The position numbers and the translations under genes were made by a program. Under the pieces are notes generated by a model, which did not search any database, was not told the DNA's origin, and was given only the letters and a program-made list of their open reading frames with translations. Positions 1 to 64,000 of a stretch of 64,000 nucleotides of DNA are shown here, in pieces. The stretch spans positions 124,001-188,000 of the forward strand of contig JAJFKR010000020.1 in assembly GCA_021773095.1 (NCBI GenBank). Direction: 5' to 3'. This DNA is from Woeseiaceae bacterium. Its GTDB lineage: Bacteria > Pseudomonadota > Gammaproteobacteria > Steroidobacterales > Woeseiaceae. Position 1 is the stretch's first letter. Every line of letters begins with the position of its first letter.

Positions 1-635
1 TCACCCAGACCGATTGAGCCACCGGACCCGCCGGATCCTTCCCCAAAGCCCTCAGTATCCCGACCCACCGACGATACCTGACGTTGTTCTTCGCCGATCG
101 CCTCATCGAAGTCGCCGACTGACTTGTCCAGCTCTTCACCGAGTTCCTCGGCACTTTGCCCACCGCCCGGAAACTGACCAATATCGCCCGACTGATCGCA
201 ACCGGCACCACCGCCGAATCCGCCGCCCGAGATGCCGTCATCCGTGCAGTCATCACCATCGCCACCACCAGCACCACCGGCACCACCACCCAGTCCACCA
301 GAAGGCATTCCAGCCTGAGGACCGCCCGCCGAACCACCACCGGACGAACCACCGCCGGACATCCCACCGCCTGACATCCCACCGCCTGACATACCGCCAC
401 CGGACATCCCACCACCGGACGAACCGCCGGACGATCCCCCCGAAGAACCGCCGGAGGAACCACCACCGCCGGGAATACTCACGCCGCCGGGAATACTCAT
501 GCCACCACCACCAGGCGCCCCAATGGCTGTTGAACCAGCACCAGCACAGCCACTGATAATCAATGCGGAAACGGCGATTGCCAGACTTGAGCGGGTAATC
601 GCGAATATTGGTCTTCCGGGTATTGTGAGTTTCAT
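1..635 (-). CDS. Gly/Ser-rich lipoprotein (C-terminus beyond window)
   Basis: The frame is open from an ATG at 635 to the window edge (211 codons, no stop), so the protein is incomplete. The N-terminus is a lipoprotein signal ending in LIISGC, so the mature protein should start at a lipidated Cys near residue 30. About 100 residues of low-complexity Gly/Ser follow, including several GGGMS units and blocks of GGSS, then a Gly-rich stretch with DDCTDD and a more acidic part (EELGEELDKSVGDFDEAIGEE). The protein is not recognisable as a named family. It lies upstream, in transcription order, of nothing visible, and 168 bases separate it from the phosphatase gene end. The competing long frames on both strands here are Trp/Arg/His-rich and are artefacts of the GGT/GGC repeats. 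Confidence rests on the signal peptide and uninterrupted frame. Confidence 0.7.
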   Translation of the reverse strand, partial: MKLTIPGRPIFAITRSSLAIAVSALIISGCAGAGSTAIGAPGGGGMSIPGGVSIPGGGGSSGGSSGGSSGGSSGGGMSGGGMSGGGMSGGGMSGGGSSGGGSAGGPQAGMPSGGLGGGAGGAGGGDGDDCTDDGISGGGFGGGAGCDQSGDIGQFPGGGQSAEELGEELDKSVGDFDEAIGEEQRQVSSVGRDTEGFGEGSGGSGGSIGLG

Positions 636-803
636 TGTCGTCGGCCTCGCTGTTGTCTAGGGTTGGAGCACCAAAAGGGCCATGGAGTTCCGCAATCACC
701 CCGTGAATGCTGCCTATTCAGGATACTACTCCCCTCAAATAGCTTCATCATCAATTGCGTCACGGTATTCAAAATATCACCAGTAGCCCGGTTGCAAGGA
801 TAA

Positions 804-1661
804 CTAGTTGTTTTTATTTGCTTTTGTCGAGCCCGGCTTCCGAAACAATATTAATGAAAGGTCATCGGGCTTGCTGGGCTCCCCGCCCACCGCGTTTTTC
901 ATTCGTTGCTCTGCCTGGGCAACAAGCGTGTGAACAGCATCCGGCAATGGCCCTTTACGGACAAATTCGATGATCTCATCGACATGAACGTTATCCATCA
1001 GCCCATCACTGGCCAGCAATATTGTATCCCGTTGATCAAGCTCGACAGCCGCACCGATATCGATTCGCATATCCGCTGTCCCTAGAAAATTCGATACAAG
1101 ATGGCGCTCCTCATGATGCAGTGCCTCACGTTGATCGAGGAAGCCCGCTTCAACTGCAAAACCGGTCGGTGAATGCGCTGTGGTTTGCAACTTAACCCGA
1201 CCTCTCTGCCCGATCACAATCGCCTCGGAATCACCGACCTGGTAGGAGCGAACCAGCCGCCCCTCCAGCGTAATTACCGTCATCGTCGTCGCCGACCCGT
1301 TAGCGAGCTGGAGTACCGCCGAATTGGCTGCTTCGATGCCGTTCAACAGGGCCGTTCGCAACAGCATCGTTTTGTCCATCGCCACCTGCAACGACTCCGC
1401 TAGTGTATTAACGGCTGTGAGGGATGCGCGTTTACCGGCCGGCAAGCCTCCTGCGCCGTCCGCCACGACAAGAACGACGGCACCGGGCCCATACGGCAGT
1501 ACGGCAACCGTATCTTCATTGTCGGTTTCCTTGTATGGGTCGCGGCAGGTATAGGCAACCACTTGCCCCCCCGCGACCTGCGTCGCGACGCAATCCGGTC
1601 CGGTCGCGCCGTCGAGCAATATCCTGTCTATCGATTCGTTACTCACGTCGGACGGGCTCAC
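804..1661 (-). CDS. PP2C-family Ser/Thr protein phosphatase
   Basis: A 285-residue cytosolic protein with the metal-binding motifs of PPM/PP2C phosphatases: a DNED near residue 48, VVADGAGG near residue 66 (the D-G-x-G-G motif) and LLASDGLMDN near residue 216 (S-D-G-L-x-D). The family dephosphorylates Ser/Thr using two Mn/Mg ions. Its ATG lies inside the last 23 bases of the upstream kinase gene, so kinase and phosphatase form a translationally coupled pair, as in Stk/Stp modules. Its substrates are likely those of the neighbouring kinase, including the kinase itself; that is inference. Length is close to other bacterial stand-alone PP2C enzymes. Confidence 0.92.
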   Translation of the reverse strand: MSPSDVSNESIDRILLDGATGPDCVATQVAGGQVVAYTCRDPYKETDNEDTVAVLPYGPGAVVLVVADGAGGLPAGKRASLTAVNTLAESLQVAMDKTMLLRTALLNGIEAANSAVLQLANGSATTMTVITLEGRLVRSYQVGDSEAIVIGQRGRVKLQTTAHSPTGFAVEAGFLDQREALHHEERHLVSNFLGTADMRIDIGAAVELDQRDTILLASDGLMDNVHVDEIIEFVRKGPLPDAVHTLVAQAEQRMKNAVGGEPSKPDDLSLILFRKPGSTKANKNN

Positions 1662-2925
1662 GGCACCAGGCGCAATAATTCCAGTAATCTCGTGCGATTC
1701 CCCAGTGACACGATTTGCAGGTATCCCGACTGCCCTTCAACTTCCACGCTCGCCGGACTTTTTTCCGGCACCACGGGCAATAGCGCATGAATGGCATTAG
1801 CGGACCTCGACATAACTCGTGCTCACAGCGCGCTGTGTATCGCTTGTCAGGATAGGTGCGGCTGCTCTCCTCGACGAAACCCGGTCCATAACACCAGGCA
1901 CAGTAGTCCCAGTCGTTTTTGACGCCGCGTTCACAGCGCGGGCAACTGGACGGCATCCGGGACTCGGAACCGCGAGCCGGTTTATCAAAGCCGCACCACG
2001 GACAGCACTGCATACTTTCCGAAACCGGGCCCTCACATCGTCGGCACGAATGGCGTGTATCAAGCAGCCGCTTGAACTGGCGCTGAAACTCTCGCCATTG
2101 CATCTGTCGCCATGACGTACTGCGCCGCGCGTTGCTTTTCGGCTTCGCACGTTTATGCTTTCGCACCTGGTTTTGCGCCTTGCCGAAAGCCACTTGCATC
2201 TGCACCGCATCGCGATAGCGTTTCTTCGGGTCCAGCTGAATGGCGTTTTTCAGTACTTCGACCAGCTCCGGGCGAACGCGGGCCACGAGCTGGTCGTGAC
2301 CTTTAAGCGGCCACTCGAAAGGCCATTCGGGTAATCTGCCCGATAACAGCCGGTAAATTACAAGCCCCAGTGAAAAAACATCGGATTGAAACTTAGGCCG
2401 GCCCATTGCCTGCTCCGGAGCAATGTAATCGATGGTTCCGGAACCGGATGCTTTTAGTGTTCGCAAGTTGAGCTTGGCGAAACCGAAGTCGGCCAGTTTC
2501 AACTGATTTCCCGGAAACAAGATAAAATTTTCCGGCTTGATATCGCAGTGAATGATTTTGTGCCCATGCGCATGCGCCATGGACGCCAATGCCTGACCGG
2601 CCAGATCGAGTGCCCTCGAGGTTGATATGCGGCGCTCGATGCGATCCGCGAGTGACTCATCACCGAGTTCCATCGCGATTACGAATTGTTCATCAATGTA
2701 ACTCGCGTTCAGTACAGACAAAATATTTGCGTGCCTGAGCTTCGTCGCCACCTGCACCTCGTGCAGAAACTCTTCGTGTCCGGTGTTGTCGTCTGACTTC
2801 GGAATCTTCAACGCGACTTTCATTTTTTGAATCGTATCCTGAGCCCGGTACACATCAGCAAGTGGCCCGGACGCGATGCGCCCCAGAATTCTGTATTTGC
2901 CCAGTCTTTGGCGTGCTTTTAACAA
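1639..2925 (-). CDS. Ser/Thr protein kinase with C-terminal zinc-ribbon array
   Basis: A 428-residue Hanks-type kinase. The kinase domain spans about residues 8-265: a glycine-loop region IASGPLADVY, the lysine in ALKIPK, the catalytic loop IIHCDIKPEN (HCD replaces HRD), LADFGFAKL (DFG) and YIAPEQAMGR (APE). After a basic linker, residues about 290-428 hold four paired C-x2-C / C-x2-C-type units (for example CRRCEG with CPWCG; CPRCERG with CAWCYG; CKSCHWG with CAWCREP), which should fold as zinc ribbons. There is no transmembrane segment, so it should be cytosolic, unlike PASTA-type PknB. It starts 6 bases after glpK and overlaps the PP2C gene by 23 bases, so it is probably co-transcribed with both. 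The zinc tail probably binds partners or substrates (inference). Confidence 0.92.
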   Translation of the reverse strand: MLKARQRLGKYRILGRIASGPLADVYRAQDTIQKMKVALKIPKSDDNTGHEEFLHEVQVATKLRHANILSVLNASYIDEQFVIAMELGDESLADRIERRISTSRALDLAGQALASMAHAHGHKIIHCDIKPENFILFPGNQLKLADFGFAKLNLRTLKASGSGTIDYIAPEQAMGRPKFQSDVFSLGLVIYRLLSGRLPEWPFEWPLKGHDQLVARVRPELVEVLKNAIQLDPKKRYRDAVQMQVAFGKAQNQVRKHKRAKPKSNARRSTSWRQMQWREFQRQFKRLLDTRHSCRRCEGPVSESMQCCPWCGFDKPARGSESRMPSSCPRCERGVKNDWDYCAWCYGPGFVEESSRTYPDKRYTARCEHELCRGPLMPFMRYCPWCRKKVRRAWKLKGSRDTCKSCHWGIARDYWNYCAWCREPVRRE

Positions 2926-2931
2926 GAAGCT

Positions 2932-4416
2932 CTATCCATTGCTACGAATACGGCCAACCGCTGTTTGCCATCCTTCGAGCAACTGCTCTCGCCGATCTGA
3001 CGACATCAGCGGGTCGAATCGTTTGTCACAACGCCAGTTCTTCGCGATTTGATCGCTGTCTTGCAATACGCCCGCCCCAAATGCCGCAAGATACGCAGCA
3101 CCCAGCACCGTTGATTCCACATTGACCGGCCGCTCCACCGGCGTGGCAAGAATGTCAGACAGGAATTGCAGGAACCAGTCATTGGCCACCATGCCTCCAT
3201 CGACACGAATAACGCCCGGCGAAATTCCGTCGTCCGCCATGGAACTAACCAGATCCCGGGTTTGGTACGCGACCGACTGCAGCGTCGCTGTGACGACCTG
3301 GTCGCTGCCACTGCCACGCGATAGTCCGAGAATGGCCCCACGTGCATCGGGATCCCAATACGGCGCACCGAGACCGGCAAATGCGGGCACGACAACGACG
3401 TCGTCAACGACACCTGTACTCTCGGCAATGGCTTCAGTCTCCGCTGCCGACGCAACTATTTTCATTTCATCCCGTAACCATTGAATTGCGGATCCGGCCA
3501 CGAAGACGCTGCCTTCCAGTCCGTAGGTCACTTCGCCATTCAATCTCATCGCTACGGTGGTCAACAGCTGATTTTGCGATAGCAGTGCTTGCTGGCCGGT
3601 GTTCGCGATCACAAAACAGCCGGTACCGTAGGTGCTCTTGGTCATGCCATTTTCGAATCCGGCCTGCCCGATCAGTGCTGCCTGTTGATCACCGGCAATA
3701 CCCAGGACGGGAACGTTGCCACCCAGACACGAGTCCGTCGCCGTGCCGAAGTCTGCCGCGCAGTCTTTTACTTCTGGCAGCAGTTGACGAGGAATGTTGA
3801 ATATCTCCAGCAACTCATCGTCCCATTGCTGGGTATGTATATTGAATAACAGCGTACGTGACGCGTTACTTGCATCGGTTGCGTGCTCTTTGCCAGCGCT
3901 TAATCGCCACAGCAGGAAACAGTCGATAGTGCCAAAGGCCAGTTTGCCCGCCTCCGCCCTTTCGCGTACGCCGCCGACGTTATCGAGTATCCAGGCCAGC
4001 TTGGTAGCCGAAAAATACGGGTCCAGTCGCAGTCCGGTCTTGCCACTAACTGTCGCTTCATTGCCGTCGGCCTGCAGCGAGCGACAAGACTCTGCGGTAC
4101 GACGGTCCTGCCAGACGATTGCGTTGTAGACGCACTCGCCCGTATCACGATCCCAGAGCAATGTTGTCTCGCGCTGATTCGTAATTCCGATCGCAGTGGT
4201 ATCCGGAGCACTGGCGGATGCATCGCTCATCGCTTTTTCGGTGACTGTGCGGACCGATTCCCAAATAGCCTCCGGGTCATGCTCTACCCAGCCAGGTTGC
4301 GGGTAAATTTGCGGAAACTCCTGTTGCGAACTGGCAATCACGGACATCGCATGATCGTAAATGACAGAGCGACTACTGCTCGTGCCCTGATCGATTGCCA
4401 GCAGATACTTTCCCAT
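2932..4416 (-). CDS. glpK: glycerol kinase
   Basis: A 494-residue FGGY-family kinase that phosphorylates glycerol to sn-glycerol 3-phosphate in the cytoplasm. Diagnostic segments are the N-terminal ATP loop DQGTSSSRSVIYD, TNQRETTLLWDRDTGE, NAIVWQDRRT, the GIAGDQQAAL region and the C-terminal DGGMVANDWFLQF. Length matches E. coli GlpK (502). The ATG at 4416 shares its A with the TGA of the thioesterase gene (TGATG), implying translational coupling. No glpF or glpD is present in the window; instead it sits between acyl-CoA genes and a kinase/phosphatase pair, an unusual setting. Confidence 0.96.
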   Translation of the reverse strand: MGKYLLAIDQGTSSSRSVIYDHAMSVIASSQQEFPQIYPQPGWVEHDPEAIWESVRTVTEKAMSDASASAPDTTAIGITNQRETTLLWDRDTGECVYNAIVWQDRRTAESCRSLQADGNEATVSGKTGLRLDPYFSATKLAWILDNVGGVRERAEAGKLAFGTIDCFLLWRLSAGKEHATDASNASRTLLFNIHTQQWDDELLEIFNIPRQLLPEVKDCAADFGTATDSCLGGNVPVLGIAGDQQAALIGQAGFENGMTKSTYGTGCFVIANTGQQALLSQNQLLTTVAMRLNGEVTYGLEGSVFVAGSAIQWLRDEMKIVASAAETEAIAESTGVVDDVVVVPAFAGLGAPYWDPDARGAILGLSRGSGSDQVVTATLQSVAYQTRDLVSSMADDGISPGVIRVDGGMVANDWFLQFLSDILATPVERPVNVESTVLGAAYLAAFGAGVLQDSDQIAKNWRCDKRFDPLMSSDRREQLLEGWQTAVGRIRSNG

Positions 4417-4928
4417 CAGTGATTGCTCTTTGCAGAATAAAGCGGCTTAGGTACGCCCATTCGCCGCCCCGCCTCGGCGGGCCAGCCCCAGTTGTTCTGA
4501 CCGTCCGCAAATGTCGCAATTTGCGTGCGTATGGCATCGGGCCACTTCGCTACCCTGCGCACGTCAAGATCAACATGCAGGTTGAGCCATTCTGCTGTTG
4601 CGGCCAGAAAGTGTTGTTCCGCATGATACATGCGCAGGAATTGATGAATACGCTTGTCGTCGTACGCGAGTAACTGTGCGGTAATGATATACGGCTCGTC
4701 TACGTTAAGTTCGCGTTGCCACGTTATGTGACTCTCAACGGCGAATGTCGAGCTGTTGCTGACATTGATGTAATCACGCGTGATACCGAAGTTTTCCCAC
4801 AACGCATCGACAGCCTGATCGAATGCCAGAACGTAGTACGCGACGTTCATGTGATTATTCACATCAATCCACTCGGGCAACACGCTGCCACGAGTCACTT
4901 CAACTCCCGAAATTTCCTTGTCAGGCAA
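4416..4928 (-). CDS. hot-dog fold acyl-CoA thioesterase
   Basis: A thioesterase-superfamily protein with the 4HBT-type active-site region VLPEWIDVNNHMNVAYYVLAFDQAVD followed by FAVESHITWQRELNVDEPY and the hydrophobic strand pattern of a hot-dog fold. It resembles the thioesterase domain of carnitine-catabolism proteins (betainyl-CoA thioesterase), but the substrate cannot be read from sequence. I prefer a TTG start at 4928: AGGGAG lies 6 bases upstream and this start is 10 bases beyond the stop of the synthetase gene. The longer frame to an ATG at 5054 would overlap the synthetase by over 100 bases and adds Arg-rich, non-conserved sequence. The stop overlaps the glpK start by one base. Confidence 0.85.
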   Translation of the reverse strand: MPDKEISGVEVTRGSVLPEWIDVNNHMNVAYYVLAFDQAVDALWENFGITRDYINVSNSSTFAVESHITWQRELNVDEPYIITAQLLAYDDKRIHQFLRMYHAEQHFLAATAEWLNLHVDLDVRRVAKWPDAIRTQIATFADGQNNWGWPAEAGRRMGVPKPLYSAKSNH

Positions 4929-4938
4929 ATGCCGCTCC

Positions 4939-6873
4939 CTATGTCTCAAGTTCCGTAAGGCCACGAAAATATTTGAGCGCCTCGGGGTTCGCCAAAGCCT
5001 CGGTATTCCTGACCTCTTCGCCGTGCACAACCGAGCGCACCGCGAGCTCGACAATCTTGCCGCTTTTCGTGCGCGGGATCTCTTTTACGGAAATGACTTT
5101 TGCCGGCACGTGACGGGGCGTCGTATTTTCACGAATGATCCTGCGAATTCGGCCGATCAATTCATCGTCAAGATCGATGCCGCTTTTAAGTATTACGAAC
5201 AGGACAACGCGCACGTCATCGTCCCAGTTTTGTCCGATGGCAATGCTTTCAATCACATCGTCGAGTTTCTCAACCTGGCGATAAATTTCCGCCGTACCAA
5301 TACGCACGCCGCCCGGATTCAGCACCGAGTCGGAGCGGCCGTGAATTACCATGCCGCCGTCTTCTGTCAGTTCAGCAAAATCACCGTGAGCCCATACGCC
5401 CGGGAAGCGCTCAAAATAGGCGGCTCTGTAGCGTGCACCGTCGGAATCATTCCAGAATGCAACGGGCGTCGATGGAAACGGTTTCGTGCAAACGAGTTCG
5501 CCGTGCTCTGCGATAACCGATCGACCGCTTTCGTCAAATATCTCGGTCGCCATGCCCAGACCTTTGCACTGCAATTCACCGCGACGAACGGGCAGCATCG
5601 GATTCCCCAATGCAAAACAACTCAGGATATCTGTTCCCCCCGATATGGATGCGAGCTGCAAATCACTGCCGATAGCATCGTAGACAAAATCGAAACTCGC
5701 TGGTGCCAATGGCGACCCGGTCGACAACACGGACCGCAGATCGGGCAGTGAATACTCCTCTTTCGGTCTGACACTGGTATTTTCCAGCGCGGAAATGTAC
5801 TTCGCACTCGTACCGAAGATTGAAATGGCTTCACGCTCAGCGATTTCCCAAAGTATGCGGCCTTCCCGATAAAACGGCGCTCCGTCAAACAGTATCAGGG
5901 TAGCGCCGGTACCCAGCCCGCAAACCAGCCAGTTCCACATCATCCAGCCACAGGTTGTGAAATAGAACAGCTTGTCACCCTCCGCAACCCCCGTATGCAG
6001 GACATGCTCTTTAGTCTGTTGCAATAAGGTGCCACCGTGACCGTGAACGATGCATTTCGGAACTCCGGTCGTGCCGGACGAGTACACGATGTACAGCGGG
6101 TGGTTGAACTCAACTGACGTAATCTCAAGCGTCGCATCCGTGGCCAGAAAATCCTGCCAGAGGGTTGCGTTGGCGATACCGGTTTCGACCGGAGCCTCGG
6201 CAACAAACGGTATGACAACCGTCTTCACCAGTGACGGAATCGCGTCCACGACACTCGCAACCGTCGCGCGCGAATCGCAGATTTTTCCATTGTAAAAATA
6301 CGCGTTTGCAGCAAACAGGACTTTCGGCTCAATTTGGCCAAAGCGGTCAACCACACCGTTGCTGCCAAAGTCCGGAGAACAGGACGACCAGATCGCGCCG
6401 ATACTCGTCGTCGCGAGCATCGCAATAATCGCCTCGGGACAATTGGGAAGAAATCCTGCGACTCGATCGCCCATTTGCACACCAATGGCGGTCAAGGAAA
6501 CGGCCAACCGCGCGACCGTCTCGCGCAAGTCATCCCGGCTTAGCTCCGTTCGCGTGCCGTCCTCGCCGCAAAAGACAATCGCGGCTTCATCGCCCGTGTG
6601 TCGTAACAGGTGTGCCGCGAAATTAAGCTCAGCGCCCTCGAACCAGCCGGCGTCCATAATATTGTCAGGCCGCGCCAGAACCGTATGGGCTGGCCGGTCA
6701 AAGCGAATATCGCAAAACTCGACCAGCGCGGGCCAGAATGACGGCGAACTATCGATCGACCATTGGTGCAACTCTGCGTAATTATTGGCTCCCTGCTGCT
6801 GCATGAACTGATACATCGCGGATGCGCGAATCCGAGCGGTATCGGGTTCCCAAATGACAGGGGTTTTGTTCAT
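4939..6873 (-). CDS. aacS: acetoacetyl-CoA synthetase
   Basis: A 644-residue ANL-superfamily AMP-forming ligase that activates acetoacetate (possibly other 3-oxoacids) with CoA and ATP. Visible are the P-loop YIVYSSGTTGVPKCIVHGHGG near residue 260, the W-M-M-W-N segment FFTTCGWMMWNWLVCGL, the VWAHGDFAEL adenylate motif and the catalytic-lysine motif PRTKSGKIVE near the C-terminus. The N-terminal WSIDSSPSFWPALVEFCDI pattern is typical of acetoacetate-CoA ligases rather than acetyl-CoA synthetase. It is the first gene of the minus-strand operon, divergent from the peroxiredoxin gene across 98 bases. It would feed ketone bodies or degraded branched-chain carbon into acetyl-CoA. Confidence 0.93.
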   Translation of the reverse strand: MNKTPVIWEPDTARIRASAMYQFMQQQGANNYAELHQWSIDSSPSFWPALVEFCDIRFDRPAHTVLARPDNIMDAGWFEGAELNFAAHLLRHTGDEAAIVFCGEDGTRTELSRDDLRETVARLAVSLTAIGVQMGDRVAGFLPNCPEAIIAMLATTSIGAIWSSCSPDFGSNGVVDRFGQIEPKVLFAANAYFYNGKICDSRATVASVVDAIPSLVKTVVIPFVAEAPVETGIANATLWQDFLATDATLEITSVEFNHPLYIVYSSGTTGVPKCIVHGHGGTLLQQTKEHVLHTGVAEGDKLFYFTTCGWMMWNWLVCGLGTGATLILFDGAPFYREGRILWEIAEREAISIFGTSAKYISALENTSVRPKEEYSLPDLRSVLSTGSPLAPASFDFVYDAIGSDLQLASISGGTDILSCFALGNPMLPVRRGELQCKGLGMATEIFDESGRSVIAEHGELVCTKPFPSTPVAFWNDSDGARYRAAYFERFPGVWAHGDFAELTEDGGMVIHGRSDSVLNPGGVRIGTAEIYRQVEKLDDVIESIAIGQNWDDDVRVVLFVILKSGIDLDDELIGRIRRIIRENTTPRHVPAKVISVKEIPRTKSGKIVELAVRSVVHGEEVRNTEALANPEALKYFRGLTELET

Positions 6874-6971
6874 TTTTTCTTCTTAATAAAGGGCATGTGT
6901 CAGTATCCATAAAACCAACCTTGTGTCTATCACCAATCGAAGGCGATACTGCAATCCATGAGCAATAAGAA

Positions 6972-7559
6972 ATGAACAACACCGCACTGTTGATCATCGC
7001 TGCCGTTATCGTCGCCGCGATTATCGGCTACCGGCGCTTTCGCAAGGCAGGCCGGCCCGTGCCGGCGATCCTGCGACGCGGGCAGCCGTTGCCCGATTTT
7101 CATGCGGTCGGTGAGAATGGCGACCCCGTCCGATCAACCGAACTGCACGGCACCGCGGCGGTGATACTGTTTGTGCGCGGTAACTGGTGTCCTTTTTGCA
7201 GTTCGCAGGTCGAAAATCTAAGTGCGCATTACAAGGGTATTATCGATTTGGGTGCACGTTTGATTCTCGTTACTCCGAAACCACTGGAGACCACCCGTCG
7301 TGTCGCCCGGTTTTTTGAGGTCGAGTTCGATTTTTGGCTGGACGACGATCTCGCCGTAACCCGGCAACTGGGCTTATTGCTGGAGTCCGGTGTGCCGGAT
7401 GACCATCGCAAAGAATACGGGTCGGATACGATTTGGCCCACGGCTTTGGTCATCGATCCGAGTGGCATCATTCGCTACACGGAATTGTCGAAGTTTATAG
7501 CGGATCGCCCGAACCCCAAAACATTGCTGCAGGAACTGCGTGTGGCGCTGGGGAATTAG
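6972..7559 (+). CDS. membrane-anchored peroxiredoxin-like (AhpC/TSA) protein
   Basis: A 195-residue protein with an N-terminal transmembrane anchor (TALLIIAAVIVAAIIGY, residues 3-19) followed by a thioredoxin-fold domain. The active site is VRGNWCPFCSSQVENL, a CPFC pair near residue 73, characteristic of a subgroup of AhpC/TSA-like proteins (often annotated redoxin or peroxiredoxin-like). The domain likely faces the periplasm and reduces peroxides or thiols; exact activity is uncertain because the peroxidatic context (P-x-x-x-T-x-x-C) is not the classical one. Divergent from aacS and convergent with the DUF2461 gene, three bases apart. Confidence 0.85.
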   Translation: MNNTALLIIAAVIVAAIIGYRRFRKAGRPVPAILRRGQPLPDFHAVGENGDPVRSTELHGTAAVILFVRGNWCPFCSSQVENLSAHYKGIIDLGARLILVTPKPLETTRRVARFFEVEFDFWLDDDLAVTRQLGLLLESGVPDDHRKEYGSDTIWPTALVIDPSGIIRYTELSKFIADRPNPKTLLQELRVALGN

Positions 7560-7562
7560 CGG

Positions 7563-8294
7563 CTAGAGTTTTACGCCGACCGCCGCGCACAAGAACTCCA
7601 TATAAGGCGTCGCCTGCTTGAATGAAGTCTCGACGCTGCGCTGGAATTGTGGCTTCAGACAGTCCTCTACCGTCATCGAGCGAATGGCAATGAAGCTCTT
7701 GCGTTTTATGTCTTCTATTAGCGGGTGCTCTTTATCAAAACCGCGGGGCGGCCTTTTCAGCGACTCGCCACCCAGGCTGAAATGACGTTTGAATGCTGCT
7801 GCACCAACAGCCCGCTGCCACTCCCCCGGCCTCGCAGCGATGCGCTCCCGGATTTGACGCAGGGGATCCGAATCCGGGCGCCACATCCCGACACCGACAA
7901 ACACTTCATCCGGATCTATGTGCACGTAGTACCCCGGCGAATGAACGTCCCTGGCACGCTCGTGACGAAACTGAATACCGATATTGGTTTTATAAGGTAG
8001 CTTGTTATGCGAAAACCGGGTGTCGCGATAAACGCGCATCAACGAGCCGCCGATTCGCGTCGGAACGGCCGTGAAATGCGGTGCGAATTGCGCCAGAGGA
8101 TCCTGCATGCTCTGGATGAAATGCAAAGCAACGTCGAGGACGTCTTCCTCATAACGCACTTTGTTGGCTTTGAACCACTCCCGATTGTTATTCGCACCAA
8201 GCTCCGTCAGGAACCTGATCGTCTTTTTTTCGAATCGAGTGTAACGGCTAACCGTATTCAGCACGCAATGGATACCTGCGGCTCCGGCAATCAA
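7563..8294 (-). CDS. DUF2461 family protein
   Basis: The region FLTELGANNNREWFKANKVRYEEDV is the signature N-terminus of DUF2461 (TIGR02453), followed by SLMRVYRDTRFSHNKLPYKTNIGIQF and YYVHIDPDEVFVGVGMW, also typical. Function of the family is unknown. The ATG at 8294 gives about 28 residues before the conserved start; family members usually begin within about 10 residues of the F-L-x-x-L motif, so a GTG start about 11-17 codons downstream is possible. It is convergent with the peroxiredoxin-like gene and follows the cold-shock gene on the same strand. Confidence 0.85.
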   Translation of the reverse strand: MIAGAAGIHCVLNTVSRYTRFEKKTIRFLTELGANNNREWFKANKVRYEEDVLDVALHFIQSMQDPLAQFAPHFTAVPTRIGGSLMRVYRDTRFSHNKLPYKTNIGIQFRHERARDVHSPGYYVHIDPDEVFVGVGMWRPDSDPLRQIRERIAARPGEWQRAVGAAAFKRHFSLGGESLKRPPRGFDKEHPLIEDIKRKSFIAIRSMTVEDCLKPQFQRSVETSFKQATPYMEFLCAAVGVKL

Positions 8295-8306
8295 ACTCGG
8301 CCGGAC

Positions 8307-8519
8307 TCATTCGGCGACTACGTTTTCCGCTTGCGGGCCTTTCTCGCCCTGAGTTACTTCCATCGTGACTTTTTGTCCTTCCTTGAGGGATTTGAATCCT
8401 TCCATCTGAACCGCGGTGTGGTGCACAAATACGTCCTGACCACCCTCACGCTCGATGAATCCAAAGCCCTTGTCGTCGTTGAACCACTTAACGGTTCCTT
8501 CAAGTCTTTCGCCTGACAT
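8307..8519 (-). CDS. cold-shock domain protein
   Basis: A 70-residue CspA-family single-stranded nucleic-acid-binding protein: [18 protein letters not shown] contains RNP1 (KGFGFI), and DVFVHHTAV contains RNP2. Length is that of canonical Csp proteins. The frame is open further upstream to 8741, but that extension overlaps the next gene and is not Csp-like; the ATG at 8519 with a GAGGTAGC stretch upstream gives the correct product. The 136 bases between it and the dehydrogenase gene could include the long 5' leader typical of csp genes. Confidence 0.96.
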
Positions 8520-8655
8520 AGCTACCTCGTATCGAAACGACCGCTGTAATGCGGCTAAATTGCTGGCCCCCCATGGTCGCAGCAGCCGAAATGGTAACCG
8601 CAAATGGGCCAAAATTCCTAATTTTCTCACCGAAAGGGCGCCAAACCACCTGTTT

Positions 8656-9813
8656 TTAGTGCCCGGGAAGACTCCGCTGTATGAAGCTCGGGCCCAGCTT
8701 ATCGACCGAATCGCAGCCCAGTAACGCCAGGGTTCTTTCAACCTCGTCTCGCAACAGAGTCAGGCCTCTCTCCACTCCCGCCTGACCGCCCGCTGCCAGT
8801 GGATAGAGGTAGCCGCGACCAATGCTGCACGCATTCGCACCCATTGCGAGTGCCTTGACGACGTGCGTTCCGCGACGTACACCACCGTCGCAAATAATCT
8901 CAAGACGGTCGTGCAACGCGTCCGCAACGTCGGCAATGCAATCAACCGGAGCCGGCGCTCCGTCCAGTTGTCGCCCGCCATGATTGGACAGCATCACGGC
9001 GGTTGCACCGGAATTTGCAGCATGTCTACAGTCGGCCACCGTTTGCACGCCTTTGATCACGAGCGGGCCATCCCATTGTTCCGCCAGCCATTCGACGTCC
9101 TGCCATGTCAGGGAACGATCCAGCTGGCTGTTGAAATACTCGAGCAGACTCATATCCGCGAACTGATCCGGCCGCACACTGGCCGCGAGATTCACCATTT
9201 CCAGATCTTTGCCGATCAATACCCGGTACAGCCAGCCCGGGTGCTGCAGCATGCTGGGTACACTGCGCAACCTGAATTTTCCGGTGGCGAAGCCATAAAC
9301 GTGGTCGCGCTCGCGATTTCCCGCCACTGGCGTGTCGACGGTGAGGCAAAGTGCCCGGAATCCCGCCGCTCTGCAGCGGTCGATAAGATCCCTGGTCAGG
9401 CCTCGATCCTTGAAAACGTACAGCTGATACATCTTCGGCGCCTTGCAGGCTGCACCAACGTCTTCTATCGTTATCGTGCCGAGCGTGGACAGGCTGTAAA
9501 TCATGCCGAATTTCTCTGCCGCCCTGATAACAGCGGGCTCGCCGGCAGCATGAAACAGCTTGGACGCACCCGTCGGCGCAATCATGACCGGCCAGTCGAT
9601 CTCTTCGCCAAACAACGTCGATTTCAGATTTATATTGCTGACGTCCGAAAGCTGCGCGGGCAGTAATTCGTAATCATCGAATGCCAATGTATTTCTGTGA
9701 TACGTCCACTCGTCATCTGCGCCGCCGTCAAGATAATGAAAAATCGCTGCCGGCAATTTTCGACGCGCGATTTCGCGAAAATCCATGATGTTATTACAGT
9801 GTGAAATGTTCAT
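8656..9813 (-). CDS. lldD: FMN-dependent alpha-hydroxyacid dehydrogenase (L-lactate dehydrogenase-like)
   Basis: A 385-residue TIM-barrel flavoprotein of the glycolate oxidase / L-lactate dehydrogenase (cytochrome) family. Landmarks are [17 protein letters not shown] near the N-terminus, [12 protein letters not shown], the catalytic histidine motif [12 protein letters not shown] and the FMN-phosphate site [20 protein letters not shown]. Such enzymes oxidise L-lactate or related 2-hydroxyacids and pass electrons to quinone or cytochrome. The substrate is not certain, so the gene symbol is tentative. An alternative start is the Met at residue 10 ([10 protein letters not shown]). No lactate permease or lldR is adjacent. 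Confidence 0.88.
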
Positions 9814-9904
9814 GTTTTGAGGTTATCACGCATTGACGCGCGTGGCTTTTGGCCTGTAGCGTTCGCGCTGGCATTTTGCATTAACCGACAGGCACGGCTT
9901 TAGA

Positions 9905-10936
9905 ATGAAAGATTGGCATCAAACACACTCACAGAATCGCACCGTCGCAATCTGGTTGTTGATTTGCTGTGGGCTGGTATTTGCAATGGTTGTGCTGGGT
10001 GGATTCACTCGCCTGACCGGATCCGGTCTGTCGATGGTCGACTGGCGGCCGTTGATGGGGTGGTTGCCACCGATGTCTGAAGCTGAGTGGCAACGCGTAT
10101 TCGACCTGTATCAGCAATCGCCTGAATTTCTGAAAGTCAATTCACACATGGACGTGCATGCATTCAAAGGCATTTTCTGGCTGGAGTTTTTGCATCGCCT
10201 GCTCGGCCGCACTATCGGCATCGTTTTTCTTCTGCCCTTTATATTCTTTTTCGCCAGGGGCTACATAAAGACAACGGAGTGGCCAAAGTACCTGTTGATG
10301 TTTTTCCTTGGCGGCATGCAAGGCGTGCTTGGCTGGTACATGGTCAAAAGCGGCCTGGTCGATATGCCACACGTAAGCCAGTACCGGCTTACGGCTCACC
10401 TAATAGCCGCATTCATTATTTACGCCTACATGTTCTGGGTCGCGATGTCGCTCCTGTTCCCGAACAACAGCAATGAGCGGCACCCGTGGTACCTGAAATC
10501 GCTGGCGTTAACCATCCTGACATCAATCACCATCATCTCGGGTGGATTTGTGGCAGGCCTCAGGGCGGGCAAGATTTACAACACCTTCCCCATGATGGGT
10601 GACTCCTGGGTACCGCCGGGAATGATGGCTCTCGAACCGGCCTGGCGAAATTTTTTTGACAACATCGCCACGGTGCAATTCGACCATCGCATCCTCGCAA
10701 TTACGACCCTGATTGCCGTCATCGCCTTCTGGTTCAAAGCACGCGATGCCGATCTGCCATCGCGCAGCCAGCCTGCGGTCAATGCGCTGCTGCATACTGC
10801 GGTCCTGCAAGTAGCGCTGGGAATCACTACACTGGTGATGTCAGTCCCAGTGATACTCGGTGCCACGCATCAGGCAGTCGCGATGGTTCTTTTCACTGTT
10901 TCTCTTTACATCCTGCATAGTTTGAGGCGTGTCTGA
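9905..10936 (+). CDS. ctaA: heme A synthase (COX15/CtaA)
   Basis: A 343-residue, eight-helix membrane protein that hydroxylates heme O to heme A for aa3-type oxidases. COX15 family signatures are visible: VLGGFTRLTGSGLSMVDWRP at the N-terminus, EFLHRLLGRTIG with a heme-ligand His, QYRLTAHLIAAF, QFDHRILA and GATHQAVAM. Length and the Gly-Leu-Ser-Met-x-x-W segment point to the alphaproteobacterial/mitochondrial COX15 type rather than the short Bacillus CtaA. Its last base overlaps the hemN start (TGATG), coupling two heme-synthesis genes. No oxidase subunits lie in this window. Confidence 0.95.
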   Translation: MKDWHQTHSQNRTVAIWLLICCGLVFAMVVLGGFTRLTGSGLSMVDWRPLMGWLPPMSEAEWQRVFDLYQQSPEFLKVNSHMDVHAFKGIFWLEFLHRLLGRTIGIVFLLPFIFFFARGYIKTTEWPKYLLMFFLGGMQGVLGWYMVKSGLVDMPHVSQYRLTAHLIAAFIIYAYMFWVAMSLLFPNNSNERHPWYLKSLALTILTSITIISGGFVAGLRAGKIYNTFPMMGDSWVPPGMMALEPAWRNFFDNIATVQFDHRILAITTLIAVIAFWFKARDADLPSRSQPAVNALLHTAVLQVALGITTLVMSVPVILGATHQAVAMVLFTVSLYILHSLRRV

Positions 10937-12315
10937 TGAAAGTCTGTTTCGATACTGATCTGATCGTACGTTATGGCGGGCGTGGGCCTCGCTATACGTC
11001 CTACCCAACCGCGCTGCAATTCAGTGAGGATTTAACGGCCGACGACTACCGTGCGCATGCCATCGCCAGCAACGGGAGCGGCGTTCCGTTGTCTTTGTAC
11101 GTGCACATTCCGTTTTGCCATACGCTTTGTTACTACTGCGGCTGCAACAAGATCGTGACGCGGAATCAGGAGCGCGTCGATCGCTACATGGAGATGTTGT
11201 ATCGGGAAATCGAAATGCAGTCGGACCTATTCGACAAGAGTCGCAAGATCGAACAGCTGCACTTCGGTGGTGGTACGCCAACTTATCTCGACAATGGGCA
11301 GCTTGACGACCTGATGGCGAAACTGCGCGGCGCATTTAGTTTCGATGAGAGTGACCACCGCGAATTCTCGATTGAAGTCGACCCGCGTACGGTGGATGAA
11401 GACGGTATTCGGCACCTTGCAGAGTTGGGCTTCAACCGTCTGAGTCTTGGCATTCAGGATTTTGACCCGGTTGTGCAGGAAGCCGTTAATCGGGCACAGA
11501 CGACGGATGATGTATTGGGGCTTGTACTGGCCGCCCGCGACTCCGGGTTTGAGTCCATATCGTTTGATCTTATTTACGGTCTGCCACATCAGACCGTTGA
11601 AAGTTTCAACACGACGCTGGAACTCGTGATCGGCATGCGCCCGGACCGCCTGGCTGTCTATAACTACGCACATCTGCCACAGCGCTTCAAAGGCCAGCGC
11701 ATGATCAACGACGCTGACATTCCGTCGCCGGAAGTAAAACTCGATATTTTGCACCGAACGATCGACAGCCTTTGTGGTTCGGGCTACGAGTACATCGGCA
11801 TGGATCATTTTGCGTTGCCTGAAGATGAACTCGTGCTCGCTCGTAAAAACGGTACTTTGCAACGCAATTTTCAGGGCTATTCAACCCACCGTGATTGCGA
11901 CCTCGTTGCACTGGGTGTCAGCGCAATTGGCAGCATTGGAAATGTCTTCGCACAAAGTTCCGTGTCAACGATTGAATATGAGGCACTCATTGAGAACGGT
12001 CAGCTACCCATTCGCAAAGGGATCGCTGTTGACGACGATGACTTATTGCGTGCCGACGTCATTCAGGCGCTGATGTGTTACGACAGGCTGTCGTTTGCGG
12101 AATTTGGCGAACAACACAACATTGATTTTGCCGACTATTTCGCCGCTGAAATCAAAAGGATGCAGCCGCTGGCCGATGACGGCTTGATCGAGTTGGATGA
12201 GTCAGGTGTGGTGATCACACAAAAAGGTCGTTTGTTACTCAGAAGCATAGCGATGGTGTTTGATCGCTACATCGATCAGGCGCAAAACGACAATCGCTTT
12301 TCGAAAGCTATTTGA
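10936..12315 (+). CDS. hemN: oxygen-independent coproporphyrinogen III dehydrogenase
   Basis: A 459-residue radical-SAM enzyme converting coproporphyrinogen III to protoporphyrinogen IX without oxygen. The 4Fe-4S/SAM motif is HIPFCHTLCYYCGCNKIVT (C-x3-C-x2-C-x-C as in E. coli HemN), followed by FGGGTPT and SLGIQDFD. Length equals true HemN (457) and the fourth Cys is present, distinguishing it from HemW. It is coupled to heme A synthase by one-base overlap. The presence of an anaerobic heme enzyme fits growth at low oxygen and the heavy heme demand of the cytochrome cluster downstream in this window. Confidence 0.96.
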   Translation: MKVCFDTDLIVRYGGRGPRYTSYPTALQFSEDLTADDYRAHAIASNGSGVPLSLYVHIPFCHTLCYYCGCNKIVTRNQERVDRYMEMLYREIEMQSDLFDKSRKIEQLHFGGGTPTYLDNGQLDDLMAKLRGAFSFDESDHREFSIEVDPRTVDEDGIRHLAELGFNRLSLGIQDFDPVVQEAVNRAQTTDDVLGLVLAARDSGFESISFDLIYGLPHQTVESFNTTLELVIGMRPDRLAVYNYAHLPQRFKGQRMINDADIPSPEVKLDILHRTIDSLCGSGYEYIGMDHFALPEDELVLARKNGTLQRNFQGYSTHRDCDLVALGVSAIGSIGNVFAQSSVSTIEYEALIENGQLPIRKGIAVDDDDLLRADVIQALMCYDRLSFAEFGEQHNIDFADYFAAEIKRMQPLADDGLIELDESGVVITQKGRLLLRSIAMVFDRYIDQAQNDNRFSKAI

Positions 12316-12444
12316 TCGAGAGCGCGTGAAGCGAAAGTCGTGACCCGCTGATGCGGCACGTCTTGGGCGTCTCCTTTTTCCGATAACAGCCGCCCGAACG
12401 GCTAGATTTTGCTCAAGCAATCAGGCAGAGATCAGCCAAAGCGG

Positions 12445-12981
12445 TCACTTGGTGGACTTGTTCAAACTTTCTTCGTTTTCTATTTCTTCAATAAGGTCGT
12501 AGCCAAGGTCACGAAAGGATAGGCGCCACTGCTGCGGATCTCCCAGAAACGCGTGCTGAATATACTTATCTCTGAACGCCACCCTAAAACGATGGCGAAA
12601 AGCGGCCCACGCCTCATCTTCCATAAAGCCTTCCTGGTATTGAAAGTAGTAGTTGTCAACAGTTGCCAGAGATTTCGATGCCATAACCATAGAAAAGGCG
12701 ACATACTTTGAGCCAAACGTCTCAAAGTCGCTGTTGATAGCTTCGTCGAAGTCGCCCGCGTCGTAAGCGATCTTCAGGTTCTGAGCCAGGACCTCGAGCA
12801 TATGTTCATTCTCGGCGTACGACGCTAGATGCTCAGCACCATAAATTGCTCGAGCTTGGTACTGCTCGCCGATTGCGATTTCCTGAGATTGCTTCATTTG
12901 CAATCCAACGAAGATGAGCGAAGCAACCAATGCAGACACTCCAATGAGTTCCACCCAGTCTTTAAGCTTGGTCGAGTCCAA
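12445..12981 (-). CDS. hypothetical membrane-anchored protein
   Basis: A 178-residue protein with one N-terminal transmembrane helix (ELIGVSALVASLIFVGLQMK, residues 12-31) followed by a soluble, largely helical domain rich in Glu, Asp and aromatic residues. The pattern D-W-x-E-x-x-G-x-x-x-x-x-x-S-L-x-F-V-G-L-Q-M-x-Q recurs in uncharacterised proteins of marine proteobacteria; I know of no assigned function. It stands alone, convergent with hemN and downstream of a 171-base gap with no recognisable gene. Confidence 0.7.
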   Translation of the reverse strand: MDSTKLKDWVELIGVSALVASLIFVGLQMKQSQEIAIGEQYQARAIYGAEHLASYAENEHMLEVLAQNLKIAYDAGDFDEAINSDFETFGSKYVAFSMVMASKSLATVDNYYFQYQEGFMEDEAWAAFRHRFRVAFRDKYIQHAFLGDPQQWRLSFRDLGYDLIEEIENEESLNKSTK

Positions 12982-13152
12982 AGTCTTCGATCTCCTCAGA
13001 GGCCCAATTGAGGTTTAAGTAGAAAAGTTCTGCATGTCCGCTTTGTCAAATCCTGCCCCCCAGTCTACCTGAAAACCCGACACTCAAGCGGTAGCTCTCC
13101 GCCGTGTTGCGGAAGATCAAATCAGATTGTTTGCCTGCCCGGATTGGCCGCG

Positions 13153-14079
13153 CTAATGAATATAAACAGGCGGCGGTGGCTCGGACACTTTGTTTTCCGA
13201 ATTGCACAATAATCCTCCCGCGGGAGGAATTTCGAGCACTTTGGAAAGATCCTCATCGATCATGTCTTGCGAGCTGTAACCAATCGCGGGCACAGCAATA
13301 CCGTCCGGCCGCAGGAAGCTCCACCGGTCCTGAAAGTCCTTCTCGATTCGAAAGCCACCTTCATGCACCAGCGTGTGGTGCCGGGTGCAGAGCAACATGA
13401 GGTTGTCGAGACTCGTTTCACCACCGCTCGACCAGTGCTGGACATGGTGATGGTGTAAAAACCTCTTGTTGTGGCAGCCCGGGAAAGTACAGCCGTTATG
13501 GTCTCTTGCCCTTACCGCCCGTTGCAGTGCCGTTGGCACGATGCGGCTTTTTCTACCAATGCTAAGCGGCATGCCCTTATCGTCTTCGGTAATCATCACC
13601 GCATGGCTGTCACAACACAGCCGTTTCATTGATTCTATCGGTAAGGCAGAACGTCCCTCACCACCGGCAAGCGCCGACTGGTCAACGTGTACCGTGACCA
13701 GGTAGTTGTCGTTGCCCTGAGTAGTATTATCGTTACCCGACAGGTACGTTCCCACCATATTCACGAATGCATCGGCCTGCCGTGCTGACCAGGAAGTGTC
13801 TGTGATATCGGGACCTGCCAGCACCTCATCATCCCGCGCTTTGTCCAGTGCTTTCTCGATCAGCTCCCCGGTATCCAGTGGTAACTCCACCGTGATGGTC
13901 ATCGTGTGTCGATTTGGATCCCGTCGAACCCGCAAGGAGCGATTGGCAAACGCACGCGCGGCACTGTCGATTGAGTCCTCACGGCCACAACGCAGCTCAC
14001 TACATCGTTCAGCCACGTGGGTTGCCGTTGATCGTAAGGCAAACACCAGTAAGTCCTCTTCGTTACCTTTATTCGCCAC
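13153..14079 (-). pseudogene. DUF222-HNH endonuclease gene, 3' portion
   Basis: This frame encodes the C-terminal part of a DUF222/HNH family protein (308 codons from a GTG). The HNH nuclease motif is clear: NGCTFPGCHNKRFLHHHHVQHWSSGGE ... DNLMLLCTRHHTLVHEGGF, with two zinc-type C-x-x-C/C-x2-H elements. Homology appears to restart exactly at V-A-N-K-G-N-E-E-D-L-L; family members carry the same NEEDLL segment about 50 residues after the WRCG segment, which lies at 14188-14376 here. Just upstream of the GTG an in-frame TGA belongs to a REP-like insertion. Alone it would be a truncated nuclease; I treat it as the 3' half of a broken gene. A 22-base repeat with palindromic core (13209-13230) lies near its 3' end. 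Confidence 0.75.
13209..13230. repeat. 22-base repeat with 16-base palindromic core
   Basis: These 22 bases, containing TCCTCCCGCGGGAGGA, are identical to the reverse complement of the segment at 42224-42245 in the nqr/lipoprotein intergenic region. This copy lies inside the 3' part of the DUF222-HNH gene, encoding IPPAGGL. Two copies of a long palindrome in 64 kb suggest a dispersed element or a terminator family. Confidence 0.6.
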
Positions 14080-14085
14080 TCACGT

Positions 14086-14191
14086 GTAGGAGCGCGCCCT
14101 GCGCGCGAAGCGAAGCGGCAGCCGCAGGCTGCGAAGAGACAATATCCGCATCACAACTCAACCGGTGGTCGCGCGCAGGGCGCGCTCCTAC
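14086..14191. repeat. REP-like element with perfect 23-base inverted ends
   Basis: The sequence 14086-14108 (beginning GTAGGAGCGCGCCCTGCG) is the exact reverse complement of 14169-14191. Between them lie a second palindromic segment (GGCAGCCGCAGGCTGC region, 14114-14131) and about 35 bases without symmetry. The GTAGGAGCGCGC motif is the hallmark of REP sequences of many gammaproteobacteria. The element lies precisely between the two halves of the DUF222-HNH gene and supplies both flanking stop codons. A related single unit lies at 16868-16921. Confidence 0.85.
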
Positions 14192-14376
14192 GTGTCACAA
14201 CGCCAGGCCAGCCACTCGGCACAGTTCTCAAGGCCCCACTTCAGCCAACCGGCCCGTTCATCGAACTCACGGATGAGGACCAGCAACTCATAAGTTGCGG
14301 CATTGATGTGCTTACAAAGGGTGAGAATATTGCGATCGAGATCCTCGATCGGAGCGAGGTCAGTGGCGGATTTCAT
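14188..14376 (-). pseudogene. DUF222-HNH endonuclease gene, 5' portion
   Basis: The 62-codon frame encodes INAATYELLVLIREFDERAGW followed by CAEWLAWRC, the standard N-terminus of DUF222-HNH proteins. In family members the WRC is followed by G and an AAREKVRVA segment; here it is followed by DT and a stop that lies in the inverted-repeat insertion. Together with the 3' portion this is one gene interrupted (and partly deleted) by the repeat at 14086-14191. The true start and a promoter-like AT-rich stretch (14400-14460) lie upstream. Confidence 0.75.
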
Positions 14377-14586
14377 GGCACTTCCTTGTGATAGTAGACT
14401 ACTGGTAGTATATACAGTATTATACTGAAAAACAATTACAAAACAGTGGGTTAAGTGCTATTTGTGCCACGAACTCGCCACATAAATGATTGTACATATC
14501 GGCCTACTGTCAACGGCTGCTCTAACCAACATCGGTCATTCACTCAGGTTACTGGCGACCGACTCGGAACGGCTAGGAGCTGCCCG

Positions 14587-15027
14587 TTATCTTCTTCCCT
14601 TCGACGCCCAATCAAACACCAAATAAAATGGCACTGATATTACGAATAATACGGTCACCATCATCACCAATATGGCCCAAGTTGAAGGCCCGGAAAGAAT
14701 GATCCCGAGTATTCCAATTGCGTCTGCAAGTGCCAATGTCACGACAACTTGAATTAGGTGGCGGCCTCTAAATCTCGTGACGATAGGCACGGACCTGTAC
14801 ACAGCGTAGGGTAATCCGATGAGACCCCAAGCACCGTCCAATATGGGTTCAAGGGGGTGCCCTCTGTAAAGAAAATGTTGAGCAAATACCCCGCGCAAAT
14901 TCAAGTCTTCAATAATCCAATTGTCATCATATTCAATTAACAATATGAAGCCGCGAATTACCGCCCAAATCACCCACCCGACCAAACAAAACCGTTGGTA
15001 GCGCGTCAAATCATTTAGGGATACCAA
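14587..15027 (-). CDS. hypothetical small membrane protein
   Basis: A 146-residue protein with about four predicted hydrophobic segments (FCLVGWVIWAVIRGFILLI; LIGLPYAVYRSV; VVVTLALADAIGILGIILSG; ILVMMVTVLFVISVPFYLVF) and a basic C-terminal tail (ASKGRR), consistent with an inner-membrane protein. I do not recognise a family. It lies alone in the eroded accessory zone, with about 210 bases upstream of the HNH fragment and 430 bases to the next gene. The hydrophobic pattern and absence of competing frames support a real gene. Confidence 0.6.
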   Translation of the reverse strand: MVSLNDLTRYQRFCLVGWVIWAVIRGFILLIEYDDNWIIEDLNLRGVFAQHFLYRGHPLEPILDGAWGLIGLPYAVYRSVPIVTRFRGRHLIQVVVTLALADAIGILGIILSGPSTWAILVMMVTVLFVISVPFYLVFDWASKGRR

Positions 15028-15457
15028 TTTTTAGTTACTCATTGCCGGGTTTGATCAAATTGGAGGGACCGCCCTGGGCCATAAACAATCTGCCACCATC
15101 ATATCAGGCGATGGTCTGCTTTCGCCGATGGATGTCATTCCAGTGCCGCTAATTAGGAGGTTTTGAGGGGCAGCCATCAGCGGTCGTTTGAGCATGCTCA
15201 ACAAGGCATTTTATGAGGCGTGATCACATCATTGTTCAGAATTGTCTGACGGAAGGCTCGCAATGTCTGGTTTCTTCGGCTTGCGGGACTTAGTGTCCCA
15301 CTTAGCAGTCTTGACGACCGTCGCATTTCCAACGACAGTTTGGAAGTATCCATCAGTCATCAAGTCGTCCATGATTCGATCCGCCGCTTCACGTGACCCA
15401 ATATTAGGGGTTCACTCATTTGCGGTCTCCCTTCCTTATTAGCCTGCTCTCAGAAAC
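15028..15457. other. 430-base stretch without a confident gene
   Basis: No long coding frame is convincing here. A short minus-strand frame with an ATG at 15372 and stop at 15229 would encode 47 residues rich in Lys near its end (KTAKWDTKSRKPKKPDI); it stays open upstream for about a dozen more codons without an ATG, so it may be the remnant of a small winged-helix or hypothetical gene. The plus-strand frame 15242-15442 is its shadow. No hairpin terminator or promoter stands out. Confidence 0.4.
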
Positions 15458-15907
15458 TCAAGTATCTGACGCTTCAACAAAAGAACGAACCAAGACACGG
15501 TTGGTCTCCGTTAGTTCGATATCAACAGCCTCTATCGGTCCGTCTATCATGGTCCGGCCAGACTCGTTCGGCCCTTGTCGTTCCTGAATATTGTCCCAAT
15601 GCTCAACCGCCTGTCCATTTTCGAATCTGAATACTTCGAAACCGATTTTGCGACTCGCGAAATCGTACTCAGTATGTGCAAAGACAAAATCGCCATCTTC
15701 GAAAGCGCGCACGATATTCACTCTGGGCGAGGTCTTGGACAATCGTTGAAAGAGTGTTGCCAGCCCCTCGCTGCCCTCCTGGGTCTGCGGATTGTGCTGT
15801 ATGTACTTCGCCTCATTGACGACGGCGACCGGTCCTGGGTCACCGGTCTCGATGCTTTTCAATAATGCCCGAATCCGGCCTTTCTTTGTCACGGCCATGG
15901 TGTTCAT
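15458..15907 (-). CDS. SnoaL-like (NTF2-fold) protein
   Basis: A 149-residue protein resembling SnoaL-like polyketide-cyclase-family proteins: KYIQHNPQTQEGSEGLATLF near residue 35 and FAHTEYDFASRKIGFEVFRFENGQAVEHWDNIQ are the classical pattern for these small alpha+beta barrel proteins. Many are uncharacterised and predicted to bind or isomerise small molecules. The ATG overlaps the TGA of the metallo-beta-lactamase gene (ATGA), so both are likely translated from one message. An internal Met at codon 4 is an alternative start. Confidence 0.8.
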   Translation of the reverse strand: MNTMAVTKKGRIRALLKSIETGDPGPVAVVNEAKYIQHNPQTQEGSEGLATLFQRLSKTSPRVNIVRAFEDGDFVFAHTEYDFASRKIGFEVFRFENGQAVEHWDNIQERQGPNESGRTMIDGPIEAVDIELTETNRVLVRSFVEASDT

Positions 15908-16836
15908 TCTTCAGCTGAATCTGCCACTTTTCCTGCATGAGGAATCCACGGAAACGGTCCCATCCAAAGATCGGTCATCAGCCGCAGAGTGTTCATTTCC
16001 AGCCATTCGTCGTACCCAACCCAATGTGAATACTGCGGCAACGTGACGGCTTTCGGAATTTCCATAAAGCCCGTGCCCTTCTCGAACTCGGCCAGAATTG
16101 CATGGCGTAGGTCGCGGATGAACTGGCGTTCGTCTTCAACATCGTCTTGATTGCAACCACCCATCGCCTGTTCCATCGGAAGCTCGTTGTGCGAACAAAC
16201 CGCGACGTCGAAGTCCATTTCAAGAATCTCGCCAAGGCTGCGCTCCCATTCGCCAATGTTAAAATCCGGCACCACGGAGAACATGACCCGGTTCGGTGTG
16301 ACCAGGTCAGCAATATAGGCGGCCCGGCGTTCGGGAATAGTGAATATAGTAAGACCTAATCCGTGATTAATACCCAGATAATGCAGGCTCACAGTGAAGT
16401 CGCCCAGGTCGATATCCTTGCGGTCGCCGGTCCACGTTACGTCAGGCAAAGCGGTATCACGTCCGGGATGGGCCTCCAGCCATTGTGCTGCACGCTCGTG
16501 CATCACGGTCTGCGCACCTGCGTTCGAGAATACCTGTCCGCCGCTGGCATGATCCCAGTGATTGTGGCTGATAAATGCGTATTTGATTGACTTGTCCGTC
16601 ACACCTCGGACGGCTTGCAATAATTTCTGGGAGTGACCGGAGTGAAAAGTCTCGAAAACAGCAACGCTGTCTTCTCCGATTACGAACATCGAATGATTAC
16701 CTTCGCCCAGCGTGAAACTGTAGACGCTATCGCCAATTTCACGCACACCGCCATTCTCGTTGGCAGCAATTACAAAGGGAGCGTAGAAAACAGACACAAT
16801 GAACACAATTGAAAAATATTTAGTGTTTTTCGGCAC
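15904..16836 (-). CDS. exported metallo-beta-lactamase-fold hydrolase
   Basis: A 310-residue protein with an N-terminal signal peptide (hydrophobic FSIVFIVSVFYAPFVIA followed by AANE) and an MBL-fold core: SHNHWDHASGGQ is the H-x-H-x-D-H zinc motif, and further downstream GINHGLGLTIF and CSHNELP supply other candidate ligands. It likely acts in the periplasm. Substrate is unknown; related proteins include lactonases and glyoxalase II-like hydrolases. It is the first gene of a two-gene unit with the SnoaL-like gene and lies just downstream of the second REP-like copy. Confidence 0.83.
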   Translation of the reverse strand: MPKNTKYFSIVFIVSVFYAPFVIAANENGGVREIGDSVYSFTLGEGNHSMFVIGEDSVAVFETFHSGHSQKLLQAVRGVTDKSIKYAFISHNHWDHASGGQVFSNAGAQTVMHERAAQWLEAHPGRDTALPDVTWTGDRKDIDLGDFTVSLHYLGINHGLGLTIFTIPERRAAYIADLVTPNRVMFSVVPDFNIGEWERSLGEILEMDFDVAVCSHNELPMEQAMGGCNQDDVEDERQFIRDLRHAILAEFEKGTGFMEIPKAVTLPQYSHWVGYDEWLEMNTLRLMTDLWMGPFPWIPHAGKVADSAEE

Positions 16837-16867
16837 GTCATTATTCCTTTTCGATTTATTTGTCTTT

Positions 16868-16921
16868 TCGCAGCCTGCGGCTGCCGCTTCGCTTCGCTTC
16901 GCGCGCGAGGCGCGCTCCTAC
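16868..16921 (-). repeat. second REP-like copy
   Basis: Read on the minus strand this begins GTAGGAGCGCGCC and continues through GCGAAGCGAAGCGGCAGCCG to CTGCGA, matching 14086-14134 almost base for base apart from a small length difference in the GCGAA run. The match extends beyond the core into a CTGGCCT-N2-CGTTGTGAC flank that is shared with the right side of the first copy. It lies between the MBL gene and the truncated thioredoxin gene. Confidence 0.8.
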
Positions 16922-16944
16922 GGGTCACAACGATAGGCCAGTGA

Positions 16945-17166
16945 CTATTTTTCTTCGAACATCTCATTCTTGATCATTTGTATTGCATTTAGTACCGGCA
17001 ATTCTTTCATGCATGGGGAACACCAGGTTGCCCAAAAAGAAACGATCATAATACGCCCAACGCCATCCGAAACATGGACCTCGTTGCCGTTGTCGGTTTT
17101 TCCCAGATAGTCGGGCGGGACGCTGCCAATATCCACTGCAGCAGCTGGGCGTGCGAGAATCATCAA
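16945..17166 (-). pseudogene. truncated TlpA-like thioredoxin
   Basis: The frame encodes a signal-like hydrophobic N-terminus followed by IVSFWATWCSPCMKELPVLNAIQ, the TlpA/ResA-type thioredoxin active site (WCSPC). Proteins of this family are about 150-180 residues; this frame stops only 28 residues after the second active-site Cys, losing the cis-proline and the rest of the fold. It ends 24 bases from the REP-like copy at 16868-16921. The frame remains open upstream and encodes a longer hydrophobic signal (FVAIVALMILARPAAA), but I see no ATG; the start shown is a TTG and uncertain. Confidence 0.7.
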
Positions 17167-17266
17167 AGCAACTATCGCAACAAACCAGATCGATGAACGA
17201 AACGTTGGAAATCGCTCGTTCAGTGAGTACCGAAAATGCGTTTGTCTTGACTCATTCGCATCAGAA

Positions 17267-18274
17267 CTACTTAACCTGTGTCAGCCAATCGTGCGTATCA
17301 GCCGCCAGCCCATACTGAATATCCTGCAGTACCTTACGGAGTTTTTCCGTATTTGGACCGGCGTCACCATCGCGAACCTTGAACTCTTCGCCGCGATATA
17401 CCAGCGTGCCAACCGGCGCCAGACAGGCCGCCGTACCGGACAGCGCTGCTTCATGTGTTGTCACCAGCTGCAAAAGCTCCGTCACGGTAAATTCCCGCTC
17501 ATTCACCTGGTAACCCAGATCGGCAGCGAGCTTCAATACCGAGTCCCGCGTCATTCCATGCAAGAACGTACTGTCGAGCGGCTTCGTAATAACTTCGTCA
17601 TCGCTGATTAACAGGAAGTTGGCGGCACCCGTTTCCTGCACGTCTCCGTTCGGACAAAACAACACCTGATCAACACCGTATTTCTCCTTGGCCTCGAGCG
17701 TCGGTCCGAGCGCCGCCGCATAATTACCGCCGGTCTTGGTGCTGCCGAGCTGCTCGGTAGAACGCGCACGTTCCTCTTCAACGAGCAATTTCAATGTCGA
17801 TGCGCCCCCCGAGAAATAGTCACCGACCGGCGAGGCCAGGACGAATAACGTTGCCTCTGAAGAAGGGGCCGCTGCCGCGCCTATGTTTTCCAGCGTACCG
17901 ATGAGTGTCGGTCGCAAATACAGCGAACTGGGAGGAGCGGGGATATCATCGACATGGTGCGCGACAAGGTCTCTCACCATCTCGGCGAGCATCCCGGCGT
18001 CGGGCACGGGTAGTCGCAAAGACGCCGCACTTTTTTGCATACGCGCGACATGATCTTTCAAGCGATAAATTCGCGCCTTACCGTCATCCCAGCGATAGGC
18101 TTTGAAGCCTTCAAAGCAGGTGCTTGCGTAGTGAAAAACGTGCGAAGCCGGGTGCATTGGCAACGGTTTTAGTGGCTCTATCGAAGACGCCTGCCAGGCG
18201 CCGTCCTCATAACGGGCGATCGCGATATGATCGCAAAACTCTGTGCCGAACTGGCCCATGGGTTTGTAACTCAA
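17267..18274 (-). CDS. ilvE: branched-chain amino acid aminotransferase
   Basis: A 335-residue PLP enzyme (fold type IV) interconverting Leu/Ile/Val and their 2-oxoacids. Diagnostic segments are FHYASTCFEGFKAYRWDDG, RLKDHVARMQKSAASLRLP, YLRPTLIGT and the PLP-lysine region STKTGGNYAAALGP. Its length and this pattern match the BCAT (eukaryotic/actinobacterial-like) subgroup more than the ~309-residue E. coli IlvE. It is a single-gene unit, back to back with nothing obvious but upstream of the XRE-cupin gene on the same strand. Its oxoacids would feed the mmsA branch nearby. Confidence 0.93.
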   Translation of the reverse strand: MSYKPMGQFGTEFCDHIAIARYEDGAWQASSIEPLKPLPMHPASHVFHYASTCFEGFKAYRWDDGKARIYRLKDHVARMQKSAASLRLPVPDAGMLAEMVRDLVAHHVDDIPAPPSSLYLRPTLIGTLENIGAAAAPSSEATLFVLASPVGDYFSGGASTLKLLVEEERARSTEQLGSTKTGGNYAAALGPTLEAKEKYGVDQVLFCPNGDVQETGAANFLLISDDEVITKPLDSTFLHGMTRDSVLKLAADLGYQVNEREFTVTELLQLVTTHEAALSGTAACLAPVGTLVYRGEEFKVRDGDAGPNTEKLRKVLQDIQYGLAADTHDWLTQVK

Positions 18275-18356
18275 CTGGCTGATTCAAAGGGGCGTAACTT
18301 TGCCATTATTTGGCAGTGATTGACCAGAGCCAATAGCAAATTTGTGGTAGACCGTC

Positions 18357-18905
18357 TCAGAACGTTGGTGGCGTACATGCGGTGATCAGTTCGCAGGATT
18401 CGCTCCCCGGGTTTCGGAACTGATGCGGCTGATTGCTCTTGAAGTAGTAGGCATCGCCCTTGCCCAATATCGACGTCTCATCGCCCACCGTTACCTCCAG
18501 TCGTCCGCTCAAAACGATTCCGCATTCCTCACCCTCGTGAGTGATTGCGTGCTTGCCGGTTCCTGCTCCCGGTCGGTAACGCTCCTGGATCAACTGGATC
18601 GCCCGGTTGGAGAGGTTCGCACCGACTTGCCGGAACGATACTCCACCGTCAGCAATTTCGGTCAATTCCGCAGCACGAAAGAAAACCCGGTCACGCACCT
18701 CAAACTCGTCACCAAAAAATTCACCCAGGCTTACGGGTATCCCGTCCAGCACCTTTTTCAACATACTCACGGTCGGGTTGAGCTTGCCCGCCTCTATCTG
18801 AGAAATGGTCGCGTTCGCGACGCCGGACTGTCGCGCCAGTTGCCGCTGCGACAGTTTAAGTCGCAGGCGAATACGCTTCAGTCGTTCCCCGATTTCAATG
18901 TCCAT
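18357..18905 (-). CDS. XRE-family regulator with cupin domain
   Basis: A 182-residue regulator: an N-terminal helix-turn-helix (LKRIRLRLKLSQRQLARQSGVANATISQIEAGKLNPTVSML split over residues 8-50) and a C-terminal cupin barrel (HEGEECGIVLSGRLEVTVGDE ... YYFKSNQPHQFRNPG). The family includes PuuR and other regulators sensing small amines or acids through the cupin. It is transcribed divergently from the beta-alanine-type transaminase / mmsA operon, which makes that operon its probable target. It has the usual length for the family. Confidence 0.93.
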   Translation of the reverse strand: MDIEIGERLKRIRLRLKLSQRQLARQSGVANATISQIEAGKLNPTVSMLKKVLDGIPVSLGEFFGDEFEVRDRVFFRAAELTEIADGGVSFRQVGANLSNRAIQLIQERYRPGAGTGKHAITHEGEECGIVLSGRLEVTVGDETSILGKGDAYYFKSNQPHQFRNPGSESCELITACTPPTF

Positions 18906-18925
18906 AAGTCTCTACCCGCTTGAGT

Positions 18926-18941
18926 GTTTAGCTTAATAAAC
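18926..18941. promoter_or_regulatory. candidate operator between XRE-cupin and transaminase genes
   Basis: GTTTA-N6-TAAAC is a short inverted repeat about 20 bases upstream of the regulator start, in an AT-rich 155-base divergent intergenic region. A further GTTTAAC-type half-site lies near 18999-19005. Position suits autoregulation and control of the divergent operon. Binding is inferred from position only. Confidence 0.35.
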
Positions 18942-19060
18942 ATTTTCCAGCCTGTGCACAATAAAATCAACAACTTAGATTTCCTAACGTAACTGATTGT
19001 TTAACATCCTGTTCCAGGCGTAAAATTCTCTCTTTGCTGATCGCACCCGGAGTCAAGCTC

Positions 19061-20383
19061 ATGAACACAGCCGCCAGTAATCTCGACGCCTACTGGATGC
19101 CCTTTACCGCGAACCGCGATTTCAAAGCGAATCCTCGCGTGATTAGCGGTGCGTCCGGGCATTACTACACCACGGACGACGGCACGAAGTTGTACGACAC
19201 GTTTTCAGGACTATGGACTTCCGGTATCGGTCACTGCCACCCAAAAATCGTCGAAGCGGTGCAGCAACAGGTTGCAACCCTCGACTATTGCATGTCGTTC
19301 CAGGTTACGAACAACAAGGCGATCGAGTTGGCCAATCGCGTTTGCAAAATGGCGCCCGATGGAATCGATCACTGTTTTTTTACGAACTCCGGATCGGAGT
19401 CGGTTGATACTGCGTTAAAAATCGCTCTTGGCTATCACCGCGCTCGCGGTGAAGGCAACCGTACCCGGCTCATTGGTCGCGAACGTGGCTATCACGGCGT
19501 CAATTTTGGCGGTATGTCCGTCGGCGGCATGCTCCCGAACCGCAAAGTATTCAGTGCCAACCTGATACCTGGCGTGGATCACATTCGCCATACGCACGAC
19601 CCGGAACGCAATGCGTTTTCACGTGGATTACCCGAGTACGGCATCGAGCTCGCTGAGGATCTGGAGCGACTCTGCGCGCTTCACGACGGTAGCAATATTG
19701 CTGCGGTGATCGTCGAGCCCGTCGCAGGTTCCGCCGGCGTGCTTCCGCCACCGCCCGGTTACCTCAAGCGCCTCAGGGAAATCTGCGATCAGCACGGCAT
19801 TTTGCTGATATTTGATGAGGTGATCACAGCGTTTGGTCGTGTAGGTACTCCGTTCGGCGCCGATCGTTTTGGCGTCACACCGGATATCATTACGACCGCG
19901 AAAGGGCTCACGAACGGGGTCATCCCGATGGGTGCCGTACTGGTTCGCGACTCGGTTCACGATACGTTTATGCAGGGCCCGGAAAATATGGTCGAACTGT
20001 TCCACGGCTACACGTACTCCGGGCACCCGGTCGCAGCCGCCGCCGGCCTTGCGGCGATGGATGTCTACGAAGAGGAAGGCATATTCGAGCAGGCGGCGAA
20101 TCTGGAGCAGCATTTTGAAGACTTATTGCATTCGTTTTCTGATCAAAAGCACGTCGCCGATATCCGTACGTTCGGACTGATGGGCGCCATAGAAATGTCG
20201 CCACGTGAGGGAGCCGCTGGTGCCCGCGGTGGTGTAGCACACAAGCAATGCTTCTGGGATGAGAATATTGTTATCCGAAACGGTATGGACATACTGGCAT
20301 TCTCGCCCTTTTTGAATTCAAAGCCGGACGAAATGGAGCAATCATTTGCCGCCGTCCGTCGCGTACTCGACTCGATCGAGTAA
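19061..20383 (+). CDS. class III omega-aminotransferase (beta-alanine--pyruvate type)
   Basis: A PLP-dependent fold type I aminotransferase of about 440 residues. Motifs: YWMPFTANRDFK at the N-terminus (typical of beta-alanine:pyruvate transaminases), LWTSGIGHCHPKIVEAV, FTNSGSESVDTALKIA, LLIFDEVITAFGRVG and the PLP-lysine ITTAKGLTNGVIPMG. It likely converts beta-alanine (or another omega-amine) plus pyruvate to malonate semialdehyde plus alanine. I chose the ATG at 19061; the frame continues nine codons upstream to another start that lacks similarity. It is followed 20 bases later by mmsA, which oxidises the semialdehyde product, so the pair forms a catabolic operon. Confidence 0.92.
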   Translation: MNTAASNLDAYWMPFTANRDFKANPRVISGASGHYYTTDDGTKLYDTFSGLWTSGIGHCHPKIVEAVQQQVATLDYCMSFQVTNNKAIELANRVCKMAPDGIDHCFFTNSGSESVDTALKIALGYHRARGEGNRTRLIGRERGYHGVNFGGMSVGGMLPNRKVFSANLIPGVDHIRHTHDPERNAFSRGLPEYGIELAEDLERLCALHDGSNIAAVIVEPVAGSAGVLPPPPGYLKRLREICDQHGILLIFDEVITAFGRVGTPFGADRFGVTPDIITTAKGLTNGVIPMGAVLVRDSVHDTFMQGPENMVELFHGYTYSGHPVAAAAGLAAMDVYEEEGIFEQAANLEQHFEDLLHSFSDQKHVADIRTFGLMGAIEMSPREGAAGARGGVAHKQCFWDENIVIRNGMDILAFSPFLNSKPDEMEQSFAAVRRVLDSIE

Positions 20384-20403
20384 GCAAACCCTGGAGATGC
20401 ACC

Positions 20404-21909
20404 ATGAACGCTAGCAAGATTCTCGGCCACTTCATCAACAATGTGGACGTCGCCGATGACAACCGTCCTCAGCCAATATCCAATCCCGCAACCGGCGAGA
20501 CCACCCGACACGTTGCTATGGCGTCGAAAGAAACGGTCGAAAGCGCAATAGCGGCTGCAGAGGCAGCATTCCCCGCATGGCGCAATACGCCACCGGCCAA
20601 ACGAGCCCGCATCATGTTCAGGTTCAAGCAGTTGCTCGAGGAACACGCTGATGAAATCTCCGCTGCCATTACCGACGAACACGGCAAAGTATTCGATGAT
20701 GCGATGGGAGAATTCGGTCGCGGTGTTGAGGTCGTCGATTACGCCTGCGGCATTCCGGAATTGCTCAAGGGCGAATACTCGAAAAATGTTGGCCCGGGCA
20801 TTGATAGTTGGTCTGACTTTCAGCCACTGGGGGTTGTCGCTGGAATCACGCCCTTTAACTTTCCAGCCATGGTGCCAATGTGGATGTACCCAATGGCGAT
20901 CGCCTGCGGCAACACGTTTGTTCTAAAGCCATCGGAAAAAGATCCAACAGCACCAATGATCGCGGCACGTTTGTTGAAAGAGGCGGGATTGCCAGATGGC
21001 GTTTTCAACCTCGTTAACGGCGACAAGGAAGCGGTCGATACATTACTGAACGATGACCGCACACAGGCCGTCAGTTTCGTTGGCTCCACACCCATCGCCG
21101 AGTACATCTACAGCACTGGCACCAGCAACGGCAAGCGTGTTCAGGCTTTGGGAGGCGCAAAAAACCACGCCATCGTCATGCCGGACGCGGACATCGATAA
21201 TGCCGTCAACGCGCTCATTGGCGCGGCATTCGGCTCCTGCGGCGAGCGCTGTATGGCGATTTCCGTTGCGGTTTGTGTCGGCGACGAAGTCGCAGACTCT
21301 GTCGTCAGCAAACTACAGGCCGAAATCGCTGATCTCAAGGTTGGTGCGGGCACCGATGTCTCCAATCACATGGGCCCGCTGGTCACCAAAGTGCACTACG
21401 ACAAGGTGCGAGGCTATGTCGACCTGGGCATCGAAGAAGGTGCCAGTCTCGTCGTAGATGGTCGTGATCTTGTTGTTGACGGACACGAAGACGGTTTCTT
21501 CCTCGGCCCGTGCCTGTTCGATAACGTGACGTCAGACATGCGTATTCACCAGGAAGAGATCTTCGGCCCGGTACTGTGCGTCGTGCGTGCGGAATCTGAA
21601 GAACAAGCCATGCAACTCATCAACGATCACGAGTACGGCAACGGTACCTGCATCTTTACGCGCGACGGCGAGGCCGCACGTTACTTTGCTGACAACATTA
21701 AGGTCGGCATGGTTGGGATCAATGTTCCGCTGCCCGTTCCGGTCTCCTACCACAGCTTCGGCGGCTGGAAACGCTCACTGTTTGGCGACCTGTTCGCTTA
21801 CGGTCCTGACAGCGTGAGGTTTTACACGCGCCGCAAGACGATCACGCAACGTTGGCCATCCGGCGGCGTTCGCGAGAAGGCTCAATTCTCGTTCCCGGGT
21901 CGCCAATAA
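20404..21909 (+). CDS. mmsA: methylmalonate-semialdehyde dehydrogenase (CoA-acylating)
   Basis: A 501-residue aldehyde dehydrogenase of the MMSDH type, converting (methyl)malonate semialdehyde to propionyl- or acetyl-CoA. Features: PLGVVAGITPFNFPAMVPMWM, LKPSEKDPTAPM, FVGSTPIAEYIYSTG, the LGGAKNHAIVMPDADID segment (MMSDH has Asn here where most ALDHs use a general-base Glu) and the catalytic cysteine in GSCGERCMAISVAV. Length matches the family. Co-transcribed with the transaminase. Confidence 0.96.
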   Translation: MNASKILGHFINNVDVADDNRPQPISNPATGETTRHVAMASKETVESAIAAAEAAFPAWRNTPPAKRARIMFRFKQLLEEHADEISAAITDEHGKVFDDAMGEFGRGVEVVDYACGIPELLKGEYSKNVGPGIDSWSDFQPLGVVAGITPFNFPAMVPMWMYPMAIACGNTFVLKPSEKDPTAPMIAARLLKEAGLPDGVFNLVNGDKEAVDTLLNDDRTQAVSFVGSTPIAEYIYSTGTSNGKRVQALGGAKNHAIVMPDADIDNAVNALIGAAFGSCGERCMAISVAVCVGDEVADSVVSKLQAEIADLKVGAGTDVSNHMGPLVTKVHYDKVRGYVDLGIEEGASLVVDGRDLVVDGHEDGFFLGPCLFDNVTSDMRIHQEEIFGPVLCVVRAESEEQAMQLINDHEYGNGTCIFTRDGEAARYFADNIKVGMVGINVPLPVPVSYHSFGGWKRSLFGDLFAYGPDSVRFYTRRKTITQRWPSGGVREKAQFSFPGRQ

Positions 21910-21958
21910 GGTTCCAATCGAGGGTACAATCGCTGTCCCAACTCATTCGGAGACAGCA

Positions 21959-22834
21959 ATGAAAAAACCGGCCTTGCTACTAATGCTTATGGCGCCACTG
22001 GCGTTTGCTCAGGACTGGATGGCAACGTCATTCGAGCATACGGAGGTCGCGCCCGACATTTTTATGTTATCCGGCGCAGAGGGGAAGTCTTCGGGTGGCA
22101 ATATCTCATTGCTGACGGGCGACGAATACGTTGTGCTGATCGACGACAGCTTCGCTCCAATCGGACCGGCATTGTTCGAAAAGATAGAGGCTTTGGCGGG
22201 CCGGCCCGCTGACTTCATCATCAATACACACGCGCATGGCGACCACACGGGGTCAAACCAATTCCAGGCCGAAAAAGGCGCGACAATCGTCGCGCATGAC
22301 AATCTGCGTAGCCGGATGGAAGGCGATCCCAATCAAAATACCGGCCCCGGCGCGCTGCCAATTATCACGTTTTCTGAAGAAATGACGTTTCACGTCAATG
22401 GCCAGCAAGCCTATGTGTTTCATATTCCAACGGCACACACCGATGGCGATGCTGCAATTCTGTTTCGGGAAGCTAACGTCATAGCATCCGGTGACTTGTT
22501 GTTCCGCGGCATATTTCCGTTTATCGATCTTGACAGCGGTGGCGATGTGACGGGCTACAAAGCCGGAATGCAGAAGCTGATCGACATGTCAGACGATGAA
22601 ACGAAATTCATTTCCGGTCACGGTCCCGTCGGCACGCGCGCGGGCATCAAAGCCGATCTGGCTATGCTTGTTGACGCCGAGGCTCGCGTAAAAGCTCTTG
22701 TAGACAAAGGTATGAGTAAAGAAGATATTGTTGCCGCCAACCCGCTGAGCATCTATCACGACGAATACAACTGGGCCTTCATCACTACAGAGCGCATGAC
22801 ACAAACGTTAATCCGCTCACTGACCACGGACTAG
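21959..22834 (+). CDS. exported metallo-beta-lactamase-fold hydrolase
   Basis: A 291-residue protein with a cleavable signal peptide (MKKPALLLMLMAPLAFA-Q) and MBL motif NTHAHGDHTGSNQ (H-x-H-x-D-H), a downstream His in HIPTAHTDGDA and a third in FISGHGPVG, giving the di-zinc ligand set. It resembles periplasmic class B-like or quinoprotein relay/lactonase-type MBL proteins; substrate unknown. It lies 49 bases after mmsA and 7 bases before the M20 peptidase gene, suggesting joint transcription. Confidence 0.87.
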   Translation: MKKPALLLMLMAPLAFAQDWMATSFEHTEVAPDIFMLSGAEGKSSGGNISLLTGDEYVVLIDDSFAPIGPALFEKIEALAGRPADFIINTHAHGDHTGSNQFQAEKGATIVAHDNLRSRMEGDPNQNTGPGALPIITFSEEMTFHVNGQQAYVFHIPTAHTDGDAAILFREANVIASGDLLFRGIFPFIDLDSGGDVTGYKAGMQKLIDMSDDETKFISGHGPVGTRAGIKADLAMLVDAEARVKALVDKGMSKEDIVAANPLSIYHDEYNWAFITTERMTQTLIRSLTTD

Positions 22835-22841
22835 AACGAAA

Positions 22842-24248
22842 ATGAACCATAAGAAAACCGCGGAATTCGTCAACGGCATGTGGGACTCGGAGATCATTCC
22901 GCAAATCTCCGAGTACATTAAGGTTCCCAACAAGTCGCCGCACTTTGACCCCGACTGGGAGCAACATGGACACATGGAGACAGCCGTCGCCATGCTCGAA
23001 GCGTGGTGCAAGACTCAGCCCATCAAAGACATGTCGCTCGAAATAGTGCGCCTTGACGGTCGTACACCCATTTTATTCATCGACATACCCGGCGACTCGG
23101 ACGAAGTCGTGCTGCTCTACGGCCATTACGACAAACAACCCGAGTTCAGCGGTTGGGATGATGATCTTGATCCATGGACGCCCACTATCAGGGACGGCAA
23201 GCTCTACGGGCGCGGTGGCGCCGATGACGGCTATTCGACCTTCGGTTCACTAACCGCCATTCGCGCACTGCAGGAACAGGGGATTCCACACGCACATTGC
23301 GTCGTCATCATTGAAGGTTGCGAGGAAAGTGGCAGCTTCGATTTGCCGTATTACATTGATTTGCTTGAAGATAGAATCGGCTCGCCCGACCTGGTCGTTT
23401 GTCTGGACGCGGAGTGTGGCAACTACGACCAATTATGGTGCACGACGTCTTTGCGCGGCAATCTTACCGGAACCTTGCGAGTCGATGTGCTAACCGAGGG
23501 CGTGCACTCGGGAACCGCAAGCGGCGTTGTACCGTCGAGCTTTCGAACGGCACGACAGCTGATCAGCCGTATCGAAAATGAGTCCAGTGGACAGATTCTC
23601 ATCGAAGGACTGCACGTTGAGATTCCACAGCAGCGTATGGAACAGGCGGGTCTCGCAGCCGAAACGCTGCAGGAACTGACCTACGAGAAGTTTCCCTGGG
23701 CAGTAACAGACCCTGCACCCAGTGAGTCACATACCGAGCTCCTGCTAAATAATACGTGGCGTCCGACGTTGTCGGTGACCGGTGCGGAGGGTTTACCGGC
23801 GATGATTGATGCAGGCAACGTACAGCTCCCGTACGTAAAGCTGAAGCTATCGTTCCGACTACCGCCAACCTGTGATGCCGATGATGCAGCGACCGCCGTC
23901 AAAGCAGCGCTTGAAGCCGATACACCACCGCTTGCGCTGGTGTCTTTCGATGTCGAGTCCACCATGGCAGGGTGGAATGCACCCGAAGTAGCGGCCTGGC
24001 TGGAGGCTTCGATGCATAAAGCATCGGAGGCGTTCTTCGGCAAACCGTCCATGTACATGGGAACGGGAGGAACCATTCCGTTCATGGGAATGCTGGGCGA
24101 GAGATTCCCGGAGGCACAATTCCTGATAACGGGATTATTAGGTCCGAAGTCGAATGCCCACGGTCCGAACGAGTTCCTGCACATTGAAACCGGTAAACGC
24201 CTGACCAGTTGCGTCGCGCAGGTTCTGGAGGACCACTTCAACCGTTAA
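22842..24248 (+). CDS. M20 family metallopeptidase (dipeptidase)
   Basis: A 468-residue zinc peptidase of clan MH. The metal-binding and catalytic motifs are LLYGHYDKQPE (His and Asp), GRGGADDGYSTF (bridging Asp) and IEGCEESGS (catalytic Glu-Glu), with a C-terminal ligand in LLGPKSNAHGPNEF. The long lid domain is present in the middle. No signal peptide, so probably cytosolic. Homologues include carnosine-dipeptidase-like enzymes; a role in releasing beta-alanine from dipeptides such as carnosine would fit the upstream beta-alanine transaminase operon, but that is inference. Confidence 0.92.
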   Translation: MNHKKTAEFVNGMWDSEIIPQISEYIKVPNKSPHFDPDWEQHGHMETAVAMLEAWCKTQPIKDMSLEIVRLDGRTPILFIDIPGDSDEVVLLYGHYDKQPEFSGWDDDLDPWTPTIRDGKLYGRGGADDGYSTFGSLTAIRALQEQGIPHAHCVVIIEGCEESGSFDLPYYIDLLEDRIGSPDLVVCLDAECGNYDQLWCTTSLRGNLTGTLRVDVLTEGVHSGTASGVVPSSFRTARQLISRIENESSGQILIEGLHVEIPQQRMEQAGLAAETLQELTYEKFPWAVTDPAPSESHTELLLNNTWRPTLSVTGAEGLPAMIDAGNVQLPYVKLKLSFRLPPTCDADDAATAVKAALEADTPPLALVSFDVESTMAGWNAPEVAAWLEASMHKASEAFFGKPSMYMGTGGTIPFMGMLGERFPEAQFLITGLLGPKSNAHGPNEFLHIETGKRLTSCVAQVLEDHFNR

Positions 24249-24254
24249 GTATGT

Positions 24255-25109
24255 TCAGGACCTGCTGTACGTCAATGCCGTAATCTGCTCGGAAATCAGC
24301 CCGATCAGAAAAACGATGACGGCGGCGCTGAACATCAACATGCTCATGTTGGTGAAGCGGCCCGCTGTGAGGTAGGTATAGACGTAATAGCTGGCGCCTG
24401 TCGCGAAAAACAGTCCGCTGACAGGCAGAAAAATCTTCAGCGGTGAATAAAGCGTCGCAACCTTGAAGATGATAATCATGAACCGGACGCCGTCGCGTAT
24501 CGGTCGAATGTGGCTCTTGCCAACACGCGTCGCCGCAGTAATCGGTTCAAAAGTTACCGGATATCCACTGCGCAGGAACGCCATGGTGATCGTCGTTGGG
24601 TATGAAAAGCCGTTCGGAAGTAAATACAGAAACTGTTTGAACTTGTCCGCTCGCGCCACACGAAACCCGGACGTCAAATCGAGGATCTTGCGACCGCTCA
24701 TCATCGATGCGATTCCGTTGTATAAACCGTTCGCGAACCAACGACCGACACTCGCATGCGATCCCGTACCCCTGGCACCAATCGCCATGTCGTAACCATT
24801 ATCGAGCTGTTCAAGTAGTGGTGCGAGCTCGGCGGCATCGTGCTGACCATCACCGTCCATGAACGCGATGACATCACCGCTGGCGGCTCGCGCACCGGAC
24901 TTGATCGCAGCGCCGTTACCCAGACTTTCCGGATGATTGACAACTGTCGCCCCGGCTTCTGCGGCAACAGCGGCCGTGTCATCGCTGGAACCGTCATTCA
25001 CGACAATGATTTCTGCATCTGCAAACTGCTCGCGTGCTTTCCCTACAACGGCGCCGATTGCACCGCCCTCATTTTTGGCAGGAATTACCAGGGATAATGT
25101 CATAGTCAT
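24255..25109 (-). CDS. family 2 glycosyltransferase, polyprenyl-phosphate type
   Basis: A 284-residue protein with a GT-A domain (SLVIPAKNEGGAIGAVV, IIVVNDGSSDDT, GNGAAIKSGARAASGDVIAFMDGDGQHD with the D-x-D-like metal site) and two C-terminal hydrophobic segments (IFLPVSGLFFATGASYYVYTYL; LMFSAAVIVFLIGLISEQI). This is the layout of dolichyl/undecaprenyl-phosphate mannose or glucose synthases, acting at the inner face of the membrane. It is the last gene after oadGAB on the minus strand, 7 bases from oadB, but no functional link is evident. Confidence 0.9.
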   Translation of the reverse strand: MTMTLSLVIPAKNEGGAIGAVVGKAREQFADAEIIVVNDGSSDDTAAVAAEAGATVVNHPESLGNGAAIKSGARAASGDVIAFMDGDGQHDAAELAPLLEQLDNGYDMAIGARGTGSHASVGRWFANGLYNGIASMMSGRKILDLTSGFRVARADKFKQFLYLLPNGFSYPTTITMAFLRSGYPVTFEPITAATRVGKSHIRPIRDGVRFMIIIFKVATLYSPLKIFLPVSGLFFATGASYYVYTYLTAGRFTNMSMLMFSAAVIVFLIGLISEQITALTYSRS

Positions 25110-25116
25110 TTTTCCA

Positions 25117-26247
25117 TCAGGATGCGAACATGATCATGATACCCGCAGCAACCGCCGAACCGATCACGCCGGCGACGTTGGGACCCATGGCATGCATCAG
25201 CAGAATGTTTTGTGGGTTGGCTTCGAGTCCAACCTTGTTGGCGACCCGGGCCGCCATTGGCACGGCCGATACGCCGGCGGCGCCGATCAACGGATTGATT
25301 GGCGTGCTGGATATTTTGTTGAGTGCCTTGCCCATCAACAGGCCGCTTGCGGTGCCGATGGCAAACGCGACCATGCCAAGCAGCAAAATACTCAGCGTAC
25401 TCCAGTCGAGGAACTGTTCTGCGCTGAGCTTCGAGCCAACGGCAAGCCCAAGGAATATTGTCACGATGTTTATCAGTGCGTTTTGCGTCGTATCCGAAAG
25501 TCTGTCAACGACGCCACACTCGCGCATCAGATTTCCGAAGCACAACATTCCGAGCAGTGGAGCCGCCGATGGCAATAACAAGGCGACCAGCAATAACAAC
25601 AACAGCGGGAAAATTATGCGCTCAGCCTTTGAAACGTCCCGCATCTGTACCATCTCAATCTTGCGCTCGGCCTCGGTGGTCAGGAGCTTCATGATCGGTG
25701 GCTGGATAAGTGGTACAAGCGCCATATAAGAATATGCCGCTACGGCGATCGCACCCAGCAGATCGGGCGCCAGTTTCCCGGCGACGTAGATCGCCGTTGG
25801 GCCATCAGCACCACCAATAATGCCAATTGCTGCGGCTTCACGCAGCGTGAAATCCATCAAACCCAATTCGGTTAGTCCCAGCGCGCCCAGCAGAGTCGCG
25901 AAGATTCCGAACTGTGCGGCTGCGCCGAGAAACAAGGTCTTCGGATTCGCCAGCAACGGTCCGAAATCCGTTAGCGCACCGACACCCATAAAGATGATGA
26001 GCGGAAATGCACCGGTCTCGATGCCGACCTCATAGGCCATGTGCAGCAAACCATTACCCGTCGCAATCTCTACGCCGGGTATGTTGCTAAGCAGACCACC
26101 GAAACCAATCGTGACCAGCAACAGCGGCTCGAACTTTTTTACGATACCGAGATACAGTAACAACAAGCACACGGCCAGCATGGCGACCTGACCACCTGTT
26201 ATCTGGTAGATACCAGACTCGACCCAAATCTGCCGGATCAAATCCAT
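25117..26247 (-). CDS. oadB: Na+-translocating oxaloacetate decarboxylase, beta subunit
   Basis: A 376-residue polytopic membrane protein of the OadB/MmdB/GcdB family, which decarboxylates carboxybiotin and exports Na+. It shows the repeated hydrophobic segments, the [40 protein letters not shown] signature and the conserved C-terminal [19 protein letters not shown] and [16 protein letters not shown] segments. Length is slightly shorter than the enterobacterial protein (433), as in many marine bacteria. Translated 2 bases after oadA. Confidence 0.95.
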
Positions 26248-26249
26248 CG

Positions 26250-28019
26250 TTAAGCGATCGCGACCAAGGCGTCACCGACCGCCACGGCGTCACCTTCTTT
26301 GACGAAGACTTCGCTGACCGTGCCGGACTTCGGTGCACTGACAACGGTTTCCATTTTCATGGCCTCAACAACCAGCAACGGATCATTCTTCTCAACAACA
26401 GTTCCGGGAGATACATGAACCTTGAAAATATTGCCGGCCAGAACAGCATTCACTGACTCCCCGTCTCCTGATGACGCTGGCGCTGTGACGGGTGCGGCTG
26501 CGACGGCGGAGAGTTGCCCGCTTTCGGCAACTTCTACCGTGTAGGGCTTGCCGTTGACACGAACCGAGTACACGCTGGGGCCTGCAGCCGATGCACCGGC
26601 TGGTGCCACGACGACCTCAGCCTCTCCGGTCGGTGCTGGCTCGAACGCATCCGGGTTGCCGCGATTCTCGAGAAATTTTGTTCCAATCTGCGGAAACAAG
26701 GCATACGTCAGAACATCATCGACCACATCGTCCGCCAGCTCGAATTTTTTCTCCCTGGCAATATCCTGAAGCTCGGCTGTCTGTTTCTCCAATTCCGGCG
26801 CCAGCAAATCAGCCGGACGACAGGTCACCGGATCCGCGCCTTCCAGAACCTGTTTCTGCAATTCGGCATCCACAGGTAACGGCGTTTCTCCGTACTCGCC
26901 CTTCAGAACACCCGAAGTCTCCTTGGTAATCGTCTGGTAACGCGCCCCGGACAATACGTTGATGACCGCCTGTGTTCCGACTATCTGCGAGGTTGGCGTA
27001 ACCAGCGGCAACATGCCGAGGTCCTCGCGAACTCGCGGAATTTCGTCCAGAACCTCGTCAATTTTTTCGCTCGCGTTTTGTTCACGTAACTGGTTCTCAA
27101 GATTGGTCAACATACCGCCCGGTACCTGCGCAATGAGAATGCGTGAATCGGTGCCTCGCAACGAGCCCTCAAACTTCGCGTACTTTCTGCGGACATCACG
27201 AAAATACGCCGCGATTTCCTCGATGAGCTTGATATCGAGGCCCGTTTCCCGGTCGGTACCCTCGAGAATCGCAACCAGTGACTCTGTCGGCGAATGGCCG
27301 TAGGTCATGGACATCGACGACACTGCGGTATCGATATTGTCGATTCCAGCCTCGATTGCCTTTATGTAAGTGGCCGTTGAGAGACCGGTCGTCGCGTGAC
27401 ATTGCATGTGAATCGGAATATCGACCGATGCTTTCAGCCGGCTTACCAGCTCAAAGGCCACATACGGTCGCAAAAGACCCGCCATGTCCTTAATACAAAT
27501 CGAATGCGCACCCATGTCTTCGATGCGCTTACCCATGTCGACCCACAAATCAACGGTGTGCACATGACTGACCGTGTAAGAAATCGTGCCCTGCGCGTGT
27601 TTGTCGACAGCGAGCGTCGCTTTGACGGCCGTCTCAAGATTCCTGAGATCGTTAAGCGCGTCGAATATTCGAAATACGTCGACACCATTAACCGCACAAC
27701 GCTCGACGAACTTCTCAACGAGATCGTCAGCATAGTGCCGATAGCCGAGGATATTCTGGCCGCGGAACAACATTTGCTGCGGCGTATTTGGCATTGCGGC
27801 TTTCAGGAGTCGAATGCGCTCCCAGGGATCTTCGCCCAGATAGCGAATGCACGAATCGAAGGTCGCGCCACCCCAGGATTCCATCGACCAAAATCCGACC
27901 TGATCCAGCTTGCCCGCTATCGGCAACATATCGTCGATACGCATTCTTGTCGCAAGCAAACTTTGGTGTGCATCGCGCAGCACCAGCTCGGTAATACCAA
28001 GTGGGTTTTTATCTGTCAT
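26250..28019 (-). CDS. oadA: oxaloacetate decarboxylase, alpha subunit
   Basis: A 589-residue two-domain protein. The N-terminal TIM-barrel carboxyltransferase (residues about 5-460) carries [14 protein letters not shown] and the metal-binding [11 protein letters not shown]. The C-terminal biotinyl domain ends with [19 protein letters not shown], where the Lys in AMKM is biotinylated. A Pro/Ala/Gly-rich linker precedes it. It transfers CO2 from oxaloacetate to biotin for decarboxylation by OadB, with Na+ export. Confidence 0.97.
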
Positions 28020-28025
28020 TGGGTT

Positions 28026-28238
28026 CTATTTCGCTGAATTATTTCTATGTTGTGTAATCGCCGCGGTGATGGCCACGACCTCTTCTTCGCTCGCGCCGTC
28101 AGTTAGCACGGGCGTAAATCTCATCACAATCGACGACATCAACGACATTCCAGCGACCAGCACAGTCAGAAATACGAATACCGTCCCCATGCCAACCAGC
28201 ATGAGAGTGACGCCTTGATCAAGAAGCGATGTTTCCAA
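28026..28238 (-). CDS. oadG: oxaloacetate decarboxylase, gamma subunit
   Basis: A 70-residue small membrane protein with one hydrophobic helix (LMLVGMGTVFVFLTVLVAGMSLM) of the OadG family, which tethers the alpha subunit to OadB and assists assembly. I start it at the TTG at 28238, preceded by GGAGG with 5 bases spacing, giving a normal OadG N-terminus (LLDQGVTLMLVGMGTVF). The longer frame to 28355 adds non-homologous residues and would run to the divergent lipase promoter. It is 6 bases before oadA. Confidence 0.9.
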   Translation of the reverse strand: METSLLDQGVTLMLVGMGTVFVFLTVLVAGMSLMSSIVMRFTPVLTDGASEEEVVAITAAITQHRNNSAK

Positions 28239-28355
28239 TGAAACCTCCGGCCCGTGGGCACCAGCGCAAGAGTATAACTCGCGTCCCACGAAGCTGCGTC
28301 GTTCATTATAGTCACGAGCGTATCCTCTTCCGCCAAAATTTGGCAAAATCAGCAA

Positions 28356-29126
28356 ATGAATCCTATCGGTAAAGTAACGGTTTCGTTAGCACTATTGTGC
28401 TTTGTAGCGGCCTGCGCGACCGCAACTCGAACAGAGGTACAAGTGGCCGACAACACGGCTGAGTGTGTGGTCCTGTTGCACGGTCTGAATCGCAGCTGGC
28501 GTGCCATGCGTCCAATGGCAAAAGCTATGCGGGAAGTCGGATTCTCAACAGTGAATGTCGACTACCCTTCGCAGTCCGGAACGATTGAGGAAATCGCACC
28601 GGTGGCTGTCGGCGAAGGGCTGAGCCAATGTCGCAGAGCCGGCGCGAATCGCATTCACTTCGTGACACATTCGTTGGGCGGCATCCTGCTACGTTACGAG
28701 AACAAGCGCAGCCGAATTTATGACCTCGGTCGTGTCGTCATGCTCGGGCCACCCAACCAGGGCAGCGAATTAATCGACAAGACGCGCGACTGGCCGGGCT
28801 TCGAAATGCTGAGTGGCGATGCGGGCGCGCAGCTCGGTACGGATATTGAGAGCATGCCGTCGCAACTCGGGCCTGTGAAATTCGAACTCGGTGTTATTGC
28901 CGGTACCGGCACGATCAACGTATTTGCGTCAGCCCTATTGCCGAACCCGGACGATGGTAAGGTCTCAGTGGCCAGCACGCAGATCGAAGGTATGGATGAT
29001 TTTTTGATCGTCGGGAATTCGCATCGCTACATCACGCGCAGCGAAGTCGTCATTCGCAATACTGAATCGTTTCTCCGGCACGGCCATTTCCTGGCCAGGG
29101 ACAAAGCAAAAGTGGTCAAGCGATAA
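28356..29126 (+). CDS. lipase-like alpha/beta-hydrolase lipoprotein
   Basis: A 256-residue lipoprotein (N-terminal LCFVAAC lipobox) with an alpha/beta-hydrolase fold: VVLLHGLNRSWRAMRPMAKAM at the oxyanion region, the nucleophile motif THSLGG (Ser in a variant G-x-S-x-G, here H-S-L-G-G) and the segment VVMLGPPNQGSELIDK typical of the triacylglycerol-lipase / PGAP1-like subgroup. A C-terminal histidine is in the GNSHRYITR segment. It is probably in the outer membrane, facing the periplasm. It is divergent from oadG and convergent with the DUF4124 gene. Confidence 0.87.
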   Translation: MNPIGKVTVSLALLCFVAACATATRTEVQVADNTAECVVLLHGLNRSWRAMRPMAKAMREVGFSTVNVDYPSQSGTIEEIAPVAVGEGLSQCRRAGANRIHFVTHSLGGILLRYENKRSRIYDLGRVVMLGPPNQGSELIDKTRDWPGFEMLSGDAGAQLGTDIESMPSQLGPVKFELGVIAGTGTINVFASALLPNPDDGKVSVASTQIEGMDDFLIVGNSHRYITRSEVVIRNTESFLRHGHFLARDKAKVVKR

Positions 29127-29146
29127 CGTCTATTTGACCGGACCGC

Positions 29147-29620
29147 TTACTTGCAGAGATCGTCCATCTTGGATTTGGTCTCATCAAGAGTTGCCTGAGC
29201 GGCTTTTTCGGACAAATACTCGCGCTCGCCTGCATCATTGGTGCGATACAGACGTGGCGCGTTCTTGTAAGAGTCGTAGATCTCGGTCGCACGCTTGCAG
29301 TAAAACGCTTCTTCATCTTCACGCACAGCACGTTGCTCAGGAGTTTCCCCTTCGAACGCGTTGCCATCAGAACTGTTGTCCGCGCTATCTTTAGCGTCCA
29401 GCGTTCCCTTGGAGACCCACACCAACTGTACCGCGACAGCATCTTCGTGATCCGGCGTGTCGCTGTAAAATACTCGACCATCTTCCATCCACGTGAAAAT
29501 GGACGTGCTCGTATCAACGAAATGTGTCTTGCCTTCGGCATCCACCCACTTCCACACATCAGCCGCGGCTGACCCGCAACAAAAGACCAAAAAAAGTAGT
29601 ATGAATTTTAGATACTGCAT
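29147..29620 (-). CDS. exported DUF4124-domain protein
   Basis: A 157-residue protein with a signal peptide (LKFILLFLVFCCGSAAA) followed by DVWKWVDAEGKTHFVDT, the beginning of a DUF4124 domain; these usually occur at the N-terminus of small periplasmic proteins of unknown function. The rest is acidic and helical, with a C-terminal DDLCK. It ends 20 bases from the end of the convergent lipase gene. Four Cys other than in the signal are visible but form no metal motif that I can name. Confidence 0.85.
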   Translation of the reverse strand: MQYLKFILLFLVFCCGSAAADVWKWVDAEGKTHFVDTSTSIFTWMEDGRVFYSDTPDHEDAVAVQLVWVSKGTLDAKDSADNSSDGNAFEGETPEQRAVREDEEAFYCKRATEIYDSYKNAPRLYRTNDAGEREYLSEKAAQATLDETKSKMDDLCK

Positions 29621-29705
29621 TGGAGCTCCTGTAGGCCACCAGTATGGTCAATGTAGTCCAATAAACCTTTGACTGGTGTCACACATTTGCATCACTGCAA
29701 CCCTA

Positions 29706-30851
29706 TTACATTGCGTCAAGCCGTGCTTCTAACTCCTCAATTTTATTCTGTTGTTCCTGCACCACCCGGGTCAGGACCGCCACGATATCCATGCTGCTTA
29801 GTGCATCGCGGTCGCCCACGGCGACGAGCTCCGGGACGTCTTCAGCAATGAATCCGACGTAGTCCTCACCGGTCTCATTGCGGTAATTGAATACGACAGG
29901 CTCAAGTGACATTAATACTGAGGTTGCGGTACCGACGGGCAACGACACGATATTTTCTTTCCTGTTTCGCGAACTGCTGTTCGTCCAGACGCCACCGGCC
30001 GTAACTCGGGCCCCGCTCGACATTTCCAGGGGGTGGTCCGGACGCGATACCGCGATTCCGACATTGCCGTCACGATCAATCGTAATTCGGTCCTGTGATC
30101 CCGCACCGATAGTGAGCGTGCTGGCGCGGTTGTGCATGATGTAGCCCGTGTCTCCGCTGGACTGGGTGATCATCAGACCAGCGACGCTGCTGTTTTGTTC
30201 GTGGATCTGAATACTGCCGTTCACTTCCAGTCGTTGCTTCGGCGACGTCGTGCCAATGCCGATCTGATTGCCGTTGTCGTAGATTTGCGAGTTGCCGCCC
30301 TTTGTTTCACTACGGAATTTGACGAGGAAATTTCGAGTGCCTTTTAGCTCAGCTACGGCGGTCTCATCGATGACCTCCTCAGTGAGCCCCTCAACGACTT
30401 CCTCGACTACCTCCTGGGTGACCATCTCGACGACTTCTTCGACGACTTCTTCGGTGACCTCTTCGACAACTTTTTCGGTGACCTCTTCGACAACTTCTTC
30501 GGTGACCTCTTCAATGACTTCTTCGGTGACCTCTTCAATGACTTCCTCGACCGTCGCTACGACGACTTCTTCAACGATTTCCTCAACGACGACGTCGTCG
30601 GACACCACCCGTGTCCAGTCCGCGCTGATAAATCCGGTTGCACCGCCCGGAAGCTGAACCTCGTACCAACCGTCGATAGAATTCAGAAGCTCGGTGGACG
30701 AGCCCTGATCAAGCCGGCCCACAATTTCGGACGATGCATCCGGCGACAAACGAATGTTGACGTCGTTTTCGACTTCGTCGATTGGCACGACCATCTCGGC
30801 CAAAACACTCAATGGCAAAATAAGAACCAATATTGCAGTCAATTTATTCAT
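29706..30851 (-). CDS. SH3b - acidic repeat stalk - peptidase S74 chaperone protein
   Basis: A 381-residue exported protein. Residues 1-18 form a signal peptide (LTAILVLILPLSVLA). Residues 20-82 resemble a bacterial SH3 domain (VNIRLSPDASSEIVGRLDQGSSTELLNSIDGWYEVQLPGG split). Residues about 88-165 are a Val/Glu-rich repeat (VTEEVVEEVTEE units, about ten copies), likely a coiled or extended stalk. Residues 175-280 resemble a phage-tail-fibre shaft (SQIYDNGNQIGIGTTSPKQ, VNGSIQIHE), and the C-terminus (SSSRNRKENIVSLP ... MSLEPVVFNYRN ... VGFIAEDVPELV) is an intramolecular-chaperone S74 domain, which self-cleaves after trimerisation between S and R (SSSR). It is probably a surface-exposed trimer. 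Confidence 0.8.
   Translation of the reverse strand: MNKLTAILVLILPLSVLAEMVVPIDEVENDVNIRLSPDASSEIVGRLDQGSSTELLNSIDGWYEVQLPGGATGFISADWTRVVSDDVVVEEIVEEVVVATVEEVIEEVTEEVIEEVTEEVVEEVTEKVVEEVTEEVVEEVVEMVTQEVVEEVVEGLTEEVIDETAVAELKGTRNFLVKFRSETKGGNSQIYDNGNQIGIGTTSPKQRLEVNGSIQIHEQNSSVAGLMITQSSGDTGYIMHNRASTLTIGAGSQDRITIDRDGNVGIAVSRPDHPLEMSSGARVTAGGVWTNSSSRNRKENIVSLPVGTATSVLMSLEPVVFNYRNETGEDYVGFIAEDVPELVAVGDRDALSSMDIVAVLTRVVQEQQNKIEELEARLDAM
30340..30600. repeat. tandem repeat region encoding Val/Glu stalk
   Basis: Within the S74-protein gene, an 18-base unit (minus strand reads like GAAGAGGTCACCGAAGAA) recurs with small changes, encoding VTEEVVEE units. The region is a likely site of length variation by slippage. 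The antisense strand gives a Thr/Ser-rich frame (30292-30657) that is not a gene. Confidence 0.8.
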
Positions 30852-30861
30852 GATCGTCTCC

Positions 30862-32751
30862 TTATTTCGTTGTGGCTTCGACCCTTTGCAGCGATCTTTC
30901 TATGTAGCCGTTGGTTAACGGATGATACGCACTGCGTGCTTTCTCAAACATTGTCCGCGCCAACTCAGCATCCTGACCATTTGCCGCCAGCGCACCGAAT
31001 ACCGGTGCGACCAATCGCGCCCGTCCGTAGCTGTTCAGGTGCTCCTCCAGCCTTTCATAGGCAGGCGTATAGCGGCGTGTCGCGACCTGGATGAACCAGG
31101 TGCGAGCAATCTCCGCATTGCCCGTTTCGCTGAGTCCCAACCCGGCGTCCAGGGTCTGCAGCTTCTCATGCGCCAAATCGGCAGGCAGGCTGTTTATGAA
31201 GTGAATCAATGCCTGAGGACTCCAGCTCTTAACCGGCACATCAGCAAGAGCCGCCTCGCCGATCGCCCAGGCCCCGGCCAGTTGAGCTGCTCTTGCGAGG
31301 GTTGTCGATGACGGTATCGGCGCGTCTTCGGGAAGACCCGGTTGATACATCCAGACCTCAACCTGCTCGCGCGAAATGACAACGGGAATCTGGGTCAGTA
31401 ATTTCTCGTCGAGATAGTCGACGAAGGCCTCGGTGGTAATCGTCTGGAAAGCAAATTCATCAAAGTAAGCAAGAAGAAACTCATCAAAGCGCTCACGTCC
31501 AAATCCATCTTCGAGGTACTGCAGAAACAGCTGCCCTTTGTGGTAGTGAATGGTGCCTTGAACGTCGTCCGCATCACCGGATTCGAAACGCGGTGCGAGC
31601 CACTGCCGCTCGAGCGGAACCGTCTCGAAGTTACCCAGCAACTCCTCGTAACCCAGCACCCGCTCCTCATCAACGCGATCCTTGTCATAAATCAATTCCA
31701 TCAACCGGGACTCGAGATAACTCGTCACTCCCTCGTTCAGCCAGCCGTCACGCCATGTCGCGTTCGTTACAAGATTTCCCGACCATGAGTGTGCGAGCTC
31801 GTGCGCAACAACCGAGACGAGACTGCGATCACCCGCGAGCAAGCTGGGTGTCAGGAACGACAGTCGCGGGTTCTCCATGCCGCCAAAAGGAAAGCTGGGC
31901 GGCAATACCAGCAAGTCGTAGCGTCCCCATCGATACGGGCCGAACTGCTTTTCCGCTACATCCAGCATGTCTTGCGTATTAGCAAACTCATAAACGGACG
32001 CATCAAGCAATTCGGGTTCCGTATAAACGCCGGTGTCCTCGCCCAGTGGCGCGAAATAGAGATTACCGACGGCAATAGCAAGCAGGTAGGCCGGTATTGG
32101 CTGCGGCATGTCGAACTGGTACTCACCCTGGCGCGGGGTCAGTGGATCGTTATTCGCACTCATTACTGCAAGCAGTTCGGCCGGTGTATGAATGACCGCT
32201 TCATAAGTAATACGCACCGCAGGCGTGTCTTGCAACGGAACCCAGCTACGCGCATGAATTGACTGCGACTGCGAAAACATCATTGGATGCTTGCCGCCTG
32301 CGGTCAGTTCCGGCGGCAGCCATTGCAGTGCAGAGGCTTGCGGGCTGGTTTCATAGTCGATCCGGACGGAAACTTCGGTTTCAAACTCGATATTTTTCGG
32401 CACCGCGATGTTCAGGGGCGTGCCTTTGACATCATCGGTTGCGCCCATTTCGAACGCGGCCACTTCCGTCGCACCGTTCGCAAAGAGAAAAACGACGCCT
32501 TCGATAGCTATGTCGCGTGTGTCGAGGACAATCTCATTCGCTGACTTGTCCAGAACTTTCATGTGCAGTAACACACTGCCACGGAGCGCTCGAGCATCGA
32601 AATCAACGTCCAGATTCAGCGCAATATGCCGCGTTACGAACTGATCCGTATTCGCGTAGGAAAAATAATCGTGCGCCGGGTCATAATTGTCTTTTTCACC
32701 GCAGGAAACCAGCACGAGCGAAAAAACGACTATCGACAGTTTACGAATCAT
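30862..32751 (-). CDS. M1-family aminopeptidase lipoprotein (LTA4-hydrolase type)
   Basis: A 629-residue zinc aminopeptidase carrying a lipoprotein signal (LVLVSC). Catalytic features: GGMENPRLSFLTP (GxMEN exopeptidase motif), VVAHELAHSWSG (HExxH zinc site) and NEGVTSYLES (third ligand Glu, 18 residues later), with a C-terminal helical domain (about 490-629) resembling the leukotriene-A4-hydrolase C-domain. I chose the ATG at 32751, since sequence upstream overlaps the divergent gene. It likely degrades peptides in the periplasm, anchored to a membrane. Confidence 0.92.
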   Translation of the reverse strand: MIRKLSIVVFSLVLVSCGEKDNYDPAHDYFSYANTDQFVTRHIALNLDVDFDARALRGSVLLHMKVLDKSANEIVLDTRDIAIEGVVFLFANGATEVAAFEMGATDDVKGTPLNIAVPKNIEFETEVSVRIDYETSPQASALQWLPPELTAGGKHPMMFSQSQSIHARSWVPLQDTPAVRITYEAVIHTPAELLAVMSANNDPLTPRQGEYQFDMPQPIPAYLLAIAVGNLYFAPLGEDTGVYTEPELLDASVYEFANTQDMLDVAEKQFGPYRWGRYDLLVLPPSFPFGGMENPRLSFLTPSLLAGDRSLVSVVAHELAHSWSGNLVTNATWRDGWLNEGVTSYLESRLMELIYDKDRVDEERVLGYEELLGNFETVPLERQWLAPRFESGDADDVQGTIHYHKGQLFLQYLEDGFGRERFDEFLLAYFDEFAFQTITTEAFVDYLDEKLLTQIPVVISREQVEVWMYQPGLPEDAPIPSSTTLARAAQLAGAWAIGEAALADVPVKSWSPQALIHFINSLPADLAHEKLQTLDAGLGLSETGNAEIARTWFIQVATRRYTPAYERLEEHLNSYGRARLVAPVFGALAANGQDAELARTMFEKARSAYHPLTNGYIERSLQRVEATTK

Positions 32752-32806
32752 TGAGAAACTCCAGGAGGGTATGCGACTATTGCCGGCCCGACACACGAGT
32801 AAAACT

Positions 32807-33784
32807 ATGCGCGCTCTTACCTGCAAAGTCTGGGGTCCGGTTGCGGACCTGATTATTGAAGAATGGGATGATCCCGTTCCCGACGACGAAGAACTGGTTA
32901 TCGACGTACAGGCAGCGGGCATTAATTTTCCCGATGTTCTCATAATTGCGGGCAAGTATCAGGACAAGATTCCACCGCCGTTCATACCGGGAAACGAAGC
33001 CAGCGGCATTGTGAGCGCTGTCGGCTCGCAGGTGTCCCGGTTTGCGGTTGGAGACGAAGTCATCGTCGCGCCACGCGGCGGGGCATTCGCCGAGAAATGC
33101 AAAGTCCATCAAAATGCTGCCATGCCGTTGCCCAAAGAGCTCAGCTTTGAACAGGCGGCCGGGTATGCCGTTACTTACGGCACCAGCTATCACGCACTCA
33201 AGCAATGCGCCGAACTCAAGGCGGGTGAAACATTACTTGTACTGGGCGCCGCCGGCGGTGTCGGCATAACGGCCGTTCAGATTGGCAAGGCGATGGACGC
33301 ACGAGTAATCGCGGCCGCCAGCTCTGACGATAAACTTGCATTTGCTCGCGCGGCCGGAGCCGATGAAGTTGTCAACTATTCTGCTCAGCCATTGAAGGAA
33401 ACTGTCAAGGAACTGACAGACGGTGGCGTCGATGTTGTTTACGACCCGGTCGGTGGTGAGCTGGCGCAACAGGCGCTAAGAGCGCTGGCCTGGCACGGCC
33501 GGTATCTGGTCGTAGGATTTGCGTCGGGCGATATTCCTGACTTCCCGGCCAATATTGCGTTGCTGAAAGAGGCCAGAATCACAGGCGTCTGGTGGGGAAC
33601 ATGGGCAGCTCGAAATCCAGGTGGGCAAATTCAGAATATGAGTGAGATTTCGGCCTTGGTAACGGCTGGCAAGTTACGGCCGACTGTTTCCGAAACCTAC
33701 CCCATCGAAGAATTTGAAAAAGCATTTGAGCTTATTACAGAACGCCGCGCCCTCGGCAAGGTCGTAATGACACTGCGTTCATAG
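32807..33784 (+). CDS. NADPH:quinone oxidoreductase-family (MDR) protein
   Basis: A 325-residue member of the medium-chain dehydrogenase/reductase superfamily without the structural zinc lobe. Visible: INFPDVLIIAGKYQDKIPPPFIPGNEASGIV, the cofactor fold VLGAAGGVGITAVQIGKAM (G-x-x-G-x-x-G) and the C-terminal EEFEKAFELITERRALGKVVMT. It probably uses NADPH to reduce quinones or enoyl compounds. The ATG at 32807 gives the standard N-terminus MRALTCKVWG; the longer upstream frame overlaps the divergent peptidase gene. Confidence 0.9.
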   Translation: MRALTCKVWGPVADLIIEEWDDPVPDDEELVIDVQAAGINFPDVLIIAGKYQDKIPPPFIPGNEASGIVSAVGSQVSRFAVGDEVIVAPRGGAFAEKCKVHQNAAMPLPKELSFEQAAGYAVTYGTSYHALKQCAELKAGETLLVLGAAGGVGITAVQIGKAMDARVIAAASSDDKLAFARAAGADEVVNYSAQPLKETVKELTDGGVDVVYDPVGGELAQQALRALAWHGRYLVVGFASGDIPDFPANIALLKEARITGVWWGTWAARNPGGQIQNMSEISALVTAGKLRPTVSETYPIEEFEKAFELITERRALGKVVMTLRS

Positions 33785-33907
33785 GGACCTTGCCTCCCGA
33801 CTTACCACGAGTTCCCCGGATAAAACCCTCATTCATTGTTCGGTTACCGCGTATATTTATGCGTGCCAATATCGGTATAAAGAATTCAACTGTCACGGTA
33901 CTTAAAA

Positions 33908-34888
33908 ATGCCCCAGGAAACTGTTCGACCCATCAACCCTATCCCGGAAGAATTTGCCGGAGCCTCTGGTTCCCGGGCCCTAAAACGACTGTTTCATGCA
34001 ACCCGGCCGAAATTCTTCCCGGCCTCTGTACTACCTGTGATTACCGGCACTGCATGGGGTGCCTTTGTCGCCGGCTCGATCGACGTTTACATTTTCGTTC
34101 TCGCATTACTGGCCACAGTCTCGGTACACGCCGCCAGTAACGTCCTAAACGATGTCGGCGATGAGACAGTGGGCACCGATAAGATCAACGAGCAACGCAT
34201 CTATCCCTATACCGGCGGTTCACGATTTATCCAGATGGGAATCCTCAGTCAATCGCGCATGGCGCGCTTGGGAGTTGGATTACTGGTCGTCGCTATCCTG
34301 CTGGGCCTCGCGCTTTATATCGAGAAGGGTCCGGCGATACTGTTATTTGGCCTCGCGGGCATTGCGCTCGGCGTGCTGTATTCGCTTGGCCCGGTACGAC
34401 TCAGCGCACTGGGCATTGGGGAAACCGCCGTGGCGGTCGCATTCGGTATTCTCCCAGTGACGGGCGCCGCGTGGTTGCAAGGCGCATCCATTGACACAGC
34501 ACTGCTACTTTTCGCGCTTCCGATCAGCGCCTGGGTCGGCGCCATTCTATTAATTAATGAAGTACCCGACATAGAGGCTGACGGCGGCACGGGCAAGAAC
34601 ACATTGCCGGTGCGACTGGGTTTAGCTGGTACCTCACGACTTTACTTCGTTCTTCACGCTGCCGCACTCATAGTCATTTTTTACATGACGCTCCAGCAAA
34701 TGCTGCCGATGCTGGCACCTCTCATGCCACTTGGAGTTTTGTTATTGGCGTGGCGTGCCGCAAATGCGATTCGCGGCGGTGTTAAAGATCGAAGCGCTAT
34801 GACTCAAGCGATCGAGTCAACCCTGGGTATCCACACAACAGGATGTCTCTGGTTATCCGGATGCATGGTTTTCAAAATTGTTTTTTAG
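33908..34888 (+). CDS. UbiA-family prenyltransferase (MenA-like)
   Basis: A 326-residue polytopic membrane protein. The two Asp-rich prenyl-diphosphate/Mg sites are NVLNDVGDETVGTD near residue 80 and INEVPDIEADGGTGKNTLPVRLG near residue 218; the rest is about eight hydrophobic helices. Similarity is to 1,4-dihydroxy-2-naphthoate polyprenyltransferase (MenA)-like UbiA proteins, but assignment to quinone, heme O or other lipid synthesis is not secured. It ends in the first codons of nqrA, so it is probably the first gene of the nqr transcript, which suggests a quinone-related role. Confidence 0.8.
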   Translation: MPQETVRPINPIPEEFAGASGSRALKRLFHATRPKFFPASVLPVITGTAWGAFVAGSIDVYIFVLALLATVSVHAASNVLNDVGDETVGTDKINEQRIYPYTGGSRFIQMGILSQSRMARLGVGLLVVAILLGLALYIEKGPAILLFGLAGIALGVLYSLGPVRLSALGIGETAVAVAFGILPVTGAAWLQGASIDTALLLFALPISAWVGAILLINEVPDIEADGGTGKNTLPVRLGLAGTSRLYFVLHAAALIVIFYMTLQQMLPMLAPLMPLGVLLLAWRAANAIRGGVKDRSAMTQAIESTLGIHTTGCLWLSGCMVFKIVF

Positions 34889-36224
34889 GATAAAAAAAGG
34901 ACTCGATATCCCGATATCCGGGGCTCCTGCCCAGGAGGTTTCGGTCGGCAGGACGGTCTCTTCCGTCGCATTAATGGGGCCCGATACCGTCGACCTCAAA
35001 CCGGGCATGCTGGTCGCCGTTGGCGACACTGTAAAACTTGGACAGCCGCTGTTTCACGACAAGCAAAACCCCGGCGTGCGATTCACCTCACCGGGTGCAG
35101 GTACTGTCGCGGCAATCAATCGTGGTGAACGTCGTGTACTGCAATCTGTCGTTATCAACCTCGACGGTGACGACGAAGAAAAATTTACAGCCTACGCTTC
35201 GAATGACCTGAAAAACATCGGCCGAGAGGATGTGCGCGACAACCTGTTGGCGTCAGGTCTGTGGACTGCGTTCCGTACTCGCCCCTATAGCAAAATTCCA
35301 CGATCGGAAGACATCCCTGCTGCGATATTTGTAACTGCGATCGATACCAATCCGCTGGCAGCAAAACCGGAAGTCATTTTGCAGAGAGAAAATGATGCGT
35401 TTCAGCAGGGTCTGAATGTTATCTCGGCGCTAACGGACGGTACAGTTCATGTCTGCACAGCATCGAACAGTTCGATCACCGGTCCGGATTCCACCGACTT
35501 TCAACACAGTCAGTTCGCCGGGCCACACCCGGCCGGTCTCGTTGGGACACACATTCATTTCATCGATCCGGTGAATGAGGAACGGATCGTATGGCATATC
35601 GGCTACCAGGACGTCATTGCGGTCGGTAAATTATTCACGACCGGCAGATTGTCGGTTGATCGTATCATTGCACTTAGCGGACCGTGCGTGTCGAATCCAC
35701 GTCTTGTTTCCACGCGTCTGGGTGCGGACATCACAGAGCTGGTCAGAGGTGAGATTGGTGACTCTGACGTGCGCGTGATTTCCGGCTCGGTACTCAACGG
35801 TCATCGCGCAGCCGGATGGGCCGTCTGGCTCGGACGCTACGACAATCAGATCACAGTCCTGAAGGAAGGCAGCCCACGCGAGTTTCTGTCGTTTATGCGC
35901 CCGGGTATCGGCAAGTATTCGATCACCCGCGGCTTCATCGGCAACCTGTTCAGCCAGCGTGGCTACTCCTTAACGACGTCGCAGAACGGCAGTCCGCGCG
36001 CCATGGTATCGATCGGAAGTTTTGAACAAGTCATGCCACTCGACATCCTGCCGACCCCATTGCTGAAAGCGCTATTGGTTCGTGATACAAACTCAGCCCG
36101 CGATCTGGGTTGTCTGGAGCTCGACGAAGAAGACCTCGCATTGTGTTCATTCGTTTGTAACGGCAAGTACGACTACGGACGGCATTTGCGCAAGAGTCTC
36201 TGGGAAATCGAGGTGAACGGCTGA
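34878..36224 (+). CDS. nqrA: Na+-translocating NADH:quinone reductase subunit A
   Basis: A 448-residue soluble-domain subunit beginning with the NqrA signature [16 protein letters not shown] and containing [26 protein letters not shown], typical of NqrA, and [17 protein letters not shown]-like C-terminus. The start shown is a TTG at 34878 that overlaps the last codons of ubiA by 11 bases; no strong Shine-Dalgarno is visible, so expression may rely on coupling. It is the first of nine linked genes of the Na+-NQR operon. Confidence 0.96.
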
Positions 36225-37429
36225 TGAAACGATTGCGTTCATTCCTGGACCAAATTGAACCGCTGTTTGTACCGGGCGGTCGTTTCGTCAGGTTTCACGC
36301 ACTTTTTGAAATGGTCGACACGCTGTTTTACTCGCCGCCGGATGTAGCCAGAGGCTCCCTGCATATTCGGGATGCGCTCGACCTGAAACGCGTCATGATC
36401 ATAGTGGTTTTCGCCGTTACACCCTGTGCCCTGTACGGCATGTGGAACACCGGCTTCCAGGCGAACACGGCCCTGGCTGCGATGGGTCTGAGCGGCATTG
36501 AAGGCTGGCGTGGATTTGTACTGCCATTGCTCGGTGCCGGTTACGACCCGCAAAACCTTTACGACTGCTTCGTACACGGACTGCTTTATTTTCTACCCAT
36601 ATACGCCGTTACGATGGCGGCCGGTGGGCTCTGGGAGGTGCTGTTTGCCGGTATCCGAAACCACGAAATCAATGAGGGTTTCTTCGTCACCTCGATGTTG
36701 TATACGCTGATTTTGCCGGCAACGACGCCGCTCTGGCAGGTCGCGGTTGGCATCAGCTTCGGCGTCGTCGTCGGCAAAGAAGTATTCGGCGGCACTGGCA
36801 AGAATTTCCTGAATCCGGCGTTGGTCGGACGAGCGTTTCTCTATTTTGCCTACCCGGCGCAGATATCAGGCGATGCCGTCTGGACCGCCGTCGACGGATT
36901 CAGTGGTGCGACAGCGCTCGGAATCAGCGCGACCGAGGGTATGACGGGATTGATGGCCAGCGGCCTGACCTGGTCACAGGCATTTCTTGGGCAAATGCAG
37001 GGATCGATCGGCGAAACATCGATGCTCGCCTGCTTAATAGGCGCAGCGTTGTTGGTCTTTACACGAATCGCCTCATGGCGAATCATGGTCGCCGCGTTTG
37101 CCGGGCTGATCATTCCGGCATTGCTGTTCAGCGGCGATAGCAGTAACCCGATGATGTCCATACCCTGGCACTGGCACGTGGTTTTGGGTGGATTCGCATT
37201 TGGCGCCATCTTCATGGCTACCGATCCTGTCAGCGCCGCACAGACGAATGCTGGTAAGTGGGTGTTCGGACTTCTCATCGGATTCATGACATGGCTGATC
37301 CGCGTTATCAATCCCGCGTTCCCGGAAGGCATCATGCTGGCCATTTTGTTCGCGAATATATTTGCGCCGGTTATCGATCACTTTGTCATTCAAGCGAATG
37401 TCCGGCGGAGGCAGAAACGTCATGCCTGA
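36224..37429 (+). CDS. nqrB: Na+-NQR subunit B
   Basis: A 401-residue polytopic membrane subunit. The FMN attachment motif is visible as [10 protein letters not shown] (covalent FMN on Thr of S-G-A-T), and [20 protein letters not shown] is a family segment. It carries Na+-transport helices and FMN/riboflavin. It begins one base into the end of nqrA (overlap TGATG). Confidence 0.97.
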
Positions 37430-38087
37430 CAAAAAGACATTTGACCGCGACAGCATCTCAAACACACTTTTCGTGTCGGTAGGCCTCAGCCTGGTTTGCT
37501 CGATTCTGGTTGCCAGTGCTGCCGTCGTTCTGAAACCCGTGCAACTAAAGAATGCGGAAGAGTACCGGCAGCGCATCATTCTCGAGGTCGCCGGACTAAT
37601 GCAGGCTGATGCTGACATTGCCGAATTGTTCGCGACCATACAATCCGACAACGTCGAAATCGCCAGCGGCGAAAGTGTGGAAATCTATCTCGAAAAAAGT
37701 GACGGCGCAGTAAAGCAAATCATCCTGCCGATCAGTGGTCCTGGCCTTTGGTCAACGATGCGCGGCTATCTGGCGGTCGCACCGGACGGCAATACCGTTA
37801 AGGGTATTCGATTCTATGAACATGGTGAGACCCCCGGGCTTGGCGACCAGATCGACAAGGAAGACTGGCGAGCGTTGTGGGTCGGCAAACGAATTTTTGA
37901 TGACAGCAACTCACCACGAATCGAAGTCGTGCGTGGCCTTGCCCTGCAGGATGATTCGAACCCGAATGCCATACATCAGATCGACGGGCTTTCGGGAGCA
38001 ACACTGACCGGCAATGGCGTTACCAAACTCGTGCAGCACTGGATGGGTCCCGAAGGATTCGGCCCGTATCTGGAGACCCGACAATGA
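37422..38087 (+). CDS. nqrC: Na+-NQR subunit C
   Basis: A 221-residue protein with one N-terminal transmembrane helix ([22 protein letters not shown]) and a periplasmic FMN-binding domain with the covalent flavin motif [14 protein letters not shown] start at ATG 37422, which overlaps nqrB by 8 bases and has a GGAGG 10 bases upstream; an earlier start in the same frame is inside nqrB and not conserved. Confidence 0.96.
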
Positions 38088-38743
38088 GCGAGATGCGCAA
38101 GATTATTATTGACCCGCTGGTTGACAACAATCCCGTGACATTACAAATGCTCGGTATCTGTTCGGCGCTGGCTGTAACTACCTCGCTGTTGCCGGCATTG
38201 CTGATGTGCATCGCCCTGACCAGCGTCGCGGCATTATCCAGCGCCGCGATTAGTCTTATCCGCAATCGCATTCCCAATAACATTCGCATTATCGTACATA
38301 TGACGATCATCGCATCGCTCGTCATTCTGACAGATCAACTGTTACGCGCGTATGCGTTCGAGACCAGCAAGCAATTATCGGTCTTCGTGGGCCTGATCAT
38401 TACGAACTGCATCGTGCTTGGCCGGGCTGAAGCATTCGCCATGAAGAATTCCGTTGGGCTTAGTTTCCTTGATGGGCTGGGCAATGGACTCGGCTACAGC
38501 CTCGTCCTGATCATCGTTGCAACACTACGAGAATTGTTCGGTGCCGGCACACTTCTCGGTTACCCGATTTTGGAACTGACACAGGACGGCGGCTGGTACG
38601 AGGCTAATGGCCTGATGCTGTTACCGCCCAGCGCATTTTTCATAATTGGCCTCCTGATTTGGGTCATTCGAAGTTGGCGCAAGCAACAGGTTGAGCACGC
38701 CGACTACCAGATTCATGAAGTGCATCGAACGGACGTTTACTGA
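38084..38743 (+). CDS. nqrD: Na+-NQR subunit D
   Basis: A 219-residue six-helix integral membrane protein of the NqrD/RnfE family. Typical segments are [40 protein letters not shown] with the iron-cluster Cys, and [24 protein letters not shown]. Four-base overlap with nqrC and one-base overlap with nqrE. Confidence 0.97.
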
Positions 38744-39351
38744 TGGAAGCCTACATCAATCTTTTCATCAAAGCGGTTTTTGTAGAAAACCTGGCACTCG
38801 CCTTCTTTCTTGGGATGTGCACGTTTCTGGCCATTTCAAAGAAGGTCGAAACAGCGATCAGCCTGGGCCTTGCCGTCATCGCGGTGCAAACGATTACCAT
38901 TCCGGTTAATTATCTCATCTACAACTTTTTCCTGGCGGATGGCGCGCTTGCGTGGGCCGGATTACCCGATGTCGACCTGAGTTTCCTGGGCCTGGTCAGC
39001 TACATAGGCGTCATTGCCGCGCTCGTGCAAATACTTGAAATGGTGCTCGACCGGTACGTGCCGAAACTATACAACGCGCTGGGTATTTTTCTGCCGTTGA
39101 TCACCGTTAACTGCGCGATCCTCGGCGGCACGTTGTTCATGGTCGAACGTCACTACGATTTCGGCGAAAGCGTCGTATACGGAATTGGCAGCGGCACTGG
39201 CTGGGCCATCGCACTGATCGCGCTGGCCGGCATTCGTGAAAAGCTCAAATACAGCGATGTTCCGGACGGCCTGCAGGGCCTCGGCATCACGTTTATTATC
39301 GTCGGCCTGATGTCACTGGGCTTCATGGGCTTCTCGGGAGTCCAGCTGTGA
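38743..39351 (+). CDS. nqrE: Na+-NQR subunit E
   Basis: A 202-residue six-helix membrane protein of the NqrE/RnfA family, pseudo-symmetric partner of NqrD; together they bind an intramembrane Fe-S centre through Cys including that in [11 protein letters not shown] and [12 protein letters not shown]. Four-base overlap with nqrF. Confidence 0.97.
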
Positions 39352-40592
39352 ATATCGACAACGCCGTATTACTCGAAGTCCTGCTCGGCGTTGGGCTGTT
39401 TACGACGATCATCCTGTTGCTGGTATTCGTCATTTTAGTCGCACGATCCAAACTGGTTGCCAGTGGCTCGGTCACTGTTACGGTCAACGACGAAATGGAC
39501 CTGACGATCCCCGTCGGGGGCAAGCTGATGCAGGGTCTTGCTGACGCTGATCTGTTTGTACCCTCTGCCTGTGGCGGTGGCGGTACCTGTGGTCAGTGCC
39601 GGGTCCGGGTCGTGACGGGAGGTGGCGCCATCCTGCCAACCGAGACGTCCATACTGAACAAGCGCGAAGCGTCCGAGCACTTCCGCTTGTCGTGCCAGGT
39701 TGCGGTCAAGCAAGACATGCAGGTGCAGGTGCCGGACGAAGTCTTCGGCGTCAAACGCTATGACTGCACCGTCAAATCGAATCGCAACGTTGCCAGCTTT
39801 ATTAAGGAGCTGGTTCTCGCCCTGCCCGACGGGGAGGAACTGGATTTCCGGGCTGGCGGCTACATACAGATTGAATGCCCGCCGCACGATCTGAAGTTTA
39901 CCGATTTCGATATCGATGAGAAATTTCGTGATGAGTGGGATCGATACAACATCTGGCAATATGAGTCTCACGTAAAGAAAACAGAAACGCGTGCGTATTC
40001 GATGGCGAGCTTTCCTCTCGAAAAAGACGTCATCAAACTCAATGTTAGAATCGCAACGCCTCCTCCGGGACCCGATGCTTCCATACCACCGGGGATCATG
40101 TCCTCGTTCATTTTCAACCTGAAACCCGGTGACAAGGTTGTTGTTTCGGGACCCTACGGCGAATTCTTCGCCAGGGAAACCAACAACGAGATGGTCTTCA
40201 TTGGCGGCGGGGCCGGAATGGCGCCCATGCGTGCGCACATTTTTGATCAGTTGAAACGCCGCCATAGTTCGCGAAAAATGTCGTTTTGGTACGGCGCGCG
40301 AAGTCTTAAGGAAGTCTTCTACGACGATGAGTTTGATCAGCTCGCTGCCGAAAACGAAAATTTCAAGTGGAACCTGGCCCTTTCAGAACCACTGCCAGAA
40401 GACAACTGGGAAGGCTATGTAGGTTTCATACATAAAGTGTTGTTCGATGAATACCTCGCCGAACATTCGGCGCCCGAAGACTGTGAGTATTATTTATGTG
40501 GCCCGCCCATGATGAACGGAGCAGTCATCAAGATGCTCGACAGCCTCGGTGTGCAAGGTGAGAATATTCTGCTTGATGACTTCGGTGGATGA
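39348..40592 (+). CDS. nqrF: Na+-NQR subunit F (NADH-oxidising)
   Basis: A 414-residue protein with N-terminal transmembrane helix, a 2Fe-2S ferredoxin domain ([14 protein letters not shown] and a fourth Cys at RLSCQVAV) and a C-terminal FAD/NADH reductase domain ([36 protein letters not shown]). It is the electron entry of NQR. Confidence 0.97.
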
Positions 40593-41608
40593 ATGTGCGC
40601 ACCCTTCTCATCCTGCTCCTGTCGGTCATCCTGGTGGCCGCTTGTGATAGCGAGAAAACGCTCAAGACGTACGGTCTCAGCGGTCAAACGATGGGAACGG
40701 CATTTAATATTACGCTGGTGACTCCACCCGCTGATACCGATCTCAAGAAGCTGCACACTGCGATTTTCGAAGAACTCGAACACATCGAAAATGTCGCATC
40801 GACCTATCGATCTGACTCCGAGGTATCTGCATTTAACACCAACCCATCGACAGACTGGATAACAGTAAATCCGGAATTCTGTGACATGGTGTCCTCGGCA
40901 CTGGCGGTTAGCGCCACCACAAATGGCGCTTTTGACATTACCGTTGGGCCGCTCGTCAACCTCTGGGGTTTCGGCCCGTCGGAACAAGCGCACGAGCTAC
41001 CAACGGATGATGAAATCTCCGTCGCAAGAAACAAGGTCGGTTACCAAATGTTGCGGACAGACTGTGACCAAAACGCATTGCGGAAGATTTCCGCGGAAGT
41101 CTATGTCGACCTGTCCGGCTGGGCGAAGGGCTACGCTGTCGACAAGATTACTGCGCTGCTCGACGCAGAACAGATCGAAAACTACCTGGTCGAAATCGGT
41201 GGCGAATTACGTGCTCGTGGTCACAATAACAAAGCCAGTAAATTCACCATCGCGATTGAAAAACCATTACAAAACAACGATATGCAGCATACGATCATCC
41301 ACGTTTCGGATGTTGCAGTGGCAACATCCGGAGACTACAGAAACTTTTATGAGCGCGACGGCCAACGTTATTCACACACGATCGATCCGAGAACCGGACG
41401 TCCGGTGACTCATGATTTGACGGGTGTGACGGTCGTTAGCGCATCAACAGCGTATGCTGACGCCATGGCAACGGCGTTACTGGTGCTGGGACCCGATGAG
41501 GGACCTGCTTTGGCAGAACAGCTCGGCCTTGCGAGCTACTTCATGGTACGGACTGACCAGGGCATAGAGGAAATATCAACTTCGCAATTCGCGCAATTGA
41601 GGCAATAA
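40589..41608 (+). CDS. apbE: FAD:protein FMN transferase
   Basis: A 339-residue lipoprotein ([13 protein letters not shown] lipobox) of the ApbE family that attaches FMN to Thr in NqrB and NqrC. Signatures: [48 protein letters not shown] and [11 protein letters not shown]. Four-base overlap with nqrF, one-base overlap with nqrM. Confidence 0.96.
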
Positions 41609-41799
41609 TGAATATCGTTATCCTGACAACAGCACTGAGCTTCGTCATCATCCTGCTCGTCATCGCCGGAATGAGCGTCGGTGTCATGAATGGCCGGCGC
41701 GCTATCAGTGGCAGTTGTGGCGGCCTCAACGGCGGAAAATGCGAGCTTTGCAGTGGCAATTGTAAAGACGAGGATCGCGAGGAGAATACTGATGGCTAG
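41608..41799 (+). CDS. nqrM: NqrM, Na+-NQR maturation protein
   Basis: A 63-residue protein with one transmembrane helix and a Cys-rich C-terminus (GSCGGLNGGKCELCSGNC). It is the conserved NqrM (DUF539), needed for assembly and iron delivery to NQR in Vibrio. It is in the usual place after apbE. The stop overlaps the CBS-gene start by 8 bases. Confidence 0.95.
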   Translation: MNIVILTTALSFVIILLVIAGMSVGVMNGRRAISGSCGGLNGGKCELCSGNCKDEDREENTDG

Positions 41800-42196
41800 C
41801 AAATCCTGTCTGGTCAAAGACTACATGGCCAAAACGCTGGTGACGTTCAAACCGGACACCGACGTACTCGACGCCGTACACATACTTGTGACCAAACGTA
41901 TTGCCGGCGCACCGGTCGTGGATGACGCGGGCAACCTCATCGGCATGTTATCGGAACTCGATTGTATGAAGGTCGCATTACAGGCTGGATACCATGGCCA
42001 TTTTGGCGGTCCGGTCTCTGACTTCATGAGCGACGGCGTGCAAACCGTTGACGGCGAAATGAATATCGTCGACCTCGCCCAGGAATTTGCGGAAACATCG
42101 TACCGCCGCTTTCCCGTTATGAGGAACAATCGACTAATCGGGCAGATCAGTCGGCGCGATGTCCTACGGGCACTTGAATATCTGGCCCAGGATTAG
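41792..42196 (+). CDS. CBS-domain pair protein
   Basis: A 134-residue protein of two CBS domains: VKDYMAKTLVTFKPDTDVLDAVHILVTKRIAGAPVVDD (split) and VSDFMSDGVQTVDGEMNIVDLAQEFAETSYRRFPVM (split), ending RRDVLRALEYL. Such pairs bind adenine nucleotides and regulate transporters or enzymes. The ATG at 41792 with GAGGAG upstream is preferred; the longer frame overlaps nqrM more. Its place in the nqr operon suggests energy-dependent control, an inference. Confidence 0.9.
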   Translation: MASKSCLVKDYMAKTLVTFKPDTDVLDAVHILVTKRIAGAPVVDDAGNLIGMLSELDCMKVALQAGYHGHFGGPVSDFMSDGVQTVDGEMNIVDLAQEFAETSYRRFPVMRNNRLIGQISRRDVLRALEYLAQD

Positions 42197-42223
42197 TCAG
42201 GCGCTAATGATTCTCATTCAAGA

Positions 42224-42243
42224 AATCCTCCCGCGGGAGGATT
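42224..42243 (+). terminator. palindrome after the nqr operon, terminator-like
   Basis: A perfect 20-base palindrome, core TCCTCCCGCGGGAGGA, 28 bases after the CBS-gene stop and 59 before the end of the convergent lipoprotein gene. It can fold as a CCTCC/GGAGG stem with CGCG loop. The 3' side is ATTATTG rather than a solid U run, so termination is plausible, not certain. It belongs to a 22-base repeat with another copy at 13209-13230. Confidence 0.5.
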
Positions 42244-42302
42244 ATTGATCATCCTGGAAAATTATCCAGTGTTCTGGCGGGCCACAAGGAGACAGTCACT
42301 GC

Positions 42303-42710
42303 TTATTTCTTGCGGTCGACTAAGCTGACAATTTCGTCGGTTTCCCCAACCTCTTCACCGCGGACGAGACGAGCAAACCAGAATGGACGGCCGCGACCAT
42401 TATCCTCTGTTTCAAAGAAAGCGATCCGACAGTCTGCGATAAAACCACAGCCGGGTGAGACCGAACCTGGGACTTGCAGCTCCAGGACACCTTTGTCATT
42501 GGTCGTGCCTAGATACGCATCGCTGTCATTACACCGGAGACGGGCATTAGCGATAGGATTTTCATCAATGTCAGTCAACTCGACAATGACCGTCTCAACA
42601 CGCTTCTTGTAGCAGCCACAAAGCGAAGAGGCGCAGTCGAATTGGGACACGCAACCGGCTAGTGCTATAGCTAATACGGATATAGAACACCGGAGTTTGA
42701 TTTCATTCAC
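42303..42710 (-). CDS. hypothetical lipoprotein, co-transcribed with the dehydrogenase
   Basis: About 135 residues from a GTG at 42710 that overlaps the TGA of the iron-sulphur gene (ORF overlap 8 bases). The N-terminal signal SISVLAIALAGC is a good lipobox. The body (VETVIVELTDIDENPIANARLRCNDSD and LGTTNDKGVLELQV) looks like a carboxypeptidase-regulatory/Ig-like beta-sandwich, with six Cys after the lipidated one (including SLCGCYKK and SPGCGFIADC). I do not recognise the family. The same frame opens further upstream but overlaps the sdhB-like gene. Its location as the last gene of the unit hints at an outer-membrane or periplasmic partner. Confidence 0.7.
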   Translation of the reverse strand: MNEIKLRCSISVLAIALAGCVSQFDCASSLCGCYKKRVETVIVELTDIDENPIANARLRCNDSDAYLGTTNDKGVLELQVPGSVSPGCGFIADCRIAFFETEDNGRGRPFWFARLVRGEEVGETDEIVSLVDRKK

Positions 42711-43458
42711 TCGGGGATCCGCCCGTCGCGATCTTCGTCCCCAAAGTACGCCTGCGGAGGTAAGCATAGACGTCAAGCAGCGGCAGCTCTTTAGGACACA
42801 CATCGGCACAGGCCATCATACCGACACAACCAAACACGCCCTCGGGCCCTGCAACTACTTCAAACCAGTCGGTATCGGTTCGCCCGTCTCGTGGATCCAT
42901 CATGAAACGTGCAATGCGATTCAAGCCGGCTGCAGCGAGGAATTCCTCGTTAATGTTTGCCGCGCCGCAGGAGGCAACACAACAGCCACATTCGATGCAT
43001 CGGTCACCTTCGTATATTGCCGCTGCGATATCGTCACTCATGCGCTGCTCTTCCGCGTCCTTGTCGAACGGCAGCCGCTCATGAATCCATGCCTCGGTTC
43101 GTTCGGCCATTTCCCGGAACCAGGTTCCGGTATCAACCGACAAGTCACCAATGAGTTTGAACGCAGGCAGCGGGTGTAAACGGATTTCTTCCGGCAAGTC
43201 AGCCGTTAATGTCCGACAACCCAGCGCCGGACGGCCGTTCACCATCATTCCACACGACCCGCAGATCGCAGAACGGCAAGCGAAATCGAACTGCAGTCCC
43301 GGGTCCTGAGTTTCGCGTATTTCGCTAAGCGCCATGTACAGCGTCATGTACGGTCTTTCGTCGATCTCAAACGTATCGATATGCGGTTTTGACTCCGGGT
43401 CCTCGGGGTTGTACCGAAAAATCTCGAATCGCAGGCGCCGGATTGCCGAATCAATCAT
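42703..43458 (-). CDS. sdhB: succinate dehydrogenase / fumarate reductase iron-sulphur subunit
   Basis: A 251-residue subunit with the three clusters of SdhB/FrdB: a 2Fe-2S plant-ferredoxin site (CRSAICGSCGMMVNG plus upstream Asp/Cys), a 4Fe-4S site CIECGCCVASCGAAN, and a 3Fe-4S or 4Fe-4S site CVGMMACADVCPKEL. The pattern (GSCGMMVNG, CGCCVASC) resembles the Wolinella-type quinol:fumarate reductase / type B SQR. Four-base overlap with sdhA. Confidence 0.93.
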   Translation of the reverse strand: MIDSAIRRLRFEIFRYNPEDPESKPHIDTFEIDERPYMTLYMALSEIRETQDPGLQFDFACRSAICGSCGMMVNGRPALGCRTLTADLPEEIRLHPLPAFKLIGDLSVDTGTWFREMAERTEAWIHERLPFDKDAEEQRMSDDIAAAIYEGDRCIECGCCVASCGAANINEEFLAAAGLNRIARFMMDPRDGRTDTDWFEVVAGPEGVFGCVGMMACADVCPKELPLLDVYAYLRRRTLGTKIATGGSPSE

Positions 43459-45395
43459 GCCGCTCCTCCAGAGTAGCGACGCAATTGACTGCCCATCGCT
43501 TCAGTGCTTTCCAGTCGCCCCTCTTCGGCCTGACTGACCAGAACCCCTTCGTTGTATTCGTCAACGGATACGTCCATCTCAATGCGTTCGTCGCTCCCGT
43601 AGCCGCGGTGACCCGGCGGCAGATCAATCAGACCTACGCGCTCGTAGCTCAGTGTTGGATCACCGGCATCGGTTTGCCATCGCACCAACGTGCGACTGAG
43701 CCAGTCCTGATCATTCCGCAATGGGTAATCGACGCGAAAATGAGCGCCGCGACTTTCAGTTCGTGCGAGCGCTCCCATTGCAACGGTCAACGCGAGACGC
43801 AGCATACCGGGTAAACGCAGGGCAAATGCGAGCTCGGGGTTCGCGCCCGGCCCCTTCTGGCGCAGCACCGCTTTGTCGCATTCAGAAATCAGATCTTTGA
43901 GCTCATCGACTGCTGCCGCGAGGTCTGCACCGTTTCTGAAAATACCGACTTTGCCAATCATGATTTCGCCGAGCGCATCGCGAATCCCGTAGACACTTCG
44001 GCTATTACCCTCGCGGCGCAGTAAGCTCTGAGATCGCTGTTCCTCCGCGTTCAATGCGTCGAAGGCCAGAGTCGTGCTGGCCTCTAATGTCGCGCCAGAT
44101 GCGTACTCAGCAACTCTCCCGCCGACTACGCGGCCCGCCACCAATGTCTCTGCAAGGCTGTTGCCACCCAGCCGATTGAAGCCATGCATATCCCAGCAAG
44201 CGGCCTCACCGACTGCGTACAAACACGCCATGCCATAGGCTTCGCCGTCTTTATTAACCCGCACACCGCCCATTGAATAGTGTTGCGTCGGGCGTACGGG
44301 AATCAGGTCGTGTGCGGGATTGATGCCGGCAAAGTCGCGGCATATGTCGAACACCTCCAGTAGCTTGGTCGTCAGATGTTCTTCGCCCAGGTGGCGAATG
44401 TCGAGCCACAAATGGCGGCCGTTCGGCGAATCCACACCTTTGCCATCCTGAATGCATTGCATCATGTGTCGTGACACAACATCACGACTCGCGAGCTCCT
44501 GCTTTTCGGGCTCGGCTTCGACCATGAAACGGTGCAGGTTCTTGTCGAGTAGATAACCGCCGTCGCCACGACAGCCTTCTGTGATCAATATGCCGCTGGG
44601 AGACAGCGCCGTCGGATGGAATTGCACGGCCTCCATGTTGCCCAGCGGAACGATGCCGGTACCCAGGGCAAGTGCCGCACCGGTTCCGTAGTTGATCGTT
44701 GCATTTGTTGTGTACTGCCCGTAAATGCGTCCGTAACCACCGGTCGCAATGACCGTTGCCTTGGCCATGACAGCGAAGTAAGTACCAGTACGGAGACACC
44801 TTGCAACGACGCCGTGGCAACGCGTGCCATCGTGTATGAGCGACACGGCTTCAGCGCGATCGCGAACCGTGATACCCAATCGCACGACCTCACTGTCGAC
44901 TGCATACAGCGCAGCGTGCCCGGTGCCTGCGGCTGCGTAACAGGCGCGCCACTTGGCCGTGCCACCGAAATCACGGTGTGTAATCAGACCGTCGTTTTCG
45001 AGCGGCTCTTCGATATCGACGGACTCACCTTTGATAAAATATGTATTCGTACCACCCCGCACCCGCGTCCAGGGAACGCCAAAGTGAGCGAGCTCCCGAA
45101 CGGCTACCGGCGCTTCTTCAGCGAAGATATTGGCGACTTCCTGGTCAGCACCCCAATCCGAGCCACGCACGGTGTCCAGATAATGCACCTCTGGACTGTC
45201 GCCTTCAGCCTTGACGCAGTTTCCCAGCGCCGCCTGCATTCCACCTTGCGCCGCACAACTGTGGCTGCGTCTTGGCGGCACGAGTGAAAGGATTGTGACT
45301 TCCTGTCCCGCTGCGGCTGCTTCCATCGCGCAGCGTTCACCGGCGAGCCCACCGCCGATGACCAGTACATCCGTTGTTGTCATTTGTGTCGTCAT
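43455..45395 (-). CDS. sdhA: succinate dehydrogenase / fumarate reductase flavoprotein subunit
   Basis: A 646-residue FAD protein. VLVIGGGLAGERCAMEAA is the dinucleotide fold, SHSCAAQGG contains the His that binds FAD covalently, QFHPTAL is a substrate-loop motif and RPTQHYSMGGVRV holds the catalytic Arg/His. The gene order C-A-B and sequence flavour match the Wolinella/Bacillus (type B) group. Direction of catalysis (succinate oxidation or fumarate reduction) is not determinable here. Overlaps sdhB and sdhC by 4 bases each. Confidence 0.95.
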   Translation of the reverse strand: MTTQMTTTDVLVIGGGLAGERCAMEAAAAGQEVTILSLVPPRRSHSCAAQGGMQAALGNCVKAEGDSPEVHYLDTVRGSDWGADQEVANIFAEEAPVAVRELAHFGVPWTRVRGGTNTYFIKGESVDIEEPLENDGLITHRDFGGTAKWRACYAAAGTGHAALYAVDSEVVRLGITVRDRAEAVSLIHDGTRCHGVVARCLRTGTYFAVMAKATVIATGGYGRIYGQYTTNATINYGTGAALALGTGIVPLGNMEAVQFHPTALSPSGILITEGCRGDGGYLLDKNLHRFMVEAEPEKQELASRDVVSRHMMQCIQDGKGVDSPNGRHLWLDIRHLGEEHLTTKLLEVFDICRDFAGINPAHDLIPVRPTQHYSMGGVRVNKDGEAYGMACLYAVGEAACWDMHGFNRLGGNSLAETLVAGRVVGGRVAEYASGATLEASTTLAFDALNAEEQRSQSLLRREGNSRSVYGIRDALGEIMIGKVGIFRNGADLAAAVDELKDLISECDKAVLRQKGPGANPELAFALRLPGMLRLALTVAMGALARTESRGAHFRVDYPLRNDQDWLSRTLVRWQTDAGDPTLSYERVGLIDLPPGHRGYGSDERIEMDVSVDEYNEGVLVSQAEEGRLESTEAMGSQLRRYSGGAA

Positions 45396-46168
45396 GACGA
45401 CACCTCACCGAGCAGGAATTCGAGCGGTGGCGCTACCAAACCCGCCAGAACCAGGAGCGTTAATGCGCCCACTCCAAGTATCAGCCAGAAAATAACCTGC
45501 TCGATCCGGTGCAGATAGCGACGATGCGGCAGGAAATCCGATCCCCACTTAACGGCCAGCCGATACAGGCCGACACTCGCGTGAAATTCGACGCAAAGTA
45601 ACAGCACCGCATAAGGCAACCACAATCCAGCCGCTACCCGCGCCATGCTGGTCGTCGATTCAATGCCCGGGTGCTCACCAAATAGCGGCGTAAAGACATC
45701 GATACCCAACAGAATGAGATGGAAGCTGCCGATGACCAAAATCACCATTCCGGTCCGCACCTGCCAGATCCAGAGCATCGACTCAAGGTGCGGCACGAAC
45801 GGCGAATTGTCGCGGCGTGATGGAACCTTCTCGCGACCCGACTGATTGAGACCTTTGGCCAGCTCGATCATGCGGCGACGTTCCTGTAGTTGCGCCGGGA
45901 TTTTCCGCGATGCGAAAATAGCGTGCACGATGAAAATAGCAAATATGGCGGCAACGGTCGGCTGTGCGATGTAGTAATCCTCCAGCATCGTCGCCATCCA
46001 GTTGAAGCCACGTTCGCCCGTCAGTATAGAGCCAACCAGGACGATATGGCCCCACATGAACAACGCCAGCACCAGACCGGTGCCGCCGCTGACAAGCTCA
46101 TAGACCATCTGGCGGCGCGCCGTGACTGACGAATCGACAACATTCGTGTTAGCAGCGGTAGTCTTCAT
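45392..46168 (-). CDS. sdhC: diheme cytochrome b membrane anchor (FrdC/SdhC type)
   Basis: A 258-residue five-helix membrane protein matching the length of Wolinella FrdC (256). Visible histidines in GHIVLVGSIL, IVHAIFASR, GSFHLILLGIDVF and LCVEFHASVGLYRL are candidate axial ligands of two b hemes. It anchors the A/B subunits and exchanges electrons with quinone. It is 1 base after the multiheme gene stop, forming a transcriptional unit. Confidence 0.9.
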   Translation of the reverse strand: MKTTAANTNVVDSSVTARRQMVYELVSGGTGLVLALFMWGHIVLVGSILTGERGFNWMATMLEDYYIAQPTVAAIFAIFIVHAIFASRKIPAQLQERRRMIELAKGLNQSGREKVPSRRDNSPFVPHLESMLWIWQVRTGMVILVIGSFHLILLGIDVFTPLFGEHPGIESTTSMARVAAGLWLPYAVLLLCVEFHASVGLYRLAVKWGSDFLPHRRYLHRIEQVIFWLILGVGALTLLVLAGLVAPPLEFLLGEVSS

Positions 46169-46169
46169 A

Positions 46170-47576
46170 TCATTCAGGATTCAAAGTCGACATGATTTCC
46201 GGATCTTCTTCCTCTTCCGCCAGCAAGACATGACAGGTGTCGCATTCGTAGGTTAGCTTTTCGCGCTCGGGCGTGCGCATTCTCTTGTTGTGACAACGAT
46301 AACAACCGGGCGACTGCTCGTGACCAATATGGTTGGGATAGGTATTCCACCAAACCTGCATTTGCGGAAATACATTCACTGAGTAGATGTCACCCAGTGC
46401 GTCAGCGGCCGTCGTAATTGCCTCTGGTTCCTCTCCGGCAATCTCCGGATAATTGTCCGCATAAAACTGCGTCAGCCCGTCCGTTATAGCCACACGTGCA
46501 AGCTCATGTGAGTCATATTCAGCATCGATGACACGCAGACTTTCGCGCTTCACAAACGGCAATGTCCGGTCGATGAGACCGGCGCTCATCGCCTTGTCGA
46601 TCTCGTTGCCGGGCGGCTGATAAATATGACTCGGTCTATTGTGGCAGTCGACACAGTCCATTGTTCTCCACACACCACCCTCTTCCGGCGCCTTCCTGTC
46701 ACTGAATTCGGTCATCACACCATCGCTATCGGTTAGTTCGACCTCATAAATTTCTTCGCGCGTCTCATCCGAGCGATAGCGAATTGAAACATCCGGGTCG
46801 ACGTGCCAGTGAATTCCGGTTGAGCCAACACCTCCGGCGCCACCAACACGCAGCAATAACGCCGTCGTTAGTTCGGTATTTTCCTCATCCTCCTCGTAAT
46901 GCTTTCTTACCGATAATTTGTCGCCCACGAACTTCGTCGGCCAGTGACATTGTTCACAGGTATCCCGGGCCGGACGCAAATCGTGCAGTGGCGTCGGAAT
47001 CGGCCGCGGATAAATATCCAGCGCCACAGCGATCAACTGCCAGGCACCGTCCATCTTGGATTTGACGAACCAGTCAGCACCTGGGCCGATATGGCACTCG
47101 GCACATTTGACTCGTGAGTGGGGTGACCTCTGATGCGCCGTGTGCTCAGGTTCCATCACCGAGTGACAGGCCATGCCACAAAACTCGACTGACTCCATCA
47201 CTTCCACGCCCTTATAAGTCGCGGCACTCAGTATGATGATATTGAACATCGTTGCGGCCAGGAAAATCAGCAACCAATGACGGGTCCTGGGCACGTTAAG
47301 ATCGAAAACGGGCATTAGCGGCATACCTTCACCGCCGGATATCCGGTTCATTTTTCGACGCCACAATACCGCACCGATCGGAATCAGGATCAAGCCGGTG
47401 ACAAAAATCATGGGCAGAATGAGGTAGGTCAGAATGCCAAGATAAGGACCACCCTCGAAGCCGAATTGTTCAAGCGCGAACAGACTCAGCATGAGCACCA
47501 GACTCGCGACCGCGAGCGCCGTGCCGATCAGGCTGATGATGCTACGTGTGATGGATACAATAAAATTCTTAATCAT
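46170..47576 (-). CDS. NapC/NrfH-like six-heme membrane cytochrome c
   Basis: A 468-residue protein with two or three N-terminal transmembrane segments (SLIGTALAVASLVLMLSLFAL; LIFLAATMFNIIILSAATY) followed by a periplasmic multiheme region. It has five CxxCH sites (CAECH, CEQCH, CVDCH, CYRCH, CDTCH) and one CxxxCH in FCGMACHSVMEPEHTAHQ (CGMAC-H). The latter is the form seen in the NapC/NirT-like family with long C-terminus found in many Bacteroidetes and Proteobacteria. It probably oxidises quinol and passes electrons to periplasmic carriers. Confidence 0.88.
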   Translation of the reverse strand: MIKNFIVSITRSIISLIGTALAVASLVLMLSLFALEQFGFEGGPYLGILTYLILPMIFVTGLILIPIGAVLWRRKMNRISGGEGMPLMPVFDLNVPRTRHWLLIFLAATMFNIIILSAATYKGVEVMESVEFCGMACHSVMEPEHTAHQRSPHSRVKCAECHIGPGADWFVKSKMDGAWQLIAVALDIYPRPIPTPLHDLRPARDTCEQCHWPTKFVGDKLSVRKHYEEDEENTELTTALLLRVGGAGGVGSTGIHWHVDPDVSIRYRSDETREEIYEVELTDSDGVMTEFSDRKAPEEGGVWRTMDCVDCHNRPSHIYQPPGNEIDKAMSAGLIDRTLPFVKRESLRVIDAEYDSHELARVAITDGLTQFYADNYPEIAGEEPEAITTAADALGDIYSVNVFPQMQVWWNTYPNHIGHEQSPGCYRCHNKRMRTPEREKLTYECDTCHVLLAEEEEDPEIMSTLNPE

Positions 47577-47601
47577 GATGGTCCCTGGACTACGGTCGAT
47601 A

Positions 47602-49548
47602 TCAAGTACCTGACAATGCCAAGATTATCCCAATAGCCAGTGCTATGCCGATAAGTAGAAACACCGTACCCCATATGTATGCTTTGCGTATCTCAGCAGT
47701 TGTTGGCGCGTCCACCAGGTAGTCATCCAGCTCGTTATTATCAAGCAGTCGTTGATATTCGAGCGGCCTTTCCGCTTTGAATTGTTGTAGCGGCATCTTG
47801 CCCAGGAACGCCACCAGGTCCATCGGGAAACTCTCGGGGCGCAAGTGTGTATGAAAAAAATGAAACACAAAGATGAATCCGGTAGCCAGGAGCGCCTCAT
47901 CGCTATGAATTACATAGGCTGCGTTCAGCACCCAACCCGGCATGAGGATAGTGAATAAACCCGGTAGCCAGAGCATCAACCCTGACAGGCCGATGATTAG
48001 TACACCCCAAAATACGGCGAGATAATCGAATTTCTCAAAATACGTCCACCTATCACCCGGAGGTCGCTCGCCCAGGTAAAGAAAGTAACGAATATTGGCA
48101 ATGAAATCCCGCAGGTCTTTGGGCTGCGGAACCATAGAGTTCGGTCCCCACAGCAGTCCCTTCTCTTTGTTGATGGCCCAGCGAAAAAAGAGATGGCCGA
48201 GGTGAATCACCATATATCCAAACGTGCCGAGTGCCGCGAAACGGTGAATAAACCGCGCGGAATCGACTCCACCAAGCAGGTTAATCAACGTCTGCGCCCA
48301 GGGCGCCGCGTGAAACTTTAGCGGCAATCCAGTCATGGCGAGAAGCAGAAACGTCAGAATCACAACCACATGCATGCGGCTGTTCATTTTCGAAAATCGC
48401 CTGACGTATTGACCGGTCCTGTCGATTTTCTCGCCAAATTCACGACGCATCGATCCGACCAGCGACCGCTGCAGCCAAAGAATGTCATGAATACCGAAAA
48501 ATGCGAATACGCCGATCAAAAGTCCGGTCATGAATATCCAGACGATGTACACCACGAAATCGTCGTCTGGGTCAGTCGGATCGTTGTGTGGGTCGTAACT
48601 AATGAACGATTGCGTTATGCCATCATGACAACGGCCGCAGGTCGCCACGAGATTCGCGGAGTTGACACTCGACAGCGGATCGTCAGCCGGCAGATTATTG
48701 TGTGGCGTGTGGCAATCGGCGCAGGTTGCACCACTGACGAAACCAAGATCATTGGCCTTGCCGTGAAAGCTGTCACGAAATGTCGTCAGGTACTCATCGT
48801 GGCAACCACCGCAGGTGTCTGCCGACGCCAAACGACTGACGGCAGTCTTAGGATCGGCGATCTCATGTGTGGCGTGGCAATCAATACAGACCGGGCCGTC
48901 CTCACCCGCTTGCCAATTTTTGCCATGTGCGCTTTGCGCCCTCCATTTCTCGAGCAATAGGAGATGACAACTGCCACACATTTCCGGCGAGTTATCATGG
49001 GCTGCCGGGGCCTTGTCGCTCGCGATCGCGATTATGCGATGGTCGCCATGACAGTCACTGCAACTGGGTGCGTCGATCAACCCGGATAACAGCAATGCCT
49101 TGCCGTGTTCGCTGGTCAGGTAGCCATCGATCAGTGATGCCGGTGTATCGTGACAAGCACCACATTGCCTGATCTGATTAACGGGCGAAACAGCCGACGC
49201 GAGATCGTCGACGTTAAGAATTTCATGCGGTGCGCCGTGGCAATCATTGCACAACACATTCTCGTCATGAACACTGCGACCCAGACCTCGAAGTATTTTG
49301 CCGTGACATTCCGCACAGCTGTTTTCGTTTGTCAGCGGCTCGAGGTCGTTGCCCTCGTGCTCCGTTGTGACGTTAGTGTGGCAATCCAGACAGGCAGGGT
49401 CCGGATGTGCAGTAGAAACCGGCGCTACGCCGTCATGACATTCGGCACAATTTATCTCTTGTGCCTGGGCAAATGATGCAAAAATTAGTAATAGAGCAAA
49501 CTTGATTGAGCGCCGTGGGATACCTGAGACACACACAGCCGCATTCAT
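47602..49548 (-). CDS. 11-heme cytochrome c fused to cytochrome b (CbcL-like quinol oxidoreductase)
   Basis: A 648-residue protein. After a signal peptide (residues about 10-29) a periplasmic domain of about 300 residues carries 11 CxxCH sites (CAECH, CLDCH, CAECH, CNDCH, CGACH, CSDCH, CGSCH, CIDCH, CGGCH, CADCH, CGRCH). It is followed by a transmembrane domain resembling the formate-dehydrogenase gamma / HydC cytochrome b: HILW-type helices, FIHRFAALGTFGYMVIHLGHLFF and FVFHFFHTHLRP, with His ligands for two b hemes, and a last helix. This is the architecture of Geobacter CbcL, a quinol-oxidising entry to extracellular electron transfer. It is the first gene of the unit ending with the lipoprotein at 42303. 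Confidence 0.9.
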   Translation of the reverse strand: MNAAVCVSGIPRRSIKFALLLIFASFAQAQEINCAECHDGVAPVSTAHPDPACLDCHTNVTTEHEGNDLEPLTNENSCAECHGKILRGLGRSVHDENVLCNDCHGAPHEILNVDDLASAVSPVNQIRQCGACHDTPASLIDGYLTSEHGKALLLSGLIDAPSCSDCHGDHRIIAIASDKAPAAHDNSPEMCGSCHLLLLEKWRAQSAHGKNWQAGEDGPVCIDCHATHEIADPKTAVSRLASADTCGGCHDEYLTTFRDSFHGKANDLGFVSGATCADCHTPHNNLPADDPLSSVNSANLVATCGRCHDGITQSFISYDPHNDPTDPDDDFVVYIVWIFMTGLLIGVFAFFGIHDILWLQRSLVGSMRREFGEKIDRTGQYVRRFSKMNSRMHVVVILTFLLLAMTGLPLKFHAAPWAQTLINLLGGVDSARFIHRFAALGTFGYMVIHLGHLFFRWAINKEKGLLWGPNSMVPQPKDLRDFIANIRYFLYLGERPPGDRWTYFEKFDYLAVFWGVLIIGLSGLMLWLPGLFTILMPGWVLNAAYVIHSDEALLATGFIFVFHFFHTHLRPESFPMDLVAFLGKMPLQQFKAERPLEYQRLLDNNELDDYLVDAPTTAEIRKAYIWGTVFLLIGIALAIGIILALSGT

Positions 49549-49648
49549 TATTCTGAGCTCATAATTGAAATCAGACTGGTTAGTAGACTAATCGAGATGG
49601 CCGCACAATCCGGGATTTCCGAAGCAGCTGGCTAGTGCCGTTCGAAGT

Positions 49649-50023
49649 TTATGGATCGTATAACGGCCCAATGTCCATGTAGATTTTGTATCTCGAAATC
49701 AACTCACCATCAAACTCAAGAACATTCGTGAATGGCAGCTTTATCTTGGTCGCGTCGTGCCGTGTATAGGTGACCTCACCCTCGCAAACGACGGCGTCAC
49801 CTGCCGCAACGACCCTAGCCGGGTCATGGCACAGGCCGGCAATTGTAGAGAAAAAGCCATCCACAGCCTCGTGGATGGCTTCTTGGCCCTGTACCGTCGG
49901 TGCCGAACCGAAACGAAACGATGCCTCGTCAGTCAGAAAGCCGACAAAACGTCCCGTATCCTTGGCATCGATCGCCGCAAACAAGTCGTCAAGACGAGCG
50001 ATCGCAGAATCGATAGCTGTCAC
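49649..50023 (-). CDS. SnoaL/NTF2-like protein
   Basis: A 124-residue protein of the SnoaL-like fold: IARLDDLFAAIDAKDTGRFVGFLTDEASFRFGSAP (split), QGQEAIHEAVDGFF and LPFTNVLEFDGELISRYKIYMDIGPLY. It starts with GTG whose last bases overlap the TGA of the diheme cytochrome gene (GTGA). Function unknown; perhaps it is unrelated to electron transfer but co-transcribed with it. Confidence 0.85.
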   Translation of the reverse strand: MTAIDSAIARLDDLFAAIDAKDTGRFVGFLTDEASFRFGSAPTVQGQEAIHEAVDGFFSTIAGLCHDPARVVAAGDAVVCEGEVTYTRHDATKIKLPFTNVLEFDGELISRYKIYMDIGPLYDP

Positions 50024-50628
50024 TGCTGACTAGCGTAGAAATGTAACAGTGCCGTGACGTCGTCAGCGCTCAACGCCTCCAGTTTTTCCTTCATTTTCTT
50101 ATCCTGGGGCCGATCACCGGATAAATAATCCGCGAAGGAATTCTCAAGATACGCCATCCATTGACCCGCCAGGATTGAAGCTTCGTCCTCAACGTTCGAG
50201 CCACCATCCGAATGGCACTTATCGCACTGCTGCTCGTGAATCGCTGCCCCGGCCTCAGCCAGCGCCGCATCAAAATCCTGAGCTGCAGGTACAAATTCGA
50301 GCTCGGAATAAGCATCTCCAAGCATCTCGATATCGTCATCACTCAAGTCAGCGGAAATCGCACACATCGTCGTTGCGGCGCGATTTGTGTCGCCCTGTCG
50401 ATATTCACTTTCTGAGCAGGGCCGCTCTTCATCTCGATACATGAATAGCGCATCGGCGGTGCCGAATGCGTCGATACCTGCAATTGTTGGGACATCACCC
50501 CATTGGCTAACGCCGTTATCGCCGTGGCAGTCGTTACAGACGTCCATCTGAGTACCAATATCCGCGGCACTTGTCGATGTAACAGCCAGAAACACTCCCG
50601 CTGCCAACAAAATTCTATATGCGCTCAT
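50020..50628 (-). CDS. diheme cytochrome c (cytochrome c4-like)
   Basis: A 202-residue exported cytochrome: signal peptide ILLAAGVFLAVTSTSAA, then two CxxCH sites (CNDCHGDNGVSQWGDVP and CDKCHSDGGSN), each with a downstream Met (FMYRDEERP and MKEKL), the layout of a class I diheme cytochrome. An extra Cys pair (RPCSESE and TTMCAISADLS) may form a disulphide. I start at the ATG at 50628 (AGGGAG six bases upstream); the frame is open to 51024 but that part overlaps the divergent promoter. It is a candidate periplasmic shuttle between inner-membrane and outer-membrane modules. Confidence 0.88.
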   Translation of the reverse strand: MSAYRILLAAGVFLAVTSTSAADIGTQMDVCNDCHGDNGVSQWGDVPTIAGIDAFGTADALFMYRDEERPCSESEYRQGDTNRAATTMCAISADLSDDDIEMLGDAYSELEFVPAAQDFDAALAEAGAAIHEQQCDKCHSDGGSNVEDEASILAGQWMAYLENSFADYLSGDRPQDKKMKEKLEALSADDVTALLHFYASQQ

Positions 50629-50810
50629 AATCATCTCCCTGCGGCCTAAACCGCTTTCAGTAGGTGGACTATTTTCAACCTGCGGACAAGCGACGGACAA
50701 TAAGTACATGTAGCGATGAGCAAAAGCAATCCGTTTTGGTAAAAGGTTATCTAGGAAGTACAAAAACACAGATTTGTATGGTGACCACATAATATTGGGG
50801 AACGTGTTCG
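50629..50810. promoter_or_regulatory. divergent control region of the two cytochrome units
   Basis: 182 bases separate the start of the diheme cytochrome (minus) from the mtrA-like start (plus) and must hold promoters for both. It is AT-richer than its neighbours. I see no clear FNR-type box (TTGAT-N4-ATCAA) and no strong sigma-70 pair. Confidence 0.5.
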
Positions 50811-51758
50811 ATGAATTTGCAACTGCCAGGTCGAATCGCCATTGTATTATCTCTCGGAGTGTTCTTCTCGCCGTATATTGAAGCGCAATCCGCAGACGAC
50901 ACGACATCTGATATCGAATACAGCCGCAAAGGTGCCGATACCTGTATCGCCTGCCACGACGATGCTGATACTTTGGCCATTTTTCAGACCAAACACGCCC
51001 TACCCTCCGACCCCCTTGGGCCATTCGGGCACGGTCAACTCCAATGCGAGGCCTGCCACGGGCCCGGTGGCGATCATTCGCCCAGAGTCAGGCGAGGAGA
51101 GGAACGGCCTCCCATCATCTCTTTCGGTCCTGATGATGTAACCAGCGTCAGCGAACGAAATGAAATGTGCCTGAATTGCCACAACGATGGGATCGGTTTC
51201 AGCTGGAATCACGGCCCGCACGATGTAGACGAGATCGCCTGTGCTGACTGCCACGTGAGCCATGCACCGAGAGATGCCGTCATGCAAACTTCAACGCAAC
51301 CTGAAGTTTGTTTTGGATGCCACCAACTTCAGCGCAGCGAAACATTAAAAGCATTTTCCCACCCGTTTTTCGAAGGCAATATGGATTGTAACGGTTGTCA
51401 CAGCTCCCACGGTGACACGGTCGCGACGACACTTGCTCGTCAAACGGTGAACGAGACTTGCTACGAATGCCACGCGGAAAAACGTGGTCCATTCCTCTGG
51501 GAGCATGCGCCGGTTAGTGAAGATTGTGGGCTGTGTCACTCACCACACGGATCAAACCACCCGGGAATGTTGACTCGACGAGCACCTTTGCTTTGTCAAA
51601 GCTGCCACTCGCAGGCCGGCCATCCGAGCATCGCGTATCAGGATGATGGTTTGGCATCCGGCACTTCATCGCAATTCTTGCTTGGCCAGGCCTGCCTGAA
51701 TTGCCACTCACAAAGCCACGGCTCCAATCACCCGTCCGGTTCGAAACTGTTGCGATAA
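50811..51758 (+). CDS. mtrA: decaheme cytochrome c, MtrA/DmsE family
   Basis: A 315-residue exported protein (signal peptide with IAIVLSLGVFFSPYIEA) with ten CxxCH motifs: CIACH, CEACH, CLNCH, CADCH, CFGCH, CNGCH, CYECH, CGLCH, CQSCH, CLNCH. Length, heme number and spacing, with paired halves (SSHGDTVATT and SPHGSNHPGM segments), match MtrA/DmsE/PioA-type decaheme cytochromes that insert in an outer-membrane porin. Its gene is 45 bases upstream of the MtrB/PioB barrel gene, the standard arrangement. The symbol is by family. Confidence 0.93.
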   Translation: MNLQLPGRIAIVLSLGVFFSPYIEAQSADDTTSDIEYSRKGADTCIACHDDADTLAIFQTKHALPSDPLGPFGHGQLQCEACHGPGGDHSPRVRRGEERPPIISFGPDDVTSVSERNEMCLNCHNDGIGFSWNHGPHDVDEIACADCHVSHAPRDAVMQTSTQPEVCFGCHQLQRSETLKAFSHPFFEGNMDCNGCHSSHGDTVATTLARQTVNETCYECHAEKRGPFLWEHAPVSEDCGLCHSPHGSNHPGMLTRRAPLLCQSCHSQAGHPSIAYQDDGLASGTSSQFLLGQACLNCHSQSHGSNHPSGSKLLR

Positions 51759-51803
51759 CAGTGGACGCGTGTGCAACGCAACACGATCGACAGGGTAACG
51801 AAA

Positions 51804-53918
51804 ATGAACGTTTTCAAGCTGCAAACATCCAGACACTTGTTTCTTGTCACTATGGCAGTCGCGGCGCTGGTGACAACGGCGCAATCGCAGGAGGTCGATA
51901 CCAGCGACTGGGACTGCGAATTCTGTCCGTTTGAAAGTGGCTATCGAGCGGATTATCAACTGGGTGTAACCAACGTCAGCGATGACGCCGCCTATCTGGG
52001 TGATGCAAACGGCTATAGCGAAGAAGGCAATTATGCCAACGTCGATGGCGCTGGTAGTTATTCGAGCGATGGACATCAGCTGCGTTGGTTGGTCAAGGAC
52101 CTCGGTCTTGATTCCAGATACGCTGAGCTTGCCGGTAACCGTCAGGGCAAGCTGGATTACAGTGTGTCGTACCGGGAAATTCCACGAACACAATTTTTTG
52201 GCAGCGAGACGATCTTCCAGCAGTCAACAAGCGATACTCTGAGTTTGCCGGCAAACTGGGTCCGTGCAGCCAATACGGCCGGAATGTCCGAGCTCAATAC
52301 GGGCCTCGCAGTACGAGACATCGACAGTGACCGCAGCATTCTGCAAATTGGTGGACGCTATAAACTAACGAATCGCATCAGTTTTTCCGCCGACTATCGC
52401 AGACAGGAACAGCAGGGCGTAGATATTGCCGGCGGCTCATATTTCTTCCAGGCAAGCCAGTTGGCCAAACCAATTGACTATGTCACCGACTCTGCGGACT
52501 TCGATATTCGATACACCACCGACAATGGGTTCCTCTCTGTCGCCTGGTACTTTTCCGACTTCGAAAGCGACACGGCCGGGACGAATTGGGAAAACCCGTT
52601 TACCTCGGCACCGGGCTCCGAATTCGCCACACTGGCCCAGGCCCCCGGCAACAACTTCAACCAGGTTTCCCTGCTCGGTGGCTACAATTTCTCGAGTACG
52701 CGGACCTCCGTAGCCTTTTCTGTTACGGCAGGTCGCATGACACAAAACAGAGCCTTCCTGCCCTATACGAGCAATGCGAACGTAGTCGTCAGTCCCTTGC
52801 CACGACTGTCTCTTGATGGCGAGGTCGATACCAGCAATCTTGCATTCAGCATTACCACCAGGGCGATCAAGAAAGCGCGCATTAAGTTGGAATACCGCTA
52901 CGACGAGCGCGACAACGGAACGCTACAGGACGTTTGGTCCGGTGTCATTGCCGAGGCCTTCGTGACTGCGGCCACCACCAATATTCCGTACAGCTTTGAA
53001 CGATCCCGGCTTGGTCTTAGCGCCGACTACGACCTGTTCGACACAGTTCGTGTCTCAGGCGGCTACGAGCGCAAGCAGATTGACAGAGATTTCCAGGAAG
53101 TCGCCGAACAAACTGAGGATAACGGTTGGGGCCGCGTAAGGTGGAGCCCAAACGGTGCTGTGCAAATCGATATCAAAGGTGGTGCAAGCCGGCGGGACAT
53201 CGACAGTTACAACGAAGTCTTTGCGGCAACTCTCGGGCAAAATCCGTTGTTACGAAAATACAACCTTGCATTCCGGTACCGAACGTTTGGTGAGTTGACC
53301 TTTGTAGCGGCGTTTCCAGAAAGCCCGGTGACCTTTACGCTTAATGGACTGTTTGCAGACGACAGCTACACCCGATCCATAATGGGCCTGACTTCAGGCG
53401 AAGAATTAGGTTTCACAGGAGATTTAAGCTGGGCGTTAGGCGGTAAATCATCGCTGTACCTGACCGGTGGTTTCGAAAATATTGATTCAGAGCAATTCGG
53501 GAGCGAATTATTCGCGCGGGAAGACTGGCGCGCGAGCAATAATGATGAGTTTATTACTGTCGGTGGCGGCGTTCGGATCAGGGAAATCGGAGGCAAATTT
53601 GATTTTCAACTGGACTACACGCACTCCGAAGGGACGTCCGAAATAGACCTGGTATCCAACGTCAGCGGCCAAAGCCAGTTCCCGGACCTGGAATCAACGC
53701 TCGAGTATCTGCGAGCACAGATTTCCTACCGGCACTCGGATCGACTTGAGCTCGTCGCGAACCTTCGATATCAAAGTTTCCTGGCAAAAAACTGGGCGCT
53801 TGAAGGTGTTGGACCTGACACTATTTTGTCTGTGCTGAGTCTCGGCGCCCAACCGTATGACGAAGATACTTTGATCTTCGGGCTGGGATTTAAATACTCA
53901 ATTGGTGGGCAGCAGTAA
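51804..53918 (+). CDS. mtrB: outer-membrane beta-barrel, MtrB/PioB family
   Basis: A 704-residue exported protein. After the signal peptide the N-terminus carries a C-E-F-C pair (C38-C41), the CxxC characteristic of MtrB proteins. The rest shows alternating hydrophobic/polar strands with aromatic girdle residues, typical of a large (about 26-strand) barrel, and ends YSIGGQQ. It should form the pore that sheathes the decaheme protein. I start at the ATG at 51804 (AGGGTAACGAAA upstream) rather than the earlier in-frame start. Confidence 0.92.
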   Translation: MNVFKLQTSRHLFLVTMAVAALVTTAQSQEVDTSDWDCEFCPFESGYRADYQLGVTNVSDDAAYLGDANGYSEEGNYANVDGAGSYSSDGHQLRWLVKDLGLDSRYAELAGNRQGKLDYSVSYREIPRTQFFGSETIFQQSTSDTLSLPANWVRAANTAGMSELNTGLAVRDIDSDRSILQIGGRYKLTNRISFSADYRRQEQQGVDIAGGSYFFQASQLAKPIDYVTDSADFDIRYTTDNGFLSVAWYFSDFESDTAGTNWENPFTSAPGSEFATLAQAPGNNFNQVSLLGGYNFSSTRTSVAFSVTAGRMTQNRAFLPYTSNANVVVSPLPRLSLDGEVDTSNLAFSITTRAIKKARIKLEYRYDERDNGTLQDVWSGVIAEAFVTAATTNIPYSFERSRLGLSADYDLFDTVRVSGGYERKQIDRDFQEVAEQTEDNGWGRVRWSPNGAVQIDIKGGASRRDIDSYNEVFAATLGQNPLLRKYNLAFRYRTFGELTFVAAFPESPVTFTLNGLFADDSYTRSIMGLTSGEELGFTGDLSWALGGKSSLYLTGGFENIDSEQFGSELFAREDWRASNNDEFITVGGGVRIREIGGKFDFQLDYTHSEGTSEIDLVSNVSGQSQFPDLESTLEYLRAQISYRHSDRLELVANLRYQSFLAKNWALEGVGPDTILSVLSLGAQPYDEDTLIFGLGFKYSIGGQQ

Positions 53919-54006
53919 ACATCCCAACCGATCGAAACCGATGCGCTGCAATACCATTCATTGCGTAGGTATGAGTACACGATTCGCCCTCACTTTCTGC
54001 GTATTT

Positions 54007-54047
54007 TCCGCTATGTAAATCTCCTCATTACAAGATGTCATAGCGGA
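54007..54047. promoter_or_regulatory. inverted repeat upstream of the surface lipoprotein gene
   Basis: TCCGCTATG (54007-54015) and its exact complement CATAGCGGA (54039-54047) flank 23 AT-rich bases, 56 bases before the lipoprotein start, 89 after the barrel gene stop. It could be an operator or an mRNA hairpin setting relative expression of the lipoprotein. Extended match is 11 of 12 bases. Confidence 0.45.
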
Positions 54048-54102
54048 GAATATATTCTATTCGGTGAAGTAGAAAATCAAATACGTTCATGAGGAGGCGA
54101 TC

Positions 54103-55752
54103 ATGAAACTGTTACGGTATGGCTCTTGGTTGGGGGCGATTGTTCTAACAATCGCATTGGCTGGTTGTTCAGGCGATGATGGTTCCCCGGGAAGAGACGG
54201 TATTGACGGCACTGCTGGGACCGATGGCGCTGATGGCGCTGATGGTACTGATGGCACGGGAGCTTCGGCATCTCGCGACCTGCCAACACTACAGGGGCAC
54301 ATTCCGATGTTCCCGGAGGACAATTTTCACGGCAATGGCGTAACCGGTATGGATGACGACCGAGTACTGCCGTACGACGTTCAGGCCGCTTTTAACAACG
54401 ACACCTTCTTCTGGCGCGTTTCTTATCGGGGTAACGAAGGCAAACGCCACGAGTACATTCGCTATACAAATGGCGCATGGCAACGGGAAGGCGGCGATCG
54501 TCGCGACGCTCAGGCCACCCTGGATGGCGATGTACAGCAAGGCGATCAAACGATAAATTCGACCATTTATGAACAGCGCACAACGATCATGGTCAATGAT
54601 CCGAATGCCGCCACTAACGTTACTGAATTCGGTAAGTTTGGTTGCTTCCTGACCTGCCACAATTACAGTCGGCATATGCCGGAGTGGACCGCTGCAAACG
54701 GACACGATGGAAAATACGTCATCCCCGGTGACACAACCGGTGCTGCCAGTGGCGATATCGTTCTTGATCTCTGGCACTGGCGTGGCGCACGCAGCAACCC
54801 GATCGGTCGGGCCGACGACCAGAATATTCTTGCATTGGACTTCATAGCTAACGATGGCAATGGTGGTGACACCGGCGGTCGCAAAGGCGATAGTGGTACA
54901 AGCGTATTCACGTCACAGGGATTTGACCCTGTAGCTGGCCCGGACTTCCTGTTAAACCCTGATACAACATCGGGCAAGTTCGCGTTCACCTGGGATAACT
55001 TCTGGGAAACACCGTTCTACTACATGGTCAGGGACGATGCGCTGCAAAGCGGACCTCTGTCACCCAACCCGGGCACTATAGCTCTCGCTGACGCTGTAGC
55101 ACTGGGATACGCGCCAACGGAAGGTGATACGGTACCGCGACGCATCCTGCGCGGCGGCGCGGGCAGTCGAGCAGACATCACTGCGACTGGCACAACGTTT
55201 ACACCACTGACGCCCGATAGTTCCTACGGCGTCTGGAACGTGCAAATGCAGCGGGCTATGGATACTGGTAATCCGGACGATATTGCAATGGTTCCCGGGC
55301 AAACTTACGAAGCGGGTTTTGAGGTGCATCTGTGGGAGTACACAACACGCGATCATTATGTATCGTTCCCGGTAACTGTTTCGGTTGGTCCAAATGCGAG
55401 CGCTGACATCCAGGCGGTTTCCGTTGCCGGCGCCGGGCCACAGCAGGGACCGAACTGGGATGAAATCCCGATGACGCGACTCGATCTGTTCCAGCCCGGT
55501 ATCACCACTTGGGAATTCCTGACCGGTGAGAATGAAAACCTGAACAAGGCATACACCAATGCCCAGGGTCAGTTGGTCGGCCAGGCACACTCAGGGTCGG
55601 GCGCGGTGAATAGCGGCACAGCCTGTTCGGGGTGCCACAACGTGCTCACCTCCGACCCCGTCGCCCCGCCGATCTTCGATGCCGGACCGATGGAAGACCT
55701 AACTGAGCGCCGCGGAGGAATCTGGGAAGACACGCCGGTAGTTACACCCTAG
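54103..55752 (+). CDS. surface lipoprotein with G-x-x linker and ethylbenzene-dehydrogenase-like heme domain
   Basis: A 549-residue protein. The signal ends LAGC (C22), so it is a lipoprotein. Residues about 23-55 are collagen-like G-x-x triplets (GSPGRDGIDGTAGTDGADG), as occur just after the lipobox of Shewanella MtrC/OmcA. The body (about 60-490) resembles the EB_dh heme domain of DMSO-reductase-family gamma subunits (DVQAAFNNDTFFWRVSYRG, DNFWETPFYYM, VWNVQMQRAM, PGQTYEAGFEVHLWEYTTRDHYVSFPVTV (split)). It has a CxxxCH site at C181 (CFLTCHN) and a CxxCH at C508 (CSGCHN). It is the last gene of the mtrA-mtrB unit and the likely external face of the conduit. Confidence 0.85.
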   Translation: MKLLRYGSWLGAIVLTIALAGCSGDDGSPGRDGIDGTAGTDGADGADGTDGTGASASRDLPTLQGHIPMFPEDNFHGNGVTGMDDDRVLPYDVQAAFNNDTFFWRVSYRGNEGKRHEYIRYTNGAWQREGGDRRDAQATLDGDVQQGDQTINSTIYEQRTTIMVNDPNAATNVTEFGKFGCFLTCHNYSRHMPEWTAANGHDGKYVIPGDTTGAASGDIVLDLWHWRGARSNPIGRADDQNILALDFIANDGNGGDTGGRKGDSGTSVFTSQGFDPVAGPDFLLNPDTTSGKFAFTWDNFWETPFYYMVRDDALQSGPLSPNPGTIALADAVALGYAPTEGDTVPRRILRGGAGSRADITATGTTFTPLTPDSSYGVWNVQMQRAMDTGNPDDIAMVPGQTYEAGFEVHLWEYTTRDHYVSFPVTVSVGPNASADIQAVSVAGAGPQQGPNWDEIPMTRLDLFQPGITTWEFLTGENENLNKAYTNAQGQLVGQAHSGSGAVNSGTACSGCHNVLTSDPVAPPIFDAGPMEDLTERRGGIWEDTPVVTP

Positions 55753-55774
55753 TTTGAGTTGTTTGACGTACAGT

Positions 55775-55794
55775 CACGGGGAGAAATCCCCGTG
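55775..55794 (+). terminator. Rho-independent terminator after the lipoprotein gene
   Basis: Perfect hairpin: CACGGGGA, GAAA loop (a GNRA tetraloop), TCCCCGTG, followed by GCTTTCTT. It lies 22 bases after the stop codon and ends the mtrA-mtrB-lipoprotein unit. Confidence 0.85.
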
Positions 55795-56092
55795 GCTTTC
55801 TTAGTTGGCCTAGACATCATGTAGTGACCGTACATTGAATTGGAACCTAAGAATCGGACAGAGTCAAAGGGATCGAAGTAGAGGGGTCGGGTTCAATCGA
55901 TTCCGTATCGTGCGCCCAGGAACTGACGCTCTTGGCTTCTATTGGATCAACTGAGACTGTCCACCCGGATGTCTACTCGACTATACTGGTGAGTCGACCT
56001 TGAGGGGATCAGGTTTATTTGATTTCGTGTTGACGTCGTTAGGTGTTAGATCAATGCGGCTAAAGAAAGCCTGCGTGCATCGTGCCGCCCAA
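55795..56092. other. non-coding stretch with degenerate GGGGTC repeats
   Basis: No supported gene. Two similar motifs, GAGGGGTCGGGTTCAATCG near 55883 and GAGGGGATCAGGTTTATTTG near 56001, look like diverged direct repeats of the type often seen flanking REP-associated transposase remnants. The composition is patchy. I see no tRNA or complete IS end. Confidence 0.35.
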
Positions 56093-56386
56093 TTACAATG
56101 CAACGCATGCATCTGTTAGCCGAATAGTCGCGTCTGGGTCAAAAAGTTGTTGTGCGGCGCACGCGTCGGCGCAGAAATAACCTAAGCCGCGGACTGCGTT
56201 GGAGAAATCGAAAACGTAGTCGGGAATCGTCGTACGGCCGAGTTCTTTACTCTTACAGCCGGAAGTAATGCCGGTAGCATCAGCTGGACGTGTGCCAGTG
56301 CCGGTATTATTCAGCCGAAGCATCTGCCGGCCGCCTGCCGATAGCGTTATCAAAAATTCGCTAGTGGCCTGGGCTCTGCCGGTCAT
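56093..56386 (-). CDS. uncharacterised short reading frame
   Basis: A 97-codon minus-strand frame from an ATG; the frame stays open about 55 codons further upstream with protein-like composition (DQVASRTWRFLNPNRRQCEIIRAGLSDRR region) but without an obvious start, so it may be a truncated or frameshifted gene. It contains IADCIDGAM-like and YFCADACAAQQLFDPD segments with Cys. I do not recognise a family. Low confidence that it is expressed. Confidence 0.35.
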   Translation of the reverse strand: MTGRAQATSEFLITLSAGGRQMLRLNNTGTGTRPADATGITSGCKSKELGRTTIPDYVFDFSNAVRGLGYFCADACAAQQLFDPDATIRLTDACVAL

Positions 56387-56847
56387 TGCGCCATCAATGC
56401 AATCTGCGACGATGGATATTCGCCGATCGCTCAGACCAGCTCTAATAATTTCACACTGCCGCCTGTTTGGATTCAGAAAACGCCATGTTCGCGATGCGAC
56501 TTGGTCATGCCGGTCCAGGTGAGCTCCACGAAGGATTTTTCAATCATACACCTCTAACCTTGGGTTGATGAGCGTGCCACGTACCCGAAAGTGATTTGCC
56601 GGGGTTGGATTGGTGCACTGAATTGCTGGCGGGTTTCCTATGGTTGCTGTATTGCAATATACGAAGACAAAAACAACGACTTGTGGAACCTTTTTGGTCT
56701 GCAATGCGTGTTAATAGACTAAAGTTGCTGATTTTTCAGCGAAATTTGTGCGGCCGAGTATTTCGCTGGATCAGGCAATAATCGATGATTTGCCAGTCAG
56801 GGAGAATGATTGTCCGCTGATCCTCGCAATCGTTGCAGGAGACAACA
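56387..56847. other. 461-base stretch, no confident gene
   Basis: Contains the unstarted extension of the frame 56093-56386 on the minus strand up to about 56545, and a 24-codon minus-strand frame starting ATGATTGAAAAATCC that shifts relative to it, consistent with decay. The last 100 bases before 56848 are the promoter region of the MarR-like gene; GCAGGAGACAACA is its ribosome-binding site. Confidence 0.35.
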
Positions 56848-57201
56848 ATGTGTGACACCAAGGATAAGAAAAAATTTTCAGATCGCTCAATATCGGAGCA
56901 ATCCGCGGCGCTTTTCATCACCCAGGATGACTCGCTGGCATCCTTGTTGCTCAATCACGGTATCAAGGTGCGCGACTTCGTATTGATGTCATTTCTATCT
57001 GATCAAGGACCAATGACAGTCAACCAATTGGCGCGCGTTATTGGGATTGAGCCAGAAAGGGTCTTAGAGAGTTTGAAACGACTCTCCGCGGCAGGATTAT
57101 TGCTGCGTGATCCGAATACCACAGACTCAAAATCGGCAGAACTGGCTAAGCTGACGGGACGTGGTCAAAACATTGTGGGTCGAATCAACAAACAACTTTA
57201 G
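56848..57201 (+). CDS. MarR-type winged-helix regulator
   Basis: A 117-residue DNA-binding protein: LSDQGPMTVNQLARVIGIEPERVLESLKRLSAAGLLLRDPNTTDSKSAELAKLTGRGQNIV is a MarR-like winged helix (residues about 45-110) with the short dimerisation helices around it. I start at ATG 56848, with AGGAG 6 bases upstream. It is a lone gene between a decayed region and the membrane protein; its target could be either adjacent operon. Confidence 0.75.
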   Translation: MCDTKDKKKFSDRSISEQSAALFITQDDSLASLLLNHGIKVRDFVLMSFLSDQGPMTVNQLARVIGIEPERVLESLKRLSAAGLLLRDPNTTDSKSAELAKLTGRGQNIVGRINKQL

Positions 57202-57430
57202 AAAAACCGGAAAATCCCAATGGTTGCGTCTTTCAAGAACGAGTCTTCTTCTAGTATCGAATTGCCCGCGGGATTTACCGTCCAAGTATGTTCGAATGAC
57301 GGCTGACTACGATTCTTGTTGTGCATCGAGCGGTGTAACGACGATGGTGTGTTTAGCATCGTCGTACTGCGACGGCAACGCTTTTTGGGGCGTGAAATGG
57401 CCGCTCATGACAGCAACCGGGCCGCTAGAC

Positions 57431-59101
57431 CTAGTCGCGACTTAATAACCTGGCCACCAGGATCAATGCACTGCCAACCAGTGCGAACGCCACGAAAAGA
57501 GTGACGGGCTGACCATTCGGGAAATCCTCAAGAAACAGCTTGAAGCCTACGAGAACCAACACCGGATAAACCAGCCAGCGCGCCTCCGGCCAGCGCTTGA
57601 AACGGCTGGACAGCGCCAGCGTTACTGATGATGCGGCCAGCACCGCCGTGCGTAATGCTGCCAACCTGGCCAGATCCGCATTCGGACCATCAACGCCGGC
57701 AAGTACTGGTGCCAGCAATACGACCAGCAGTCCGCCGACTTCCCAAACGGACAGCGCCAATACGATCAACTGTGGCAAACCAGCGAGCACACCCCAACGT
57801 TCGGACTGTTGTGCGACGGGAATAAACAGACAGGCCACCGTCGTCAGGGCAATGAAGACGTGCCAGGGAAGCAGCGCTGGCCATGTGGCAATGACATCGC
57901 CCGCGAGCGCCTGAGAACCCGTCGCCAGAATGCCGGAGGCAACCCCCGCCGCCACCAGGAGAAACGTACACTGGAGACTCAGCGCCACCCGACCGTAGCG
58001 ACCACTAAGAAAGGCCATTGCCAGAGCCATTACTGACCAGGCAGCGGCGGCTTTACCCGGCGACATCACCAGGGCACTACCGGCGACCACCAATATCAGT
58101 CCCAATGTGGAATAGAAAAAGAAATTGCGCCCGCGAACGGCACGCGTTTTCGGCGTAGATGCCATCGCGTAAGCACAAGCACTCAGGAGCAGGCTCAAAA
58201 TACCGGCTTCGGTGAGAATATCGCGCCCGAAACGGGATGCTGTGACAGCCGTCAGGAATGAGATACCGATGATCAACACGCCCTGAACCGTTTCGAATAT
58301 ACCGACGACCTGCCCCCGAATGTGTGTGCGGATGCCAAAGCTCCCCAGGTAAACGGCTAACAGCAAACCCGCCATGAGGAATGGCGTTTCTGCGTACACG
58401 GACCAGCGATCGCTAACGCTCAGCACGATCAGAACCACGACGCCGGCATTCGCACCCACCGCGCCAAGCCACTGTACGCCCAGCCAGTCCCGTCGGTAGA
58501 CGGTCCACAAAGATCCCAGCCCAAGTAGAATCAGGAAAACAGCCGTTTCCACAGCACTGTGCGATGTATTTAGTACCACGAAAGCAGTCACGATGCCTGC
58601 GGCCGCCGCTATCCAGCACAGACTTCGCAGGTTTCTGATGGCCGCCACCCAAATGGATATCGCACAAAATAGGGTCAGCGCAACAACACCCTGCCGGCCC
58701 GACAATAATTCGAATCGGGTGGTCGCTTCTACGAAAAGTGGTAGTGCGAGAAATACGGACGAGGCGCCGTAGAACAGCGCGTTAAGACCCCGGTCCGGAT
58801 CGCGCCCGGTTCGAAACGCCATGAACATCCACCACAACGCGTAGACTGTACCCATCAGGATGCCGACGGCTGTCGGCACGATTCCCTCATCAGTGATGGC
58901 ACGCAGAAGAAAAGCACCGCCAAATATCAGAAGAACCTTGCCGATATGAGTAGGGGCATTTGACAGGAAACCGGCGCTAACTTGCGGAGCGGTTTCGTCC
59001 AGGCCGATAACCTTAGTATCCGGTCGTGTAGCTTCGAGGGCGCTCAGCCGCTGCTCAATTGCTGCAAGGCGCAACTCCATCTCAGCATTGCTTATTCCCA
59101 T
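57431..59101 (-). CDS. large predicted membrane protein (DUF2339-like)
   Basis: A 556-residue protein with a short N-terminal coiled coil (MELRLAAIEQRLSALEA) and about 16-18 hydrophobic segments, as in DUF2339-type membrane proteins of unknown function. No catalytic motif is visible. It is the last gene of the unit that begins with the tetraheme cytochrome (3 bases after the NrfD gene), so it may be related to the assembly or function of that complex. Assignment of the family is tentative. Confidence 0.75.
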   Translation of the reverse strand: MGISNAEMELRLAAIEQRLSALEATRPDTKVIGLDETAPQVSAGFLSNAPTHIGKVLLIFGGAFLLRAITDEGIVPTAVGILMGTVYALWWMFMAFRTGRDPDRGLNALFYGASSVFLALPLFVEATTRFELLSGRQGVVALTLFCAISIWVAAIRNLRSLCWIAAAAGIVTAFVVLNTSHSAVETAVFLILLGLGSLWTVYRRDWLGVQWLGAVGANAGVVVLIVLSVSDRWSVYAETPFLMAGLLLAVYLGSFGIRTHIRGQVVGIFETVQGVLIIGISFLTAVTASRFGRDILTEAGILSLLLSACAYAMASTPKTRAVRGRNFFFYSTLGLILVVAGSALVMSPGKAAAAWSVMALAMAFLSGRYGRVALSLQCTFLLVAAGVASGILATGSQALAGDVIATWPALLPWHVFIALTTVACLFIPVAQQSERWGVLAGLPQLIVLALSVWEVGGLLVVLLAPVLAGVDGPNADLARLAALRTAVLAASSVTLALSSRFKRWPEARWLVYPVLVLVGFKLFLEDFPNGQPVTLFVAFALVGSALILVARLLSRD

Positions 59102-59104
59102 GGC

Positions 59105-60358
59105 CTAGCTACCTTCTGTGTCCCTCCGCAGCGAAGGTACAAACTTGTTTATGATCCAGAACAGGAAGAATGGCGTTGCGATAACCGTGAGCGCGCCGAA
59201 CACACCTTCTTTGAAGGTTTCAAGGCTGTGCGGAATAACCGGTATCTCGTAGTGCATGTAGCCGGAGAACGACAAGGAGAAAGCCTGGCCACCGATAACA
59301 ACATTCCAGCGCATCATGAATACGCCGAACAGAACGAGAATAAGGGCAATGACTGTCCGCAACAGGGTTCGTCGTGGCAGCACCAGGAGTACAAAGGGAA
59401 CAAGATTCCCCAGCGTGTACTGAAGTACGAAAATGTTCATGAAGTCCTTGCCGTACATTACTGAACGCAGAATGTCCCAGGACTTCATGGCCGTATAACC
59501 GCGGAAGATCAGATCGAGCATTTCCAGACTGATCGCCGCGACGAGGAAACCCAGCAAGTACCTGGCTGCCTTGTTGATGACCTCTTCTTCCGCGCCTTTG
59601 ATCTGGCCGGCCTCCAGAGCGCCACCACCGCGTCGCCGCAGGAACGCCTTCCATTCCATGATCACTATGTAAGTAAACATGCAAAGAGCGATGCCCGATA
59701 CAACGGCGGACATGATGAAGATCACTGGCATCAACGGCGACATCCATAAGGCATTGGCCTTGACGGAGCCGAAAATGAACCCTGCATAGCCATGAAGAAA
59801 ACACGCGACTGGTATGCCGATGGCAGCGAGAACCGTCGCCGCTTTCTTGTCTATTTTGAGTGCGCCTTCGCTGATGTCGTACGCACCGATTGTCAGAACA
59901 CGGTAAACCGTTCGCTTCATCAAGTTCGACAATCCGGCCTTCTGCTTCAGCGCGTAAACCTGTTCAACGAAATATTTTCGGTAAACGAACCATATTTCAC
60001 TGAGCACGATCAGTGCATAGGTCGTGAATACAATGCCAAAAGCCGCGATCGCCGATGTGAAATGGGGCGTAAGCAGAGGTTCCATCGCCCGCGTTGGCTG
60101 CTGCAAGTGCAGCAACAATGGCAGCGCTGCAACGGGCAGTAACGCCAGCGAAAATACGAGTGAAAACTGAGCGATTTCCTTGAGGTCTTTCTGCCCAAAA
60201 ACGTGGTACAGCGACGACAGTACGAATGCGCCCGCTACCAGACCCGTCATGTACGGATACATGACAATCTGAATGCTCCAGTAAATGAATTCGTTGGGAT
60301 AAACGAACAGTTCTTTTATGGTCCACTCTATTCCGTGAACAACCGGTTCATCGAGCAT
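59105..60358 (-). CDS. nrfD: NrfD/PsrC-type quinone-interacting membrane subunit
   Basis: A 417-residue membrane protein with 8-9 helices typical of NrfD/PsrC/DmsC-like subunits: a first segment WSIQIVMYPYMTGLVAGAFVLSSLY, the FLHGYAGFIFGSVKA segment and the long C-terminal FVLLVLPRRTLLRTVIALI. This family binds quinone and hands electrons to a FeS partner. It has no heme. It lies 4 bases after the FeS gene. Confidence 0.9.
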   Translation of the reverse strand: MLDEPVVHGIEWTIKELFVYPNEFIYWSIQIVMYPYMTGLVAGAFVLSSLYHVFGQKDLKEIAQFSLVFSLALLPVAALPLLLHLQQPTRAMEPLLTPHFTSAIAAFGIVFTTYALIVLSEIWFVYRKYFVEQVYALKQKAGLSNLMKRTVYRVLTIGAYDISEGALKIDKKAATVLAAIGIPVACFLHGYAGFIFGSVKANALWMSPLMPVIFIMSAVVSGIALCMFTYIVIMEWKAFLRRRGGGALEAGQIKGAEEEVINKAARYLLGFLVAAISLEMLDLIFRGYTAMKSWDILRSVMYGKDFMNIFVLQYTLGNLVPFVLLVLPRRTLLRTVIALILVLFGVFMMRWNVVIGGQAFSLSFSGYMHYEIPVIPHSLETFKEGVFGALTVIATPFFLFWIINKFVPSLRRDTEGS

Positions 60359-60362
60359 CAGA

Positions 60363-61133
60363 TCACCTCACTTCCGCATCGAGGCCAATGTAAAAGACAT
60401 GTGGCTTGGTACCATATTCGTCTTTAAGCACCGAAACTCTTTCGGTCCTGATGATATTGGCCACCGGATCATCCGGGTCTTTCAGATTCGCAATTCGCCG
60501 GGCCCCAAAAGAGCAATTCTCGACACAGGCCGGATCCATGCCATTGCTGATGCGGTGGTAACAGAAGTTGCACTTGTCAGCGACTTTCTCCTCGGGATGG
60601 AAGAAGCGGACTCCGTAGGGACAAGCCATGATGCAATAGCCACATCCTATGCACCATTCCCTGTCGATCAGCACAATGCCGTCGTGGGTCTGATAAGTCG
60701 CACCGACAGGGCACACCTGAACACAGGCCGGGTTGTCACATTGATTGCATAACTTGGGAACAAAGAATGCCTTGGCGATATCCTCCGGATCGATTTCTTC
60801 GTCACGAATTTTGTCGTCAATAAAACCGTCGCGCCCACCCATGGGCGAATCAATATGAGTACTTCCGCCCTTCGTGACTACGTATCGCTCAACCCATGTA
60901 CGTGTAACCGCAGCATCGTAGGGAATTTCATTCTCGTTCTTACAGGCCTTTACGCATAATCCGCAGCCGACGCATTTTGTTGTGTCTACTAGAAATGCCC
61001 ATCGTGTTTTTGATTCAGAAAGTGCCGCAGCGGCTTCCGCCTGACTGATGAGCGTAAACGCACTCAGTGGCAAGGCGGATACCAGCGAGCCACCCACGGT
61101 ATCTTTCAGGAAGTCCCTTCGAGAACAGGTCAT
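60363..61133 (-). CDS. Tat-exported 4Fe-4S ferredoxin-type subunit (NrfC/DmsB-like)
   Basis: A 256-residue protein with a twin-arginine signal (SRRDFLKDTVGG) and then four cysteine clusters: CVGCGLCVKACKNENEIP, CNQCDNPACVQVCPVGATY, CIGCGYCIMACPYGVRFF and CNFCYHRISNGMDPACVENCSFGARR, the NrfC/DmsB/PsrB pattern for four 4Fe-4S clusters. It should act in the periplasm between the NrfD quinone site and the cytochrome. Overlaps the cytochrome gene by 4 bases. Confidence 0.94.
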   Translation of the reverse strand: MTCSRRDFLKDTVGGSLVSALPLSAFTLISQAEAAAALSESKTRWAFLVDTTKCVGCGLCVKACKNENEIPYDAAVTRTWVERYVVTKGGSTHIDSPMGGRDGFIDDKIRDEEIDPEDIAKAFFVPKLCNQCDNPACVQVCPVGATYQTHDGIVLIDREWCIGCGYCIMACPYGVRFFHPEEKVADKCNFCYHRISNGMDPACVENCSFGARRIANLKDPDDPVANIIRTERVSVLKDEYGTKPHVFYIGLDAEVR

Positions 61134-61615
61134 TCCGAATCCTCCTCTTCCACATCCTCTTGGGGATCGTGCGGGTTATGGCACTTGACGCATTCATAGC
61201 GACGCTTGTGCCGCCTGTCTTCGACGCTTAAGAGCTCACCTCGGGCACTGTTGGGATATTCGAGAAACGCATGACACCGGAGGCAAAGTTCCCGGGTGGT
61301 GTCGAGAGGCAAAAACTCCTTGTCATCCGGATGGTTAACGGATGGACCGTGGCAGTTTTCGCATTCAACAGGCGCATGGGTTGACGCATTAAGCTTCAGT
61401 ACGTTTTCCTCGTGACATTCGACGCAGGATTCCCTGCCCCGATACTTAACCGGGAAGTCTTTCCATTCCTGAATATTGCTCAGACGGTGATAACCGTAGG
61501 TAAAGTTCCGGCCATGAACTCCGAAATCATCGGGAACCAGGAACTGTTGAGCAACGAGGATCGAACCGACCAATCCAATCGCCACCCATAACGGGCGCAG
61601 TATGTGCCACTTCAT
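61130..61615 (-). CDS. membrane-anchored tetraheme cytochrome c
   Basis: A 161-residue protein with an N-terminal anchor (ILRPLWVAIGLVGSILVAQQFLV) and four CxxCH sites (CVECH, CENCH, CLRCH, CVKCH), ending with an acidic tail. I start at the ATG at 61615, with GGAGG 5 bases upstream; the frame is open upstream to 61663. It resembles NrfB/CymA-like or cytochrome subunits that accompany NrfCD modules. First gene of the four-gene unit. Confidence 0.9.
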   Translation of the reverse strand: MKWHILRPLWVAIGLVGSILVAQQFLVPDDFGVHGRNFTYGYHRLSNIQEWKDFPVKYRGRESCVECHEENVLKLNASTHAPVECENCHGPSVNHPDDKEFLPLDTTRELCLRCHAFLEYPNSARGELLSVEDRRHKRRYECVKCHNPHDPQEDVEEEDSE

Positions 61616-61828
61616 CACCACCTCCCACAAGCTTCTATCTTTATGAATACGTGGCGGGGTCAATCAGTTCAATACGTACAACCCGTATCAAAAACTTAAT
61701 AGTTGATCGTATATTTTAGTCAGTCGGCGAATACTTTTTGAACCACGCAAAAATGTGATTATTAGCATTACCGTTGACCGTCCCCTGTTCTGATATAGTC
61801 GTACGTTCCCACCAAATACGGAGCACAC
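61616..61828. promoter_or_regulatory. divergent promoter region
   Basis: The segment between the tetraheme cytochrome (minus) and the FKBP leader (plus). A weak plus-strand pair is TTGACC (61774) and TATAGT (61794), with a short 14-base spacer. The region is AT-rich around 61680-61760. Not verified. Confidence 0.25.
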
Positions 61829-61885
61829 ATGAGTCAGGCCAAGTCAGGCGATACGGTCAAATTCCATTATGCAGGCAGACGATGA
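61829..61885 (+). pseudogene. FKBP peptidyl-prolyl isomerase N-terminal remnant, now a leader ORF
   Basis: The 18-residue frame MSQAKSGDTVKFHYAGRR is the characteristic start of FKBP-type isomerases (which continue Y-T-G-x-L-x-D-G-x-x-F-D), then stops. GGAG lies 5 bases upstream, so it retains a good ribosome-binding site. Its TGA overlaps the ATG of the aldehyde dehydrogenase (ATGA), so it now probably acts as a translated leader. Confidence 0.65.
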
Positions 61886-63267
61886 GGCCGATTGTCAATC
61901 CGGACTTCACCGAGCTTTTTTCGACCCTGACCGCGACCTTCAATAGCGGTAAGACAAAAGATCTCGCCTGGCGCCGCGAACAACTGCGGGCCGTCGAACG
62001 CATGATGAGAGAGCGAGAAGGCGACATTTTCGAAGCGCTGCATTCCGACCTCGGCAAGTCCGCACAAGAGTCATTTACGACGGAGACGTCGTACGTGAGT
62101 GGCGATGCGGCCTACAGCCGCAAGAACCTCAATCGCTGGACCCGCAGGAAACGTGTGTCGACACCTGTCGTCGGGCAGCCTGGTCGTAGCTGGATCCAGC
62201 CCGAGCCACTCGGAGTCGTACTGGTTATCGGCCCCTGGAACTATCCGCTGCAGCTAGCGCTCGCGGGAATGTCGGCGGCGATAGCGGCCGGCAATTGTGT
62301 CGTAGTCAAACCGTCAGAACTTGCACCAGCCACTTCAGCGCTGCTTGCAAAGCTGGTCGCGGAATACCTGGACCCCGATTGCATCTCGGTTGTCGAAGGC
62401 GATGTCCCTGCAACAACCGCCCTGCTCGAACTACCGTTCGATCATATCCTCTACACGGGCGGCGGCAAGGTTGCTCGAATCATAATGGCCGCCGCCGCAA
62501 AACATCTCACGCCGGTGACTTTGGAATTGGGGGGCAAATCCCCGTGTGTTGTCCTGCCCGATGCAAATCTCGAAGCAACCGCAAGAAGAATTGTGTGGGG
62601 GAAATTTACGAATGCCGGACAGACCTGCATCGCTCCCGACTACATTCTTACTGACGCCGACACAGAAGCATTGCTGATTCCGCTACTTGAGAAAAACATC
62701 CGGGAAATGTTTGGTGAGGACCCTCAACGGTCGGACTCCTATGGTCGCATAGTCAATGATCGACACTTCGAACGTGTCAACGCGTTGATCGAATCGGGTC
62801 ATACAGCGATCGGTGGGCAAGTCGAGGCGGCGGATAAATACATTGCCCCGACGGTATTGACAGATGTCAAACGCGACAGTGCCGTAATGAATGAGGAAAT
62901 CTTCGGCCCCGTCCTGCCGATCGTTCGCGCCGAAAATCTGGAAGATGCTATCGCATTAATTCGCGGCGGTGACAAACCGCTTGCTGCTTATGTTTTTACA
63001 AACAACAAACGCGCCGAAAGAAAATTTCTTGATCAAGTCAGTTGTGGCAACGCCTGTGTTAATGACGTCATGATGTTCATGGCCGTCCACGAGCTACCGT
63101 TTGGTGGTGTCGGGCCGAGTGGCATGGGTGCCTACAGCGGGCTTAGAGGTTTCGAGACCTTCAGCCACATGAAAGCCGTCATGAAGCGTGGCTGGTGGCC
63201 GGATCTGGCTGTACGATATGCGCCGCACACCGACAAGAAACTCAAGTTCTTGCGAAAAGTACGATAA
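61882..63267 (+). CDS. NAD(P)-dependent aldehyde dehydrogenase (class 3-like)
   Basis: A 461-residue ALDH. Motifs: VIGPWNYPLQLALAGMSAAIAAGN, LELGGKSPCVVLPDANLE with the general-base Glu, and NAGQTCIAPDYIL with the catalytic Cys; the C-terminal VNDVMMFMAVHELPFGGVGPSGMGAYSG is typical of class 3 / coniferyl-aldehyde dehydrogenases (no long N-terminal extension). It has no signal peptide. Start at 61882 overlaps the FKBP remnant stop. It would oxidise fatty or aromatic aldehydes; substrate unspecified. Confidence 0.92.
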   Translation: MRPIVNPDFTELFSTLTATFNSGKTKDLAWRREQLRAVERMMREREGDIFEALHSDLGKSAQESFTTETSYVSGDAAYSRKNLNRWTRRKRVSTPVVGQPGRSWIQPEPLGVVLVIGPWNYPLQLALAGMSAAIAAGNCVVVKPSELAPATSALLAKLVAEYLDPDCISVVEGDVPATTALLELPFDHILYTGGGKVARIIMAAAAKHLTPVTLELGGKSPCVVLPDANLEATARRIVWGKFTNAGQTCIAPDYILTDADTEALLIPLLEKNIREMFGEDPQRSDSYGRIVNDRHFERVNALIESGHTAIGGQVEAADKYIAPTVLTDVKRDSAVMNEEIFGPVLPIVRAENLEDAIALIRGGDKPLAAYVFTNNKRAERKFLDQVSCGNACVNDVMMFMAVHELPFGGVGPSGMGAYSGLRGFETFSHMKAVMKRGWWPDLAVRYAPHTDKKLKFLRKVR

Positions 63268-63289
63268 CGATAATCAGGGGATATCTCTC

Positions 63290-64000
63290 ATGACACGAGG
63301 TTGCCGAATAACAGCGACACTGCTACTGCTTGGCCTCAGCATTCCCACTTCAGCTGATACCACGCTGATACATGCAGGTGAATTACTCGCGATACCGGGT
63401 GAGTCGCCTTCCTCCCGACAAACAATTGTCGTCGAGGATCACCATATCGTCGAGATCGTCAAAGGCTTCGCCAGCGCCGCTGACTACGACGGCGAGGTCA
63501 CCGTGATCGACCTCAGTGACAAGTTCGTACTGCCCGGGTTGATGGATATGCACGTACATCTGCAGTTCGAACTTGGGCCGAAAAACGACAGCGAAACGTT
63601 GAAGATGTCGGATCAGTTAATGCAAATGCGCAGCATCCATTTTGCGATGAATACACTGGAGGCCGGGTTTACGACGGTTCGTGATGTCGGTTCATCATCG
63701 CAGGAAATGTACGCGATGCGCGATGCCATTGAGAATGGCTGGATTGACGGGCCACGTATCATCGCCGCCGGTGGCGTCGGAATTACCGGCGGTCACGCTG
63801 ACGTCAGCGGTGTCAGTCCGGATCTGATGGAAATTCTTACGTCTCCGAATGTTTGCGATGGCCCGTACGATTGTCGCCGCGCGGCTCGCAACGTCATAAA
63901 ATATGGAGCAGACCTGATCAAGATTACGTCCACCGGAGGCGTCATGACCGATCGCGCCACCGGTACCGGTCAGCAAATGGAGATGGACGAACTGAAAGAA
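63290..64000 (+). CDS. exported amidohydrolase (imidazolonepropionase-like), partial
   Basis: The first 237 codons of an exported metal-dependent hydrolase; the C-terminus is beyond the window. Signal peptide ITATLLLLGLSIPTSA-D; LPGLMDMHVHLQ is the H-x-H metal site on strand 1, TTVRDVGSS follows and GADLIKITSTGG carries the carboxylated-Lys equivalent. It resembles secreted amidohydrolases annotated as Xaa-Pro dipeptidase or imidazolonepropionase-like. It follows the ALDH gene by 22 bases. Confidence 0.9.
   Translation, partial: MTRGCRITATLLLLGLSIPTSADTTLIHAGELLAIPGESPSSRQTIVVEDHHIVEIVKGFASAADYDGEVTVIDLSDKFVLPGLMDMHVHLQFELGPKNDSETLKMSDQLMQMRSIHFAMNTLEAGFTTVRDVGSSSQEMYAMRDAIENGWIDGPRIIAAGGVGITGGHADVSGVSPDLMEILTSPNVCDGPYDCRRAARNVIKYGADLIKITSTGGVMTDRATGTGQQMEMDELKE

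Follow-up and report, generated by a model that had tools for sequence, protein, structure and literature searches.

A Woeseiaceae electron-transfer island with an incongruent mtrB history and an EB_dh lipoprotein gene in place of mtrC

How might a bacterium pass electrons from its quinone pool to the cell surface if the MtrAB conduit is encoded in its genome next to something other than the decaheme cytochrome MtrC? This question is raised by a 20-kb island in a draft Woeseiaceae genome, which lies within a 64,000-nucleotide stretch analyzed here in full (the window). A preliminary description had predicted quinone-to-surface electron flow from a gene combination that it did not recognize. 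We examined the gene content of the island, its distribution in relatives, and the history of its genes.

Results

ORF and domain analysis upheld the gene content and coordinates of the island (42303..61663) with small corrections. No Pfam model matches the first ORF (42303-42809), which overlaps the iron-sulfur subunit gene, so the redox genes begin at 42703. The features are as follows.

33908..34888, plus strand: MenA-type prenyltransferase (TIGR00751 115.9 bits, cut-off 102.15)
42703..43458, minus strand: FrdB/SdhB iron-sulfur subunit, 251 aa (Fer2_3 96.8 bits, Fer4_8 39 bits)
43455..45395, minus strand: FrdA/SdhA flavoprotein, 646 aa (NF006383 fumarate reductase flavoprotein 938.2 bits, cut-off 663)
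45392..46168, minus strand: single cytochrome b anchor, FrdC/SdhC (PF01127 36 bits, cut-off 25.8; 5 TM peaks; best NCBIfam model fumarate reductase cytochrome b, 118.8 bits, below its cut-off of 187)
46170..47576, minus strand: ImcH-type hexaheme quinol dehydrogenase by TM and motif positions, 468 aa (PF03264 31.1 bits, cut-off 24.1)
47602..49548, minus strand: CbcL-like cytochrome, 648 aa, 11 heme c motifs followed by a multi-TM half (Cytochrome_C7 59.6 bits)
49649..50023, minus strand: SnoaL-like small protein (PF12680 55.8 bits), by synteny a recurrent neighbor of the diheme gene
50020..50628, minus strand: diheme carrier with an N-terminal hydrophobic segment, 202 aa (two CXXCH motifs)
50811..51758, plus strand: MtrA/DmsE decaheme cytochrome (TIGR03508 269.5 bits, cut-off 192.2; ten CXXCH)
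51771..53918, plus strand: MtrB/PioB outer-membrane barrel, 715 aa (TIGR03509 357.9 bits, cut-off 240.05; PF11854 387.1 bits, cut-off 23)
54103..55752, plus strand: EB_dh lipoprotein (PF09459 87.2 bits, cut-off 33.3)
55772..55797, plus strand: intrinsic-terminator-like hairpin of 11 pairs, 3' of the EB_dh gene
56833..57201, plus strand: MarR-like regulator (PF01047 29.7 bits; no NCBIfam match)
57431..59101, minus strand: DUF2339 membrane protein, last gene of the NrfD unit (PF10101 41.1 bits; 79% identical in G048)
59105..60358, minus strand: NrfD-type quinone-facing membrane subunit (PF03916 119.8 bits, cut-off 25.8; 96% identical in G048)
60363..61133, minus strand: TtrB/DsrO-like 4Fe-4S subunit (Fer4_11 86.8 bits; N-terminal RRDFLK motif; best NCBIfam model NF011569, below cut-off)
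61130..61663, minus strand: membrane-anchored tetraheme cytochrome (four CXXCH, one TM peak; 87% identical in G048)

The count of 35 heme c motifs given earlier proved correct (6+11+2+10+2+4), two of them being CX3CH; residue shuffles of the 14 island proteins averaged 0.40 motifs and reached at most 4 in 2000 trials. Terminator-like sites were not enriched compared with shuffles (8 found, shuffle mean 7.2). The ORF after the MenA gene is nqrA (TIGR01936 NqrA 546.6 bits, cut-off 321.05), and the MenA gene near the island hints at menaquinone capacity.

The hexaheme protein had been called NapC-like. Its six hemes stand, but the layout is that of ImcH, with TM peaks at 5, 52, and 102, a CX3CH first motif at 133, and five CX2CH motifs. 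ImcH is described as having three N-terminal TM segments, a CX3CH beside the last of them, and 5-9 CX2CH motifs (PMC6295460). The predicted product of 46170..47576 agrees with this definition in its TM and heme layout. The CbcL-like protein carries its 11 motifs within residues 34-304, in keeping with the N-terminal multiheme part of 3-23 motifs reported for the CbcL/MtrH/MtoC family (PMC6295460). The C-terminal domain of that family is described as a six-TM, diheme b-type, HydC/FdnI-like unit (PMC6295460); here, the C-terminal half shows six hydropathy peaks, four strong and two weaker, and its matches to b-type cytochrome models (PF01292, 26.9 bits; formate dehydrogenase gamma, E 4.5e-5) all fall below cut-off. 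The likeness to Geobacter lies in TM and heme layout for ImcH and in the pairing of a heme c half with a multi-TM half for CbcL. The motif numbers differ (seven in Geobacter ImcH versus six, and nine in Geobacter CbcL versus 11), and, in contrast to Geobacter, the island's quinol oxidase genes lie near mtrAB, an adjacency that a 2018 survey did not find for imcH (PMC6295460). The diheme carrier was taken as 202 aa (50020-50628) instead of a 334-aa ORF because the homologues of relatives align to 202 aa.

The island mtrA and mtrB are adjacent on the same strand, as in the MtrCAB/DmsEF conduits of Shewanella and many others. Rather than fitting unrelated porin-cytochrome families better, which would have counted against an outer-membrane role, both products score above the DmsE/MtrA and MtrB/PioB cut-offs. 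Unlike in those conduits, no surface decaheme MtrC/OmcA is encoded with mtrAB, and the EB_dh lipoprotein gene follows 3' of mtrB. The OmcA/MtrC model TIGR03507, the only one by which unlinked surface cytochromes were sought, had no match at E 1e-3 in the window's own genome (89% complete, 42 contigs); the MtrC of G048 scores 478 bits with it. There is no mtrC beside mtrA in the window, though the 376-kb contig carries the flanks on both sides, and beyond the linker the window contains no remnants of mtrC, omcA, or a regulator. In G007, the nearest MtrB relative, a piece of mtrC lies upstream of mtrA, and MtrC was therefore probably lost secondarily in the window lineage. The MtoAB/PioAB conduits of Fe(II) oxidizers likewise have MtrAB without MtrC, as reported for the MtrAB homologues of Gallionella and Sideroxydans (PMC8805035), whereas the island has quinone modules and a fumarate complex alongside.

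Matches to MtrB occur in 55 of the 107 family genomes, own genome included. Decaheme mtrC stands beside mtrA in 24 of 29 relatives; in three, the mtrC there is cut by a contig end, and two are unreadable. Within the stretches fetched from these relatives, homologues of the diheme gene were found in at least 21, SdhC/SdhA genes in at least eight, the CbcL-like gene in at least ten (two at just 37-38% identity), the ImcH-type gene in at least six, and the NrfD unit beside mtrB in at least two. The clusters thus recur together, where their failure to co-occur would have spoken against the island as a unit. Most of the island is a Woeseiaceae family trait: what had seemed an unrecognized combination is familiar as regards the conduit, diheme carrier, and quinone modules, and unusual in the EB_dh gene in place of mtrC. 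Benthic Woeseiaceae MAGs have been reported to carry mtrA, mtrB, and mtrC (PMC12175321); the first two are common to them and the window genome, which has no mtrC match, and EB_dh and ImcH go unmentioned for these MAGs in the parts of that report cited here.

Both flanks are syntenic to G048 (62-96% identity), and window positions 53851-57450 have no nucleotide match to L048 or L119. The MarR-like regulator sits in a stretch unmatched in G048 and G036. In the flank trees, the window groups with G048, G036, and G049 (diheme tree, support 100/99) and with G048 and G049 (CbcL tree, support 95/100). The MtrB tree places it in another clade (support 100/99), and constraining MtrB to group with G048 and G036 was rejected (p-AU 1e-13); the MtrA tree gave no starred placement for the window. 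Since the flank genes track one sister species and mtrB another clade, we infer that the conduit was exchanged. The island genes show no break in GC or GC3, and GC is lower in the intergenic DNA on either side of the EB_dh gene (0.43 and 0.50).

The EB_dh lipoprotein consists of a lipobox, a collagen-like linker, and an EB_dh domain, with hemes at CFLTCH and CSGCH whose cysteines and histidines are invariant in all five aligned sequences, window included. Score and fold, which matches EbdC and NXR-C, place it in the EB_dh domain family (PF09459). Compared with EbdC (ethylbenzene dehydrogenase gamma) and NXR-C, it has in addition the lipobox and linker, a CX3CH in the domain, and a C-terminal CXXCH module, and no Mo partner is present in the island. 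Its N terminus resembles the MtrC of relatives in signal, lipobox, and Gly-rich linker, with matches in a low-complexity region to G047 MtrC (residues 1-54, 43%, E 1e-4) and to the N terminus of G048 MtrC (E 0.06). The gene starts 184 bp behind mtrB with its own ribosome-binding-site-like sequence, and it may have its own promoter. None of the other 106 family genomes encodes the full-length protein; homologues 58-78% identical occur in MAGs labeled Acidobacteriota and Deltaproteobacteria. The homologue in the delta MAG B10_G4 is the last gene of a multiheme cluster that also contains NrfD and FeS genes. Three genomes have homologues without detectable MtrB. In G465, the EB_dh gene and mtrAB are on different contigs, and OmcA/MtrC-family genes are retained, one of them roughly 12 kb away from mtrB.

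Discussion

On balance, we consider it somewhat more likely than not that the island encodes an Mtr-kind quinol-to-surface export chain with an exchanged conduit, in which the EB_dh lipoprotein replaces MtrC at the surface. The ImcH-type, CbcL-like, and NrfD/FeS/tetraheme modules would oxidize quinol at the inner membrane, the diheme cytochrome would ferry electrons across the periplasm, and MtrA inside MtrB would carry them through the outer membrane. In the window lineage, the ancestral mtrCAB would have been exchanged, with loss of the surface decaheme MtrC (and OmcA), arrival of mtrAB from a different family clade, and gain of the diheme EB_dh lipoprotein by horizontal transfer. Held on the outer membrane by its lipid anchor and collagen-like linker, this protein would dock on MtrAB, accept electrons at the outer face, and hand them to an extracellular acceptor. 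The proposed quinone-to-surface flow remains the best-supported reading, given the gene content and the clusters in relatives, and electron export is the likeliest direction judging from the genes. The EB_dh lipoprotein takes the place of MtrC as gene content, a situation peculiar to the window genome among those examined; its working as a surface cap is our reading of that position.

Some surface partner is expected for MtrAB, given that truncating Shewanella MtrC to its first two domains abolished the MtrAB-dependent reduction of both flavin and Fe(III) citrate, and that cells with MtrAB left soluble OmcA unreduced (PMC12304082). MtrAB has been proposed as a core adaptable by the addition of other surface cytochromes (PMC8805035). 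The EB_dh lipoprotein could instead be an unrelated neighbor with another surface redox job, leaving MtrAB to work alone or with an unlinked partner, as its gap from mtrB, its ribosome-binding-site-like sequence, the homologues in genomes without detectable MtrB, and its separation from mtrAB in G465 would allow. We judge this unlikely, though worth serious consideration: the gene stands at the conduit in the sole examined family genome missing mtrC, the protein shares its lipobox and linker plan with MtrC, and the B10_G4 gene lies within a multiheme/NrfD cluster.

The chain could also run inward, with Fe(II), a solid, or a partner cell outside as the donor from which the surface protein draws electrons for quinone reduction. 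This is improbable in our estimation. ImcH has so far been implicated only in quinol oxidation (PMC6295460), the presence of a fumarate/succinate complex and of MenA suits anaerobic export, and benthic Woeseiaceae with mtrCAB were read as iron reducers (PMC12175321). Relatives of MtrAB/PioAB/MtoAB and CbcL/MtoC have, on the other side, been implicated in both directions (PMC6295460, PMC8805035), the related NXR-C has a high-potential heme b (PMC8387239), and FoxC of archaeal Fe(II) oxidizers has been likened most closely to the gamma subunit of ethylbenzene dehydrogenase (PMC10654088).

It is very doubtful that the protein serves as gamma (heme) subunit to an extracellular molybdenum enzyme comparable with Shewanella DmsAB, which is fed by DmsEF (PMC9048795), although the EB_dh domain has that role in ethylbenzene dehydrogenase and NXR. 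Pfam and NCBIfam profiles found no Mo-enzyme gene within the island, and none of five PF00384 places in the genome is beside the EB_dh gene. One of these is NapA, proteins of 704 and 910 aa score 118 and 89.5 bits against a type II cut-off of 984.75, and the remaining two, of 945 and 717 aa, were assessed only by visual inspection. In type II DMSO reductases, the gamma-subunit gene is accompanied by those for the alpha and beta Mo-enzyme subunits, an arrangement not seen in the island. A chimeric assembly, with the mtrAB/EB_dh stretch stemming from another species, is conceivable in a draft of this completeness given the departing mtrB phylogeny and the lower intergenic GC. It is just as hard to credit, since it requires two misjoins, one per side; both flanks keep their synteny to G048, and GC and GC3 are unbroken across genes.

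For the export chain with an EB_dh tip, the novelty lies in that tip at MtrAB; the conduit and quinone modules are already known in the family. Two hemes make a short chain, which counts against a cap role, and an 89%-complete genome probed with the OmcA/MtrC model alone leaves room for another, unlinked partner. The homologues without MtrB, and the one in a genome retaining MtrC-family genes, count against strict substitution. We tentatively suggest, with rather less confidence than for the chain itself, that EB_dh lipoproteins constitute a new class of interchangeable tips for the surface end of outer-membrane conduits, replacing decaheme MtrC on MtrAB and probably serving a different extracellular partner. 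The heme domain in question, best known as a Mo-enzyme relay subunit, would here have gained covalently bound hemes and a lipid tether.

The island also places counterparts of two Geobacter quinol oxidases, an ImcH-type and a CbcL-like one, next to an Mtr conduit in a different bacterial group, probably one of marine sediments. The window genome looks like a natural tip swap and, because its sister species G048 and G036 retain the old tip, the substrate, potential, and direction of the surface protein could be tested by the exchange of one gene.

Gene content of the island

The region 42303-61663 is a real electron-transfer island of known kind, on a 376-kb contig of a 3.41-Mb draft genome (42 contigs, 89% complete). 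Profile searches scored MtrA and MtrB above the NCBIfam and Pfam cut-offs, bearing out their identification in the preliminary description, and the 35 heme motifs counted there are real (residue-shuffled proteins average 0.40, maximum 4, in 2000 trials). Four transcription units had been proposed; three or four are likely.

50628 to 42703, minus strand: leftward unit, diheme carrier, SnoaL, CbcL-like, ImcH-type, FrdC, FrdA, FrdB
Plus strand: rightward unit, mtrA, mtrB and, after 184 bp, the EB_dh lipoprotein gene (54103-55752)
61663 to 57431, minus strand: leftward unit, tetraheme, FeS, NrfD, DUF2339
Upstream of the island: ORFs occupying the nqrB-E place, named by position only

The EB_dh gene is preceded by a ribosome-binding-site-like sequence and followed by a terminator-like hairpin. 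The DUF2339 multi-TM protein (57431-59101) is encoded last in the NrfD unit here and in two genomes of the same family, G048 and G036.

A score of 938.2 bits to NF006383 assigns the flavoprotein to the fumarate reductase type; a single cytochrome b anchor is encoded with it, the arrangement of type B complexes. The 468-aa protein previously called NapC-like does have six hemes: three TM peaks, then CX3CH and five CX2CH, form the layout of ImcH in the excerpted text of PMC6295460 and not that of a plain NapC. The 648-aa protein combines 11 heme motifs with a multi-TM half, in agreement with the plan described for CbcL/MtrH/MtoC in the same excerpts, although b-type cytochrome models match it below cut-off. 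As far as those excerpts go, mtrAB was adjacent to imcH in none of the organisms surveyed, and CymA, CbcL and ImcH occurred all together in no organism.

Genes of quinone synthesis and of a Na+-pumping NADH dehydrogenase (33908-42196) adjoin the electron-export island: menA and nqrA come first, and after the ORFs in the nqrB-E place follow a gene like nqrF, apbE and one for a CBS protein. G048 has nqrF, apbE and CBS in the same place, with a MenA-like ORF ahead of them. Because MenA is encoded, a low-potential quinone is plausible in the host. About 13 kb beyond the island lies a nap cluster (NapA 1567.6 bits, NapC 316.8 bits, both over cut-off, with a putative diheme ORF between them), and the host therefore looks able to use nitrate as well.

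mtrB and the flanking genes have different histories

Protein identities to the nearest relative seen, G048, are high for NrfD (96%), SdhA and FeS (93% each), ImcH-type (89%), CbcL-like, diheme and ALDH (83% each), lower for ApbE (75%) and SnoaL (62%), and 61% and 46% for MtrA and MtrB. These values alone prove little, because MtrB evolves fast (52% between G048 and relative G049). In the diheme tree the window groups with G048 (99/97) and also with G049 and G036 (100/99), while its partners in the tree of the CbcL-like protein are G048 and G049 (95/100). The MtrB tree places it in a 14-row clade (100/99) that excludes all three, nearest to G007 (88/96, branch not starred); a constraint that unites it with G048 and G036 is worse by 113.6 log units (p-AU 1e-13). 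MtrA also falls apart from G048 and G036, on no starred branch. The gap between mtrB and DUF2339 is 14 bp in G048 and 3.5 kb in the window, where it contains the EB_dh gene, a gene for a MarR-like protein and DNA that found no match. An assembly artefact would require two independent misassemblies to produce this pattern.

mtrC is missing

We compared mtrAB surroundings (stretches of at most 20 kb) in 29 relatives within the family, picked mostly by long contigs and high MtrB similarity. Wherever the DNA was readable, mtrC lay upstream of mtrA without exception: 23 of the 29 have a ten-heme-motif ORF of 741-841 aa immediately upstream, G070 has a whole-profile TIGR03507 match (504.9 bits) there near a contig end, and G007, G101 and G006 have pieces cut by the contig end (8, 6 and 3 motifs, respectively); in G058 and G040 this DNA gives no reading. 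In the window, the diheme gene and mtrA stand only ~180 bp apart.

A profile search of the 89%-complete genome found no OmcA/MtrC match. As a positive control, it recovered MtrC (478 bits) and OmcA (129.6, clear but below the cut-off of 209.3) in G048. MtrB matches (E 1e-3) occur in 55 of the 107 family genomes, this one included, and OmcA/MtrC-family matches in 65 (over cut-off in 51). Just three MtrB-positive genomes lack the latter: the window's, G043, where the contig ends 0.9 kb from mtrB, and G011, whose MtrB is doubtful (E 5.6e-4). The sole match in G058 is weak (28.5 bits). No remnant of G048 OmcA, MtrC or Crp-type regulator was found in the window; the best mtrC-related likeness is between the start of the EB_dh protein and G047 MtrC over its signal, lipobox and Gly-rich linker (E 1e-4, low-complexity).

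Modules recurring near mtrAB

The predicted clustering recurs among the 29 relatives, in counts that are lower bounds because many stretches or contigs end early: near mtrAB, the diheme gene in at least 21 (38% identity in G005), the CbcL-like gene in at least 10 (37-38% in G099 and G076; that of G036, cut at the stretch end, is left out), SdhC/SdhA in at least 8 and the ImcH-type gene in at least 6, and beside mtrB the NrfD unit in at least 2. In some relatives a gene for a protein with four hemes lies close to the diheme gene instead, and inner-membrane quinol modules therefore seem to have been exchanged as well. The protein of G047, with 203.9 bits to PF03264, belongs to the NapC/NirT family; for the others, length, motif count and N-terminus were the only criteria. 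In three stretches from relatives, a four-heme gene stands where the window has the CbcL-like and ImcH-type genes: L034 (15447-16076, NapC/NirT family), L037 (15397-16026) and L044 (15422-16051), the latter two candidates. G093:C3 holds two MtrB matches ~31 kb apart, one just 32% identical to the window's.

Excerpts of published work report mtrA, mtrB and mtrC for benthic Woeseiaceae (PMC12175321), which is probably the family of this genome, and fumarate reductase genes adjoining some mtrCAB clusters (PMC8805035).

A probable route to the surface

Quinol would be oxidized by whichever inner-membrane module matches its potential, as excerpts of PMC12307469 describe for ImcH and CbcL of Geobacter; electrons would then pass the diheme carrier and MtrAB and exit via the EB_dh lipoprotein.

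Diheme EB_dh cytochromes in L090, L091 and L094 have an N-terminal heme module that by eye resembles the one at the C-terminus of the window's EB_dh protein, which would amount to an altered domain order. At L084 7494-9551 (delta MAG B10_G4), a 28-heme-motif ORF, preceded by two 13-motif ORFs and NrfD, lies just upstream of an EB_dh lipoprotein gene.

The island is thus a striking variant, in which MtrC is missing and an apparently acquired EB_dh lipoprotein sits beside a replaced mtrAB. The proposal that this lipoprotein stands in place of MtrC agrees with the gene content, the EB_dh gene lying behind mtrB; as a cap the protein is a candidate, and whether it is the true one is testable. In Shewanella, according to PMC12304082, an MtrAB conduit whose MtrC is truncated after the second domain does not work on flavin or Fe(III) citrate; by analogy, loss of MtrC should therefore alter the range of acceptors unless another protein takes over.
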